Origin: Clavaria fumosa
Taxonomy: Eukaryota; Basidiomycota; Agaricomycetes; Agaricales; Clavariaceae
Assembly (NCBI GenBank): GCA_951802425.1
Contig: OX637798.1
Location: forward strand, 2,294,001 to 2,358,000
DNA: 64,000 bases
Direction: 5' to 3'
Positions 1 to 64,000 of this stretch are shown piece by piece. The first letter of the stretch is position 1, and each line of letters opens with the position of its first letter. Under the pieces are notes generated by a model, which saw only the letters and a program-made list of their open reading frames with translations, did no database searches and was not told the origin of the DNA. A program made the position numbers and the translations under genes.

Positions 1-1031
1 CATAGCGGAAGCGTTCCAGTGCGGTCTTCCACCCGTTGCGCGAATTGGTCAAGAACTCTTGCTGCTGCTGCACGCGGAACGCCGGGGCTCGTGTCCGTGT
101 CGTCAAATGGCGCGGCGGTCGTGATGAAGGTGGAGTGCACCTCGCTCGCGACGGCGCCGAGACGCCGCTCGAATGCGCCGCAGCGGCTCGAGGCGGTGCT
201 TCAGGAGACGGTGCCCTTCTGCGAGATGCTGCTGCTGCTGCAGGTGGTGTGGTTGCAGCGAGGACGAGAAACGCCGGTGGGGGTGCCAGCTATGGTGGCA
301 GAGGAAGAGGGGGCCCCTGTAGCGGTGGGCGGGGGAGAGGGCATGGAGGTTTAGGAGCGCCGAGCCATTTCGTCGGAGAGGAGGTCGAGTACGGTGTTGA
401 CATTGCGGACGAGGTCGTGCTGGATGACGGTGCGCCATGAGGCGCGTTCTTCCTGCCATTCACGGCGGGCGTAGGTGAGCTGGAAGTCTGTGGTGCATTT
501 GTGTGGTGGGGGTTCCAGCGGTAGGATCAACGAGCGTCAGAGTGGAGTCACCAAGAGATGAGTGGCGCACTTTTGAGGGTGGGGGATTTACCTGGGAGAC
601 GTCGTTTGATCAGCCAGTGAAAAACAGTGGGGTTAATGATGATGGACGTGGGTGTGAGAGGAATAATAAGACACACCGCTCTCGCTCTGTCCCAGGAGGG
701 AGACCTTGACGCGGCGCTTCTTGCATCGGAGCGCCGCCTTTTCCTGGCGGATCTGCTCGTCGATCTCTTCGCTGACGCGGCGGGCGTGGGACTCGGCGAG
801 CTCGCACGTCTCGCGCTTTGCGGGCGTCTCGTCACGTGGGGCGCGAGGACGGCGGTGAGTGGGTCGTTTGTCGTTGATGCGCATATCTTGGGCGGGGGTT
901 CTGAGTGGACGGATTGGGAGAAAGAGGAAGGGGGTGGGATGGACGGGATGGATTCGGATACGGGTGAGGCGCGAGACGGGTGTCGCGTATGAGGAGGAGG
1001 AGGAGGAGAAGAAGAAGGGAGCTGTGAGCAT
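1..1031 (-). pseudogene. G-protein alpha subunit remnant, copy A (N-terminal part, cut by window edge)
   Basis: Read on the minus strand, 1031-690 gives a charged helix with RRVSEEIDEQIRQEKAAL followed by KVSLLGQSESG, the N-terminal helix and P-loop of the basidiomycete G-alpha family. An intron separates this from GKSPTLK near 590, which completes the P-loop with Pro where Ser/Thr is usual. Further on, YARREWQEERASW and VRNVNTVLDLLSDEMA near 480-365 match the start of the helical domain. After that the frame is lost: a stop follows at about 350 and the rest reads in two frames. The family are GTPases that relay receptor signals at the membrane. This copy is probably dead because of frame breaks and lies next to other decayed copies, but an unrecognised intron could rescue part of it. 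Confidence 0.65.
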
Positions 1032-1377
1032 TGTAGGTTTAAAAAGATGAGAGAAATTTCGTGTTTAATCGAATCATCGAATGAAATCCCTCACCAAGGT
1101 CTGCTGGTCCAAATAATGGGTCGTTTCAGTCGTTTCGGTCCAGGAGGAACGAGTCCTTCGCATTCGACCGAGATTCGATGACATCATCCACGATGAGTTA
1201 CCAATTTCTCAATCACACAGAAGGCTTTATCTAATCTCAGACTGGCCAATCTCATCCAAGAACAAGCTCGAGATCGGTCATCTTGAACCAAGCCGAGATT
1301 TGAAACACCTTGGCGACACTTTCCCTTACTGTAGCCATCCATCGACATTGTAGTGTACCTTATGAGCTGTCCTTTTG

Positions 1378-2302
1378 TCAACTTGTTTTGGAAGCTCATT
1401 TATTTATTCCCTTCTCTGAAGCGATCAACTTCTTCTACAGGCACGCCCGCGGCCAACAGAACGAAGAGCTGCCGCATTCACGCCAGATGACGCTCTTCTG
1501 GGCTGGTCTGCGCGGCGCCGTCGGTGTCACTCTGGCTGTAGGCTTCAAGGGGCCCAACGCGCAGACGCTCCGACCGACCGTGCTCATCGTCGTCGTGCTC
1601 AATGTCATCCTCTTTGGGGGGACGTCGGCACGGATGCTCGAGATCCTCGGAATCCGCATGGGGTCGAGGACGAGGACGCGTCCAACAGCGAGGAGGAGGA
1701 CGGCGATGAGTGGAATCACCGAAGCACGCGCCTAAGCGGACTTAGGCGATGGCGGCCCTACTTTGACGACGAGCTGCGTATCTGACGCATAGGAGACAGA
1801 CGTCCCCACGTGGCGACACTGCGCGGGTCACCACGCACCACGCGTCGTGCAACCATCAGCACGGGCATGCGCAGATGATAAACCCAGGGGCGCTGTTCTG
1901 TTCTCTGCCACGTCGTCGGAGTCATACGAGTCGGACGGGGAGGAGATACTCCAGATGGCGCCGACGACGTCCGCCGGTGGTGTAGTGGTAGTGGTGGGAA
2001 CGGCGGCAGGGAGGGCCAGGGGCGGATGGGGAGCTCGTTGGGGGTGAGGACGGCCGGTGGTTCCAGGCGGTTGACGAGCGGTATCTGCTGCCAATCTTCT
2101 CGAAGGCGACAGCGAGTCGGACGTTCCACGAGTGCAAGGCGCGGATGTGGGGGCAGGGGATGTAGGAGAGAGGTTGGACACTCCGATCGAGAGAAGGCGA
2201 GATTTAGGAGGGGCGCTGGAGCGGAACGGTGGTGAGGGCATGAGGGCCGGGACGGGAATGCGGTCAGCGTCACGGGCCCTGCTCTGCCCCTGGGAACTGT
2301 AG
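1378..2302 (+). pseudogene. Na+/H+ exchanger (NHX/NHE, CPA1) C-terminal remnant
   Basis: The plus strand reads INFFYRHARGQQNEELPHS, then MTLFWAGLRGAVGVTLAVG and a hydrophobic helix ending FGGTSARMLEILGI. This is the last membrane part of intracellular Na+/H+ exchangers, which swap luminal protons for sodium or potassium in endosomes and vacuoles. A +1 shift near 1660 is needed to continue into an acidic stretch (VEDEDASNSEEEDGDEW). Farther on, GEDGRWF and DERYLLPIFS (about 2040-2100) give the cytosolic tail typical of the family. The upstream transporter core is absent, so this is a 3' fragment with at least one frame break. It faces the minus-strand G-alpha remnants. Confidence 0.65.
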
Positions 2303-2601
2303 AAAGCCGTACGGAACGAGGACTTTCGAGCCCAACTGAGGGTGACTCCGCTTGATGGGCAGAGCAACAGCAACAGCAGAGATAGGTTGTCGTAATATTC
2401 ATGCGCAGTTAGCTTTGGGCTGCCTAGTCTGCTATCTTAGTTTTTCTCTCGATACATATAAAAGCATGAAATCAGTCAAGAAATGCAAGTGGTAAAGATA
2501 GGGGGAGGCCGAACGACGAAAAAGCATGGACTACGCACCATTTCAGTGCGAGCGTTTGAGAAAGGCCATAAGTGAGAAGAAATGGGTGGGCGTAAGTCAT
2601 A

Positions 2602-3965
2602 TTACAGTAACTCTATGTGGCGCAGATAGTCTCGCAGTATGATTCCTTCGACTGGGGAAAACAGGCAGTCAGTCACGAGTTCGCTGTAGACAGGGTGCAG
2701 AAGGGGGGGGGGGGGTTAGTGGAGAGAGGCTTACTGGTGGCAAAAATGACCGTCACAATTTCCGTATCCTGTGTGCGCAGATACAATCAACGCGGAATCA
2801 ATTAAATTGAAGGCAAATGCGCACGATGATTGAAGTAGAGTGGAAGACGAAGGGAGTTGGTCAATGGGGCCTGGACACCCCCTTGTGTATCAATGGTGCG
2901 CATGAATGATAGCGTCCCGTCTACTTCGTACATGTGCCACTCCTGGGACCAGCGCCAGGGTGGAGGCCTATCGCAAAAGGGGGCAGCCAAAAACACGAAA
3001 GTAAAGAATAAGAGCATTAGCCACGATCATCATCGGGTTGACACGCACAATCCAGGGGTCTCCTCATACCTGATGTTCCGATTGGCTAGAATCGACTGCA
3101 ACATCGGGTCCTCCAATACCGCCTTCATGTCGCCGGCGCACGATGCAATGACATTCATGATCTCGTTCAACTCCGCGCTCCAACGGCCGCTCGCCGCATG
3201 GGTCAGCTGCAGCGCGCAGAATTCCGTGATGGCCACGGGACTCGTATCCGCGTCGTTAAATGTCGTCACAATTGTGATCGCGGTGGGGTGCACCTTGCCC
3301 GAGGCAGCGCCGAGGCGCTGCTCGAATTCGCAGCAGCGGCACAAGACGCAGCTTCAGGAGACAGTGTTTTTCAGCAAACTGCTGCCGCTGCTGCTGGGAT
3401 TGGTATAGTTGTAGCGAGGCGCGACGGGAGACGCCGCTCCCGCTGGCGGCGGCAGAGGAGGGGTGACTCTGATGCTGAGGGGGGGCGGAGGTCGGCCGGG
3501 GAGAGATCGTAGGGGCTTCGGAGAGCCCAGCCATTTCGTCTCAAGCACGGTGTTGACGTTGCGATTGAGATTGAGCTGGATGACGGCGCGTTACGAGGCG
3601 CGCGCCTCCTGCCATTCGCGGCGGGCGTAGGTAATTTCGAAGTCTGCGGTGTGTGCGTGTGATGGAGGTTCCACGAGCGATAACATTGGAATCAACGAGC
3701 GTCAGAGGCGGGATCAGCGAGCGTCAAGGGATGAACGGCTCACTTGTGACGCATGTGACGATGGTAGATTTGCCTGGTACACGTGGTCTAATCAGCATTA
3801 GGGTTGAAGATGATGGAAGTGTGGGGAGGTGTGGGTGAGAGGAAGGGGGGGGGAAATTTACGCACCGCTTTCAGGAGGACCTTTATGGGTGCCTTCCACG
3901 TCTCAGCGCCTTCTCCTCCTGGCGAATCTGCTTGCTGATCTCGTCGCTAAAGTGGCGAGCGTGGG
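2602..3965 (-). pseudogene. G-protein alpha subunit remnant, copy B
   Basis: The minus strand holds pieces of a G-alpha gene in order. ARHFSDEISKQIRQEEKAL lies near 3960-3900, GKSTIV after an intron near 3770, and a helical-domain stretch NEIMNVIASCAGDM with DPMLQSILANRNIRYEETPG at 3170-3060. The C-terminal peptide VEGIILRDYLRHIELL ends at the TAA at 2602-2604 and is preceded by a good 3' splice site. The P-loop Gly-rich half is destroyed (stop and frame break near 3870), and much of the GTPase core between 3000 and 2780 is missing. It is a pseudogene upstream of NLR1 and is paralogous to copy D upstream of NLR2. Confidence 0.65.
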
Positions 3966-4169
3966 GGGACGGGGGAGCTCGTACGGCTAGTGGTTCCAGG
4001 CGCTTGACAAACGGTACATGCTACCCATCGTCTGGAACCCAACGGCGAGTTGGATGTTTTATGTAAGTAAGGGGCGGCGGCGGATGTCGGGGTGGGGGAC
4101 ATGGTTTGGGGACACGCTGGGGAGGACGCGAGAGTAGATTCTTTAGCAGGTCTTGTTTGGGAGGTCGGC
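3966..4169 (+). pseudogene. Na+/H+ exchanger tail fragment
   Basis: The plus strand reads WFQALDKRYMLPIVWNPTASW near 3990-4060. This is a diverged copy of the GRWFQALDERYLLPIFSNA tail motif found at 12480-12545 and 2040-2100. Only this tail piece is visible, followed by GC-rich sequence leading to the 60-bp leader of NLR1. It is a relic of the same tandem duplication. Confidence 0.5.
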
Positions 4170-4177
4170 GTCACATG
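4170..4177. other. Empty target site (GTCACATG) matching the giant hAT insertion
   Basis: The sequence GGTCGGC-GTCACATG-ACACC lies 60 bp before the NLR1 start. The same flanks occur as GGTCGGC-GTCACATG at 14396-14410 and GTCACATG-ACACC at 40907-40919, on the two sides of the 26.5-kb element. NLR1's upstream region therefore preserves the uninterrupted paralogous site with one copy of the 8-mer. Confidence 0.9.
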
Positions 4178-4237
4178 ACACCGGCCATTGATAAGCATCG
4201 TCGCTCGCATCTTTCGTCGACACTACTAGTATCAATT

Positions 4238-7200
4238 ATGCGCAAAGCTGTTGACACCACCCTCGCGAAGCTGAAGTCGTCTACAGGACCTCAGTCTCTT
4301 GCCTTCATTAGCCTCCAGAATGCTCTTGCGCTTCTCAAGGAGGTTGCGGGGAAGTCAGGTGTACCAGGACTGCAGGAAGGTATCAAAGGATTTGTGGTTC
4401 TCCTCGATGCTATTCAAGTGCGTGAAACATCTCGTTTACCGTCCCGTCGCATTGCTCGCTAACCATCCACACAGAAAACCTCGCAGAATAGCAGCGACTT
4501 GGAATCACTCGACCGTCGTGTTCGAGACTTGCATATAATGCTGCAAGAGGCATCCAATGGGGGGACCATGCCTACAGCAATGACTGACCGTATCAATGAC
4601 TTGTCTGAGTCAGTTACTGTCCCTCTATACAATGTTTTGTTGATCTCAGCCTCGAATGGCAGGTCATGGAAGTCTGTTGGCGAGCAGGCACAACATATGA
4701 TCATGCGCAACCACTTGAAGCGTTTCCTCACTCGCAACCGTGATACAGTTGAGATTACAGGCCTCATCTCTGCTATCAATGACTCAATACAACAATTTCT
4801 TGTAAGTGGGATGGCCTGTGCCTTTTGTAGACTGTGATTGAGGTGCGGCCACCCCAAGGTTGGAATTACACTTGTCAATGCTCAAAAAACACTGGCCATT
4901 GAGTCCACACTTGGAGTAAGTTCACGAGCCATAAATTGACTTAGTTGTGCAGGTGTGAATGACTAATTTCTAGGAACATGCTGCGCGAGCCGAGGCCGGC
5001 CTTCAGGTTTGTCTCTCCCTGTCAGTGTCCTTGTCCTGTTTATCATTTGATTACTTTATCAGGAAATCAAGACAAGGCTCAATGACTACAGTATGGTTTG
5101 TTCATTATTTGATTCAGTGCTTTACTTATGATTGGTGATGCAGTTGGTCTCAATCTGCCCCATGCTGCCACTGCTAGCTTCGATTGCAATAATAAGCTAG
5201 TCCCATGTCTTGATGGTACTCGGAAACAGATTCTTAATGAGCTATATCAATGGATTGGTCATGATATTGAAGACCTCTCCCAAGAGGGCATACTCACATT
5301 CTCTGACCATTTATGTGTCATGGGGACTCGGCAGATATTTTGGATCAATGGTGTAGCTGGGAGTGGGAAGACTACAATTGCTTACACTGCTGCAGAGTTC
5401 TGTGAGGACAAAGGAATGCTTGCTGCAAGCTTCTTCTGCTCCAGGGATAATGCTGATTGCAGCAACCTTAATTTGGTTTTCACCACCATTGCCTATCAAT
5501 TGGGACAGTTTTGTCCAGAGTTCAAGGCTGGTCTTGCAGAAGTGGTCAGGTCAAATCCTGATGTTGTCTATTCCAATGTGTCCTATCAGTTGAAAAGGAT
5601 GATTGTCAAGCCATTGCTTGCTATGAGGAATAAGTTCCCTCGAGGTTTAGTGGTGATTGATGCTTTAGATGAATGCAAGGATGACAATTCCACATCCACC
5701 ATTCTGGCATCTTTGTCTCAACACATTGACAAGTTATTCCCATTGCAATTCCTCATCACCAGTAGACCAATTCTCCAGATCACTGGAGCCTTTCAACATC
5801 CACATCTCATCAATGCAACCAGGCCATTGATTCTTCATCAAGTCAAATTGGATGTCATTAAAAGTGATATCCAGCACTATCTCACATGGCACCTTGGTGC
5901 TATCAAGCAGAAATATCACATTCCTGGCACCTGGCCATCCTCAAGTGATGTTGAAGCCTTGACCAATATGTCCTCTGGCCTGTTCATATTTGCTGCTACT
6001 GCAGCAAGGTTCATTGATGCTGCTGATCCCAGGGCGCAATTGAAGATACTTTTGAACACAAAGTCTGTTACTGGCTTCTCCCCTTTACAGCATCTAGATC
6101 AGTTGTACTCCCAAGTGCTCAACACTGCATTCCCAGATATTTCTGATCACCTTGGAGCCAAATTGCAATTGATTCTAGGTGCCATTGCCACCCTTCAGGA
6201 TCCTCTCCTGTCAGATCAATTGGAGGATCTGCTTGGGTGTGATGTCTATGGTTATCTTCAGCAGTTACAGGCAATCATCATGCTTCCAAATGATGGCGTT
6301 GGAGTTATTAGGTTGATCCACCCATCATTCCTTGACTTCATTGTGGATCCAACCAGATGCCATGATGAGCAGTTTAGAATCAATCTTGAAGAGCAGCACA
6401 CCATCATGGCAGAGAAATGCTTGACCATGATGAAAAGGTTAAAGAAGGATATCTGTGGCATAAGAGATCCCACCAAATTCAATCATGAGGTTCCAGATCT
6501 CCCAGAGATGATATCCAATCACATCTCATGCAGCCTACAGTATGCATGTAAATATTGGGGTGTGCATGTTTGCAGTGGCAAGCTTTCAAGTGATGTGTTG
6601 AAGCTTCTAGAGGATTTCTGCTCAAATCATTTATTACACTGGATAGAGGTCTGCAGCCTTCTTGGGCATCTGAGAAATGCATTGCAAATGTTGGCATCTG
6701 TGCATGCCTGTCTTGCAGTAAGTGCATATCCTTGTCAGTTGAGGTTAGCAAAACTAACATGTAATCCTTTCTGCAGATCAGGAAAGATGTGCATATGACA
6801 GTCTCAGCACTGTTATATGATGGTCAAAGATTGATTCAAGAGTTCTTTCCAGCCATCAGTGTATCTGCTTTGCAGGTGTATTTTACAGCCTTGCCCTTCA
6901 CCCCAACTGGCACCGAATTATACAATACCTATCATAAGCAGATGGAGGGTGCAGTGATGGTGCAAGGGGCATTACCAAAAAAATGGAGTGCGTGTATACA
7001 GGTCATAGAGGGCCATTCTGATTGTATCACCTCAGTGTCATTGTCTCCAGATGGCACAAGGATGATTTCAGGGTCTTATGACAAGACAGTGAGAGTATGG
7101 GATGCAGTCACTGGTGCTCATCTGCAGACACTTGAGGGCCATTTTGATGAGGTCATAACAGTGTCATTCTCTCCAGATGGCACAAGGATAGTTTCAGGGT

Positions 7201-8759
7201 CTTATGACAATACAGTACAAGTGTGGGATGCAGTCTCTGGTGCTCATCTGCAGACAATTGAGGGCCATTCTGAGTGTGTCACATCAGTGTCATTCTCTCC
7301 AGATGGCACAAGGGTAGTTTCAGGGTCTATTGATGAGACATTGAGAGTGTGGGATACAGTCACTGGTGCTCATCTGCAGACACTTGAGGGCCATTCTGAG
7401 TGTGTCAGATCAGTGTCATTCTCTCCAGATGGCCTAAGGATAGTTTCAGGGTCTTATGACCACACAGTGAGAGTGTGGGATACAGTCACTGGTGCTCATC
7501 TGCAGACACTTGAGGGCCATTCTTCTTGGGTCAGATCAGTGTCATTCTCTTCAGATGGCACAAGGATTGTTTCAGGGTCTGATGACAAGACAGTGAGAGT
7601 ATGGGATACAATCACTGGTGCTCATCTTCAGACATTTGAGGGCCATTCTGATTGGGTCATGTCAGTGTCATTCTCTCCAGATGGCACAAGGATAGTTTCA
7701 GGGTCTGATGACAAGACAGTGAGAGTGTGGGATACAGTCACTGGTGCTCATCTGCAGATACTTGAGGGCCATTCTAATTATGTCAGATCAGTGTCATTCT
7801 CTTCAGATGGCACAAGGATTGTTTCAGGGTCTGATGACAAGACAGTGAGAGTGTGGGATACAGACACTGGTGCTCATCTGCAGACACTTGAGGGCCATTC
7901 TGATTGGGTCATGTCAGTGTCATTCTCTTCAGATGGCACAAGGATAGTTTCAGGGTCTTATGGCAAGGCAGTGGGAGTGTGGGATACAGTCACTGGTGCT
8001 CATCTGAAGACACTTGAAGGCCATTCTGAGTGGGTCACATCAGTGTCATTCTCTCCAGATGGCACAAGGATAGTTTCAGGATCTGGTGACAAGACAGTGG
8101 GAATGTGGGATACAATCACTGGTGCTCATCTGAAGACACTTGAAGGCCATTTTGATGTGGTCATATCAGTGTCATTCTCTCCAGATGGCACAAGGATAGT
8201 TTCAGGGTCTAGGGACAAGACAGTGAGAATGTGGGATACAGTCACTGGTGCTCATATGAAGACACTTGAAGGCCATTCCAAGTGGGTCACATCAGTGTCA
8301 TTCTCTCCAGATGGCACACAGATAGTTTCAGGGTCTGGTGACAAGACAGTGAGAGTGTGGGATACAGTCACTGGTGCTCATCTGCAGACACTTGAGGGCC
8401 ATTCTCATGGTGTCCACTCAGTGTCATTCACTCCAGATGGCACAAGGATAGTTTCAGGGTCTTTTGATGAGACAGTGAGAGTATGGGATGTGGGGACTGG
8501 GGTCTTTCATGTCATTCACAGTGATCCAAACTTTGGGAACTTGTGGCCATACCTCCTTGATAATGGATGGATGTCCACTTCTTTCACAAGACATAAGCTT
8601 TGTTGGATTCCTGTGACTTATCGTCACATATATGCATCCACTATTGATCAAGTGGCAGTGGTCACACTCCAGAATTCCATCATTTCCCTCCATTTCACTG
8701 CCTTGCATTCCTACCTCCACACACAGGTCCAAATACCTCTGCCTTCCTATATTCCTTAG
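4238..8759 (+). CDS. NACHT-WD40 (STAND/NLR-type) receptor, NLR1
   Basis: Proposed exons: 4238-4417, 4475-4608, 4663-4801, 4859-4915, 4974-5006, 5063-5090, 5144-6717, 6777-8759, giving about 1375 residues. Phases match at every junction; the 3' end of intron 3 (4858) is the least certain, and intron 2 uses GTCAGT. Residues 1-190 form amphipathic helices resembling the HeLo/MLKL-like N-terminal bundle of basidiomycete NLRs. The NACHT domain follows, with Walker A GVAGSGKTT near residue 260, Walker B VVIDALDE near 360 and the sensor LITSRP. About 12 WD40 repeats of 42 residues, nearly identical, span 790-1290, with a short conserved tail after them. Family knowledge: such proteins are signal-sensing ATPase switches in non-self recognition and cell death, with WD40 repeats as the sensor. 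No lesion is seen, so the gene is probably intact. The ligand is unknown. Confidence 0.9.
7003..8500 (+). repeat. WD40 repeat array of NLR1 (126-bp unit, about 12 copies)
   Basis: A 126-bp (42-codon) unit recurs about 12 times without drift in phase. Each unit encodes [42 protein letters not shown]. Differences cluster in the three or four residues after EGH and in the two after SGS. Most other positions are fixed at the DNA level, which suggests recent unequal exchange or gene conversion. Confidence 0.9.
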
Positions 8760-9974
8760 CTATTGTCTATGGTGTACATCACCAAGCACAGGCCCAGCAG
8801 TGTGAAGATGGTGAAACGAGGAATAAAATGTAACTTGAATCAGAATGTGTACTTAAATCTTAGTGAGAGAATTTGCATACCAGCCTGAGTCACTTCTCTT
8901 GTGTATATTGGTTGTCTGCATAATAATCAAAGCTACCAAACTGATGCAGGAAGGTTTGTGCCATTGGTTCCAAGTCCATATGCACAGCACTTCCCAGCAT
9001 CAAATAAGTTATTTTTCATGCAACATGCTTACAGTAAGCAAGAGAATATACAGGTATTATTACATCAGAAAAACTGTTGCTTGGGTTTAATGGTGCCTTA
9101 CTGCTCTACCTATGGAACTAGTAAAAACCTTGTGAATGTAAGTATGAACCTTGACAGTAAAGATATAGTGACAGTTTTTACCTCAGCGATATCAGTATAA
9201 ACTGGTTTCTACCCAGCACACAATGAGTTTATACCATCCACATATTTTGTCTTAAGGCTCTGGGCATGATGCCTCACAACAACGTTTGCCTTCTCAACCT
9301 AACAAGATGACCTTTTACTTGCCTTCAACACAAGTTCGAACAAGTACGAACCCCGAGTCCGAAGCCAGGTTCATGGCAACCCAGAGAGGCTGCCTTCGGT
9401 ACGAGTCCTGGTGCGACAGCAAGCACCTCTCTGGGAGAAGCTTGAACAGGCTGCATCCGAATCATCTCGCTTTTCTTTCAACAGCAATGCTGCCGTTTCC
9501 TAGACCGCAATGAGAAACGTCGAGCTTTTCGACTCTACCATCGCACTGGCGGGCTTACCTCAAGAGAAGCAAAGCTGATATTGAACAGGGTTGGAGCTGA
9601 CAACACACAAAGTGATGCTGATGTACAGGGAAGGAAAACCCTCATGCTAAACAATGCATCGAAATATTATCATTGATCAAGATTACATCTGGGTCAGAGG
9701 ATAATGATAGATAAACGGAAAATTTTTCAAAAGGAAAAGGAGGAAAATTAACCAAGAGACAACATCGCTGAGATGCACGAGGGGAGGTGTTCTGCATTGA
9801 CAACTATCATCAGCGAGTAGCGGAGTAGCAACAGATACAAAAAACAAGAACAGGGTGAAGAGGGTAAAGAGAGGCTGAATGGCTAAATGGCAAAGAAAAG
9901 AAAAGATTATGCACTATTAGTCACTGTACAAGGCGAGCACTTGAGACGAAGCCGCGAGATGAGAGGGCGGAGCG
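8760..9974. other. Intergenic region between NLR1 and G-alpha copy C
   Basis: No gene is recognised in this stretch. The short open frames have no motif I know. From about 9640 the sequence resembles 12880-13220 (a GATTACATC...GGTCA...GATAATGATA pattern, then a GAGCGAGTAGCG-like stretch). It is therefore duplicated 3' flank of the G-alpha copies. Confidence 0.5.
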
Positions 9975-11937
9975 TTACATTAGTTCTGCGTGGCGCAGAT
10001 GGTTTCACAGTATGATCTCTTCGACTGAGGGAAAGTCAGTCACACGCTCGCTGAAGAGAGGGTGCGGACGAGGAGGGGAGACAAGAGGAGGCTTACCAGT
10101 GCCCAGGGTGACCGCTGTGGATTCCGTATCTTGTGAGCACAGATACCATCAACGCGGAATGGGCGAAATACGTACGATGACCGAAGTATGGTGGAAGAAG
10201 GGGCGTGGCTCGGGGGAGTGTTTTCGTTGTATCGTACCTCCCTGAAGTGCCGCTGGAAGGAGTGTGGTGTTTCTGGTGTATCTTCCTGAAGTCTTGCTGG
10301 AAGTCTTGCGAAGGCAAGAATCGTCATGTCAGAAGAAAAGGAGGAAGATAATAGGGAAAAAAGACAAAGAAATAGAACAAAACAAAACGAAAGACAAAAC
10401 GAACACCTGGTCGCAGTAGGCAGGTCGTTCTCCCGATCGCCAAAGCTGGCAGGCTGCCCTAATGCGGATGCCGCGGCGGAGCTTCGAGTCGAGGATATCG
10501 CACTTGTTGAAGAGGAGGATCATTTGCGTGCACGCGAGCAAGGGGCTCGTGCACACCACATTCCACAGCTGATAGTTGTTCTCGAGCCGGTTCACGCTCG
10601 GGTTCTCCACGAGCTTAGATGGGCGCAAGGAAGACGATCGCGTTCACGTCGCCAACATAACGGTACCATGCTGCGCGCGAAATTTTCATTTGGGGGAGTT
10701 GGTCAACGGGGCATGGACCCCCCTCGTGTATCAATGGAATGACAACATCCCGCCTACTTACTTCGTACATGTGTCACTCTTGGCCAATCCTGGGACCTGG
10801 GCCAGGACGGAGGCCTACTGCAAAAGGGGGAAGTAAATGCGATGCACAGTGGTCAACCGTGAGTTTGTATTCCTGAATGGCTAGCGTGGGCAGATGGGCC
10901 CGATTCACGTCGGCGTCCGTCGGCTGGTAGTTGAGCATGGCAATCCGTTCGACGTCGTTCAAGAAGCTTTGCGGACGCGGTAGGACAGCACGCAGCGAAA
11001 GGGGGCAGCCAAAAAAATGAATGTAAAGAATAAAAGTATTAGCCACGATCATCATCAGGTTGACACGCACAATCCAGGGGTCTTCCCAAGCTTAATGTTC
11101 TGATTGGCCAGAACCGACTGCAACATCGGGTCCTCCCATACCCTCTTCATATCGTTCGTGCACGATGCAATGACCTTCATGATCTCGTTCAACTCCGCTC
11201 CAACGGCACCTCGCCGCATGGGTCGACTGCTGCACGCGGAATTCAGTGATGGCCGCGGGGCTCGTATCCGCGTCGTCAAATGTCGCCACAGTTTGATCAC
11301 GGGTGGAATGCACTTTGCTCGAGGCCCGTTTGAATGCGCGACGCAGCTTCAGGAGACTGTGTTTTTCTGCTGCTGCTGCTGGGGGTGGTATGGTTGTAGC
11401 GAGGCGCTCCGGGAAGAGCCGCTCCGGCTGGCGGTAGCAGAGGATGCGCCTGTGACGGTGGTCGGCCGGGGATCGGCCGGGGAGAGGTCGTAGGGGCTTC
11501 GGAGAGCCCAGCCATTTCGTCGGAGAGGAATTCGAGCACGGTGTTGACGCTGCAGACGAGGTTGAGCTGGAATGAGGGCGCGCCACGAGGCGCGTGCCTC
11601 TTGCTATTCGCGGCGGGCGTATGTGATCTTGAAGTGCGTGGTGGAGCGATGGCATTGGGACGAATGAGCATCGGAGGTGGGATCAACAAGTGTCAAGGGA
11701 TGAGCGGCTCACTTTTGGATGATAGTAGATTTGCTTGGTACACGTTGTCTGATCAGCCATGTGAAACGGCGGGGTTGAAGATGATGGAAGTGGGGGAGGT
11801 GTGGGTGAGAGGAAGGGAGAAAAAAAAGAAGACGCGCCGCTTTCACTCTGTCCCAGAAGGAGGACCTTTATGGGGCGCCTCCCACATCTCAGGGCCTCCT
11901 CTTCCTGGCGATCTTGTCGCTAAAGCGGCGGGCGTAG
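9975..11937 (-). pseudogene. G-protein alpha subunit remnant, copy C (longest)
   Basis: The minus strand carries most of a basidiomycete G-alpha gene. In order, FSDKIA near 11930 and a KST remnant of the P-loop near 11730 come first. The helical domain follows with VWEDPMLQSVLANQNIKLGK near 11160-11090, then SFLNDVERIAMLNYQPTDADV near 10960. Next are DPSVNRLENNYQLWNVVCTS and the guanine-specificity box NKCDILDSKL near 10600-10490. DTESTAVTLGT precedes an intron (about 10100-10045), and the C-terminus ends with NHLRHAELM at 9975. There are several frame breaks, and the C-terminal Arg codon CGA has become TGA (VEEIIL*NHLRHAELM). The P-loop Gly is also changed. It is clearly recognisable but not functional. 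Confidence 0.75.
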
Positions 11938-12060
11938 TCGGGGACGAGGAGTTCGTCGGTGGTGAGGATGGCCGGTGGTTCCAGGTGTTTGACGAGCGGC
12001 ACCTACTGCCCATCGTCTCGAACGCGACGGCGAGCTGAACGTTTTATGTAAGTAAGGTGC
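11938..12060 (+). pseudogene. Na+/H+ exchanger tail fragment
   Basis: The plus strand reads GGEDGRWFQVFDERHLLPIV followed by SNATAS, the cytosolic tail motif of the exchanger, then a stop. It abuts the N-terminal end of G-alpha copy C. This is the same gene-pair arrangement seen at 3966-4169. Confidence 0.55.
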
Positions 12061-12154
12061 GACAGCGGATGTGGGGGCGGGGGACTTGGTTGGAGACTGA
12101 CTCGAAGGTAGATTCCAGCTAACACGTTCCTTATTTAGTGTTTGTCTAGTTGTC

Positions 12155-12671
12155 TGTGACGATCCTCGCGACCCAAAACTATATATAGGTATCATCTTCG
12201 GCGAGAGTCTGCTTAACGATGCTGTCAGCATTGTCATGTATGAGTGAGTATGGGACACTCATATTCCCGCTCTTGAGCCCGATTCATTCTTGGCGTTTAG
12301 GACGTTATCACAATTCCATGGGACTGAAATATACATTTCCTCCATCTTTCACTGGATTGCATTGCATTCGGGCTGGTCATGCCTCTTTATCTTGAAGCAC
12401 TCTTACCTCAACAATTACCCTTCGACTGAGACGTGTTTGGTTGCTCTCTCGGCCTACAGTGGATGGGGAGCTCGTTGGGGGTGAGGACGGCCGGTGGTTC
12501 CAGGCGCTTGACGAGCGGTATCTGCTGCCAATCTTCTCGAACGCGACAGCGAGTCGGACGTTCCACGCGCGCAAGGCGCGGATGTGGGCAGGGGATGTAG
12601 GAGGGAGGTTGGGGGACACCCCGATCGAGAGCGAAGACGAGGAAAGGGGCGCTGGGGCGGAATGGTGGTGA
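12155..12671 (+). pseudogene. Na+/H+ exchanger fragment with FGESLLNDAVS signature
   Basis: The plus strand at 12155-12230 reads DDPRDPKLYIGIIFGESL then LNDAVSIVMYE, followed by a GTGAGT splice donor. This is the most conserved core motif of CPA1 exchangers (acidic residues in the transport path). The next exons are decayed, with an in-frame stop near 12330. From about 12465 the tail GGEDGRWFQALDERYLLPIF appears, ending at 12671. The segment carrying FWAGLRGAVG, present at 1490-1530, is missing here, so there is an internal deletion. Confidence 0.65.
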
Positions 12672-13221
12672 GCGCCGGGACGGGAATGCGGTCAGCGTCA
12701 CGGGCCCTGCGCTGCCCCTGGGAATTGTAGAAAGCCGTATGGAACGAGGATTTTCGAGCCCAAAACTGAGGGCGACTCCGCTTGATGGGCAGAGCAACAG
12801 CAATAGCAGAGGTAGGTTGTCGTAATATTCAGCTTTGAGCTGCCTAGTCTGCTATCTTATTTTTTCTCTCTTGTCCGTAAACATTGCATATCAAAGATGA
12901 AGAGTCGCATTATTCATATTTGATCAGGATTACATCCAGGTCAAAGGTGATAATGATACGACTGGGCACTGGGAATGGACAGAAGACCAAAATCAATATA
13001 TAAAGAAACAGCATCACAGAGATGGACGAGGAGGTATACCGCGTTGTAAGGTTGACGACTATCACGAGCGAGTAGCGATGTATATAAAAGTATGAAATCA
13101 GACAAGATGAAAGTGGTAAAGGCCGAACGATGAAAAAGCATTAGATTATGCATCATTACAAGGCGAGCGCTTGCCAGTGAGACAAAGCCATAAGCGAGAT
13201 GGAAGGGGGGCGTTAGTTAGA
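12672..13221. other. Duplicated intergenic segment
   Basis: No gene is seen. 12672-12870 repeats 2230-2440 (the 3' flank of the exchanger), and 13080-13221 repeats 2450-2601 (the 3' flank of G-alpha). This supports a tandem segmental duplication covering exchanger, G-alpha and NLR. Confidence 0.6.
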
Positions 13222-14345
13222 TTATAGTAACTCTGCGTGGCGAAGACAGTCTCGCAGTATGATTCCTTCAACTGAAGATAACAGGCAGTCAGTCACGAGT
13301 TTGTTGTAGACAGGGTGCGGAAGGGGAGGGGGTAGTGAAAAGAGGTTTACAGTAGACAAGCTCATAATGCATACAGTTGGGAAGGCCTCAAAGGTCATGC
13401 ATTATGGGCCATATGCGTTATGCCGGGAAGGTCACAACACGTGACATGTGACTATTGTAAAGTGTGACATTGCAATTTGATGAAGTAAGCGCTTCACCCC
13501 TGCCTCTGCTTGCTCTCAGAACAGGCGGTGCTATAGTGTGCCGCCCTTTTGTTTAGCCTTCTTGTTCTTTGCGCTATCTGCATGCTGTTGATTACCCATA
13601 GATAGTATTTATACCAGCCTCAGACAGTAGTAAGGAGTTTGTTCACACATCATTGCACTACTGTGTGAACTCCAGGTGTGCCTGCACTGCTGTGAGATGA
13701 ATTCTGGGCGATGGCTGATGTTGCAGGGGCATTTGGGGACACTTTGGCTGATGGCTTGCATGTATATGGAGCTGGCCTGTTGCACACCTTGTGCCTGGGT
13801 TTGACAGGCATCATGAAATGGGCAAGACATGTTGAAAATTGAAAATTAGCACTCATTTGTAATTTGGTGAGCCACTCCAGTTTGTACTAGCAACCCACAC
13901 TATTGCATAACCTGGAAAATCTGAATGCATTATGTGTTATGCATGAAATTCCTAATTTCCCTGCTTCCCATGTTGGGAAGGACCCAAAACCGATGCATTA
14001 TTCAACTTATGCAGTAAGGCCACATGCATTATGAGCTTGTCAACTGTACTGGTGGCAAAAATGATCATCGTAATTTCCGTATCCTGTGCGCGCAGATCCA
14101 ATCAACGCGGAATCAGCTAAATGTCAATGCGCACGATGATTGAAGTAACGTGGAAGTAACGTGGAAGAAGAAGGGGAGTGTGGTGTATCTTCCTGAAAAA
14201 TCGTCATGTCAGAGGAAGATAATAGGGCAAAAAGAGAAAGAAGTGTTGAGGAGGACCATCTGCGTGCGCGCGAGCAAGGGGCTCATGCACACCACATTCC
14301 ACAGCCGGTAGCTGTCCACGCTCGGGTCCTCCACGAGCTTCTGGG
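13222..14345 (-). pseudogene. G-protein alpha subunit remnant, copy D (truncated, MITE-interrupted)
   Basis: The minus strand ends with VEGIILRDCLRHAELL at the TAA at 13222-13224, the C-terminus of the family. Near 14340-14240 it reads KLVEDPSV then YRLWNVVCMSPLLARTQMVL, the segment before the guanine-specificity box. The N-terminal half is absent: the coding remnant runs directly into the segment equivalent to 4095-4177 upstream of NLR1. A MITE splits the last intron at its 5' splice site. It is the paralogue of copy B. Confidence 0.65.
13350..14046. mobile_element. 697-bp MITE with 23-bp inverted ends and TA target duplication
   Basis: The left end reads CAGTAGACAAGCTCATAATG, and the right end is its inverted complement with one mismatch (CATTATGAGCTTGTCAACTG). 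TA flanks both sides (13348-13349 and 14047-14048). The paralogous sequence at 2733-2745 reads GGCTTACTGGTGGC with a single TA, so the empty site is known. TA duplication plus CAGT-type ends points to the Tc1/mariner group. No transposase is visible inside, so it would be non-autonomous. ATGCATTATG palindromes recur in its interior. Confidence 0.85.
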
Positions 14346-14402
14346 GGGACGTGGTTTGGGGGAGGGTGCGAAGGTAAATTCCCGCGGACATGGCAGGTCG
14401 GC

Positions 14403-14410
14403 GTCACATG
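14403..14410. other. Left target-site duplication of giant hAT (GTCACATG)
   Basis: This 8-mer directly precedes the left terminus TAGTGTTGC and is repeated exactly at 40907-40914. Eight base pairs is the target duplication length of the hAT superfamily. Confidence 0.92.
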
Positions 14411-14500
14411 TAGTGTTGCCACGGCTCAGCTCAGCTTGGCTTTGGCTTGGCTCACAGTATAAGCCATTTGGCAAGGCTTGGCTCGGAGCTGAGCTGATAT
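14411..14500 (+). repeat. Left terminal inverted repeat of giant hAT
   Basis: It begins TAGTGTTGCCACGGCTCAG, followed by several GGCTTGGCT/GGCTCAGCT words. The reverse complement of the right end begins TAGTGTTGCTTACAGCTTGG, so the outer 9 bp are perfect and the inner part is imperfect. Confidence 0.8.
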
Positions 14501-14860
14501 CCATGAGAGCGGCTGGCACAAAAGAGGCTTGAGCCAGGTGGGGACAAAGGGATCAAAGATTTTGTAGTAATGAAAGTTGTATTTGAATTATAATACAAAG
14601 CAATCTCATGGTATATAATAAAGATGTATGAGTACTTACTCCTAGTCTGAGAGGTGAAATGAAACTACCCTAAAGTAACTTGAAAATGGAGGGAATATGG
14701 GCCCAAAAACCCTGCTTTTGCACCATCTGAACTGATCCTTGTCATGACTTGCAATGAAGTCACAACTCACATGCGTACACTCCACTTTGAAGGTATCCAA
14801 CATAGCATATGTCATGAATAAATAACTGACTAGCTAACACCTCACCCATTCATTAGGAAT
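14500..14860. other. Unique sequence inside left end of giant hAT
   Basis: AT-rich sequence with no open frame or motif that I recognise. The matching position at the right end (40310-40770) has different sequence, so this part is not conserved between the arms. Confidence 0.4.
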
Positions 14861-16000
14861 GTAGGGCTTCAATAAGTGTATATATATCCAACAAAGCAGC
14901 ACAATTGCAATAGATCTTCAATTCATTAGTTGAGCTTAACCAATGGCAAGTAATCCACAACCTTCAACATTGCAAGCACACATGAAATGATGCTTGTCTA
15001 AAGATCAGGCATCAGACCTTAACAACGGTAATGGTCATTTAACTGCCCAGCCCAATATACAAGTATTCTTCCTAAGCCAGTACAACCTTGTGAAAAGGTA
15101 CGTCAATGACTCAGTCCAGAATAGGCCAGTCACCCATGAAGCAAGAAGGCATACTTGAAGAATGTTGCTCATAGAGGTCAAACAACCACTCTAAGTTTCA
15201 TTCTCTTTCAACCCTCTTATAAGATAAGAAAACATGGCTATCATGAGTGCCAGTGTCACACAACAGACATGCTGTGAATAACTCCAACACTCATAATGCC
15301 TTACATCCATATAACAACTGCCCAGCCCAAAAATGTTACTTAAGGATCAAGACTTATTATAATCAGTACACCCTTATACAATAAGATCAATGATCAAGTC
15401 AAGATTGCAGCATCACTGAGAAAGCATACTTGATGAAAATAACATAGGTCATCTTCACTTTCAACCTTCCCTTACTATAGGAAAGATAGGCTCCCATGAG
15501 CATAAGTTTCCCAAGACATATATGTCGTGAATAACATTTTGCAGTAAAAATGTTATTCAAGGATCAAGGCTTAATCAGTACACCCTTATACAAGAAGGTA
15601 CATCAATGATCAAGTCAAGATTGTGGCATCACTGAGAAGGCATATTTGATGACAATAACATAAGTTATCTTCACTTTCAACCTTCTCTTACTATAGGAAA
15701 GATAGGCTCCCATGAGCATAAGTTTCCCAAGACATATATGTCATGAATAACATTTTGCAATACAAATGTTATTCAAGCACCCAATACACCTTTGTGAAAA
15801 GGTACATCAATTACTCAGTCCAAAATAGGTCAGTCACTCATGAAACAAGAAGGCATACTTGAAGAATGTCACTTGTAGAGGTCAAACAACCACTCCAAGC
15901 TTTATTCTCTTTCAACCTCCTCATGTGAAATGAAAGTGCAGATGCAGAGTCATACAACAGATATGTTGTGAATAACTCCAAGACCCACTAAAACCTCACT
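14860..16000. repeat. Left arm of hAT: inverted counterpart of right arm
   Basis: Blocks here recur as reverse complement at 39417-40300 and 32560-32813. They include words such as GGCTCCCATGAGCATAAG and AACATTTTGCA. Two roughly 210-bp blocks with the AGGTCATC/AAGTTATC...CTTTCAACCTT pattern lie in tandem at 15340-15780. The paired sequences are interrupted on the right by the Helitron. Confidence 0.75.
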
Positions 16001-16004
16001 TCCA

Positions 16005-16800
16005 TATAGTAGGAAAGTGTGGCTACTATAAGTGCCAGTATTGCCCAACAGATATGTCGTGAATAACTTTAGCACCAATTTCACCTTACAATCCATATAG
16101 TAGGAAAGCATGGCTACTATAAGCACCAGTGTTGTACAACAGATATGTCGTGAATAACTTTAGCACTCATTTCACCTCACAATCCATATAGTAGGAAAGT
16201 ATGGCTACTATAAGCACCAGTGTTGTACAACAGATATGTCGTGAATAACTTTGGCACCAATTTCACCTTACAATCCATATAGTAGGAAAGCATGGCTACT
16301 ATAAGTGCCAGTGTTGTACAACAGATATGTCGTGAATAACTTTAGCACTCATTTCACCTCACCATCCATATAGTAGGAAAGTATGGCTACTATAAGCACC
16401 AGTGTTGTACAACAGATATGTCGTGAATAACTTTGGCACCAATTTCACCTTACAATCCATATAGTAGGAAAGCATGGCTACTATAAGCACCAGTGTTGTA
16501 CAACAGATATGTCGTGAATAACTTTGGCACCAATTTCACCTTACAATCCATATAGTAGGAAAGCATGGCTACTATAAGCACCAGTGTTGTACAACAGATA
16601 TGTCGTGAATAACTTTAGCACTCATTTCACCTCACCATCCATATAGTAGGAAAGTATGGCTACTATAAGCACCAGTGTTGTACAACAGATATGTCGTGAA
16701 TAACTTTAGCACTCATTTCATCCTACAATCCATATAGTAGGAAAGTATGGCTAATGTAAGTGCCAGTGTTGTACAACATATATGTTGTGAATAACTCTAA
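16005..16800 (+). repeat. 91-bp tandem repeat, left arm (about 9 copies)
   Basis: The unit starts CCATATAGTAGGAAAG, continues with TGGCTACTATAAG and a TTGTACAACA palindrome, and ends in ATATGTCGTGAATAAC. Units differ by a few bases. The same family is present in inverted orientation at 31735-32520. ATATGTCGTGAATAA is the most constant word and also occurs singly throughout the arms. Confidence 0.9.
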
Positions 16801-16964
16801 CACCCACCAGTTAAGGATCTAATTCAGTAATTACTAGGCACACTACAAAAGCAAAGTGAGGAATCACTAACAGGTCTACAAACTCTGTGACATAGAGTGT
16901 AGTAAAAGTAATCCACTACTAACAAGAATACAACACTCAAGTAAGTAATGTAGAATACAATGAG

Positions 16965-19400
16965 ACTACAAGACTTATATAGGTATGTACTAATGAGACT
17001 ACTAATGAGACTACAAGACTTGTATAGGTGTATACTAATGAGACTACAAGACTTGTTTAAGAGATTATTAATGGGACTACAAGACTTGTATAAGTGATTA
17101 CTAATGAGACTACATGACTTGGATAGGTGTATACTAATGAGACTACAAGACTTGTTTAGGTGATTACTAATGAGACTACAAGACTTGTATAAGTGATTAC
17201 TAATGAGACTACAAGACTTGTATAGGTGTATACTAATGAGACTACAAGACTTGTTTAGGTGATTACTAATGAGACTACAGAACTTGTATAGCTGTATACT
17301 AATGAGACTACAAGACTTGTATAAGTGATTACTAATGAGACTACAAGATTTATTTAAGAGATTACTAATGGGACTACAAGACTTGTATAGGTGTATACTA
17401 ATGAGACTACAGAACTTGTATAGGTGTATACTAATGAGACTACAAGACTTGTATAGGTGTATACTAATGAGACTACAAGACTTGTATAAGTGATTACTAA
17501 TGAGACTACATGACTTGGATAGGTGTATACTAATGAGACTACAAGACTTGTATAAATGAGACTACAAGACTTGTTTAAGAGATTACTAATGGGACTACAA
17601 GACTTGTATAAGTGATTACTAATGAGACTACATGACTTGGATAGGTGTATACTAATGAGACTACAAGACTTGTATAGGTGTATACTAATGAGACTACAAG
17701 ATTTATTTAAGAGATTACTAATGGGACTACATGACTTGTATAGGTGTATACCAATGAGACTACAATTCTTGTATAGGTGTATACTAATGAGACTACAAGA
17801 CTTGTAGAAGTGATTACTAATGAGACTACAAGACTTGTATAAGTGATTAATAATGAGACTACAAGATTTGTATAGGTGTATACTAATGAGACTACAAGAC
17901 TTGTATAAGTGATTACTAATGAGACTACAATTCTTGTATAGGTGTATACTAATGAGACTACAAGACTAATGAGACTACAAGACTTGTATAAGTGATTACT
18001 AATGAGACTACATGACTTGTATAGGTGTACACTAATGAGACTACAAGACTTGTATAGGTGTATACTAATGAGACTACAAGACTTGTATAGGTAATTACTA
18101 ATGAGACTACATGACTTGGATAGGTGTATACTAATGAGACTACATCTCTTGTATAGGTGTATACTAATGAGACTACATGACTTGGATAGGTGTATACTAA
18201 TGAGACTACATGACTTGGATAGGTGTATACTAATGAGACTACAAGACTTTTATAGGTGTATACTAATGAGACTACAAGATTTATTTAAGAGATTACTAAT
18301 GGGACTACAAGACTTGTATAGGTGTTTACCAATGAGACTACAATTCTTGTATAGGTGTATACTAATGAGACTACAAAACTTGTTTAAGAGATTACTAATG
18401 GGACTACAAGACTTGTATAAGTGATTACTAATGAGACTACATGACTTGGATAGGTGTATACTAATGAGACTACAAGACTTGTATAGGTGTATACTAATGA
18501 GACTACAAGATTTATTTAAGAGATTACTAATGGGACTACATGACTTGTATAGGTGTATACCAATGAGACTACAATTCTTGTATAGGTGCATACTAATGAG
18601 ACTACAAGACTTGTAGAAGTGATTACTAATGAGACTACAAGACTTGTATAAGTGATTACTAATGAGACTACAAGACTTGTATAGGTGTATACTAATGAGA
18701 CTACAAGACTTGTATAAGTGATTACTAATGAGACTACAATTCTTGTATAGGTGTATACTAATGAGACTACAAGACTTGTATAAATGAGACTACAAGACTT
18801 GTTTAAGAGATTACTAATGGGACTACAAGACTTGTATAAGTGATTACTAATGAGACTACATGACTTGGATAGGTGTATACTAATGAGACTACAATTCTTG
18901 TATAGGTGATTACTAATGAGACTACAAGACTTGTTTAAGAGATTACTAATGGGACTACAAGACTTGTATAGGTGTATACTAATGAGACTACAAGACTTGT
19001 ATAAGTGATTACTAATGAGACTACATGACTTGGATAGGTGTATACTAATGAGACTACAATTCTTGTATAGGTAATTACTAATGAGACTACATGACTTGGA
19101 TAGGTGTATACTAATGAGACTACAAGACTTGTATAGGTGTATACTAATGAGACTACAAGACTTGTATAGGTGTATACTAATGAGACTACATGACTTGGAT
19201 AGGTGTATACTAATGAGACTACAAGACTTGTATAGGTGTATACTAATGAGACTACAAGACTTGTATAAGTCATTACTAATGAGACTATAAGTGATTGCTA
19301 ATGAGACTACAGACCTCTTATGGGTGATTACTAATGAGGCTACAAAACTCGTATAAGTGATTGTTAATGAGACTACAGAACTCATATAGACCATTACTAT
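16965..19400 (+). repeat. 33-bp satellite array, left side (about 70 copies)
   Basis: The unit is TAATGAGACTACAAGACTTG followed by TATAGGTGTATAC or TATAAGTGATTAC, 33 bp in all. The ACAAGTCTTGT word at its centre is a 5-bp inverted repeat around a T when read across the unit in the other orientation. Because 33 is a multiple of three, long open frames appear by arithmetic. The array runs in the opposite orientation to the one at 24060-31610. Confidence 0.95.
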
Positions 19401-19935
19401 TGAGACTACAAAACTCATTTGTCTATGCTTAGAACATTTTTTGTTGGGTAGTTTGAGTCTAAAAGTTATTCACAGCATATATAGCACTTGACTCATGAGT
19501 CTATCACAGTCATGGATCCCTAGTATAATCTTTGGCAAGCGTGTATTTTATTCACGACATATATGATATTAGACACTGGAGACAACTAGAGCCATACATT
19601 TCTTACTTATGAGTGGGTACATGGGTGACTTAGTCATATGATACAAATGATAAATGATGCTATTTGAATGATTGGCATCCTTACATTGTATCCTATATTA
19701 CTTTGCACATTTGTGGCTGTATTATGTGGTGGTTTGCTAGCTTCTCGATGTAGAGATTGTCTCTCCGCCTTCAGTCTACTCTACTTAGGAGTTGCATATT
19801 TTGCACTTGCTCTCCTTGTGATAACTGTATGCAGACATTAGAGACGTTTAATGTTGCATCCATTAAGCATACCCATTGTTGACTCAGGCAAAGGATGAAT
19901 AATGAAATTGTCATTGTGCGATTATGAATGTGTAT
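19401..19935. other. 3' flank of hAT transposase
   Basis: No gene is seen. It carries two isolated copies of the arm motif (TTATTCACAGCATATAT near 19468 and TTATTCACGACATATATG near 19550). This shows that the motif extends up to the transposase gene. Confidence 0.5.
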
Positions 19936-22900
19936 TTACTGTCCCGTACTAGGACCAGGTTCAGCAAGTGTCTTCATGTAGGAACGAAGATCCTCAGGCA
20001 CTACTTGAGCTGCCTGCTGCTCCAACTCTGCTACTTCGTCCTCCCACTTCTGGCCTTTGCTAAAATTCAGCTCCTCTCCTTTCCTGAAGAAATATTTCAG
20101 AATTTGTAATGATTCCATTAGTGCTGGAGAGATCCTGCTTCGTCTTGCAGTCATTGTTTCTTTTCCTGATGAAAAGATGCGTTCACATGGCACACTTGTC
20201 GCTTGGATAGGTATAATATCCATTGCCAATTGAAACAGTCGTGGGTATCGATTTTGAGATTCCTTAAAGAACCTAAGTGAACTGTTGATTTGAAGGGTTG
20301 GCCACTTACCTGCCAGAATGAGATGGCACTTGTTCCCATCTCAGTATCATTCAAGTACTGGTCTACTTCCCGATTAACTGAACGGTCCTGGCCATTAGAG
20401 TGTTTGTGTCGAAGCCAGAGAATATCTGCAGCACTCTGCTCTATTTCTCCATCTGCTTTGTCTTGTTTAGATGGCTCTGTGGGTTGTCCTTGTCCATAGG
20501 ATGACACCTGAAGGATATGTTAGGCATAATTGTTATACATTTTATCTGACTCACTGCATTGATCAAAGCCTGTCTGGCTGTTTGGTATCTCATAGGATCT
20601 GAGTCACGAAATGCATTGAGTTTGCTCTCTGGATCAAGTGCTAAAAGACATAATTTATAATGTGTTAACCAGAAAGAGGTCAACTCACCCATTGCTATCA
20701 CATAGGCAGGAACTTCCTTTGCATAGTCAAAGTAGTCTTGGAGTTTTTGTATTCCAAGCTCAATGATGGGACCTGCTGCGTCTTCTTCCTCTGCAAGCTC
20801 CTCCCATCTAGCAATGAATGCCTCAAAGGCAGAAATTGCATGGCATAAAGTTGGTGTGTTTTCAAGAGCCAACATATGTTGAAACGCATGGGGCACCTGA
20901 TCAATAATAGTTTTAACTTAGAGCTTATATCACATAAGGATGAGACCTCAAGGATGGCTTTGTAAAGTTTCAACTTCTTCCAGTCTTCAGATTTTAGGGC
21001 ATGTTTCCTGAGCTGAGGAAATTCATCGTACTGAAGGAGCTTTTCAATTGCCTACAGAATAATTTGAGCATCACATCTCAAAGCTTTCTAAGACATACCT
21101 TTCTGAGAGCTAAAGCACGCTTAATCATAAGGTGTGTTGAGGACCACCTTATGTCAGTGTCGGAGAGTAGTTGCAAGTTCTTCTTGTTAACCTCTTGTAC
21201 AATTGATGAGAAGCCTTGCCGACAAAGAGAAGAATTCCGAATCTGTGGAGGTTTCTTTAATGCATTTGACAGAATGATGAGGAGCCATACAGAGATAATG
21301 AGGGAACGTAGCACTGCAATACTATCTTTCTGTGTTGCTGGACCAGAATTATAGTCAGGTGCATTGGCTGCTGCAAATTGGATGTGTGTAATGGCCTTGA
21401 GAGTAGCTTTACATGCCAAGTTTACTATGTGAGCAAAGCAACTAAGGCAAATTCTCAACCTCCATGTAAATGTTCACAATTCAAATTACCCACCATATTC
21501 TTTGCTCATACTGATCAAATTGGATGCCTCGGTCATGTAGGACTTCTTCCAATGATGCCATCATGGTATCATTGTTAGAGGCATTGTCTGATGTGATCCA
21601 GCCAACCTAGACTTCAGTCAGACATAATATATATGAATACAAAATGTTTCTCACTTTCTCTGCAATCTTGAGGCAGTCTATAATGTACAGAAAGCAATGT
21701 GCGAGGTGCTCCCCAGTGTGGCGCCCAGGGATTCTATGAAATCCAATCAAATCAGCTCTGAGTCGAAGTTGCTTATGTTGCCCTGCAACAGTGTTTGCTT
21801 CAATTGGTTGGACCCAGTGGGCAGTAACGGCCATGTATGGGACTTGATTGGGGTCTGTCCAGACATCTGTTGTGAATGAAACCTTCCCAAGTGACATCTG
21901 TATGGATTCAGCACCTGTTTGATTAGGGATAGAGTACAACATACTTTCAGCTCCTCAGCTAAGTGATCAATATAGGTCTGGTAGACCTTATTGATATGAG
22001 TGTAAATGGCAGTACGATGAGGAATGTCTGCTTCCTTGAGCTCCCGTCGCAGAAGTAAGAAGATCTTGCGTAAATGTGAAGATTCGATGACATTTAGGGA
22101 CTAAACCTGAAATCAGCATGGTTTGTGGATAGTGTTCTACTCTGACCTGGTCATCAGCTACTATAAACTCAACTAGGGCATCAAGAAATGCCTGTTTTGA
22201 GAAAGGCTGGCGCCGTAACTGCTGTACTACATTGCCTGATGTTTTCCTGTATTCCTGGATGACTGGTTGAGCATCTTGAGCTGTAATCTCAATCCCAGCA
22301 TCATCACAGGCTTGGATCCACAATTCAATGTGGTTCTCATATAGATGACGCCTAAGAACTCCAGTTGATGTCTTATGGCTGAAGTCAATGACTTTATAGT
22401 CAGGATTGGCAGCTGAGAATTCCCTATTAACATTCAATAAGTAAGAATCATAACCTAAGTTCTATTGACCAATGACCACCCACAAGCAAAACTTGCAATA
22501 TTGTCTTTGTTCTCTCAGTTCAAAAAATGTCCTCACGTCAGTGGCCTTATGCTGTTTGTGCCGTTGTGGTTCCTTGCTTGGAGGGCCAGCTTGAGTAGGT
22601 GGAGGCTGAGCTTGAGCTTGAGATCCAGGAGGAACAATGGCATTAGGATGGGCACTCGTGTCAGATTCTGATTCTGAACCCAAGTCTAGTTCTGCCATTG
22701 CATCTGTGAAGTCCTCAACCCGAAGCTGAGAAGCTTGGGGTAGACTTGGTTTCAAGCCTACAATTGGATGAAATATAGGCTGGGGAATGCGAAAAGGAGT
22801 TGGTGATGGAGGCTGCATTGACCTATGTGGATGCCTGGATCGTGGAGTAAAAAGAACCTGGGCTGCTTGACTCCCTTACATTATTCAGTTAGTCATATAA

Positions 22901-23321
22901 TGTCTATTGAAGTCACAAATGTGCATCTACCTCTAGTAGCCATCTCATTCTGATGAAGTGCAACTTGGACAGGAAGTTTTGAAGGGCTTCTGATTGTGCG
23001 TTGTGGTCGTTTAACTGTCCCTATTCAATCAATGTCAGTCATGAACTAACATCCAACAAGTGAAGTATGCCTTGATTGGTTGTTGCAGCATCAACAGTAT
23101 CTGGGTTGACATTGGCAGACTCAGACCTGTGTTCTGTGGGATACATATTAGATGCTGTGCCACATAATAAACATAAACTGAAGATATGAAAGGAAGAATT
23201 GAAATGAAGAATAAGATGAGAGTAACAAACCGTCAACTTGGGAATGGGTCTGAGGATGCTCGTCTGAGGGCTTGACATGTTGCTTTTGATTGGTTTTGTT
23301 ATTCTTCTTTCTTGGGGCCAT
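19936..23321 (-). CDS. hAT-superfamily transposase (multi-exon)
   Basis: Reading from 23321 down, the start MAPRKKNN is followed by a basic, Ser/Pro-rich leader. A split BED zinc finger comes next (YCKFC near 22500, LRRHLYENHIE near 22335). PFSKQAFLDALVEFIVADDQ is at 22200, and SLNVIES with an RRELKEADIPHRT stretch at 22090-22010. The DDE core shows SFTTDVWTD near 21870, WITSDNASNND near 21580, CFAHIVNLACKAT near 21440 and DTDIRWSSTHLMI near 21160. The hAT dimerisation domain, SVPCERIFSSGKETMTARRS near 20190, and a final acidic tail end at 19936. Exons are separated by short GT-AG introns, and no definite lesion was seen. It should cut and paste elements with TAGTGTTGC ends; its central position makes it the likely source of mobility. 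Confidence 0.85.
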
Positions 23322-24060
23322 AGTGCTGTATTCAAGGAAGAAACTCAGTGATGCAGGAATGTGAACATATATGGTAGACCTGGCCCTGATTGTCCTACAT
23401 GTCAAACATTGCAAATGTCGTGAATAAATGGTGAAGGCTTGTTTGAAAATGCTTTCTTAGATACTCTATAATAGAGCTTAGGAGTCTTACTAGTAATTGG
23501 TTACCTGGATTGGCAGACTTGCCATCATGAAGTGGTGTGACTCTGTGAACTTGTTAGTAATTACTTGGTTTTGCCAGCAATGGGATACTTATAAGACTCT
23601 ATTGGGGAGTCTTTTGTTGTACTCTCATTAGTAATTAATTACTAACAAGTTACAAAACTCCATAGTAAAGTCTGGCTACTGAAGAGATCCTTGGACTCTG
23701 TCACAGAGTTTTGTCTTGTCACTTGGGTTACTTACATTGGGGTTGTAGTTGTGTGACTAATTACTTACTTAGGTTTTGTAGTATGTTAATAGTCACTAAG
23801 CTTATGATTGTAATCTTATTGATAATTACTTGTAGTAACACTTATTTGATTCACTTCCATGCATGAACTTTAGGGCAGGGTTATTTGAACTTTGCCACTT
23901 GTTCATGCATGCTAAAGATGGGGTGGAGGGGAAGAGGGGTTAAAGGCCCTTTGAGTCATATTAATAGTTACTTGTAGTCATGTCACTAATTACTTACTTT
24001 AGATTTGTAGTCATGTAAGTCATCACTTACTTAAGGGTTGTAGTCTGGTTAGTAATCACC
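23322..24060. other. 5' flank of hAT transposase, degenerate satellite
   Basis: No gene is seen. It holds AATGTCGTGAATAAATGG near 23415 (the arm motif) and scattered TAATTACTTACTT/GTTTTGTAGT words. These words grade into the 33-bp satellite beginning at about 24060. This is the likely promoter side of the transposase. Confidence 0.45.
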
Positions 24061-27000
24061 TACACAAGTCTTGTATTCTTATTAGCAATCATGGGTATAC
24101 ACCTATAAGTCTTGTAGTCCCATTAGTAATCACTTATACAAGTCTTGTAGTCTCATTAGTATACACCTATCCAAGTCTTGTAGTCTCATTAGTGTACACC
24201 TATACAAGTCTTGTAGTCTCATTAGTATACACCTATACAAGAATTGTAGTCTCATTAGTAATCACCTAAACAAGTCTTGTAGTCTCACTAGTAATCACTT
24301 ATACAAGTCTTGTAGTCTCATTAGTATACACCTATACAAGTCTTGTAGTCTCACTAGTAATCACTTATACAAGTCTTGTAGTCTCATTAGTATACACCTA
24401 TACAAGTCTTGTAGTCTCATTAGTATACACTTATACAAGTCTTGTAGTCTCATTAGTATACACCTATACAAGTCTTGTAGTCTCACTAGTAATCACCTAT
24501 ACATGTCTTGTAGTCTCATTAGTATACACTTATACAAGTCTTGTAGTCTCATTAGTGTACACTTATACAAGTCTTGTAGTCTCATTAGTATACACCTATA
24601 CAAGTCTTGTAGTCTCACTAGTAATCACCTATACATGTCTTGTAGTCTCATTAGTATACACCTATACAAGTCTTGTAGTCTCATTAGTAATCACCTATAC
24701 AAGTCTTGTAGTCTCATTAGTGTACACCTATACAAGTCATGTAGTCTCATTAGTAATCACTTATACAAGTCTTGTAGTCTCATTAGTAATCACCTATACA
24801 AGTCTTGTAGTCTCACTAGTAATCACCTACACAAGTCTTGTAGTCTCATTAGTGTACACCTATACAAGTCATGTAGTCTCACTAGTAATCACTTATACAA
24901 GTCTTGTATTCTTATTAGTAATCACCTACACAAGTCTTGTAGTCTCATTAGTGTACACCTATACAAGTCATGTAGTCTCATTAGTAATCACTTATACAAG
25001 TCTTGTAGTCTCATTAGTAATCACCTATACAAGTCTTGTAGTCTCATTAGTAATCACCTATACAAGTATTGTAGTCTCACTAGTAATCACTTATACAAGT
25101 CTTGTAGTCTCATTAGTATACACCTATACAAGTCTTGTAGTCTCATTAGTAATCACCTATACAAGTCTTGTAGTCTCATTAGTAATCACCTATACAAGTC
25201 TTGTAGTCTCATTAGTATAAACCTATACAAGTCTTGTAGTCTCATTAGTAATCACCTACACAAGTCTTGTAGTCTCATTAGTAATCACCTATACAAGTCT
25301 TGTAGTCTCATTAGTGTACACCTATACAAGTCATGTAGTCTCATTAGTAATCACTTATACAAGTCTTGTAGTCTCATTAGTAATCACCTATACAAGTCTT
25401 GTAGTCTCACTAGTAATCACCTACACAAGTCTTGTAGTCTCATTAGTGTACACCTATACAAGTCATGTAGTCTCACTAGTAATCACTTATACAAGTCTTG
25501 TATTCTTATTAGTAATCACCTACACAAGTCTTGTAGTCTCATTAGTGTACACCTATACAAGTCATGTAGTCTCATTAGTAATCACTTATACAAGTCTTGT
25601 AGTCTCATTAGTAATCACCTATACAAGTCTTGTAGTCTCACTAGTAATCACTTATACAAGAATTGTAGTCTCTTTAGTAAACACTTATACAAGTCTTGTA
25701 GTCTCACTAGTAATCACTTATACAAGTCTTGTATTCTTATTAGTAATCACCTACACAAGTCTTGTATTCTTAGTAGCAATCACTTATACAAGTCTTGTAG
25801 TCTCATTAGTATACACCTATATGAGAATTGTAGTCTCATTAGTATACACCTATATGAGAATTGTAGTCTCATTGGTATACACCTATACAAGTCTTGTAGT
25901 CCCATTAGTAATCACTTATACAAGTCTTGTAGTCTCATTAGTATACACCTATACAAGTCTTGTAGTCTCATTAGTATACACCTATACAAGTCTTGTAGTC
26001 TCATTAGTATACACCTATACAAGAATTGTAGTCTCATTAGTAATCACCTAAACAAGTCTTGTAGTCTCACTAGTAATCACTTATACAAGTCTTATAGTCT
26101 CATTAGTATACACCTATACAAGTCTTGTAGTCTCATTAGTAATCACCTACACAAGTCTCATTAGTATACACCTATCCAAGTCTTGTAGTCTCATTAGTGT
26201 ACACCTATACAAGTCTTGTAGTCTCATTAGTAATCACTTATACAAGTCTTGTAGTCTCATTAGTAATCACCTATACAAGTCTTGTAGTCTCATTAGTAAT
26301 CACCTATACAAGTATTGTAGTCTCACTAGTAATCACTTATACAAGTCTTGTAGTCTCATTAGTATACACCTATACAAGTCTTGTAGTCTCATTAGTAATC
26401 ACCTATACAAGTCTTGTAGTCTCATTAGTAATCACCTATACAAGTCTTGTAGTCTCATTAGTATAAACCTATACAAGTCTTGTAGTCTCATTAGTAATCA
26501 CCTACACAAGTCTTGTAGTCTCATTAGTGTACACCTATACAAGTCATGTAGTCTCATTAGTAATCACTTATACAAGTCTTGTAGTCTCATTAGTAATCAC
26601 CTATACAAGTCTTGTAGTCTCACTAGTAATCACTTATACAAGAATTGTAGTCTCTTTGGTAAACACTTATACAAGTCTTGTAGTCTCACTAGTAATCACT
26701 TATACAAGTCTTGTATTCTTATTAGTAATCACCTACACAAGTCTTGTATTCTTAGTAGCAATCACTTATACAAGTCTTGTAGTCTCATTAGTATACACCT
26801 ATATGAGAATTGTAGTCTCATTAGTATACACCTATATGAGAATTGTAGTCTCATTGGTATACACCTATACAAGTCTTGTAGTCCCATTAGTAATCACTTA
26901 TACAAGTCTTGTAGTCTCATTAGTATACACCTATACAAGTCTTGTAGTCTCATTAGTATACACCTATACAAGTCTTGTAGTCTCATTAGTATACACCTAT

Positions 27001-30000
27001 ACAAGAATTGTAGTCTCATTAGTAATCACCTAAACAAGTCTTGTAGTCTCACTAGTAATCACTTATACAAGTCTTATAGTCTCATTAGTATACACCTATA
27101 CAAGTCTTGTAGTCTCATTAGTAATCACCTACACAAGTCTCATTAGTATACACCTATCCAAGTCTTGTAGTCTCATTAGTGTACACCTATACAAGTCTTG
27201 TAGTCTCATTAGTAATCACTTATACAAGTCTTGTAGTCTCATTAGTAATCACCTATACAAGTCTTGTAGTCTCATTAGTAATCACCTATACAAGTATTGT
27301 AGTCTCACTAGTAATCACTTATACAAGTCTTGTAGTCTCATTAGTAATCACCTAAACAAGTCATGTAGTCTCATTAGTAATCACTTATACAAGTCTTGTA
27401 GTCTCATTAGTAATCACTTATACAAGTCTTGTAGTCTCATTAGTAATCACTTATACAAGTCTTGTAGTCTCATTAGTAATCACTTATACAAGTCTTGTAG
27501 TCTCATTAGTATACACCTATATGAGAATTGTAGTCTCATTAGTATACACCTATATGAGAATTGTAGTCTCATTGGTATACACCTATAAGTCTTGTAGTCC
27601 CATTAGTAATCACTTATACAAGTCTTGTAGTCTCATTAGTATACACCTATCCAAGTCTTGTAGTCTCATTAGTGTACACCTATACAAGTCTTGTAGTCTC
27701 ATTAGTATACACCTATACAAGAATTGTAGTCTCATTAGTAATCACCTAAACAAGTCTTGTAGTCTCACTAGTAATCACTTATACAAGTCTTGTAGTCTCA
27801 TTAGTATACACCTATACAAGTCTTGTAGTCTCACTAGTAATCACTTATACAAGTCTTGTAGTCTCATTAGTATACACCTATACAAGTCTTGTAGTCTCAT
27901 TAGTAATCACCTACACAAGTCTCATTAGTATACACCTATCCAAGTCTTGTAGTCTCATTAGTGTACACCTATACAAGTCTTGTAGTCTCATTAGTAATCA
28001 CTTATACAAGTCTTGTAGTCTCATTAGTAATCACCTATACAAGTCTTGTAGTCTCACTAGTAATCACCTATACATGTCTTGTAGTCTCATTAGTATACAC
28101 TTATACAAGTCTTGTAGTCTCATTAGTGTACACTTATACAAGTCTTGTAGTCTCATTAGTATACACCTATACAAGTCTTGTAGTCTCACTAGTAATCACC
28201 TATACATGTCTTGTAGTCTCATTAGTATACACCTATACAAGTCTTGTAGTCTCATTAGTAATCACCTATACAAGTCTTGTAGTCTCATTAGTGTACACCT
28301 ATACAAGTCTTGTAGTCTCATTAGTAATCACCTATACAAGTCTTGTAGTCTCACTAGTAATCACCTACACAAGTCTTGTAGTCTCATTAGTGTACACCTA
28401 TACAAGTCATGTAGTCTCACTAGTAATCACTTATACAAGTCTTGTATTCTTATTAGTAATCACCTACACAAGTCTTGTAGTCTCATTAGTGTACACCTAT
28501 ACAAGTCATGTAGTCTCATTAGTAATCACTTATACAAGTCTTGTAGTCTCATTAGTAATCACTTATACAAGTCTTGTAGTCTCATTAGTAATCACTTATA
28601 CAAGTCTTGTAGTCTCATTAGTATACACCTATATGAGAATTGTAGTCTCATTAGTATACACCTATATGAGAATTGTAGTCTCATTGGTATACACCTATAA
28701 GTCTTGTAGTCCCATTAGTAATCACTTATACAAGTCTTGTAGTCTCATTAGTATACACCTATCCAAGTCTTGTAGTCTCATTAGTGTACACCTATACAAG
28801 TCTTGTAGTCTCATTAGTATACACCTATACAAGAATTGTAGTCTCATTAGTAATCACCTAAACAAGTCTTGTAGTCTCACTAGTAATCACTTATACAAGT
28901 CTTGTAGTCTCATTAGTATACACCTATACAAGTCTTGTAGTCTCATTAGTAATCACCTATACAAGTCTTGTAGTCTCATTAGTAATCACCTATACAAGTC
29001 TTGTAGTCTCATTAGTAATCACCTACACAAGTCTTGTAGTCTCATTAGTGTACACCTATACAAGTCATGTAGTCTCATTAGTAATCACTTATCTAAGTCT
29101 TGTAGTCTCATTAGTAATCACCTATACAAGTCTTGTAGTCTCACTAGTAATCACTTATACAAGTCTTGTATTCTTATTAGTAATCACCTACACAAGTCTT
29201 GCATTCTTATTAGCAATCACTTATACAAGTCTTGTAGTCTCATTAGTATACACCTATATGAGAATTGTAGTCTCATTAGTATACACCTATATGAGAATTG
29301 TAGTCTCATTGGTATACACCTATACAAGTCTTGTAGTCCCATTAGTAATCACTTATACAAGTCTTGTAGTCTCATTAGTATACACCTATACAAGTCTTGT
29401 AGTCTCACTAGTAATCACTTATACAAGTCTTGTAGTCTCATTAGTATACACCTATACAAGTCTTGTAGTCTCATTAGTATACACCTATACAAGAATTGGA
29501 GTCTCATTAGTAATCACCTAAACAAGTCTTGTAGTCTCACTAGTAATCACTTATACAAGTCTTATAGTCTCATTAGTATACACCTATACAAGTCTTGTAG
29601 TCTCATTAGTAATCACCTACACAAGTCTCATTAGTATACACCTATCCAAGTCTTGTAGTCTCATTAGTGTACACCTATACAAGTCTTGTAGTCTCATTAG
29701 TAATCACTTATACAAGTCTTGTAGTCTCATTAGTAATCACCTATACAAGTCTTGTAGTCTCATTAGTAATCACCTATACAAGTATTGTAGTCTCACTAGT
29801 AATCACTTATACAAGTCTTGTAGTCTCATTAGTAATCACCTAAACAAGTCATGTAGTCTCATTAGTAATCACTTATACAAGTCTTGTAGTCTCATTAGTA
29901 ATCACTTATACAAGTCTTGTAGTCTCATTAGTAATCACTTATACAAGTCTTGTAGTCTCATTAGTAATCACTTATACAAGTCTTGTAGTCTCATTAGTAT

Positions 30001-31610
30001 ACACCTATATGAGAATTGTAGTCTCATTAGTATACACCTATATGAGAATTGTAGTCTCATTGGTATACACCTATAAGTCTTGTAGTCCCATTAGTAATCA
30101 CTTATACAAGTCTTGTAGTCTCATTAGTATACACCTATCCAAGTCTTGTAGTCTCATTAGTGTACACCTATACAAGTCTTGTAGTCTCATTAGTATACAC
30201 CTATACAAGAATTGTAGTCTCATTAGTAATCACCTAAACAAGTCTTGTAGTCTCACTAGTAATCACTTATACAAGTCTTGTAGTCTCATTAGTATCCACC
30301 TATACAAGTCTTGTAGTCTCATTAGTAATCACCTACACAAGTCTTGTAGTCTCATTAGTGTACACCTATACAAGTCATGTAGTCTCATTAGTAATCACTT
30401 ATACAAGTCTTGTAGTCTCATTAGTATACACCTATACAAGTCTTGTAGTCTCATTAGTATACACCTATACAAGTCTTGTAGTCTCATTAGTTTACACCTA
30501 TACAAGAATTGTAGTCTCATTAGTAATCACCTAAACAAGTCTTGTAGTCTCACTAGTAATCACTTATACAAGTCTTGTAGTCTCATTAGTATACACCTAT
30601 ACAAGTCATGTAGTCTCATTAGTAATCACTTATGCAAGTCTTGTAGTCTCATTAGTAATCACCTATACAAGTCTTGTAGTCTCATTAGTAATCACCTATA
30701 CAAGTCTTGTAGTCTCATTAGTGTACACCTATACAAGTCATGTAGTCTCATTAGTAATCACTTATACAAGTCTTGTAGTCTCATTAGTATACACCTATAC
30801 AAGTCATGTAGTCTCATTAGTAATCACTTATGCAAGTCTTGTAGTCTCATTAGTAATCACCTATACAAGTCTTGTAGTCTCATTAGTAATCACCTATACA
30901 AGTCTTGTAGTCTCATTAGTGTACACCTATACAAGTCATGTAGTCTCATTAGTAATCACTTATACAAGTCTTGTAGTCTCATTAGTATACACCTATCCAA
31001 GTCTTGTAGTCTCATTAGTGTACACCTATACAAGTCTTGTAGTCTCATTAGTATACACCTATACAAGAATTGTAGTCTCATTAGTAATCACCTAAACAAG
31101 TCTTGTAGTCTCACTAGTAATCACTTATACAAGTCTTGTAGTCTCATTAGTATACACCTATACAAGTCTTGTAGTCTCATTAGTAATCACCTATACAAGT
31201 CTTGTAGTCTCATTAGTATACACCTATACAAGTCTTGTAGTCTCATTAGTAATCACCTATACAAGAATTGTAGTCTCATTGGTATACACCTATACAAGTC
31301 ATGTAGTCTCATTAGTAATCACTTATGCAAGTCTTGTAGTCTCATTAGTAATCACCTATACAAGTCTTGTAGTCTCATTAGTAATCACCTATACAAGTCT
31401 TGTAGTCTCATTAGTGTACACCTATACAAGTCATGTAGTCTCATTAGTAATCACTTATACAAGTCTTGTAGTCTCATTAGTCTTGTAGTCTCATTAGTAT
31501 ACACCTATACAAGTCTTGTAGTCTCATTAGTGGTCTCATTAGTAATCACCTATACAAGTCTGATAGTCTCATTAGTACATACCTATATAAGTCTTGTAGT
31601 CTCATTGTAT
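24060..31610 (-). repeat. 33-bp satellite array, right side (about 225 copies, higher-order)
   Basis: The same 33-bp unit as at 16965-19400, but in reverse complement (CTTGTAGTCTCATTAGTAAT plus CACCTATACAAGT). Variant units with TATATGAGAATTGTAG occur in pairs near 25830, 26800, 27520, 28630, 29250 and 30010. Blocks of several hundred base pairs between them are almost identical, so the array has grown by segmental duplication of multi-unit blocks. Confidence 0.95.
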
Positions 31611-31734
31611 TCTACATTACTTACTTGAGTGTTGTATTCTTGTTAGTAGTGGATTACTTTGCTTTTGTAGTGTGCCTAGTAATTACTGAATTAGATCCTT
31701 AACTGGTGGGTGTTAGAGTTATTCACTACATATA

Positions 31735-32520
31735 TGTTGTACAACACTGGCACTTACATTAGCCATACTTTCCTACTATATGGATTGTAGGATGAAATGA
31801 GTGCTAAAGTTATTCACGACATATATGTTGTACAACACTGGCACTTATAGTAGCCATACTTTCCTACTATATGGATGGTGAGGTGAAATGAGTGCTAAAG
31901 TTATTCACGACATATCTGTTGTGCAACACTGGCACTTATACCAGCCATGCTTTCCTACTATATGGATTGTAAGGTGAAATTGGTGCCAAAGTTATTCACG
32001 ACATATATGTTGTACAACACTGGCACTTATAGTAGCCATACTTTCCTACTATATGGATTGTGAGGTGAAATGAGTGCTAAAGTTATTCACGACATATCTG
32101 TTGTACAACACTGGCACTTATAGTAGCCATGCTTTCCTACTATATGGATTGTAAGGTGAAATGAGTGCTAAAGTTATTCACGACATATCTGTTGTACAAC
32201 ACTGGCACTTATAGTAGCCATGCTTTCCTACTATATGGATTGTAAGGTGAAATTGGTGCCAAAGTTATTCACGACATATCTGTTGTACAACACTGGTGCT
32301 TATAAAAGCCATACTTTCCTACTATATGGATTGTAAGGTGAAATTGGTGCCAAAGTTATTCATGACATATCTGTTGTACAACACTGGTGCTTATAGTAGC
32401 CATGCTTTCCTACTATATGGATTGTGAGGTGAAATTGGTGCTAAAGTTATTCACGACATATCTGTTGGGCAATACTGGCACTTATAGTAGCCACACTTTC
32501 CTACTATATGGAAGTGAGGT
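31735..32520 (-). repeat. 91-bp tandem repeat, right arm (about 9 copies)
   Basis: Reverse complement of the repeat at 16005-16800. Each unit has GTTATTCACGACATATCTGT, then TGTACAACACTGGCACTTAT and CTTTCCTACTATATGGA. Copy number is about the same on both sides. Confidence 0.9.
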
Positions 32521-32819
32521 TTTAGTGGGTCTTGGAGTTATTCACAACATATCTGTTGTTTGACTCTGCATCTGCACTTTCCTTTCACATGAGGAGGTTG
32601 AAAGAGAATAAAGCTTGGAGTGGTTGTTTGACCTCTACAAGTGACATTCTTCAAGTATGCCTTCTTGTTTCATGAGTGACTGACCTATTTTGGACTGGGT
32701 AATTGATGTACCTTTTCACAAAGGTGTATTGGGTGCTTGAATAACATTTGTATTGCAAAATGTTATTCACGACATATATGTCTTGGGAAACTTATGCTCA
32801 TGGGAGCCTATCTTCTATA

Positions 32820-34340
32820 TATTAAATGACAGTTGTCCATGCTGACACATAACTTTACTAAGCATTGGTCAGCAACTTTATAGTGCGAACTTTTGCCAAT
32901 TTCAAACTCAGAAAAGTGCACATTTATAGAACTCAACAACCAATGGATGGAAATACATGAAACTTTGTAGGTAGATAGGTCCCTATAGGGAGACCCTCCT
33001 ATAATATCTTCAATATTTTATCAGTAGAATTGCGGGCGTGGGAACAAATCCGTATCGTGCTAATTTTAAACTCCGACGTTCCCAAAAGTCGTACTGAGTG
33101 CACTTCCATGGCTATATCTCAGCAACCACACCATGTATTCCTACCAAACTTTGGGAGTAGGTGGGTAGGTATTAGTAGTGTCTACAGTAATATTTACATG
33201 ATTTTACCTGATTTGATGGACATGCAAGAAAGCGAAATGTGGTTGTTACACTCAAGCTTTCCTTTTGTAGCAACCCTTGAGAGTGAAGCTAATTGTGACA
33301 GTGGGCTGTATCTCAACAACCACTTGATAGAATTACACCAAACCTCAGGCCTACATAGCTATATGACTATAGTATCCATCACAATATTTACATGAATTTA
33401 GCTAACTTACAAGCTTGCCAAAAGATCACTCAATACTTACCTATCACTTTAGCCCAACATTGTTGAGGCTATATCTCAAGAACCCCTCAATGAAATTGCA
33501 CCAAATTTTGATAGATTGATTACACATATAGGATCTATATACAGTTAAAATTTGAAATTATTTGCTTCAGTGGTTCACGAGATCTGAGTTATTCACGACA
33601 TATCGCTATATTGACCCAGGCTCTTACCTGGGCCTGGCTTTCCTACCATGTAGGGGGGTGAAGATAGAACCCCCCTACAAAAAAGATCATTTGTGCTCTT
33701 ACTACTGTTAGTACTACTTCTAACCTACATGGTGAAGTTGTATTGACTGTTGATGGTTACAGATTGTGCTCTGCAACATCTATTGACTTCAACTATTACT
33801 GTGGGCTTTATTAGAGTGTGGGCTTTGAACAAATTGAACTGTGGGCTTTATTAGAGTGTGGGCTTTGAAACAACAGTTAGTGCTGCTTCAAACTAAAGCT
33901 TTGGAGTTGTATTGACTGTTGATGCTTTGGGCTTAGACAAATTGGAGTGTGGGCTTTTAAACTACAGTCAGTCCTGCTCTAAACCTATGTGTTAGAGTAA
34001 TGACTGATCATAATTTGGGCTTTATTAGAGTCTGGGCTTTGAACTATAGTCAGCCTTGCCCTAAACTACTGTGGTGGGCTTTGAAAGTGAATTGTGCTGT
34101 GGCTTTGAACACACTGTCAGTCCTGCCCTAAACTAAGATGTTGAAATTGTATTGACTATCAATCCCCATAGAAGCACTCTGAATCATTAATTGCAATACA
34201 ACTACAACAGTGGGCTATACAATACAAGTTGAACTGGGGCCTTACAATATAATTGGACTGTGGGCTGTCAATACAAGCCTCTCCTGCTGTGCTACTTGCA
34301 TCTAACACACACTATGTAAGTACATTCTTGGGCAGGGTAT
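32820..34340. other. Helitron 5' non-coding region with diverged tandem repeats
   Basis: No gene is seen. From about 32900 to 33560 there are four diverged units of roughly 150 bp built around TATCTCAACAACC...ATTGCACCAAA...TTTACATGA. Near 33588-33680 a segment resembles the 91-bp arm repeat (GTTATTCACGACATAT then GGCTTTCCTAC). 33790-34150 contains several copies of a GTGGGCTTTATTAGAGTGTG-type word. The stretch includes whatever promoter the Rep/helicase gene uses. Confidence 0.6.
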
Positions 34341-37300
34341 TTGGGGAGTTTTGACCCTTTCTATAGGTCAGAACCTCCTCCAAATACTCCTCAACGTGCA
34401 AGGATTGCACTAAGGGAGTTACAACGAGCTGCCAGGGAGTTAGGAAGCCCTCCAAGGAGAAGAGTACCAAGAAATCAAGCTGCACAACCCATTCCTCCTC
34501 CAATTCCTTTGCTATTCAGGGAGGCAAGGGCAGATAATCAACATAATCAAAATGCAGCAGATCCATTTGCAGCACCTATTCCTGCTCAGCCTACCTTCAG
34601 GCAGTATCACCACCTCCCTGAACCTCTTGCTGCACAATTGGCTCAATTACCACTAATGCCTGTTGCCCCACAGCCAAGGCATCGTCCTATACAACAGTTT
34701 GCACCAGGTGCTCTACCAGACCCTCCTATCCTGCCTGCTAATGCTGTCCCTGCGCCTATTCAGCCTGCTAGGATTTTACCTCCAGCTCGCAGACCATTCA
34801 ATAAAGAAGACATTCAAGTCTTCAACCTGGGGCCCATGAATGTAGTCTGCCCATCTTGCAAAGCCCTGCATTGGATGGTAGAGAAATTAAGCCAATCATC
34901 TCAGGGTAGACCCAAGTTTGGCATGTGCTGCTTCAGTGGCAAGCTTGATTTGCCACTACTCCATCCATTGCCCAGAGAGCTCCAGGTCCTATATCATGAT
35001 CAGGATGATCAGGCAAAAAAGTTCAGGAAGGATATACGCCACTACAACAATGCTCTGGCAATGACATCTGTTGGACAAAGCCCAGGAGTAAGGCTTGGGA
35101 TAGACCAAGCCATTAACAATGGAGGTGGGCCATGGCTTTACAAAGTCAAAGGTGCTCTCCACCACATTTCTGGCTCTTTGGTTCCCAACCCTGGCAATAC
35201 TCCAAGCTTTGCCCAGCTGTACATCTATGATCCAACCGAAGCTTTGGACCATCGAATGGCATCCCGATATAACTCTGGACTTGACAGGGATACCATGCAG
35301 ATCCTGCAAGATGTACTCTATAGATGTCATCCTTCTGTGGCCATGTTCAAGCAAGCACATGAACAACTCAGAGGCCTTGCTCCTAACCAGGAATACAAGA
35401 TTGGCCTGCAATTTGACAAGGAATGTGATAGGAGAAGGTACAACCTACCATCTGCCACTTCCAATGAAATAGCAATCATTATTCCTGGGGATGGTGATCA
35501 AGCTCTGCAGCCAAGGGACATTGTGCTGTTTTACAGAGGAGGGGGTTTGAGGCAAATCAATGAGATGAACCCCATATATCACTCATTGCATTATGTTCTC
35601 CTCTTTCCAACTGGACAACTTAGCTGGCATCCTAGGCTGGAGTTTAAAGCTGCTGGAGAGGTGGCAGAGGCTGAAGAGGGTGGAGAAGCATTGCTGGCAC
35701 CTGGGCAGGAGCCTGAAGTCCCTCAGACAGGAAATGTGGTGGCAAGGCGAGGAAGACGATCATACATTTCCCAAGCTGAATACTTTCGATATCGACTCTT
35801 CACAAGGCAGAATGAGTCAGATCACATCTTCAGAGCTGGCCACCTGTTTCAAGAGTTCATTGTTGATGCATGGGCATCATCAGAACAGTCTCGCCTCACC
35901 TGGGTATCCAACAATCAAACTGTTCTTCGTGCTGATGTTTATCAAGGACTGGTGGATGCTGCAGCAAATGTTGATGTAAACCTTGCAGAGCTTGGACAGC
36001 GCATCATCCTCCCTTCATCCTTCACTTGCAGTGCCCGTAATATGATCCAACACTGTCAGGACTCCTTGGCCATCAATCGTCATTTTGGTGGTGCAGATCT
36101 CTTCATCACTATGACAGCAAACACAATTTGGCCAGAGATCAAGGATGCTTTACTTCCAGGACAGACTGCAGCAGATCGACCTGATTTGGTCTGTAGGGTA
36201 TTTCATGCTAAAGCAGAACAGCTCATCTTTGATCTCACCAAGAACAAAGTGCTGTCACAAGTGTTGGCATACATCTGGACAAAGGAGTTTCAGAAACGTG
36301 GCCTACCTCACATGCACATGATTGTCTGCCTTCACCCTGATGCCAGAATGCGAACACCAGAGGATGTGGACACCTTCATATCAGCAGAGTTCCCTGACAA
36401 GGACCTGCACCCAGAGCTGTATGAATTGGTGAAGAAGTATATGGTCCATGGTCCCTGTGGAGCACTCAACCCAAATTCACCTTGCATGGAGAATGGAGTA
36501 TGTACTAAAAACTTCCCAAAGCCATTCAGGGATGCCACCACAATCTCTGAAGACAGCTACCCATCCTACAGGCGTCGTGATGATGGCAGACTTCATGATG
36601 TTCGTGGCCACCAAGTGGACAATCGCTGGATTGTCCCATACTCTCCATACCTTCTTTACAGGTACCAATGCCATCTCAATGTGGAATGTATAGGCTCTGT
36701 CAAGTGCTTCAAGTACATCCACAAGTATATTTATAAAGGGCATGACTGAACCACTATGGAGTTTGGGGCTTGCAGGGATGAAGTGAAACAGTACCTGGAT
36801 GCTCGCTTTGTGAGCGCCCATGAAGGGTGTTGGCGCCTCTTCATGTTTGACATGCACAAAGAGGTCCCCAATGTTGTTAGGCTGCAAGTGCATCTCCCTG
36901 GCCAACAGTTAGTCACCTGGGACCCAGCAAACCAGCAGGACATTCAGCAGGTTATGGATCATGCTGCAAACAGGGATTCTACTCTTACAGCCTACTTCAA
37001 GGCCAATGCCAAATACAGAGATGCCTCCCAGTTACTCTATCATGAATTCCCTCAAAAATTCACTTGGGTGGCAGGCAAAAGAGAGTGGAAGCCCAGGCAG
37101 CAAAGATTTGCAATTGGACGAATGTACTATGTCAATCCCACTGCTGGGGAAAGGTTTTATCTGCGCACACTACTCAATTATGTCAAGGTATGTCAACATG
37201 CATACCTATAGTGCTGTCATATTCCTGATTGCTCTACAGGGTGCAACTTCATTTGATGACCTAAAAACCTTCCAAGGGACTATCCACCCTTCCTTCCGTA

Positions 37301-39166
37301 ATGCCTGTTTGGCTCAAGGACTCCTGGAGGATGATGGAGAATGGGTTCAATGCCTCCAAGATGCCAGTGCCATGCAGACAGGCAAGCAACTCAGGGCCTT
37401 ATTTGCAGTCATTCTAAGAGACTGCCAACCTTCCCAGCCAGCAGAACTGTGGACTCAATTCAAGGTGCACATTTGTGATGATCTGAAGCATGGTCTGCGC
37501 AGACATGGAGTTGCAGATCCATCAGAGGAACAGGTTTATGACTATGGCCTTCATCTGATTGACCAGATCCTTGGCCACAGCAACAAGTCCCTCAGGGATT
37601 ATCCTCCAATGCCACTGTCTCAAATGGATTGGCAACAAGTGGTTGGCAATAGGCTTATTGCACAGCACAAGGACTATGATGTGGAGGAGCAGCAGCAATT
37701 GGCAGATGAACATGTACCCATGTTGAATGCTGATCAGAGGGCAGCCTTTGATCAGATCATGGAGGCAGTCAACAACAACTCTGGCACCAGCTTCTTCCTC
37801 AATGGACCAGGAGGCACAGGCAAGACATTTGTGTACAACACAATATGTTACACTCTGCGAGCCCAGGGACAGATAGTCATCTGTGTTGCTTCCTCTGCCA
37901 TTGCAGCACTCCTCATCGTTGGTGGAAGGACAGCACACTCAACCTTCAAAATCCCAATCCTCATCCATGAATCATCAACTTGCGCAATCAAGAAGAACAG
38001 CTTTGAAGCTGAACTTCTACAATCTGCAGCTATGATTATCTGGGATGAGGCACCAATGCAGCATCGTCATATTGCTGAGGCTGTGGACAGGACATTGCAG
38101 GATATCCGTGGAAGTGATAGGCTATTTGGTGGATTGACAGTGGTGTTTGGTGGGGACTTCCAACAGACATTGCCTGTTATTGTCAAGGGTTCAAGGCCAC
38201 AGATTGTTGGGGCCTGTCTACAGCGTTCAGTACTTTGGAGACACCTTAAAATCCTCAACCTATCTGTCAACATGCGTTTGGGACCAGAGCAGATGGAGCA
38301 AGAATTCGGACAGTGGCAGCTTGATGTTGGGCATGGGAAACATACAGACAATGACTGCAACCTCAAGCTTCCTGAGCACTTTAAGTGTGCTGACAATACA
38401 TTGGCCTCCCTGGTTCAATTCATCTATCCAGGTTAGTTAATGTTTGGACAACACATTGGCATATGTGACTCAATTCATCTATACAGGGATTTCAGATCTC
38501 CCTCATCCACCTGATCAGTACTTCAAGGATCGTATGCTCCTCTCTGCACGAAATGAGGATGTTCACAGCATCAATGCCACAGTTCTCAGAGGCTTTCCTG
38601 GGGAGGAGAGGGTTTACCATAGTGCAGACTCTGTTGCAGCAGTAGGGGAAGGAGATGAGGGAGAAATGCTCTATCCAGTGGAATACCTCAATTCCATCAA
38701 TGCATCTGGGCTTCCATTGGCCAAGCTCACTCTTAAGATTGGCTGCCCAATCATGGTGTTGAGGAATCTGAATCCAGTACAGGGAGTCTGCAATGGGACA
38801 AGGGGTATCTTGACAAGGATGTCAAATAGAGTGTTGGAGGTTCGTCTGTTGGGTGGGGAGCATGCTGGCCAAAAAGTTTTCATCCCTCGCATCACACTTA
38901 CTCCTTCCGACATCCAAATTCCTTTTGAACTCAAATGTCGGCAATTCCCTGTGTCTGTGGCCTTTGCCATGACCATCAACAAGAGCCAAGGGCAGTCTGT
39001 GAAATATGTGGGGTTGGACTTTAGGACTTCTGTGTTCACCCATGGACAGTTTTATGTTGCTGTTTCACGTGTTACTTCTGTTCAAAGGATTAAAGCAATT
39101 TGGAATCCCACTGCTGCAGAACCTGTTACAAAGAATATTGTCTACACTGAAGTTCTACTTGACTAA
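34341..39166 (+). CDS. Helitron Rep/helicase (RepHel) with one in-frame stop
   Basis: The first block, 34341-36749, has a Pro-rich leader and a CxxC motif ([10 protein letters not shown]). The Rep domain follows, with its HUH motif PHMHM near 36305-36320 and the two-tyrosine motif [10 protein letters not shown] near 36715-36740. TGA at 36747-36749 stops the frame where related proteins continue; CGA to TGA would explain it. The same frame continues to 37187. GT-AG introns at 37188-37239 and 38432-38486 restore a PIF1-type helicase: GPGGTGKT near 37806, IIWDEAP near 38036, VFGGDFQQ near 38146, then NKSQGQSV and VAVSRV to the stop at 39166. Role: nicking, strand transfer and unwinding in rolling-circle transposition. 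The start is uncertain (34341 is TTG); an upstream exon or a later ATG is possible. Confidence 0.88.
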
Positions 39167-39386
39167 TGTTTATTGTGACTGGCTGAATACTGCTCTACAC
39201 CACTTTACTTACACTACTGTACTTAGAATGTACCTGTTGACCTATCATTTTATGTGATACCCAGACTATTTGTGCTCTGTGCACTACTTTATAACAATGT
39301 ATATGTTGGGCTTACAATTGGTGTGATGACCACTTCTCTTATACTAAGTAAGACTACAAAACTTAAGTACTAACATTTCTCTTGCA

Positions 39387-39405
39387 CCTTGCAGTGTCTG
39401 CAAGG
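39387..39405 (+). other. Helitron 3' terminal hairpin
   Basis: CCTTGCAG, loop TGT, CTGCAAGG forms a perfect 8-bp stem, 11 nt before the terminal CTAG. This is the position of the transposition stop hairpin in the family. Confidence 0.9.
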
Positions 39406-39416
39406 GTTTTTGCTAG

Positions 39417-40300
39417 TTCCTATAGTAAGAGAAGGTTGAAAGTGAAGATAACTTATGTTATTGTCATCAAGTATGCCTTCTCAGTGATGCCACAATCTTG
39501 ACTTGATCATTGATGTACCTTCTTGTATAAGGGTGTACTGATTAAGCCTTGATCCTTGAATAACATTTTTACTGCAAAATGTTATTCACGACATATATGT
39601 CTTGGGAAACTTATGCTCATGGGAGCCTATCTTTCCTATAGTAAGGGAAGGTTGAAAGTGAAGATGACCTATGTTATTTTCATCAAGTATGCTTTCTCAG
39701 TGATGCTGCAATCTTGACTTGATCATTGATCTTATTGTATAAGGGTGTACTGATTATAATAAGTCTTGATCCTTGAGTAACATTTTTGGGCTGGGCAGTT
39801 GTTATATGGATGTAAGGCATTATGAGTGTTGGAGTTATTCACAGCATGTCTGTTGTGTGACACTGGCACTCATGATAGCCATGTTTTCTTATCTTATAAG
39901 AGGGTTGAAAGAGAATGAAACTTAGAGTGGTTGTTTGACCTCTATGAGCAACATTCTTCAAGTATGCCTTCTTGCTTCATGGGTGACTGGCCTATTCTGG
40001 ACTGAGTCATTGATGTACCTTTTCACAAGGTTGTACTGGCTTAGGAAGAATACTTGTATATTGGGCTGGGCAGTTAAATGACCATTACTGTTGTTAAGGT
40101 CTGATGCCTGATCTTTAGACAAGCATCATTTCATGTGTGCTTGCAATGTTGAAGGTTGTGGATTACTTGCCATTGGTTAAGTTCAACTAATGAATTGAAG
40201 ATCTATTGCAATTGTGTTGTGGTTAGCATGTGACTAGAAGTTGGTGATCTATTTCATGACATATACTATGTTGGATATACACACCTAAAGCCCTACTACA
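39417..40300. repeat. Right arm of hAT beyond the Helitron
   Basis: Reverse complement of 14860-15700. It contains GTTATTCACGACATATATGT near 39582, GGGCTGGGCAGTT twice, and TTGGATATACAC near 40270 matching 14877. It continues the arm interrupted at 32813. Confidence 0.75.
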
Positions 40301-40770
40301 TTCCTCATGCACACAGCAAGGGGGTGCTCGTGATTTTTCATAACAACCCATGTTATGTTTGTATCACTTGTATACTAGCTTTCTATTTCTGACAATTCAA
40401 TCAACTTAAGGGCTGGTTTCTATCAAATATGGTGTTATCCATGACAGCAGCAGAGATGATGAGAGACAAGTACTTAATCTAATCCATGCCCGCCCCTTCC
40501 TCTTTTGACTCCCACTGTCAATCATTACCTTCTAGTCATTACCTTCTAGGATTTTATGTGGTACACTATGCTTTTACTTTGTAAGCTTATTTACTCTTCT
40601 TTTTCATTTATAACCTTGTAGTCTACTATTGTAGGAGTTCTAGTAGAAGTCCCAACTAATACGCACACTCACTGTTCTCCTGCACGAACTCTAGCTGTGC
40701 TTGCTGTGAGAGATGGCAATGTGGATTTTACTGTCTGGCCCAAAGCTTTGCTATCACATTCATTTACCTT
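40301..40770. other. Unique sequence inside right end of giant hAT
   Basis: No gene or repeat is recognised, and there is no counterpart in the left end. It may be an older insertion in this arm. Confidence 0.35.
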
Positions 40771-40819
40771 CTGAGAGCCGCCTCAAGCCTTGAGCCATAT
40801 CTAAGCCAACTGTGACAAG

Positions 40820-40906
40820 CCTGGAGCCGAAGCCATGGCTTGGCTCAGCTCAAGTATGGCTTGGTTTCATGGCTCATGGCTTGAAGCCAAGCTGTAAGCA
40901 ACACTA
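40820..40906 (-). repeat. Right terminal inverted repeat of giant hAT
   Basis: It ends GCTGTAAGCAACACTA, preceded by GGCTTGGCTC/GGCTCATGGC words that mirror the left end. GTCACATG follows immediately at 40907-40914. Confidence 0.85.
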
Positions 40907-40982
40907 GTCACATGACACCAGCTGGCCATCGATAAGCATCGTCGCAAACTTGCATCTTTCGTCAACACTACTTGTATCAATC

Positions 40983-43631
40983 ATGCGCAAAGCTCTTGAC
41001 ACCACCCTCGCGAAGCTAAAGTCATCTGCAGGACCTCAGTCTCTTACCTTCATTAGCCTTCAGAATGCTCTTTCACTTCTCCAAGAGGTTGCGGGGAAGG
41101 CGGGTGTACCAGGACTGCAGGAAGGTATCAAAGGATTTGTGGTTCTCCTCGACGCTATTCAAGTGTGTGAAACATCTCATTTGCCGTGCCGTCGCATCGC
41201 TCGCTAACCATCCACACAGAAAACCTCGCAGAACAGCAGTGACTTGGAATCACTTGAGCAGCGCGTTCGAGACTTGCATTTAATGCTGCAAGAGGCATCC
41301 AATGGCGGGACCCTGCCTACAGCAATGACTGACGGTATCAACCACTTGTCCGAGTGAGTCACCATCCCTCTATACAATGTTTTGTTGATCTCAGCCTTGA
41401 ATGGCAGATCATGGAAGTCTGTTGGCGAGCAAGCACAACATATGATCATGCGCAACCACCTGAAGCGTTTCCTCACTCGCAACCGTGATACTGTTGAGAT
41501 TACGGGCCTCATCTCTGCTATCAATGACTCAATCCAACAATTTCTTGTAAGTGGATGGTTTGTACCTTTCGGAGACCGTGATTGAGCTGTGGCTGCCCAA
41601 GGTTCAAAGCACACTTGCCATTGAGTCCGCACTTGGAGTAAGTTCATGAGCCATAAATTGGCATAGTTGTATGTGACTGACTAATTGCTAGGAACATGCT
41701 GCCCGAGCTGAGGCTAGCCTTCAGGTTTGTCTCTTCCTGTTAGTGTCCTTATCCTGTTCATCATATGATTAATTTATCAGGAAATCAAGACAAGGCTCGA
41801 TGACTACAGTATGGCTTATTCATAATTTGATTCAGTGCTTTGCTTATGTTTGGTCTGCAGCTGGTCTCAATCTGCCCCATGCTGCCACTGCTGGCTTCGA
41901 CTGCAATAATAAGCTAGCCCCATGCCTTGATGGCACTCGGAAACATATTCTTGATGAGCTATATCAATGGATTGGCCATGACATCGAAGACCTCTCCCAG
42001 GAGGGTATACTTACATCCTCTGACCATTTATGTGTCATGGGGACTCGGCAGATATTTTGGATCAATGGTGTAGCTGGAAGTGGGAAGACTACAATTGCTT
42101 ACACTGCTGCAGAGTACTGTGAGGACAAAGGAATGCTTGCTGCGAGCTTCTTCTGCTCCAGGGATAATGCTGATTGCAGCAACCTTGATGTGGTTTTCAC
42201 CACCATTGCATATCAATTGGGACAGTTTTGTCCAGAGTTCAAGGCTGGTCTTGCAGAAGTGGTCAGGTCAAATCCTGATGTTGTCTACTCCAATGTCTCC
42301 TATCAGTTGAAAAGGATGATTGTCAAACCATTGCTTGCTATGAGGAATAAGTTCCCTCGAGGTTTAGTGGTGATTGATGCTTTAGATGAATGCAAGGATG
42401 ACAATTCCACATCCACCATTCTGGCATCTTTGTCTCAACACATTGACAAGTTATTCCCATTGCAATTCCTCATCACCAGTAGACCAATTCTCCAGATCAC
42501 TGGAGCTTTTCAACATCCACATCTCATCAATGCAACCAGGCCATTGATTCTTCATCAAGTCAAATTGGATGTCATTAAAAGTGATATCCAGTGTTATCTA
42601 AAATGGCACCTTGGTGCTATCAAGCAGAAATACCACATTCCTGGTATCTGGCCATCTTCAAGAGATGTTGAAGACTTGACTCATATGTCTTCAGGCCTGT
42701 TCATATTTGCTGCTACTGCAGCAAGGTTCATTGATGCTGCTGATCCCAGAGGGCAATTGAAGATACTTTTGAACACAAAGTCTGCTACTGGCTTCTCTCC
42801 TCTGCAGCATCTGGATCAGTTGTACTCTCAAGTGCTCAACACTGCATTCCCAGATATTTCTGATCACCCTGGAGCCAAATTGCAATTGGTTCTGGGTGCC
42901 ATTGTCACCCTTCAGGATCCTCTCCCATCAGATCAATTGGAGGATCTGCTTGAATGTGATGTTCTTGGTTATCTTCAGCAGTTACAGGCAATCATCACCC
43001 TTCCAAATGATGGTGTTGGAGTTATTAGATTGATCCACCCATCATTTTTTGATTTCATTGTGGATCCTACCAGATGCCATGATGAGCAGTTTAGAATCAA
43101 TCATGAAGAACAGCACACCATCATGGCAGAGAAATGCTTGACCATGATGAAAAGGCTAAAGAAGGATATTTGTGGCATAAGAGATCCCACCAAATTCAAT
43201 CATGAGGTTCCAGATCTCCCAGAGATGATATCCAATCACATCTCATGCAGCCTACAGTATTCATGTAGATATTGGGGTGTGCATGTTTGCAGTGGCAAGC
43301 TTTCAAGTGATGTGTTGAAGCTTCTAGAGGATTTCTGCTCAAATCATTTATTACACTGGATAGAGGTCTGCAGCCTTCTTGGGCATCTGAGAAATGCATT
43401 GCAAATGTTGGCATCTGTGCATGCCTGTCTTGCAGTAAGTGCATATCCTTGTCAGTTGAGGTTGTCAAAACTAACATGCAATCCTTTCTGCAGATCAGGA
43501 AAGATGTGCACATGACAGTCTCAGCACTGTTATATGATGGTCAAAGATTGATTCAAGAGTTCTTTCCAGCCATCAGTGTATCTGCCTTGCAGGTGTATTT
43601 TACAGCTTTGCCCTTCACCCCAACTGGCACT
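40983..43631 (+). pseudogene. NACHT-WD40 receptor NLR2, 5' part (helical N-terminus and NACHT)
   Basis: Same exon plan as NLR1: 40983-41162, 41220-41353, 41408-41546, 41602-41637, 41692-41724, 41781-41808, 41861-43434, 43494 onward. Exon lengths equal those of NLR1 except exon 4 (36 against 57 bp). Walker A GVAGSGKTT and Walker B VVIDALDE are intact, and the proteins differ by only a few per cent. The reading frame is open up to 43631, where a copia element with target duplication GCACT begins inside the linker before the WD40 repeats. The gene is otherwise undamaged, so the disruption is recent. Translation into the LTR stops soon after, which could yield a protein without the sensor repeats. 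Confidence 0.88.
43627..43631. other. Left target-site duplication of copia element (GCACT)
   Basis: GCACT precedes the left LTR and is repeated at 62741-62745. NLR1 has GCACC at the same codon position, so the duplication is inferred from the NLR2 sequence itself. Confidence 0.85.
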
Positions 43632-43862
43632 TATAGAGTTATAAAATCTAGAATAGACTTATTAGCTCAGTCGTAAGATTGACTGTGTTTCTATTGATCA
43701 CCTAGAATAGACTTATTCTACTTTATGTGATCAGCAACGTATGCAAAACGAATGAAAAACTATAGGTACTCACAGCTCAGTTGTAAGATTGACTGAGCTG
43801 TAATGCTGTGTCGCGTCTCGCGTAATCATCCGTAAAAGGCAAGACAGTTTGATTACCTAACA
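43632..43862 (-). repeat. 3' LTR of copia element
   Basis: 231 bp, differing from the other LTR by C/T at two places (near 43738 and 43791). It contains short internal repeats of TAGAATAGACTTATT and GTAAGATTGACTG. Confidence 0.93.
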
Positions 43863-43869
43863 CTCCCCT

Positions 43870-44114
43870 TCAAAGTGGCTGTACTGCGAGTTCTCGAAGG
43901 AAGATTTCGAACGACGGCCGTGGGAGCGGTTTCGTCAAGCTGTCCGCAACGTTTTCGCTCGTGGGTACGTAGTTTACCGCTATCGATCCTTGCTCGACCG
44001 CTTCGCGAATAAAATGATATCTGATGTCAATATGTTTAGTGCGCGCATGAAATTTGTTATTTTTCACAATAGCAATCGTTGACTGGTTGTCCAACAGAAG
44101 GTTCGTTGGCAGGC
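43870..44114 (-). CDS. Copia pol, C-terminal RNase H segment
   Basis: The minus strand reads RLPTNLLLDNQSTIAIVKNN, then HARTKHIDIRYHFIREAV and NVADSLTKPLPR, ending at the stop at 43870-43872. This is the conserved end of copia RNase H. It joins in frame to the upstream part ending near 58560 once the KDZ element and one GATC are discounted. Confidence 0.9.
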
Positions 44115-44118
44115 GATC
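44115..44118. other. Left target-site duplication of KDZ element (GATC)
   Basis: GATC occurs at 44115-44118 and 58557-58560. Counting it once restores the copia reading frame across the insertion (…TPD then RLPTN…). The inverted ends make a longer shared block, so the boundary is supported mainly by this frame argument. Confidence 0.7.
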
Positions 44119-46990
44119 CTGTAGTTTTGATGCATCATATGCACCAAATTGATGTATTTGAGTGATGAACAATTAGCATCAATTGATGTATGCACCTGAT
44201 GTATTGCCTTGGGGCATCTGATGCATCACCTCCTCATTGGGTGTGGATGGCACATCTGATATATCACTGATGTAAGATGATGCATCTGCCATAGCCATAG
44301 ACAATATATCATCCATACATAATGTTGATATATCAGCATGTCAGCATCTGATGCATCATCCCAGCTGTTCTGGAAATTTGGTGCATCTGATATAATATGA
44401 CATGGACATCCAATGTATCACCTGCTTATTAGCTTGGAGCCTGGTTAATACATTCAATACATCACTATCCAAGCATCTGATATATCAGTTGCCATAGAAC
44501 CTGGGGGTACACCCAATGTATCATTGCATAAGCATCTGATGTATTACCTTGGGGCATCTGATGCATCGCCTCCTCATTGTGGTTGGCACATCTGATATAT
44601 CACTGATGTCAGATGATGCATCTGCCATAATCATAGACAATATATCATCCATACATAATGTTGATATATCAGCATGTCAGCATCTGATGTATCATCCTGG
44701 CTGTTCTAGAAATTTGGTGTATCTGATATAATATGACACAGACATCCAATGTATCACCTGCTGATTGAGGTTTATACATCCAATACATCACTGTCCAAGC
44801 ATCTGATATATCAGTTGCCATAGATCCTGGGGGTACACCCAATATATCATTGTATAAGCATCTGATATATATATTGCCTTGGGGCATCTGATGCATTGAT
44901 TCCTCATTGGGTGTGGATGGTGCATCTGATATATCACTGATGTCAGATGATGCATCTGCCATAGCCATGGACAATATATCATCCATACATAATGTCGATA
45001 TATCAGCATATAAGCATCTGATGCATCATCCCAGCTGTTCTGGAAATTTGGTGCATCTGATATAATATGACATGGACATCCAATGTATCACCTGCTTATT
45101 AGCTTGGAGCCTGGTTAATACATTCAATACATCACTATCCAAGCATCTGATATATCAGTTGCCATAGAACCTGGGGGTACACCCAATGTATCATTGCATA
45201 AGCATCTGATGTATTACCTTGGGGCATCTGATGCATCGCCTCCTCATTGTGGTTGGCACATCTGATATATCACTGATGTCAGATGATGCATCTGCCATAA
45301 TCATAGACAATATATCATCCATACATAATGTTGATATATCAGCATGTCAGCATCTGATGTATCATCCTGGCTGTTCTAGAAATTTGGTGTATCTGATATA
45401 ATATAACCCAGACATCCAATGTATCACCTGCTGATTGAGGTTTATACATCCAATACATCACTGTCCAAGCATCTGATATATCAGTTGCCATAGAACCTGG
45501 GGGTACACCCAATATATCATTGTATAAGCATCTGATGTATTGCCTTGAGGCATCTGATGCATTGACTCCTCATTGGGTGTGGATGGCACATCTGATATAT
45601 CACTGATGTCAGATGATGCATCTGCCATAGCCATGGACAATATATCATCCATACATAATGTCGATATATCAGCATATAAGCATCTGATGCATCATCCCAG
45701 CTGTTCTGGAAATTTGGTGCATCTGATATAATATGACATGGACATCCAATGTATCACCTGCTTATTAGCTTGGAGCCTGGTTAATACATTCAATACATCA
45801 CTATCCAAGCATCTGATATATCAGTTGCCATAGAACCTGGGGGTACACCCAATGTATCATTGCATAAGCATCTGATGTATTACCTTGGGGCATCTGATGC
45901 ATCGCCTCCTCATTGTGGTTGGCACATCTGATATATCACTGATGTCAGATGATGCATCTGCCATAATCATAGACAATATATCATCCATACATAATGTTGA
46001 TATATCAGCATGTCAGCATCTGATGTATCATCCTGGCTGTTCTAGAAATTTGGTGTATCTGATATAATATGGCACAGACATCCAATGTATCACCTGCTGA
46101 TTGGCCTGGAGCCAGGTTAATACATCCAATACATCACTGTCCAAGCATCTGATATATCAGTTGCCATAGAACCTGGGGGTACACCCAATATATCATTGTA
46201 TAAGCATCTGATGTATTGCCTTGAGGCATCTGATGCATTGACTCCTCATTGGGTGTGGATGGCACATCTGATATATCACTGATGTAAGATGATGCATCTG
46301 TCATAGTCATAGACAATATATCATCCATACATAATGTTGATATATCAGCATGCCAGCATCTGATGTATCATCCTGGCTGTTCTGGAAATTTGGTGCATCT
46401 GATATATGGACATCCAATGTATCACCTGCTGATTGGCCTGGAGCCAGGTTAATACATCCAATACATCACTGTCCAAGCATCTGATATATCAGTTGCCATA
46501 GAACCTGGGGGTACACCCAATATATCATTGTATAAGCATCTGATGTATCAGTCTGCTTGCCAGATATGAATTCAGCTGGTACATCCAATGCTGTGCATTA
46601 TAATTTGGACATCAAATGTATCAGCTTATTTGCTTAATATGGGTCCTAGGAATTTGATTATTTGGACATCTGATGTATCACCTGCCAATTGCCTTCAAAT
46701 CAGCTGGTGCATCAAATACATCACTTCCTGAACATCAATATCAGTCTGTAGACTGGATACATCCAATGTATGGCATCTGATGTATCACTTTGCTTGCCTA
46801 ATATGGGTCTTAGGAATTTGACTGGTACATCTGATATTGTATATTACATTACAACTTCCACATCTGATGTATCTACTGCTGCTTAGTTTGCTCTGTCCAA
46901 TATATCACTACCTGTGCAGCTGATATATCAGCCACTATGGAGCCTGGGGCCACATCCAATATATCATTGCATAGGCATCTGATACATCAT
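44119..46990 (+). repeat. Left array of KDZ element (GATRYATC motifs, about 667-bp higher-order unit)
   Basis: Words such as GCATCTGATGTATCA and CTGATATATCA recur every 15-40 bp. A higher-order unit repeats with starts 44549, 45219 and 45885 (spacings 670 and 666 bp), itself made of two related halves. From about 46560 the motif density falls and the sequence becomes irregular. Confidence 0.9.
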
Positions 46991-47151
46991 TCCGCTTGGC
47001 CAATGGCATGGGAAATGGGTTGATACATCCAATACATCACTCCCTGAACATCTGTTGTATCAGCCCCTTGGAATTGCATAGTTTCAGACAGGCTTGGTAC
47101 TGTATAGTTTTGTTCGTCTTTCCCTGCACACAACTCATCACCCCGCAGAAA

Positions 47152-49269
47152 ATGGCACCAACTGGGTGGACAACTCCAGGACAGCGAGAGTTCCTGATCT
47201 CATCAATGCCTGAATATCTTGCTTCCCAGAAGGCTGGCCGACTCTCATCATTCTGGACTCCTATCTTTGCTGCATTCTTTGCTAAATTCCCAGTAGTGCT
47301 TCCAGTGCACGAAAAAATGCCCCAAATTAATGAAAATGATACATCAGAAGAAAAACGTGCGGATGGTGAGAGGTCAGCCCATGGTCATGCTGTGCAGGCT
47401 CGTCAAGAGGTGAGTTGCAGGGATGGCAGCTGAGGATAACAATACTCACGAGCAATTAAGCAAATCCAGAACTGGTTTCGCAATCACTCAAAAGTCTCAA
47501 AGCGAAGGCGCAGGGCAGGTCTGAATGACTTTGTTCAGACAGGCAGGAAACCTAAACGCATCCACAAGCTGATTGAGATCTACAGTAAGCACTACTTCGA
47601 CATCAAGATTCGTCCTTTGGTGGAACAGCGACTCGAGGCAGCAACCCCTGCACCAGCCGAAGGGGGTGCGGCAGAAAATCCCCGAGAGAAAAACAAACGC
47701 CGATTGGCCTTACGACATCTCATTACCCAGGAATGTTGGGCTGCCGAGACTGATGAGGTACGAAACAAGATAGAGCAGCTCCATGAAGGCGAAAAAAAGG
47801 TGAAGGAAGAAGAGGACAAGTTAGAGAGTAGTGATGAGGATGGGGAGGAGGAGCTATCTGCGCAGGCCTATCAAAAGTGATTTATCATTTGGGAGCCCTT
47901 TCTTTCGAGCTAATGGCTTACAGCAATATTGATGACTTCCCTCGGATTTTGAAGAGTCGCACCGAGCACTGGTCTAGAAAGACTGGGTGGGTCATATTCA
48001 CAGTGGTAGGAGGTCCACGTCCAAGTAGTGGTGGGGCAATCGAGGTCTTAAGGTCTGTGGTCTAGAAGAAAGGAGTACAATTTCTAATAATACTCTAGCA
48101 TCGAGAGTGGCACCCTCACACCTGAAGGGAACAGCTTTAGTGAGGTTGCACCCGAAGAGTGCACAAAACTCTTGGAGGCATTCAATAAATATGCACACAT
48201 CGCTTTTTGTGAGGATTCATAAGCCTTAGGTTATGCTGGGCTAATGCATGTTCAGCACCGGAGATACGCACAAAACGTTCTTTACAACCCGCACAAGCCG
48301 TCAATTCCGATGTATCAGCTCAGATGCTAGACCCTGCCACCACTCCCTCTGAACCTTCAGCAGATGTCGCAGCAGATCCAAAGACTAGATCCGTGGCTAC
48401 TGAAGATTCTGGTTCGGACTCGGACTCTTCTGCGCCAACTGAAACTACTTCAACATCTGACTCAGACTGCTCGCATGATTCCAAGCGCATTCGAATTGGG
48501 GAGGAGTCAGAATATGATAGGTTAAGAGATGCGCATATTGCTCGTAACCAGAAGTTGCTCAAGGATATGGGCCTTGAAAGAGTAGGTCCCACTGTCGAGG
48601 AACGAAAGAAGGCAGAAAGGGTGGCAGCGAGGGCAAGGAAGGCAGCTAAGAAGGAACGGCGCATCAAGAGGGCTCAGGAAAGAAGCCCACGCAGGACGCG
48701 TTCAGCAGTTGAGCAAAACGTTGGCGGGCCACCGGACTTGGGAAGCTCAGCACTTCCTGTCGACTCTCAATCTTTTCCTGCACCCGAGTTGCCATCGTTT
48801 CCAGACGGTTCAACACTTCCTTCTGGCCACTCTACGCCTTCTGCTACACAAGAGTTCTCTGGCCATGCTTCCCCTGCCCCAGAAACGTCGTCACCAACAC
48901 CATTTTCTACTCCAAAGCTCCCAGTCACATCTACGCAACTACTTACATCTGTGCCGGCCTCAGACCCCATGTTCATGCCAGTCTCATATCCCACGCATGA
49001 AACATCCCTCCCGACTCACAGCATGCCCGGTCCTCCAGCAGTAAACCAGCAGAAGGGCAAGGCTCAAGCACAAAAAGGCAAGCCCAGTCAGGCTCCGGCG
49101 AATCCAACTGTACCTGCTCGACGCTCGGGGCGAGAGGTCATTGCCCGAACCATGGATGATGGCACAAAACTCCAGATTGCCAAGTAAGCTCCATGATCGC
49201 TACTTTATTTGGTCGTTGAGACAATACTTTGCAGAAAATGATGTCAATGAAGCAATCCATCAACGTTGA
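47152..49269 (+). CDS. Unrecognised KDZ-element passenger protein with homeodomain-like helix
   Basis: The start MAPTGWTTPGQREFLIS directly follows the left array. Proposed introns: 47410-47460, 47877-47933, one near 48055-48103, one near 48207-48256, and a last near 49184-49234 (the phase fits at each). The protein is about 530 residues. An N-terminal SFWTPIFAAFFAKFP segment is followed by IQNWFRNHSKVSKRRRR, which resembles a homeodomain recognition helix (WFxN). A region with TGWVIFTVVGGPRPSSGG and LTPEGNSFSEVAP comes next, then an acidic and a basic segment, and a long Ser/Pro-rich tail ending RRSGRE. I do not know its function. Its position inside the arms and lack of lesions suggest a conserved cargo or accessory DNA-binding factor. 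Earlier termination at 49187 is an alternative. Confidence 0.6.
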
Positions 49270-50837
49270 AGAAAATGATGGTGGCAGTCGCAGGCCGCCC
49301 AAAACTTTTACGTAATCGGCAGCTGGTGATGCGGTGACGGCCTCCAATTCTGTGTTTCATTTTGTTTTCCCTTTTTGTGTTGCACCAGTGGCTGTCACTG
49401 ATTCCGGCAACTCCGGGAACCCTGCTCCATCAATAAAAGTTTCAACTCCTGCTTCCGTACTTATGGAACGCTTATGTAACCAGTTGAAACAAACATATTA
49501 ATTACATAATGCAGTTTGGAGCGCGATTTGGCACAGCATTCAGGTTCTTGCACGTGCTTGCAGGTCTAACTCATATCAGTTATCACAAATATATGTAAAT
49601 ATATTACTTAATCTGATTCTGACTGCCTGCACTCAGCGCTCAGCGTTCAACGTTCAGCCCACACCGTCTGGTGCCGTCTGGCAACCTCTGCTCGCAGCCC
49701 CTGCACTCAGTGCTCAGCATTCAACGTTCAGCCCACACCGTCTGGTGCCGTCTGGCAACCTCTGCTCGCAGCCCCTGCTCGTAACCTGCATGGCTCCCTC
49801 TGCTCACCACTCATGCCGAATGCTGCCTGGTTCCCTGCTCTCCGATAATGGCCCCAGTCCCCACCATTGGTCTGTGACCACTGTTGGGGGCTTGGGCCAT
49901 TGCCACTGCACGCTGCTGCCGCGTTGTTGGCCGCCGCCGCCGTCTGTAGCAGTCGCTGTCGTCGGCCGCTGTCGTCGTCCGCCGCCGCCGTCTGTAGCAG
50001 TCGCTGTCGTTGGCCGCTGTCGTCGTCTGTTGCGGTGGTCACCATCGTCATCTGCTGCTGTGGTGGTTGCCGTTATCAACAGCAACCATCATTGTCGCTG
50101 GCTGCAGCCGCCGTCATCGTCGTCGTTGTTGCTGTGAGCGAGCATGCTGCCAGACTGTACAGGGTGCTTTGGTGAATGAGATACGAGGAATACAGCAAAA
50201 CACATCGTTGCCGCCGCGAGCGAAAGACGAAGGAAGGAGGGTATGTATGTCATCATTGGGAGCCGCCATCGTTGTCGTTGCTGGCCCCTGCAGCCGCCAT
50301 CGTCACCGTCGCTGGCCCTCATCGTCGTCGTCGTCATTGTCGCTTGTTCCTGTAGTGCCATCATCGTCTGCTGCAGCCGTTGTTGCCGTTGTTGGCTGCC
50401 GTCGTCGTCTGTTGTGGTGGTCACCATCGTCATCTGCTGCTGTGGTGGTCGCCGTTATCATCAGCAACCATCGTTGTCGCTGGCTGCAGCCGCCGTCATC
50501 GTCGTCGTTGTCGCTGTGAGCAAGCATGCTGTCAGACGTACAGGATGCTTTGGTGAATGAGATACAAGGAGTATGGCAAAAACACATCGTTGCTGCTGCG
50601 AGCGAAAGACAAAGGAAGAAGGGTATGTATGTGAGCGAGCATGCTGAAAGACTGTACAGGGTGCTTTGGTGAATGAGATACAAGGAGTATGGCAAAAACA
50701 CATCGTTGCTGCTGCGAGCGAAAGACAAAGGAAGAAGGGTATGTATGTGAGCAAGCATACAGCAAAAACGTAGCCTGAAGGCATTGTCATGCGGCGGAGT
50801 TATTAGGCACAATCGTTCATGGGTCTCGGACAAGTCC
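49270..50837. repeat. Low-complexity and tandem repeat region inside KDZ element
   Basis: No gene is seen. 49630-49771 holds two copies of a ~72-bp unit (GCTCAGCGTTCAACGTTCAG core). 49920-50135 and 50250-50512 are imperfect CGT/GCC trinucleotide tracts. A ~115-bp unit with GTGCTTTGGTGAATGAGATA occurs at 50137-50250, 50513-50631 and 50632-50750. Open frames in the tracts are compositional. Confidence 0.7.
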
Positions 50838-51687
50838 TGGACAGTGTCGTTCAAACTCAACTTGGCCCTCGACTCTGCTTTGACTCAACTCCCCTCTAAC
50901 ATTGATGAAATCCCATCAAAACGATAGGTATGAGAAGGAGTTGGCGGTTAATCAACATATCAGTAAGGCCAAGATTCAAAAGCAAAATGTAGATAAGCGA
51001 CGCAGGTGGAGAATGAAGTCAGCGCATTTGTTTGTCTCTCATGTCATCTCACAATCTCTGCCTGTCTAGTAATATTGAGAAGGTCCGTGAGACAGACCGC
51101 ATACGCAAAGCAGTGTGAGTCAGTTCTCATGACCCTGTCAATGCATTGAGGGCAGAGACATTTCGGACTCCATAGTGCTCGCAGCAAAAAGGCAAAGGAA
51201 AAACACGAGCAGGAAGGATGCGAGGGCAGAGCCATGTGAGTCAATCAGACAACAATCATTTCCACCCCCACCCTGACAATTATTTGTTAGTGACATTTTC
51301 GACATCCAGAATGGGTCATTCTCTGACGATGATACCTCGCAAAGTTCGCCTCATCTACAGGAACGCCTTGCCGAAGTCCACAGAGGCATTGAAGATTGGA
51401 CGAGGAGTTGGGGACCAGTAAACCAGTGGACACAGAAATTTCGAGAGGGGTATTGTGCTGCTCGGCAGAGCGGCTGCGTTGGCGAGTGGCTGGAGGGCTG
51501 TTCACTGATGGTGAAGGAAGGGAAGCAACTGTCAGAGGTGCTGACAGAGATGGCCAGACTGGAGTGGCCACCAAATGCTGGGAGTATGTTGCAGCAAGCA
51601 TTTGAATCTATGGCAACACTACAGGAAGGAATAGCTCTCCTCCGAGCGCAGATCTATGTATCAGACGTATATTCCCTAATATGGTAG
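50838..51687 (+). CDS. Possible multi-exon gene, unrecognised
   Basis: Exon-like open stretches lie in order on the plus strand. LALDSALTQLPSNIDEIPSK comes near 50850-50927, and KELAVNQHISKAKIQK with VDKRRRWRMK at 50937-51017. EKVRETDRIRKAV then runs into a GTGAGT donor near 51110, and a Lys-rich piece runs into another GTGAGT near 51235. A final open exon, 51297-51687, contains HLQERLAEVHRGIEDWTRSW and LLRAQIYV and ends at TAG. Spacing and donors look like a real gene with short introns, but starts and acceptors are not resolved and no family is recognised. It ends 46 bp before the KDZ transposase start. Confidence 0.35.
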
Positions 51688-51732
51688 CACCACCAAACGA
51701 CCTCCTGCACATGACCTTCTCGTTGGCGAATC

Positions 51733-54700
51733 ATGGCCAGAAAGTCCAACAAACGCAAGGACCCTCCTGTCCGACTCACACACTACGTGTCCCCAGCACC
51801 ACTTCCTGAATTCTCTGGCCCTTCTTTCAGCAGGCATACCAACTATATATTCAATGGTTTGGCTCGCAGCAACACCACATTCTTACCTGCCCCCCCTTCG
51901 CCCAAGAAGCAGCGGCATCAAACAGTGGATCTTGGCTCCTTTGCCAACACCAAGGCTCTACGTATGGGGGACAATTTCGTTTTTGACTTTTATGAACCCA
52001 ACCTCGACATCGACTCTTATCTGATGGAGCAGTTGTGTGACGAGGATAAATGCCCACCACCCGTGCGAGCCCAGCCTGTATTATAATAAATCAAAGTTGC
52101 TGATACCTTTGTACCTTTGTAGAGTAACCCTTCTCTTATATGGATGCAAGAACAGGAAGTGTTCCTATCTGAAATGATTCGCCTTGAAGGGCGTGGATAT
52201 GCCAAGAACTTTTCAAAATGTATTTCTTGTGGAATAGCGGACGGCACATACCGATGTAGTGACTGTCAGGCGATCCTGTAGTTTTGATATATCATATGCA
52301 CCAAATTGATGCATTTGAGTGATGAACAATTAGCATCAATTGGTGCATGCACCTGATGTATCACTTTGGAGCATCTGATGCATTACCTCCTCATTGGGTG
52401 TGGATTGTACATCTGATATATCATGATGCCAGATGATGCATCTGCCATAGCCATAGACAGTGAATGTATCATGCATACATAATGTTGATGTATCAGCATG
52501 TCAGCATCTGATGTATTGTTGAAGCAGTTCTGGAAATTTGGCACATCTGATATAACATGGACATTCAATACATCACTGCCAATGCTTATCCAAAAATGAA
52601 TAAAAAAGTGGATTTATTATCATTAAACTTAAACTTATTAATGTATTACAGTAATGACTAATATTAAATCTATTTCTATATAAATTCTATTTATTCACAC
52701 TCTATCACAAGTCCTGAAGTTGGGAGAAAGTGGGGGGGAAGCAGGGCAAGTTGCTGTATTTATATGCCACGCTTTGTGGCTGTGCAAACGCGTGACATGG
52801 TCCTTGCACAGTGAGACGACATGCTGAAGTGCCTTGCCATCGTCTGCAGGTCAGTTTTTTGGTTTCTCATCTCGAGTGTCATTAAATATGTGACATTATA
52901 CAAAGGAATGGACCGGGACTTTTTTCAGGCGTGCTACACTGAAAGATTTGGGTCTCCGTGTTCAACTTGGACACCCTGTTGGCGAGACTTGTGCCAATCC
53001 CAAACCCATACCTGGAAACAACTTCGTATTGATGGATACGCATGGAATCCATACGGTTGCGGTTGACTACTGTGGCTGTGAGATAGCCCAAACACAATAT
53101 ATCCAACTTCTTCAAAATCGGTGGTTTCCTGCGACAGTTTCATTCCCCAAGACTGCCGCAACATTCCGTCTTCTTGGACATTTCCATTACCTTCATCTTG
53201 AGTCTAAAGCATCCGCGTTTGAATTTTACCGAGGAATTATGAGAGAGACTGACAATACAGGTCTAAACGAACCTCAAGTATGTGCACCTACCCATAGTTA
53301 AGTTATAGGTCATGCTCAAAATCAAGTCGTTATAGATGCGCTATGAGGCATTCATGAGAATGATGCGGCAGTGGCGTCACTTGAAGAATCTGAAGCGTGC
53401 TGGTAGGGGACATGATCCAGCTGGAATTGATGCAACAAAAACTGGCGAGTGTGCCGTCCTATGCCCTGCATGCCCGCAACCTGGGATAAATTTGCCCTCT
53501 GGATGGGAGAGTGCACCCCCAGCCATTGCGTCTGTCTTTTCCTCGATTGCCTAATGCTAGCACTGATTAATCAAATCTAGGTGGCGCTACACACAATTCT
53601 TGGCCATAGATGCAAACTTTCGACTTCAACGACGGCTGGTATCAAGTGACAGGGTTGATCCAGGCCTCAGCAAGGGTTTTTCTTACATTGTTCATGAAGA
53701 GGAGTATAAGGCATATCTTGAGCCTCGGAGATCCATAGTCCAAGAGGTATGTCTCTTTTCTCATTCAATCATTCATTACTGTTTATATATGGTGGCCAGC
53801 GAAGCACTTGTGTTACTCATAACGCAGTTGATAATGCTGATACCCGGGATTCGCGAGGCTTGGCTGCAACTGGCATTGGGACTGTGGACTGTGCACGGCA
53901 TGGTATGAAGCGTCCTGCCTCTGTTGGTGACCTCCAAAAGGGTGAACGGTAAGTGATATTCTGTTTAGTGGCTATGTAATATATAATAAAAATTCTAGAT
54001 ATGTAAACATGGACTTTCTGTTTTTCAGCAGCTTGAGGAACACGAAGCTCAAGAACATTGTCATATCATATGACATTGCATGTCAATGGAGTCGGAACCT
54101 CTGGAAACGGCTTGACACCTACCCTCAATGGATGCAACTGGACATTGAAAATATTCGGTTCAAATTTGTTGTTCCAAAATTTCACTTACCGGCACATATT
54201 GAAAAGTGCCAGACAACGTTCTCACTCAATTTGGAGACAGGGGTTGGGCGAACAGATGGCGAGGGACCTGAGCGAGGATGGGCAAACAGTAATTGTATAG
54301 GGCCAAGCACAAAAGAGATGGGTCCTGGTACCCGACGAGATATCCTTGATGATGTATTCGGTGACTGGAACTGGAAAAAGGTAACAACCATGGGTAAGTG
54401 TTACATCCCCAAATCTCGAAACATGAAAATAACACTTGTTGGTTGTAGGGCACTCTCTCCTCAGTAAAGTCCTGGAGGCAATCAAAGAGGAGGCGTCTGC
54501 GATGCAATCTCTCAATGATTTTGAGATGTCCCTGGAAAGAGCAGAATTGCTGCAAAAATGGAAGAGTGAGGTTCGAGCATGGGAACGCTCCAAAGAGGGC
54601 TGCAATCCATATGAATCCCAGGTTTCCTGTAAGTGCATTGGCTTTCCTCCCCAATGATAAGGTGCTAACATATACTTAGCATTGACACAACCCAAAGTGC

Positions 54701-55918
54701 GGCTTCAACTAGCTGAAGAAGAGCAGCTTGAGTTCTCGAGCTTGAATGGCAAGCAAGGGTTCTCCAATATGCATCCGAAGGTGCCACGTACTGCTTGGAT
54801 AATGGAAGGGCTCGAGCTTGAGGCACTACAGTATTTATCCATATGCAGTATTTATTGTATAGACCTGACTAATCCACAAATCATAGATGGCAACTTGCCC
54901 TTGAATGGAAGGCACTAGGCCCCCATTCCACTGATTTGCAACGTGCCAAATGTCTTGAGAAGTCCAACCGGCTGTGTCGACGAATTGAGACCTGGCGCGA
55001 GGTGCAACGATTCTATATTCCTGGCATAGCTGTGTTACTTGCTGAATTGGAGGAGGATCATCCTACTGGCTCTTCAGCATCACCTCAAGACATCCCTCTT
55101 TTTCTTCCGTCAGCTCTTAATGGGCAGGTTGCTTGTTCTGCCAAGCTGAAGGACAGCGAATGGGTCCTCCGCCTTGCTCAAGCAAATGATGCACTCAATG
55201 AACTCCGAAGTCATCTGCGGATTCGCACACACATTTGGTCACACAAGAGACGTAATGTGAGAGGGGTTGCTGCCCACACACGAGCACAGGAGGCAATTAC
55301 TCGCCAAAACGAATGGGTGGCGAGCAGTGCGAGAAAGTATCGTGCTGCACATGGAGCTCTGAGCAACCTCGCAGTTGACCTGGATAAAATTGGATGGGAA
55401 GCTCTTGTTCCAGTTTTGAAGGATGAGGATATACAGGGGATGAAGCGGGAAACTGACCGTGTTTCAGAGGGCCGGCGTCGACTTTCTTGGATCTGGACTG
55501 ACTTCACTGCTGCAAAACATGCCAATGCTGACCCAGGGCTGAATGATGGTAAGCTTTCCTTGACTTGCAAGATCCCAGAGCTTACATCATCACAGCTCTT
55601 CGGGTGGAATGGTGTAGATCAAGAGCAAGAGCCATGCGGTGGTCTGAGGAAGTGTTACTACTCGAGGAGGAAATGCGGCGTGTGCTGGAGTTCCTCAGAT
55701 GGCATGCAAATTGGTGGACAAATCAGAAGAAAAAATCTGTTTCATCAATGGAACTAGCTGAAGGATTAACGGCATATTCAGCACGCCAGGCTGCCCTGCG
55801 AACAGCATTAGCTGACCACTTTCAAGCCCTTTGGGAGAATGTCCCAGCCCTCCTGCACTTAGGGCAACGTCACAGTGAGGTGGCTGGCCATGCCCAGGTG
55901 CTCACATCTTCTGACTAG
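51733..55918 (+). pseudogene. KDZ transposase with CxC2-type cysteine cluster, interrupted
   Basis: Exons begin at 51733 (MARKSNKRK) and 52123 (cysteine cluster CISCG...YRCSDC). The second is broken near 52270 by an inserted fragment and resumes near 52795 (CTVRRHAEVPCHRLQ). The exon at 52906-53277 carries WTGTFFRRATLKDLGLRVQL and VDYCGC, the CxC2-like cluster region. The KDZ catalytic domain follows, with acidic sites in AIDANFRL (about 53606), SYDIACQW (about 54066) and DGEGPERGWA (about 54255), plus VDCARHGMKRP and PKFHLPAHIEKC. Further helical exons run to the stop at 55918. Apart from the insertion it looks complete, so the lesion is recent. In the family this protein catalyses cut-and-paste transposition. 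Confidence 0.85.
52276..52790 (+). mobile_element. Solo KDZ terminus plus AT-rich segment inserted in the transposase gene
   Basis: 52276-52580 begins CTGTAGTTTTGATATATCAT and follows the left end of the surrounding element closely (GAGTGATGAACAATTAGCAT, then GATRYATC words). From about 52590 it changes to unrelated AT-rich sequence, and no right terminus (CTACAG) is seen before the transposase frame resumes. Bases before it, CAGGCGATC, equal those before the outer left end at 44110-44118. Confidence 0.7.
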
Positions 55919-58556
55919 GTACAGTACCCACACTGTGATATTTTATGATCTGTATATCTTTGTTGAGAGCTCAGTGATATATCATAGACACAGAAGTGAT
56001 ATATCATGTACTGATCTGGTCAGGGATGTGTCATCAATGGCTGTAGGGAGCAAGCATGATAATAGTCTGGATAGGGTTGATACATCAGATGCTGACATGC
56101 TGATATATCAACATTATGTATGGATGATATATTGTCTGTGGCTATGACAGATGCATCACCTGTCTGACATCAGTGATATATCAGATGCACCATACACACC
56201 CAATGAGGAGGTGATGCATCAGATCAATACATCAGGTTCTATGGCAACTGATACATCAGATGCTTGGAAAGTGATGTATTGGATGTATTAACCAGGCTCC
56301 AGGCTCATCAGCAGGTGATACATTGGATGTGTGTGTCATATTATATCAGATGCAACACAATTTCCAGAACAGCTGGGATGATACATCAGATGCTGACATG
56401 CTGATATATCAACATTATGTATGGATGATATATTGTCTATGGCTATGGCAGATGCATCATCTGACATCAGTGATATATCAGATGCACCATCCACACCCAA
56501 TGAAGTGATGCATCAGATGCCCCAATTCTATGGCAACTGATATATCAGATACTTGGACAGTGATGTATTGGATGTCTTAACTGGGCTCCAAGCTAATCAT
56601 CAGGTGATACATTGGATGTCTGTGTCATATTATACCAGATGCACCAAATTTCCAGAACAGCTGGGATGATACACCAGATGCTTACATGCTGATATATCAA
56701 CATTATGATATATTGTCTATGGCTATGGCAGATGCATCATCTTACATCACTGATATGTCAGATGTCCCATCCACACCCAATGAGGAGGTGATGCATCAGA
56801 TGCCCCAAGGCAATATATCAGATGCTTATACAATGATATATTGGGTGTACCCCCAGGTTCTATGGCATCTGATATATCAGATGCTTGGAAAGTGATGTAC
56901 TGTAACCAGGCTCCAGACTAATCAGCAGGTGATATATTGGATGTCCATGTCATATTATGTCAGATACACCAAATTGCTAGAACAGCCAGGATGATACATC
57001 AGATGCTGACATGCTGATATATCAACATTACATATGGATGATATATTGCCTATGGTTATGGCAGATGCATCATCTGGTCAGTGATATATCAGATGTACCC
57101 TCCACACCCAATGAAGAGGTAATGTATCAGATGGCCCAAAGCAATACATCAGGTGCATGCACCAATTGATTTGATGGCAACTAATATATCAGATACTTGG
57201 ACAGTGATGTATTGGATGTATTAATTAGGCTCCAGGCTAATAGCAGGTAATACATTGGATATCCATGTCATATTATATCAGATGCACCAAATTTTAGAAC
57301 AGCCAGGATGATACATCAGATGGTGACATGCTGATATATCAACATTATGTATGGATGATATATTGTCTATGGTTATGGCAGATGCATCATCTGACATCAG
57401 TGATATATCAGATGTGCCAACCACAATGAGGCGGTGATGCATCAGATGCCCCAAGGCAATACATCAGATGCTTGTGCAATGATACATTGGGTGTACCCCC
57501 AGGTTCTATGGCAACTGATATATCAGATGCTTGGATAGTGATGTATTGAATGTATTAACCAGACTCCAGGCTCATCAGCAGGTGATACATTGGATGTGTG
57601 TGTCATATTATATCAGATGCAACAAAATTTCCAGAACAGCTGGGATGATACATCAGATGGTGACATGCTGATATATCAACATTATGTATGGATGATATAT
57701 TGTCTATGGTTATGGCAGATGCATCATCTGACATCAGTGATATATCAGATGTGCCAACCACAATGAGGCGGTGATGCATCAGATGCCCCAAGGCAATACA
57801 TCAGATGCTTGTGCAATGATACATTGGGTGTACCCCCAGGTTCTATGGCAACTGATATATCAGATGCTTGGATAGTGATGTATTGAATGTATTAACCAGA
57901 CTCCAGGCTCATCAGCAGGTGATACATTGGATGTGTGTGTCATATTATATCAGATGCAACAAAATTTCCAGAACAGCTGGGATGATACATCAGATGCTGA
58001 CATGCTGATATATCAACATTATGTATGGATGATATATTGCCTATGGCTATGGCAGATGCATCATCTGACATCAGTGATATATCAGATGTGCCAACCACAA
58101 TGAGGAGGTGATGCATCAGATGCCCCAAGGCAATACATCGGATGCTTGTGCAATGATACATTGGGTGTACCCCCAGGTTCTATGGCAACTGATATATCAG
58201 ATGCTTGGATAGTGATGTATTGAATGTATTAACCAGACTCCAGGCTAATCAGCAGGTGATACATTGGATGTCTGTGTCATATTATATCAGATGCACCAAA
58301 TTTCCAGAACAGCTGGGATGATACATTAGATGCTTATATGCTGATATATCAACATTATGTATAGATGATATATTGTCTATGGCTATGGCAGATGCATCAT
58401 CTGGTCAGTGATATATCAGATGCACCATCCACACCCAATGAGGAGTCAATGCATCAGATGCCCCAAGGCAATACATCAGGTGTATGCACCAATTGATGCT
58501 AATTGTTCATCACTCATATGCATCAATTTAGTATATATAATACATTATTCCTACAG
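55919..58556 (-). repeat. Right array of KDZ element, inverted relative to the left array
   Basis: GATACATCAGATGC, TGATATATCAACATTATG and related words occur at the same density as on the left but in reverse complement. Sub-units of about 330 bp recur, including two nearly identical blocks around 57330-57640 and 57640-57960. It ends ATTCCTACAG at 58556. Confidence 0.9.
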
Positions 58557-58560
58557 GATC

Positions 58561-61500
58561 TGGTGTCGTTGGACCTGGTTCCTGTGCTCCGAGCTCATCT
58601 AGAAAACTTCTCAACCAGCAGATTTCTCGCGTGGCGTGCGCCGCCGCTATGTATTCCGCCTCCGTGCTGGACTGCGCAACAAGCGTTTGCCGCTTCGACG
58701 ACCAAGTGACGGCGCCGCGACCCAGTCTTGCGACGAAGCCCGAAATCGAGTGGCGGTCTGCCTGGGATGCCCAATCGGCATCCGAGAAGATTTCCGGTCG
58801 GGATCCAGCCCCTCCAAGCGTAAGCCAAAGATCCTTCGTCGTGTTCAGGTAGCTAATAACCCGCTTCAAAGCTTCCCAGTGCTCGCGAGCTGGGTTCTGG
58901 ACGAATTGGGACAAGATTCCGACGGCGAGCTGGATGTCGGGACGAGTTATGACCGCTGGCCATAGCACGCCGCCGCAGGCCTCCTGGTACGGTACGTTTA
59001 TCGGTTTTTCTGGGCATTGGTCCTTTGACAGCAGGGTCGCTGGATCCATGGGGATCCGGACTGCGCGCGCACTCTCAAGGCCAAAACGTTGGGCAAGGAC
59101 GTCGATATAAGCCCTTTGATTCATGCTGACGGTCCTCGCCGCTCTGTCCCGCCGCACCTCGAATCCCAGTAGCCAGGTAAGCTCCCCTTGATCTGTTATT
59201 TCGAACGATTCCCGGAGTTCTGATTTCACCGTGTCCACAGCAGCCCTGGAGTTTCCCATGACGATCATGTCATCTGTTGAAACAGGTACGTGCACCGTGT
59301 CGTTTCCTTTTGTCCTGATAAAGACTGATTGATCAAGTTTTGATATATGGAAACCCAGGGTTTTGAACGTGTGAGCCATGCGGTCGTACCACCGTCGTCC
59401 GGCTTGCTTCAGGCCATATAAACCCTTTCGCAATCGACAGACTTTCCCAGATTCCCCTTCCCTCAGCACACCAGCGGGCGCTTCCATATAAACCTCGTCC
59501 TCAAGGTCTGCGTTGAGGTAAGCGCTCACCACATCAATCTGGTCTATCTCCCAGTCGCGCTGAGCTGCCAGGGCAAGGAGGACACGAATGGACGCAATTT
59601 TCGCCGCAGCTGCGAAGGTTTCATCGTAATTTACTCCCTTTTTCTGCCTGTGGCCACCAGCGACGACACGGGCTTTATACTTTAAGATCTCGCTGGTGGG
59701 TCCAAGTTTCACCTTGAATACATACCCACAGGGGATGACTGGTTTGTCGCAGGGGCGCTCGACGATGTCCCAGGTGCGGAGCTTCGTCAGTTGGTCGAGT
59801 TCGATCTGGTAGGCATCCTTCCATTGCTGTGCATCGGGGCTGGCAAGGGCTTGTGCGAGGGTGCGAGGCTCGCTGCCAATGGAGCCTGCGTATAGCGCGA
59901 ACATGGGTAAGTCATTATCGTCGTTGGATGGGGTGGTAACTGCGATGTTGACATTCTCTTTTCGAGGTTTTTGACCTGCAAGGGACCTATAATAACCGGG
60001 TTCTGGACGTGGTCGGTGTGGGCGCTCGTGATCGTCATGGGGGCTTAGGTCTTCGAGCTCGGGGTCTTGGGGATGGCCAGGTTCGGTAGGAGTGGAATAA
60101 GTTGGCTCGTCGGCTTCAGGTGGGTCGTCCGGGTTGTCGGCGTGAGTTGGACGAGGACGCTGACTGGATTTTAGACTCTCCCCGTCAGCCAGTGTCTCAG
60201 CTGTCCAAACCACAGGGTGGGGTTCGTCATCTCGATTGAATGCGACTTCGCGCTCGACTCTAACCTGTGTCTTATCAGGGAAATATATATTGTAGCCTAT
60301 ACTTGTCATGTTTAAACCAACAAAATAGCCGAAGCGTGCATGGGTGTTAAGTTTGCCGGCATCCGCGATCTTCACCCAGGCACGTGTGCCGAAGGGGACT
60401 GCCTTCGAGAGGTCGGGGACCTGTCCGTACCGTTCTTGGAATGGCGTCTTGCCATTGAGTGCTCGGGTAGGCGAACGATTCTTTATCCACGCTGCGTGAC
60501 TCATAGCCGCGGCCCAAAGATGCTTTGGGAGTTTCGAGTCAATAAGCATTGCGCAGGCTAACTCAGCTTTCGTTCTATTCCATCTTTCTACAACACCAAC
60601 TTGCTCATGAGTGTCATGCGTGGTGAGTTCGCGTTTTGTGCCCATTGCAGCTAGGTGGTCAGAGAATTCATCCCCATTGAATTCTCCTCCGCGGTCCGAC
60701 CGAAGATATTTTATCTTCGTATCATTGTGGGTCTTTATCTGTGCTTCCAGCCTTTTGTATGCGGTGAAAGCTTGAGATTTCTTTTGTATAGGGACTATTT
60801 CTGTCCACCTGGTCGCGTCGTCTACGAAATCGACTGTGTATCGGTTGCCTCCGATCGACTGCGTAGCTGTTGGTCCCCAGACGTCAGTATGAATGCGCTC
60901 GCCAAATTTCTCGGCTCGGTTTGATGCTTTTTCAGGGAATGGGAGACGATGCGGCTTGGCTTGTGCACAAACGTCGCAGAAAGGCGCGTTGTCCGAATCC
61001 TCAATCTCGATTCCACTTACTTTCTCAGTAGAGATCGCATGTTTGACTGCGGCATAGTTTAGATGGCCAAAAACTCGATGCGCTTCATAGAAGGTGAGTC
61101 TTTGAGCTTTTATGGCTACGTGGGCTGTGTCAGGGATGACCGACGGGGCCGTTATGCGATATAGGCCATTTGTCTTTGGGATTCGGGCCACGACCTTGCC
61201 TGCTGGGTCCCTAATGAGACAGAAATTATCTGTAAACTCGGCCTTGCATCCTGCGTCATCAAGTTTTCCAATGGATATGAGTGTGAAGGCCATGCTTGGT
61301 GTGTGGGCCACATTCTTTAACTTGAATTTACTAACTCCGGTTCCATTTGGAACTTCAAGCAGGATATCACCACGTCCGATTGAGCTCAGTATCCGGCCAT
61401 CAGCTGCGGTAACTGACTTGTGGGATGTCGGTGCGTATGTAGTGAACATTGACCTATCTGGGCAGAAGTGCGCAGTAGCGCCGCTGTCCAGGATCACTTC

Positions 61501-62505
61501 GTGTGAGTGTTTTGCGTGAGCAGCAGTGGTCAAGGCACTAGGGTTGTCCTCAAGACAGGTAAACGCGAGGTAATCGTCGTCGTTGTTTTGTTTCGAGGTC
61601 GACGTAGCTACAGTATTAGCTTTGTCGGACTTCTTTTGCCAGGGTGCCTGACCCTCCTTAGCTCCTCCTTTAGAGAAGCAGTCCTCAGTTTTGTGGTTGG
61701 TGCGCTTGCACGTTGCACAAGGATTTTTCGGTGAGTCCGCATTTCCTTTGCCTTTTCGGCCTCTTCCTTTGGTTGCATTTAGAGCAGCGTCACCTGACTT
61801 GGATGCAGTTTCGGATAGCTCGCGCTGGCGGGCTTCCTCGAGTACGATCCTCATTAAGTCGTTTGGGTTAATCTCTGTACCAGAGAGGCTGGCGGCGTGA
61901 GTTATGGTGTGGAGCAAAGAGCGGTAGCTAGGCGGGAGCGAGGTAAGTATCATTGTCCCGAAGTCTTCGTCCAGGACTGATGCGCCTATCCCTTCTAGCT
62001 CCTCACGGAGTTTTGTCATGGCGTTGAGATGCGCCTTGATATCTCCGCTCTCGTCGCATAGCATTGACTGTAGCCTGCGTCGAGTATCTACTTTGTGTAG
62101 CTGACTCTTTCTTGTAGCGTCATTACGGATTGCGGTCCACATTTGACTCGCAGACTTTGACTTGATGAGAGTAGCGAGGCGGGGGGAAACGGTGGTGAGC
62201 ATTACATGCTGCGCACCGTATTCCTTTTGCTCGTACTCATCGAGTCTCTTTTCTTTTTCTTCCAACTCATCATCAGTAGCCTCAACTCCCGGTTTTTTCA
62301 TCGGGATTCCATTTAACTCTGGGTAAGGAACTGGTTTTCTCGCAGTGCCATCCACATGTCGTATTAATCCCCTTGCGCCCATAGCTGTCCTGGCTTTTGA
62401 CTGATAGTCTGGCCAGTTTGCTCCATCATCGCGGAGTCGAGGTACAGCAATAGCACTGTTCGAGGAGTTCGAGGCGGACATATCGGTTTGCGCGCCGGGT
62501 CTCAT
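58561..62505 (-). CDS. Copia Gag-Pol polyprotein (interrupted near its C-terminus)
   Basis: It starts at 62505 (MRPGAQ). Order: Gag; CCHC zinc knuckle CATCKRTNHKTEDC near residue 280; protease ILDSGATAHF near 340; pre-integrase HLNYAAVKH...CDVC near 490; integrase with TDVWGP, LRSDRGGEF and VVERWNRT near 540-660. Reverse transcriptase follows, with RVVAGGHRQK, QIDVVSAYLN, LYGLKQAGRRW and the active-site line VSTDDMIV near 1080. RNase H starts at SDADWASQADRHS and runs through SSTEAEYIAAAH to the break. The catalytic box reads STDD rather than YVDD. One long frame with no stop or shift indicates recent activity. The KDZ insertion removes the last ~80 residues, which survive at 43870-44114. Confidence 0.95.
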
Positions 62506-62507
62506 AA
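62490..62507 (-). promoter_or_regulatory. Copia primer-binding site, overlapping the gag start codon
   Basis: TTATGAGACCCGGCGCGC begins three bases after the 5' LTR. Its complement resembles the anticodon-stem and loop region of fungal initiator tRNA-Met (loop CUCAUAA), the half-tRNA priming known from Drosophila copia. The gag ATG lies within it, opposite the CAU anticodon. Confidence 0.65.
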
Positions 62508-62509
62508 TC

Positions 62510-62740
62510 TATAGAGTTATAAAATCTAGAATAGACTTATTAGCTCAGTCGTAAGATTGACTGTGTTTCTATTGATCACCTAGAATAGACTTATTCTACT
62601 TTATGTGATCAGCAATGTATGCAAAACGAATGAAAAACTATAGGTACTCACAGCTCAGTCGTAAGATTGACTGAGCTGTAATGCTGTGTCGCGTCTCGCG
62701 TAATCATCCGTAAAAGGCAAGACAGTTTGATTACCTAACA
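62510..62740 (-). repeat. 5' LTR of copia element
   Basis: 231 bp, starting TGTTAGG and ending CTCTATA on the minus strand, with two transitions relative to 43632-43862. It is followed on the plus strand by GCACT (62741-62745). Confidence 0.93.
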
Positions 62741-64000
62741 GCACTGAATTATACAATACCTATCATAAGCAGATGGAGGGTGCAGTGATAGTGCAAGGGG
62801 CATTACCAAAAGAATGGAGTGCATGTATACAGGTCATAGAGGGCCATTCTGGTTGTGTCACCTCAGTGTCATTGTCTCCAGATGGCACAAGGATAATTTC
62901 AGGGTCTGAAGACAAGACAGTGAGAGTATGGGATGCAGTCACTGGTGCTCATCTGCAGACACTTGAGGGCCATTCTGGTTGGGTCATGTCAGTGTCATTC
63001 TCTCCAGATGGCACAAGGATAGTTTCAGGGTCTATTGACAGGACAATGAGAGTGTGGGATACAGTCACTGGTGCTCATCTGCAGACACTTGGGGGCCATT
63101 TTGATGAGGTCACATCAGTATCATTCTCTCCAGATGGCATAAGGATAATTTCAGGGTCTGAAGACAAGACAGTGAGAGTATGGGATGCAGTCACTGGTGC
63201 TCATCTGCAGACACTTGAGGGCCATTCTAATTGTGTCACATCAGTGTCATTCTCTTCAGATGGCACAAGGATTATTTCAGGGTCTTATGACAAGACAGTG
63301 AGAGTGTGGGATACAGTCACTGGTGCTCATCTGCAGACACTTGAGGGCCATTCTAATTGTGTCACATCAGTGTCATTCTGTCCAGATGGCACAAAAATAG
63401 TTTCAGGGTCTGTTGACAGGACAGTGAGAGTGTGGGATACAGTCACTGGTGCTCATCTGCAGACACTTGAGGGCCATTCTGATTTGGTCAGATCAGTGTC
63501 ATTCTCTCCAGATGGCACAAGGATAGTTTCAGGGTCTGTCAACACAGTGAGAGTGTGGGATGCAGTTACTGGCACTCATCTGCAGACACTTGATGGCCAT
63601 TCTGCTGGTGTCACATCAGTGTCATTCTCTCCAGATGGCACAAAAATAGTATCAGGGTCTAATGACAAGACAGTGGGAGTGTGGGATACAGTCACTGGTG
63701 CTCATCTGAAAACACTTGAAGGCCATACTGGTTGGGTCAGATCAGTGTCATTCTCTCCAGATGGCACAAGGATAGTTTCAGGGTCTTATGACATGACAGT
63801 GAGAGTGTGGGATGCAGTCACTGGTGCTCATCTGCAAACACTTGAGGGCCATTCTAATTGTGTCACATCAGTGTCATTCTGTCCAGATGGCACAAAAATA
63901 GTATCAGGGTCTAATGACAAGACAGTGGGAGTGTGGGATACAGTCACTGGTGCTCATCTGCAGACACTTGAGGGCCATTCTGATTTGGTCAGATCAGTGT
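62741..64000 (+). pseudogene. NACHT-WD40 receptor NLR2, 3' part (WD40 repeats, runs off the window)
   Basis: The frame continues from 43631: [20 protein letters not shown], then the WD40 unit [16 protein letters not shown]. Ten 126-bp repeats have begun by the right edge. One unit near 63530 lacks two codons (SVN-TVRVWD) in frame. No stop or shift is seen. Repeat order and variable residues differ from NLR1, although the upstream exons are nearly identical. The gene is cut only by the copia element. Confidence 0.88.

Follow-up and report, generated by a model that had tools for sequence, protein, structure and literature searches.

Structure of the Element

The window, meaning the whole 64,000-nucleotide stretch of DNA that was analyzed, contains a hAT element at positions 14411-40906 whose ends are defined to the base (Table 1). 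Its tips are formed by a 9-bp terminal inverted repeat (TIR), TAGTGTTGC at 14411-14419 and GCAACACTA at 40898-40906, and are bordered by an exact 8-bp target site duplication. According to a passage in PMC12730594, hAT insertions usually yield duplications of this length. GTCACATG has just three plus-strand occurrences in the window, at 4170, 14403, and 40907, the first of these being an uninterrupted copy in a paralogous locus. Rightward of that copy the two loci are paralogous over 2.7 kb at 92.7% identity; leftward, a gapped alignment covers about 70 bp, and 19 of the 20 bases adjoining the site are identical. Because the paralogy breaks up further to the left, the locus is a good empty site, albeit a paralogous and not an allelic one. 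The initial annotation had proposed a hAT element with this duplication and this empty site, and both were confirmed to the base.

From the outside inward, each half of the element begins with a terminal region, continues into an arm stretch that contains a 216-bp duplication, and then passes through a 91-bp array to a 33-bp array. The terminal regions are rich in GGCTT/AAGCC motifs, with five in the outer 120 bp and six in all 486 bp on the left (base-shuffle mean for the 486 bp, 0.65) and seven in the outer 120 bp and nine in all 687 bp on the right (base-shuffle mean for the 687 bp, 1.1). At the tips, only the 9-bp TIR is mirrored between the two ends. Long inverted repeats made up mostly of tandem repeats are a foldback-type trait that the element displays; extension of the inverted repeats to the termini is another, which it lacks, the arms starting 486 and 687 bp inside. 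Long reading frames in the 33-bp arrays were considered as genes and rejected, because the unit length of 33 bp is divisible by three and more than one frame stays open across a given array.

Within the right arm lies a Helitron with Helitron_like_N and PIF1 domains in Pfam. A second copy of the hAT element, on C2, has a continuous right arm at the place where the copy in the window (hereafter the C5 copy) carries the Helitron, which supports the presence of one hAT element into which a Helitron inserted later, in the C5 copy only. Subtracting the Helitron leaves 19,893 bp, in line with the 19.9 kb estimated initially, but the description of this remainder as almost all inverted repeat arms was too generous: the arms account for about 14.2 kb and start inside the ends, while the two terminal regions and the center make up about 5.7 kb. 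The element is an ordinary-sized hAT of about 5.7 kb, comparable to an armless 4.8-kb relative in the genome with the same 9-bp ends, stretched by mirrored tandem-repeat arms with units of 216, 91, and 33 bp.

Table 1. Features of the hAT element and its empty site, in window positions
Feature	Position	Strand	Remarks
Empty site, uninterrupted GTCACATG in paralogous locus	4170..4177	.	Homology on both sides
Left target site duplication, 8 bp GTCACATG	14403..14410	.	Exact match to right copy
Left terminal region, TIR TAGTGTTGC and GGCTT/AAGCC cluster	14411..14896	+	486 bp
Left arm	14897..19415	+	Includes 216-bp duplication at 15360-15777, 91-bp array, and 33-bp array
Left 91-bp array	15953..16804	+	9.4 units
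Left 33-bp array	17000..19418	+	About 70 units
Center	19416-23970		Carries the transposase gene
Predicted hAT transposase gene	19936..22818	-	10 exons, 812 aa, Dimer_Tnp_hAT domain
Right arm, inner part up to Helitron	23971..32813	-
Right 33-bp array	24038-31481		226 units, within inner right arm
Right 91-bp array	31710-32559		9.3 units, within inner right arm
Helitron in right arm	32814..39416	+	6,603 bp, TC...CTAG ends, 3' hairpin, Rep/helicase ORFs
Right arm, outer part	39417..40219	-	99.25% identical to inverted 14897-15699
Right terminal region, TIR GCAACACTA and GGCTT/AAGCC cluster	40220..40906	+	687 bp
Right target site duplication, 8 bp GTCACATG	40907..40914	.	Exact match to left copy

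Transposase Gene

The gene model is a prediction made by script from the DNA alone, with an open frame running from 22818 to 19936 and nine GT-AG introns of 46 to 60 nt. Two of the nine introns were picked by resemblance to relatives; the best homologue match is consistent with both, and the motif alignment described below does not bear on their junctions. That homologue is a Pleurotus protein, 42% identical over 99% of the query, and was the best of 26 obtained when scoring was limited to the 7,999 candidates with the most words in common. Those of the 26 whose organism is named come from agaricomycetes, except for one weak match to Blyttiomyces, a chytrid. A NACHT-protein search bearing on the host matched at 91% identity at best.

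The central hAT transposase recognized at the outset was borne out by the C-terminal dimerization domain of the predicted protein (Dimer_Tnp_hAT, PF05699; E=4.1e-14), by a PDB match to Hermes (E=8.8e-07), and by the D/D/E and CxxH positions, which are kept in the window copy. In an alignment of 12 of the 26 homologues, the first D was present in 12 of 12, the second D in 11, the E in 11, and CxxH in all 12. A BED-type CxxC...HxxxxH pattern also occurs in the 812-aa protein. In Pfam searches up to E=1, the hAT domain was the only domain found, and there was no THAP domain of the kind that marks the P superfamily. Two observations count against the interpretation favored below: beside CxxH, the arginine shared by 11 of the 12 aligned relatives is replaced by a cysteine in the window transposase, and the gene of the C2 copy contains one in-frame stop.

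Other Copies and Relatives in the Genome

The search for further copies that had been suggested covered the 48.8-Mb, 17-contig genome containing the window; it passes over simple repeats, so that copy and fragment counts are lower bounds. A 900-base query spanning the left end and arm start had two full-length matches outside the window, as did the equivalent query from the right. The C2 copy (C2:4623643-4638847; 15,205 bp) is nearly identical to the C5 copy and free of the Helitron. The C9 copy (C9:280823-299116; 18,294 bp) is more diverged, and its alignment leaves over about 5.9 kb of additional DNA inside its center. In all three full-length copies the arms start at corresponding places, about 486 bp from the left end and 676 to 687 bp from the right end, the right terminal region of the C9 copy being about 676 bp long.

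Chance ends are ruled out for the C5 copy: on C2, the same 9-bp TIR, arms, and center lie within a different exact 8-bp duplication, TGTGTAAC. The two outcomes that would have counted against a single element, copies ending at other coordinates and the lack of any copy sharing the arms, were not encountered: the C2 copy terminates at the very bases where the C5 copy does, and arms and ends are common to C2 and C9. The C9 copy has no target duplication, leaving exact duplications in two of the three full-length copies, and one base of its left TIR is altered, both of which weigh against the favored interpretation; apart from the missing C9 duplication, every hAT feature examined was present. 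We considered whether its duplication had shifted into the flank, but neither 8-mer was present in the 1.5 kb examined on the opposite side.

Decayed fragments were found at C3:4632055-4636515, C3:4654454-4655307, C2:271400-272410, C2:5024937-5026254, and C12:2131916-2136031; shorter ones occupy at least four further places. The piece at C2:271400-272410 retains an end adjoining an arm at about 84% identity in its best pieces, and because it already has the end followed by the arm, the end-plus-arm architecture is not recent. The C12 fragment was rejected as a fourth giant copy, since the 33-bp array next to it belongs to a different dispersed family, and it counts as a central fragment only. 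That separate family has 33-bp arrays around a palindromic, apparently noncoding center.

The same 9-bp TIR also bounds smaller elements. A 4,786-bp relative at C7:2471832-2476617 has no inverted arms, and none of its arrays exceeds about 120 bp; its duplication, CTGCGGGT/CTGTGGGT, matches at seven of eight bases, and its transposase is 49% identical to that of the giant element in the best stretch. Unlike the giant element it lacks a GGCTT cluster, with two and zero motifs in its outer 120-bp stretches, so the subterminal motif does not clearly appear to be common to both. Two small elements of 617 and 221 bp have exact 8-bp duplications (TAACACCT and GGATGACT, respectively) and carry 10 and 3 GGCTT/AAGCC motifs when both outer 120-bp stretches of each are combined. 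Across the genome, TAGTGTTGC was counted 339 times on one strand and 332 times on the other, versus 78 and 111 times for a reversed control pattern. Because of this excess and of the TIR-matched small and C7 elements, the giant element can be placed in a larger pool of elements with the TAGTGTTGC TIR.

Divergence of Copies and Arms

The C5 and C2 copies separated recently, because their centers (15 differences in 4,551 bases) and their ends (0 of 485 positions differing on the left, 3 of 687 on the right) are nearly identical, and such near-identity would imply recent movement. Their 33-bp arrays have diverged in length since the split. By TRF, the left and right arrays comprise 70 and 226 units in C5, 12.5 and 148 in C2, and 61 and 31 in C9; without the Helitron, C5 measures 19.9 kb versus 15.2 kb for C2.

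Conversion between arms was examined in the left and right arms of the three copies (803 aligned columns, 26 two-state sites). At nine sites the two C9 arms share one state and the four C5 and C2 arms the other, and a single site distinguishes left from right arms throughout. Another four group the left arms of C5 and C2 against the rest, one groups the right arms of C5 and C2 with the left arm of C9, and the remaining 11 are changes in single arms. The 91-bp arrays are of nearly equal length within C5 (852 and 850 bp) and within C2 (763 and 762 bp), the two copies being one unit apart. Against conversion stand the unequal 91-bp arrays of C9 (471 versus 753 bp) and the closer identity of the 91-bp arrays between the left arms of C5 and C2 (97.4%) than between left and right within C5 (96.5%) or C2 (94.6%); six left/right differences in the outer arms that are identical in C5 and C2 speak against constant conversion. 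Taken together, the data give moderate support to conversion that may have occurred episodically between the arms of one element.

Interpretation and Alternatives

We are highly confident that the element is a cut-and-paste hAT whose core, leaving out the arms, measures about 5.7 kb, and in which mirrored array arms flank a transposase gene and would be passengers. Transposase from the central gene would act on the 9-bp ends and the GGCTT-rich outer 120 bp, while the arms would grow and shrink by slippage or unequal exchange and would at times be homogenized with each other by conversion. The arms may also supply extra transposase sites, as proposed for Galileo, because the TIR core recurs in most 91-bp units of C5 and C2, oriented like the neighboring end.

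This last point could be carried further, to arms that are themselves selected because their arrays are multiple putative transposase-binding sites needed by the BED domain, again as proposed for Galileo, a reading that we consider unlikely. In its favor, AGTGTTG, which corresponds to TIR positions 2 to 8, is found eight times, 91 bp apart, within each 91-bp array of C5 and seven times within each of C2, in the orientation of the neighboring end. The abstract of PMC3688188 reports transposase DNA-binding sites within the tandem repeats of the long TIRs of Galileo, and the parallel with the 91-bp units is suggestive. The match was, however, noticed post hoc, and in 3% of trials a base-shuffled 91-bp unit contains a 7-mer of the TIR on one strand or the other. 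The arrays of C9 have fewer cores, irregularly spaced (four on the left and five on the right), each C5 arm has two cores of opposite orientation outside the arrays, and the consensus of the 33-bp unit, which forms the bulk of the arms, has no 7-mer in common with the outermost 120 bp at the left or the right end. Duplications also border the armless 4.8-kb relative and the small elements with the same TIR.

A history of separate insertions nested by chance, in which a small hAT was later struck by a foldback or satellite element, would fit the internal arm starts and the existence of another dispersed 33-bp-array family with a palindromic center. It is nevertheless very improbable. Unrelated nested insertions are strongly argued against because all three copies have the same arm starts, and these are accompanied by the same array order and central gene at three loci. 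Every part except the Helitron is present in the C2 copy together with that copy's own duplication, the diverged relative on C2 already has an end and then an arm, and no duplication was seen by eye beside the arm starts. In our view nesting is excluded for the present copies, and it is a possible first origin of the arms. Long inverted arrays are also difficult to assemble, and the strong variation in array length among copies might be put down to collapsed or mirrored repeats. We regard an assembly artifact of this kind as having almost no likelihood, given that two copies on separate contigs differ in their flanks and in their exact duplications and that the arms within each copy are not identical to each other, at 99.25%, 99.25%, and 98.4% over about 800 bp in the three full-length copies.

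Of the terms applied initially, "giant hAT" is apt insofar as size and structure set the element apart, less so insofar as the size comes from arms of widely varying length added to an ordinary 5.7-kb hAT; "lineage" holds for a family with three full-length copies in one, probably agaricomycete, genome. With that scope, we rate it as a hAT lineage of foldback-like build and low copy number. Provided that the copies moved whole, loads of about 15 to 20 kb can be moved by hAT transposition in this fungus, and the family offers a system for dating arm conversion and array growth against single transposition events.

Relation to Known Systems

Long inverted arms composed of arrays are best known from Foldback/MULE elements and from Galileo/P elements. 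No hAT with array arms was named in the titles, openings of abstracts, full abstracts, and passages covered in a search of open-access literature. Agaric hATs such as MarorhAT-10 of Marasmius oreades resemble the present element, in the passages of PMC9674265 that describe them, in their TIRs, in a transposase with the hAT C-terminal dimerization region, and in TIR-matched nonautonomous companions of about 0.6 kb. At 3,396 bp, MarorhAT-10 is far from the 15 to 20 kb and mirrored array arms of the present element, and those passages describe no array arms for it. The Drosophila foldback element Tetris has internal tandem units in its inverted repeats, and its units also form kilobase arrays (PMC4079207, abstract); in contrast to the element described here, it is an apparently nonautonomous insect element with 220-bp units, and its superfamily is not given in that abstract.

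Galileo, as portrayed in passages of PMC4168063 and the abstract of PMC3688188, shares long inverted repeats that can contain direct tandem repeats, expansion of those tandem repeats, great variation in length among copies, and inserted transposons, including a Helitron. The longest copy in D. willistoni has inverted repeats of 4.2 and 4.7 kb and no transposase segment. Galileo differs in belonging to the P superfamily, in having a THAP domain, and in having inverted repeats that are terminal. That a hAT lineage independently evolved a Galileo-like foldback design, with a transposase gene enclosed by long inverted arms that at times homogenize each other, units carrying the TIR core, and an expandable multisite end, about threefold larger and still transposing, is a tentative idea that we think possible but hold at less than even chances. 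Galileo, from another superfamily, is the closest architectural parallel. Array arms flanking a hAT gene with an open frame, together with the existence of two near-identical copies, suggest that the design arises in different superfamilies.

A further copy of the hAT element and transposase-like pieces elsewhere in the genome

A full-length but more diverged copy of the hAT element was found at C9:280823-299116 (C numbers denote contigs of the same genome). This copy has no target duplication, its centre holds about 5.9 kb of additional DNA, and it may represent two different copies joined through recombination.

About 12 short matches genome-wide, similar to one another, correspond to approximately residues 724-803 of the predicted hAT transposase (51-56%) and form open frames of 86 aa. 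The motif TAGTGTTGC, read as the 9-bp TIR of the hAT element, occurs 193 bp from the start of the pieces at C1:119385-119630 and C2:20947-21192. These pieces perhaps constitute a non-autonomous family derived by deletion.

Coordinates of features associated with the neighboring elements and transposase fragments
Feature	Location	Length	Strand	Context
Left LTR	window 43632-43862	231 bp		LTR-type element
Right LTR	window 62510-62740	231 bp		LTR-type element
Long putative pol-like ORF	window 58531-62508		minus	inside LTR-type element
NACHT-type ORF	starts window 41773			NACHT-WD40-like gene
Transposase C-terminal piece	C1:119385-119630			
Transposase C-terminal piece	C2:20947-21192			
Transposase C-terminal piece	C12:76249-76494			

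Neighboring insertion and gene

Directly downstream of the hAT element, a NACHT-WD40-like gene was noted within window 40907-43630 and 62741-64000, interrupted by an LTR-type element (window 43632-62740). The two LTRs share 99.1% identity, and the flanks, read by eye, carry the 5-bp duplication GCACT. The LTR-type element contains inversely oriented tandem arrays of a 336-bp type (44115-46507 versus 58560-56233, 87%). A paralogue of the split gene, without the hAT element, occupies window 4170-8172.

A second 33-bp repeat family

A dispersed repeat family with a 33-bp tandem unit, unlike that of the hAT element, occurs at C8:1469056-1473933 and many other loci (at least 372 matches in the genome). 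Among the matches listed, no TAGTGTTGC falls within 14 kb of its listed C1 and C2 loci, and the two pieces read contain no stop-to-stop frame longer than 119 aa. The units form inverted pairs at many of the listed loci, the centre of the single copy read is palindromic, and this is apparently a second foldback-type family.
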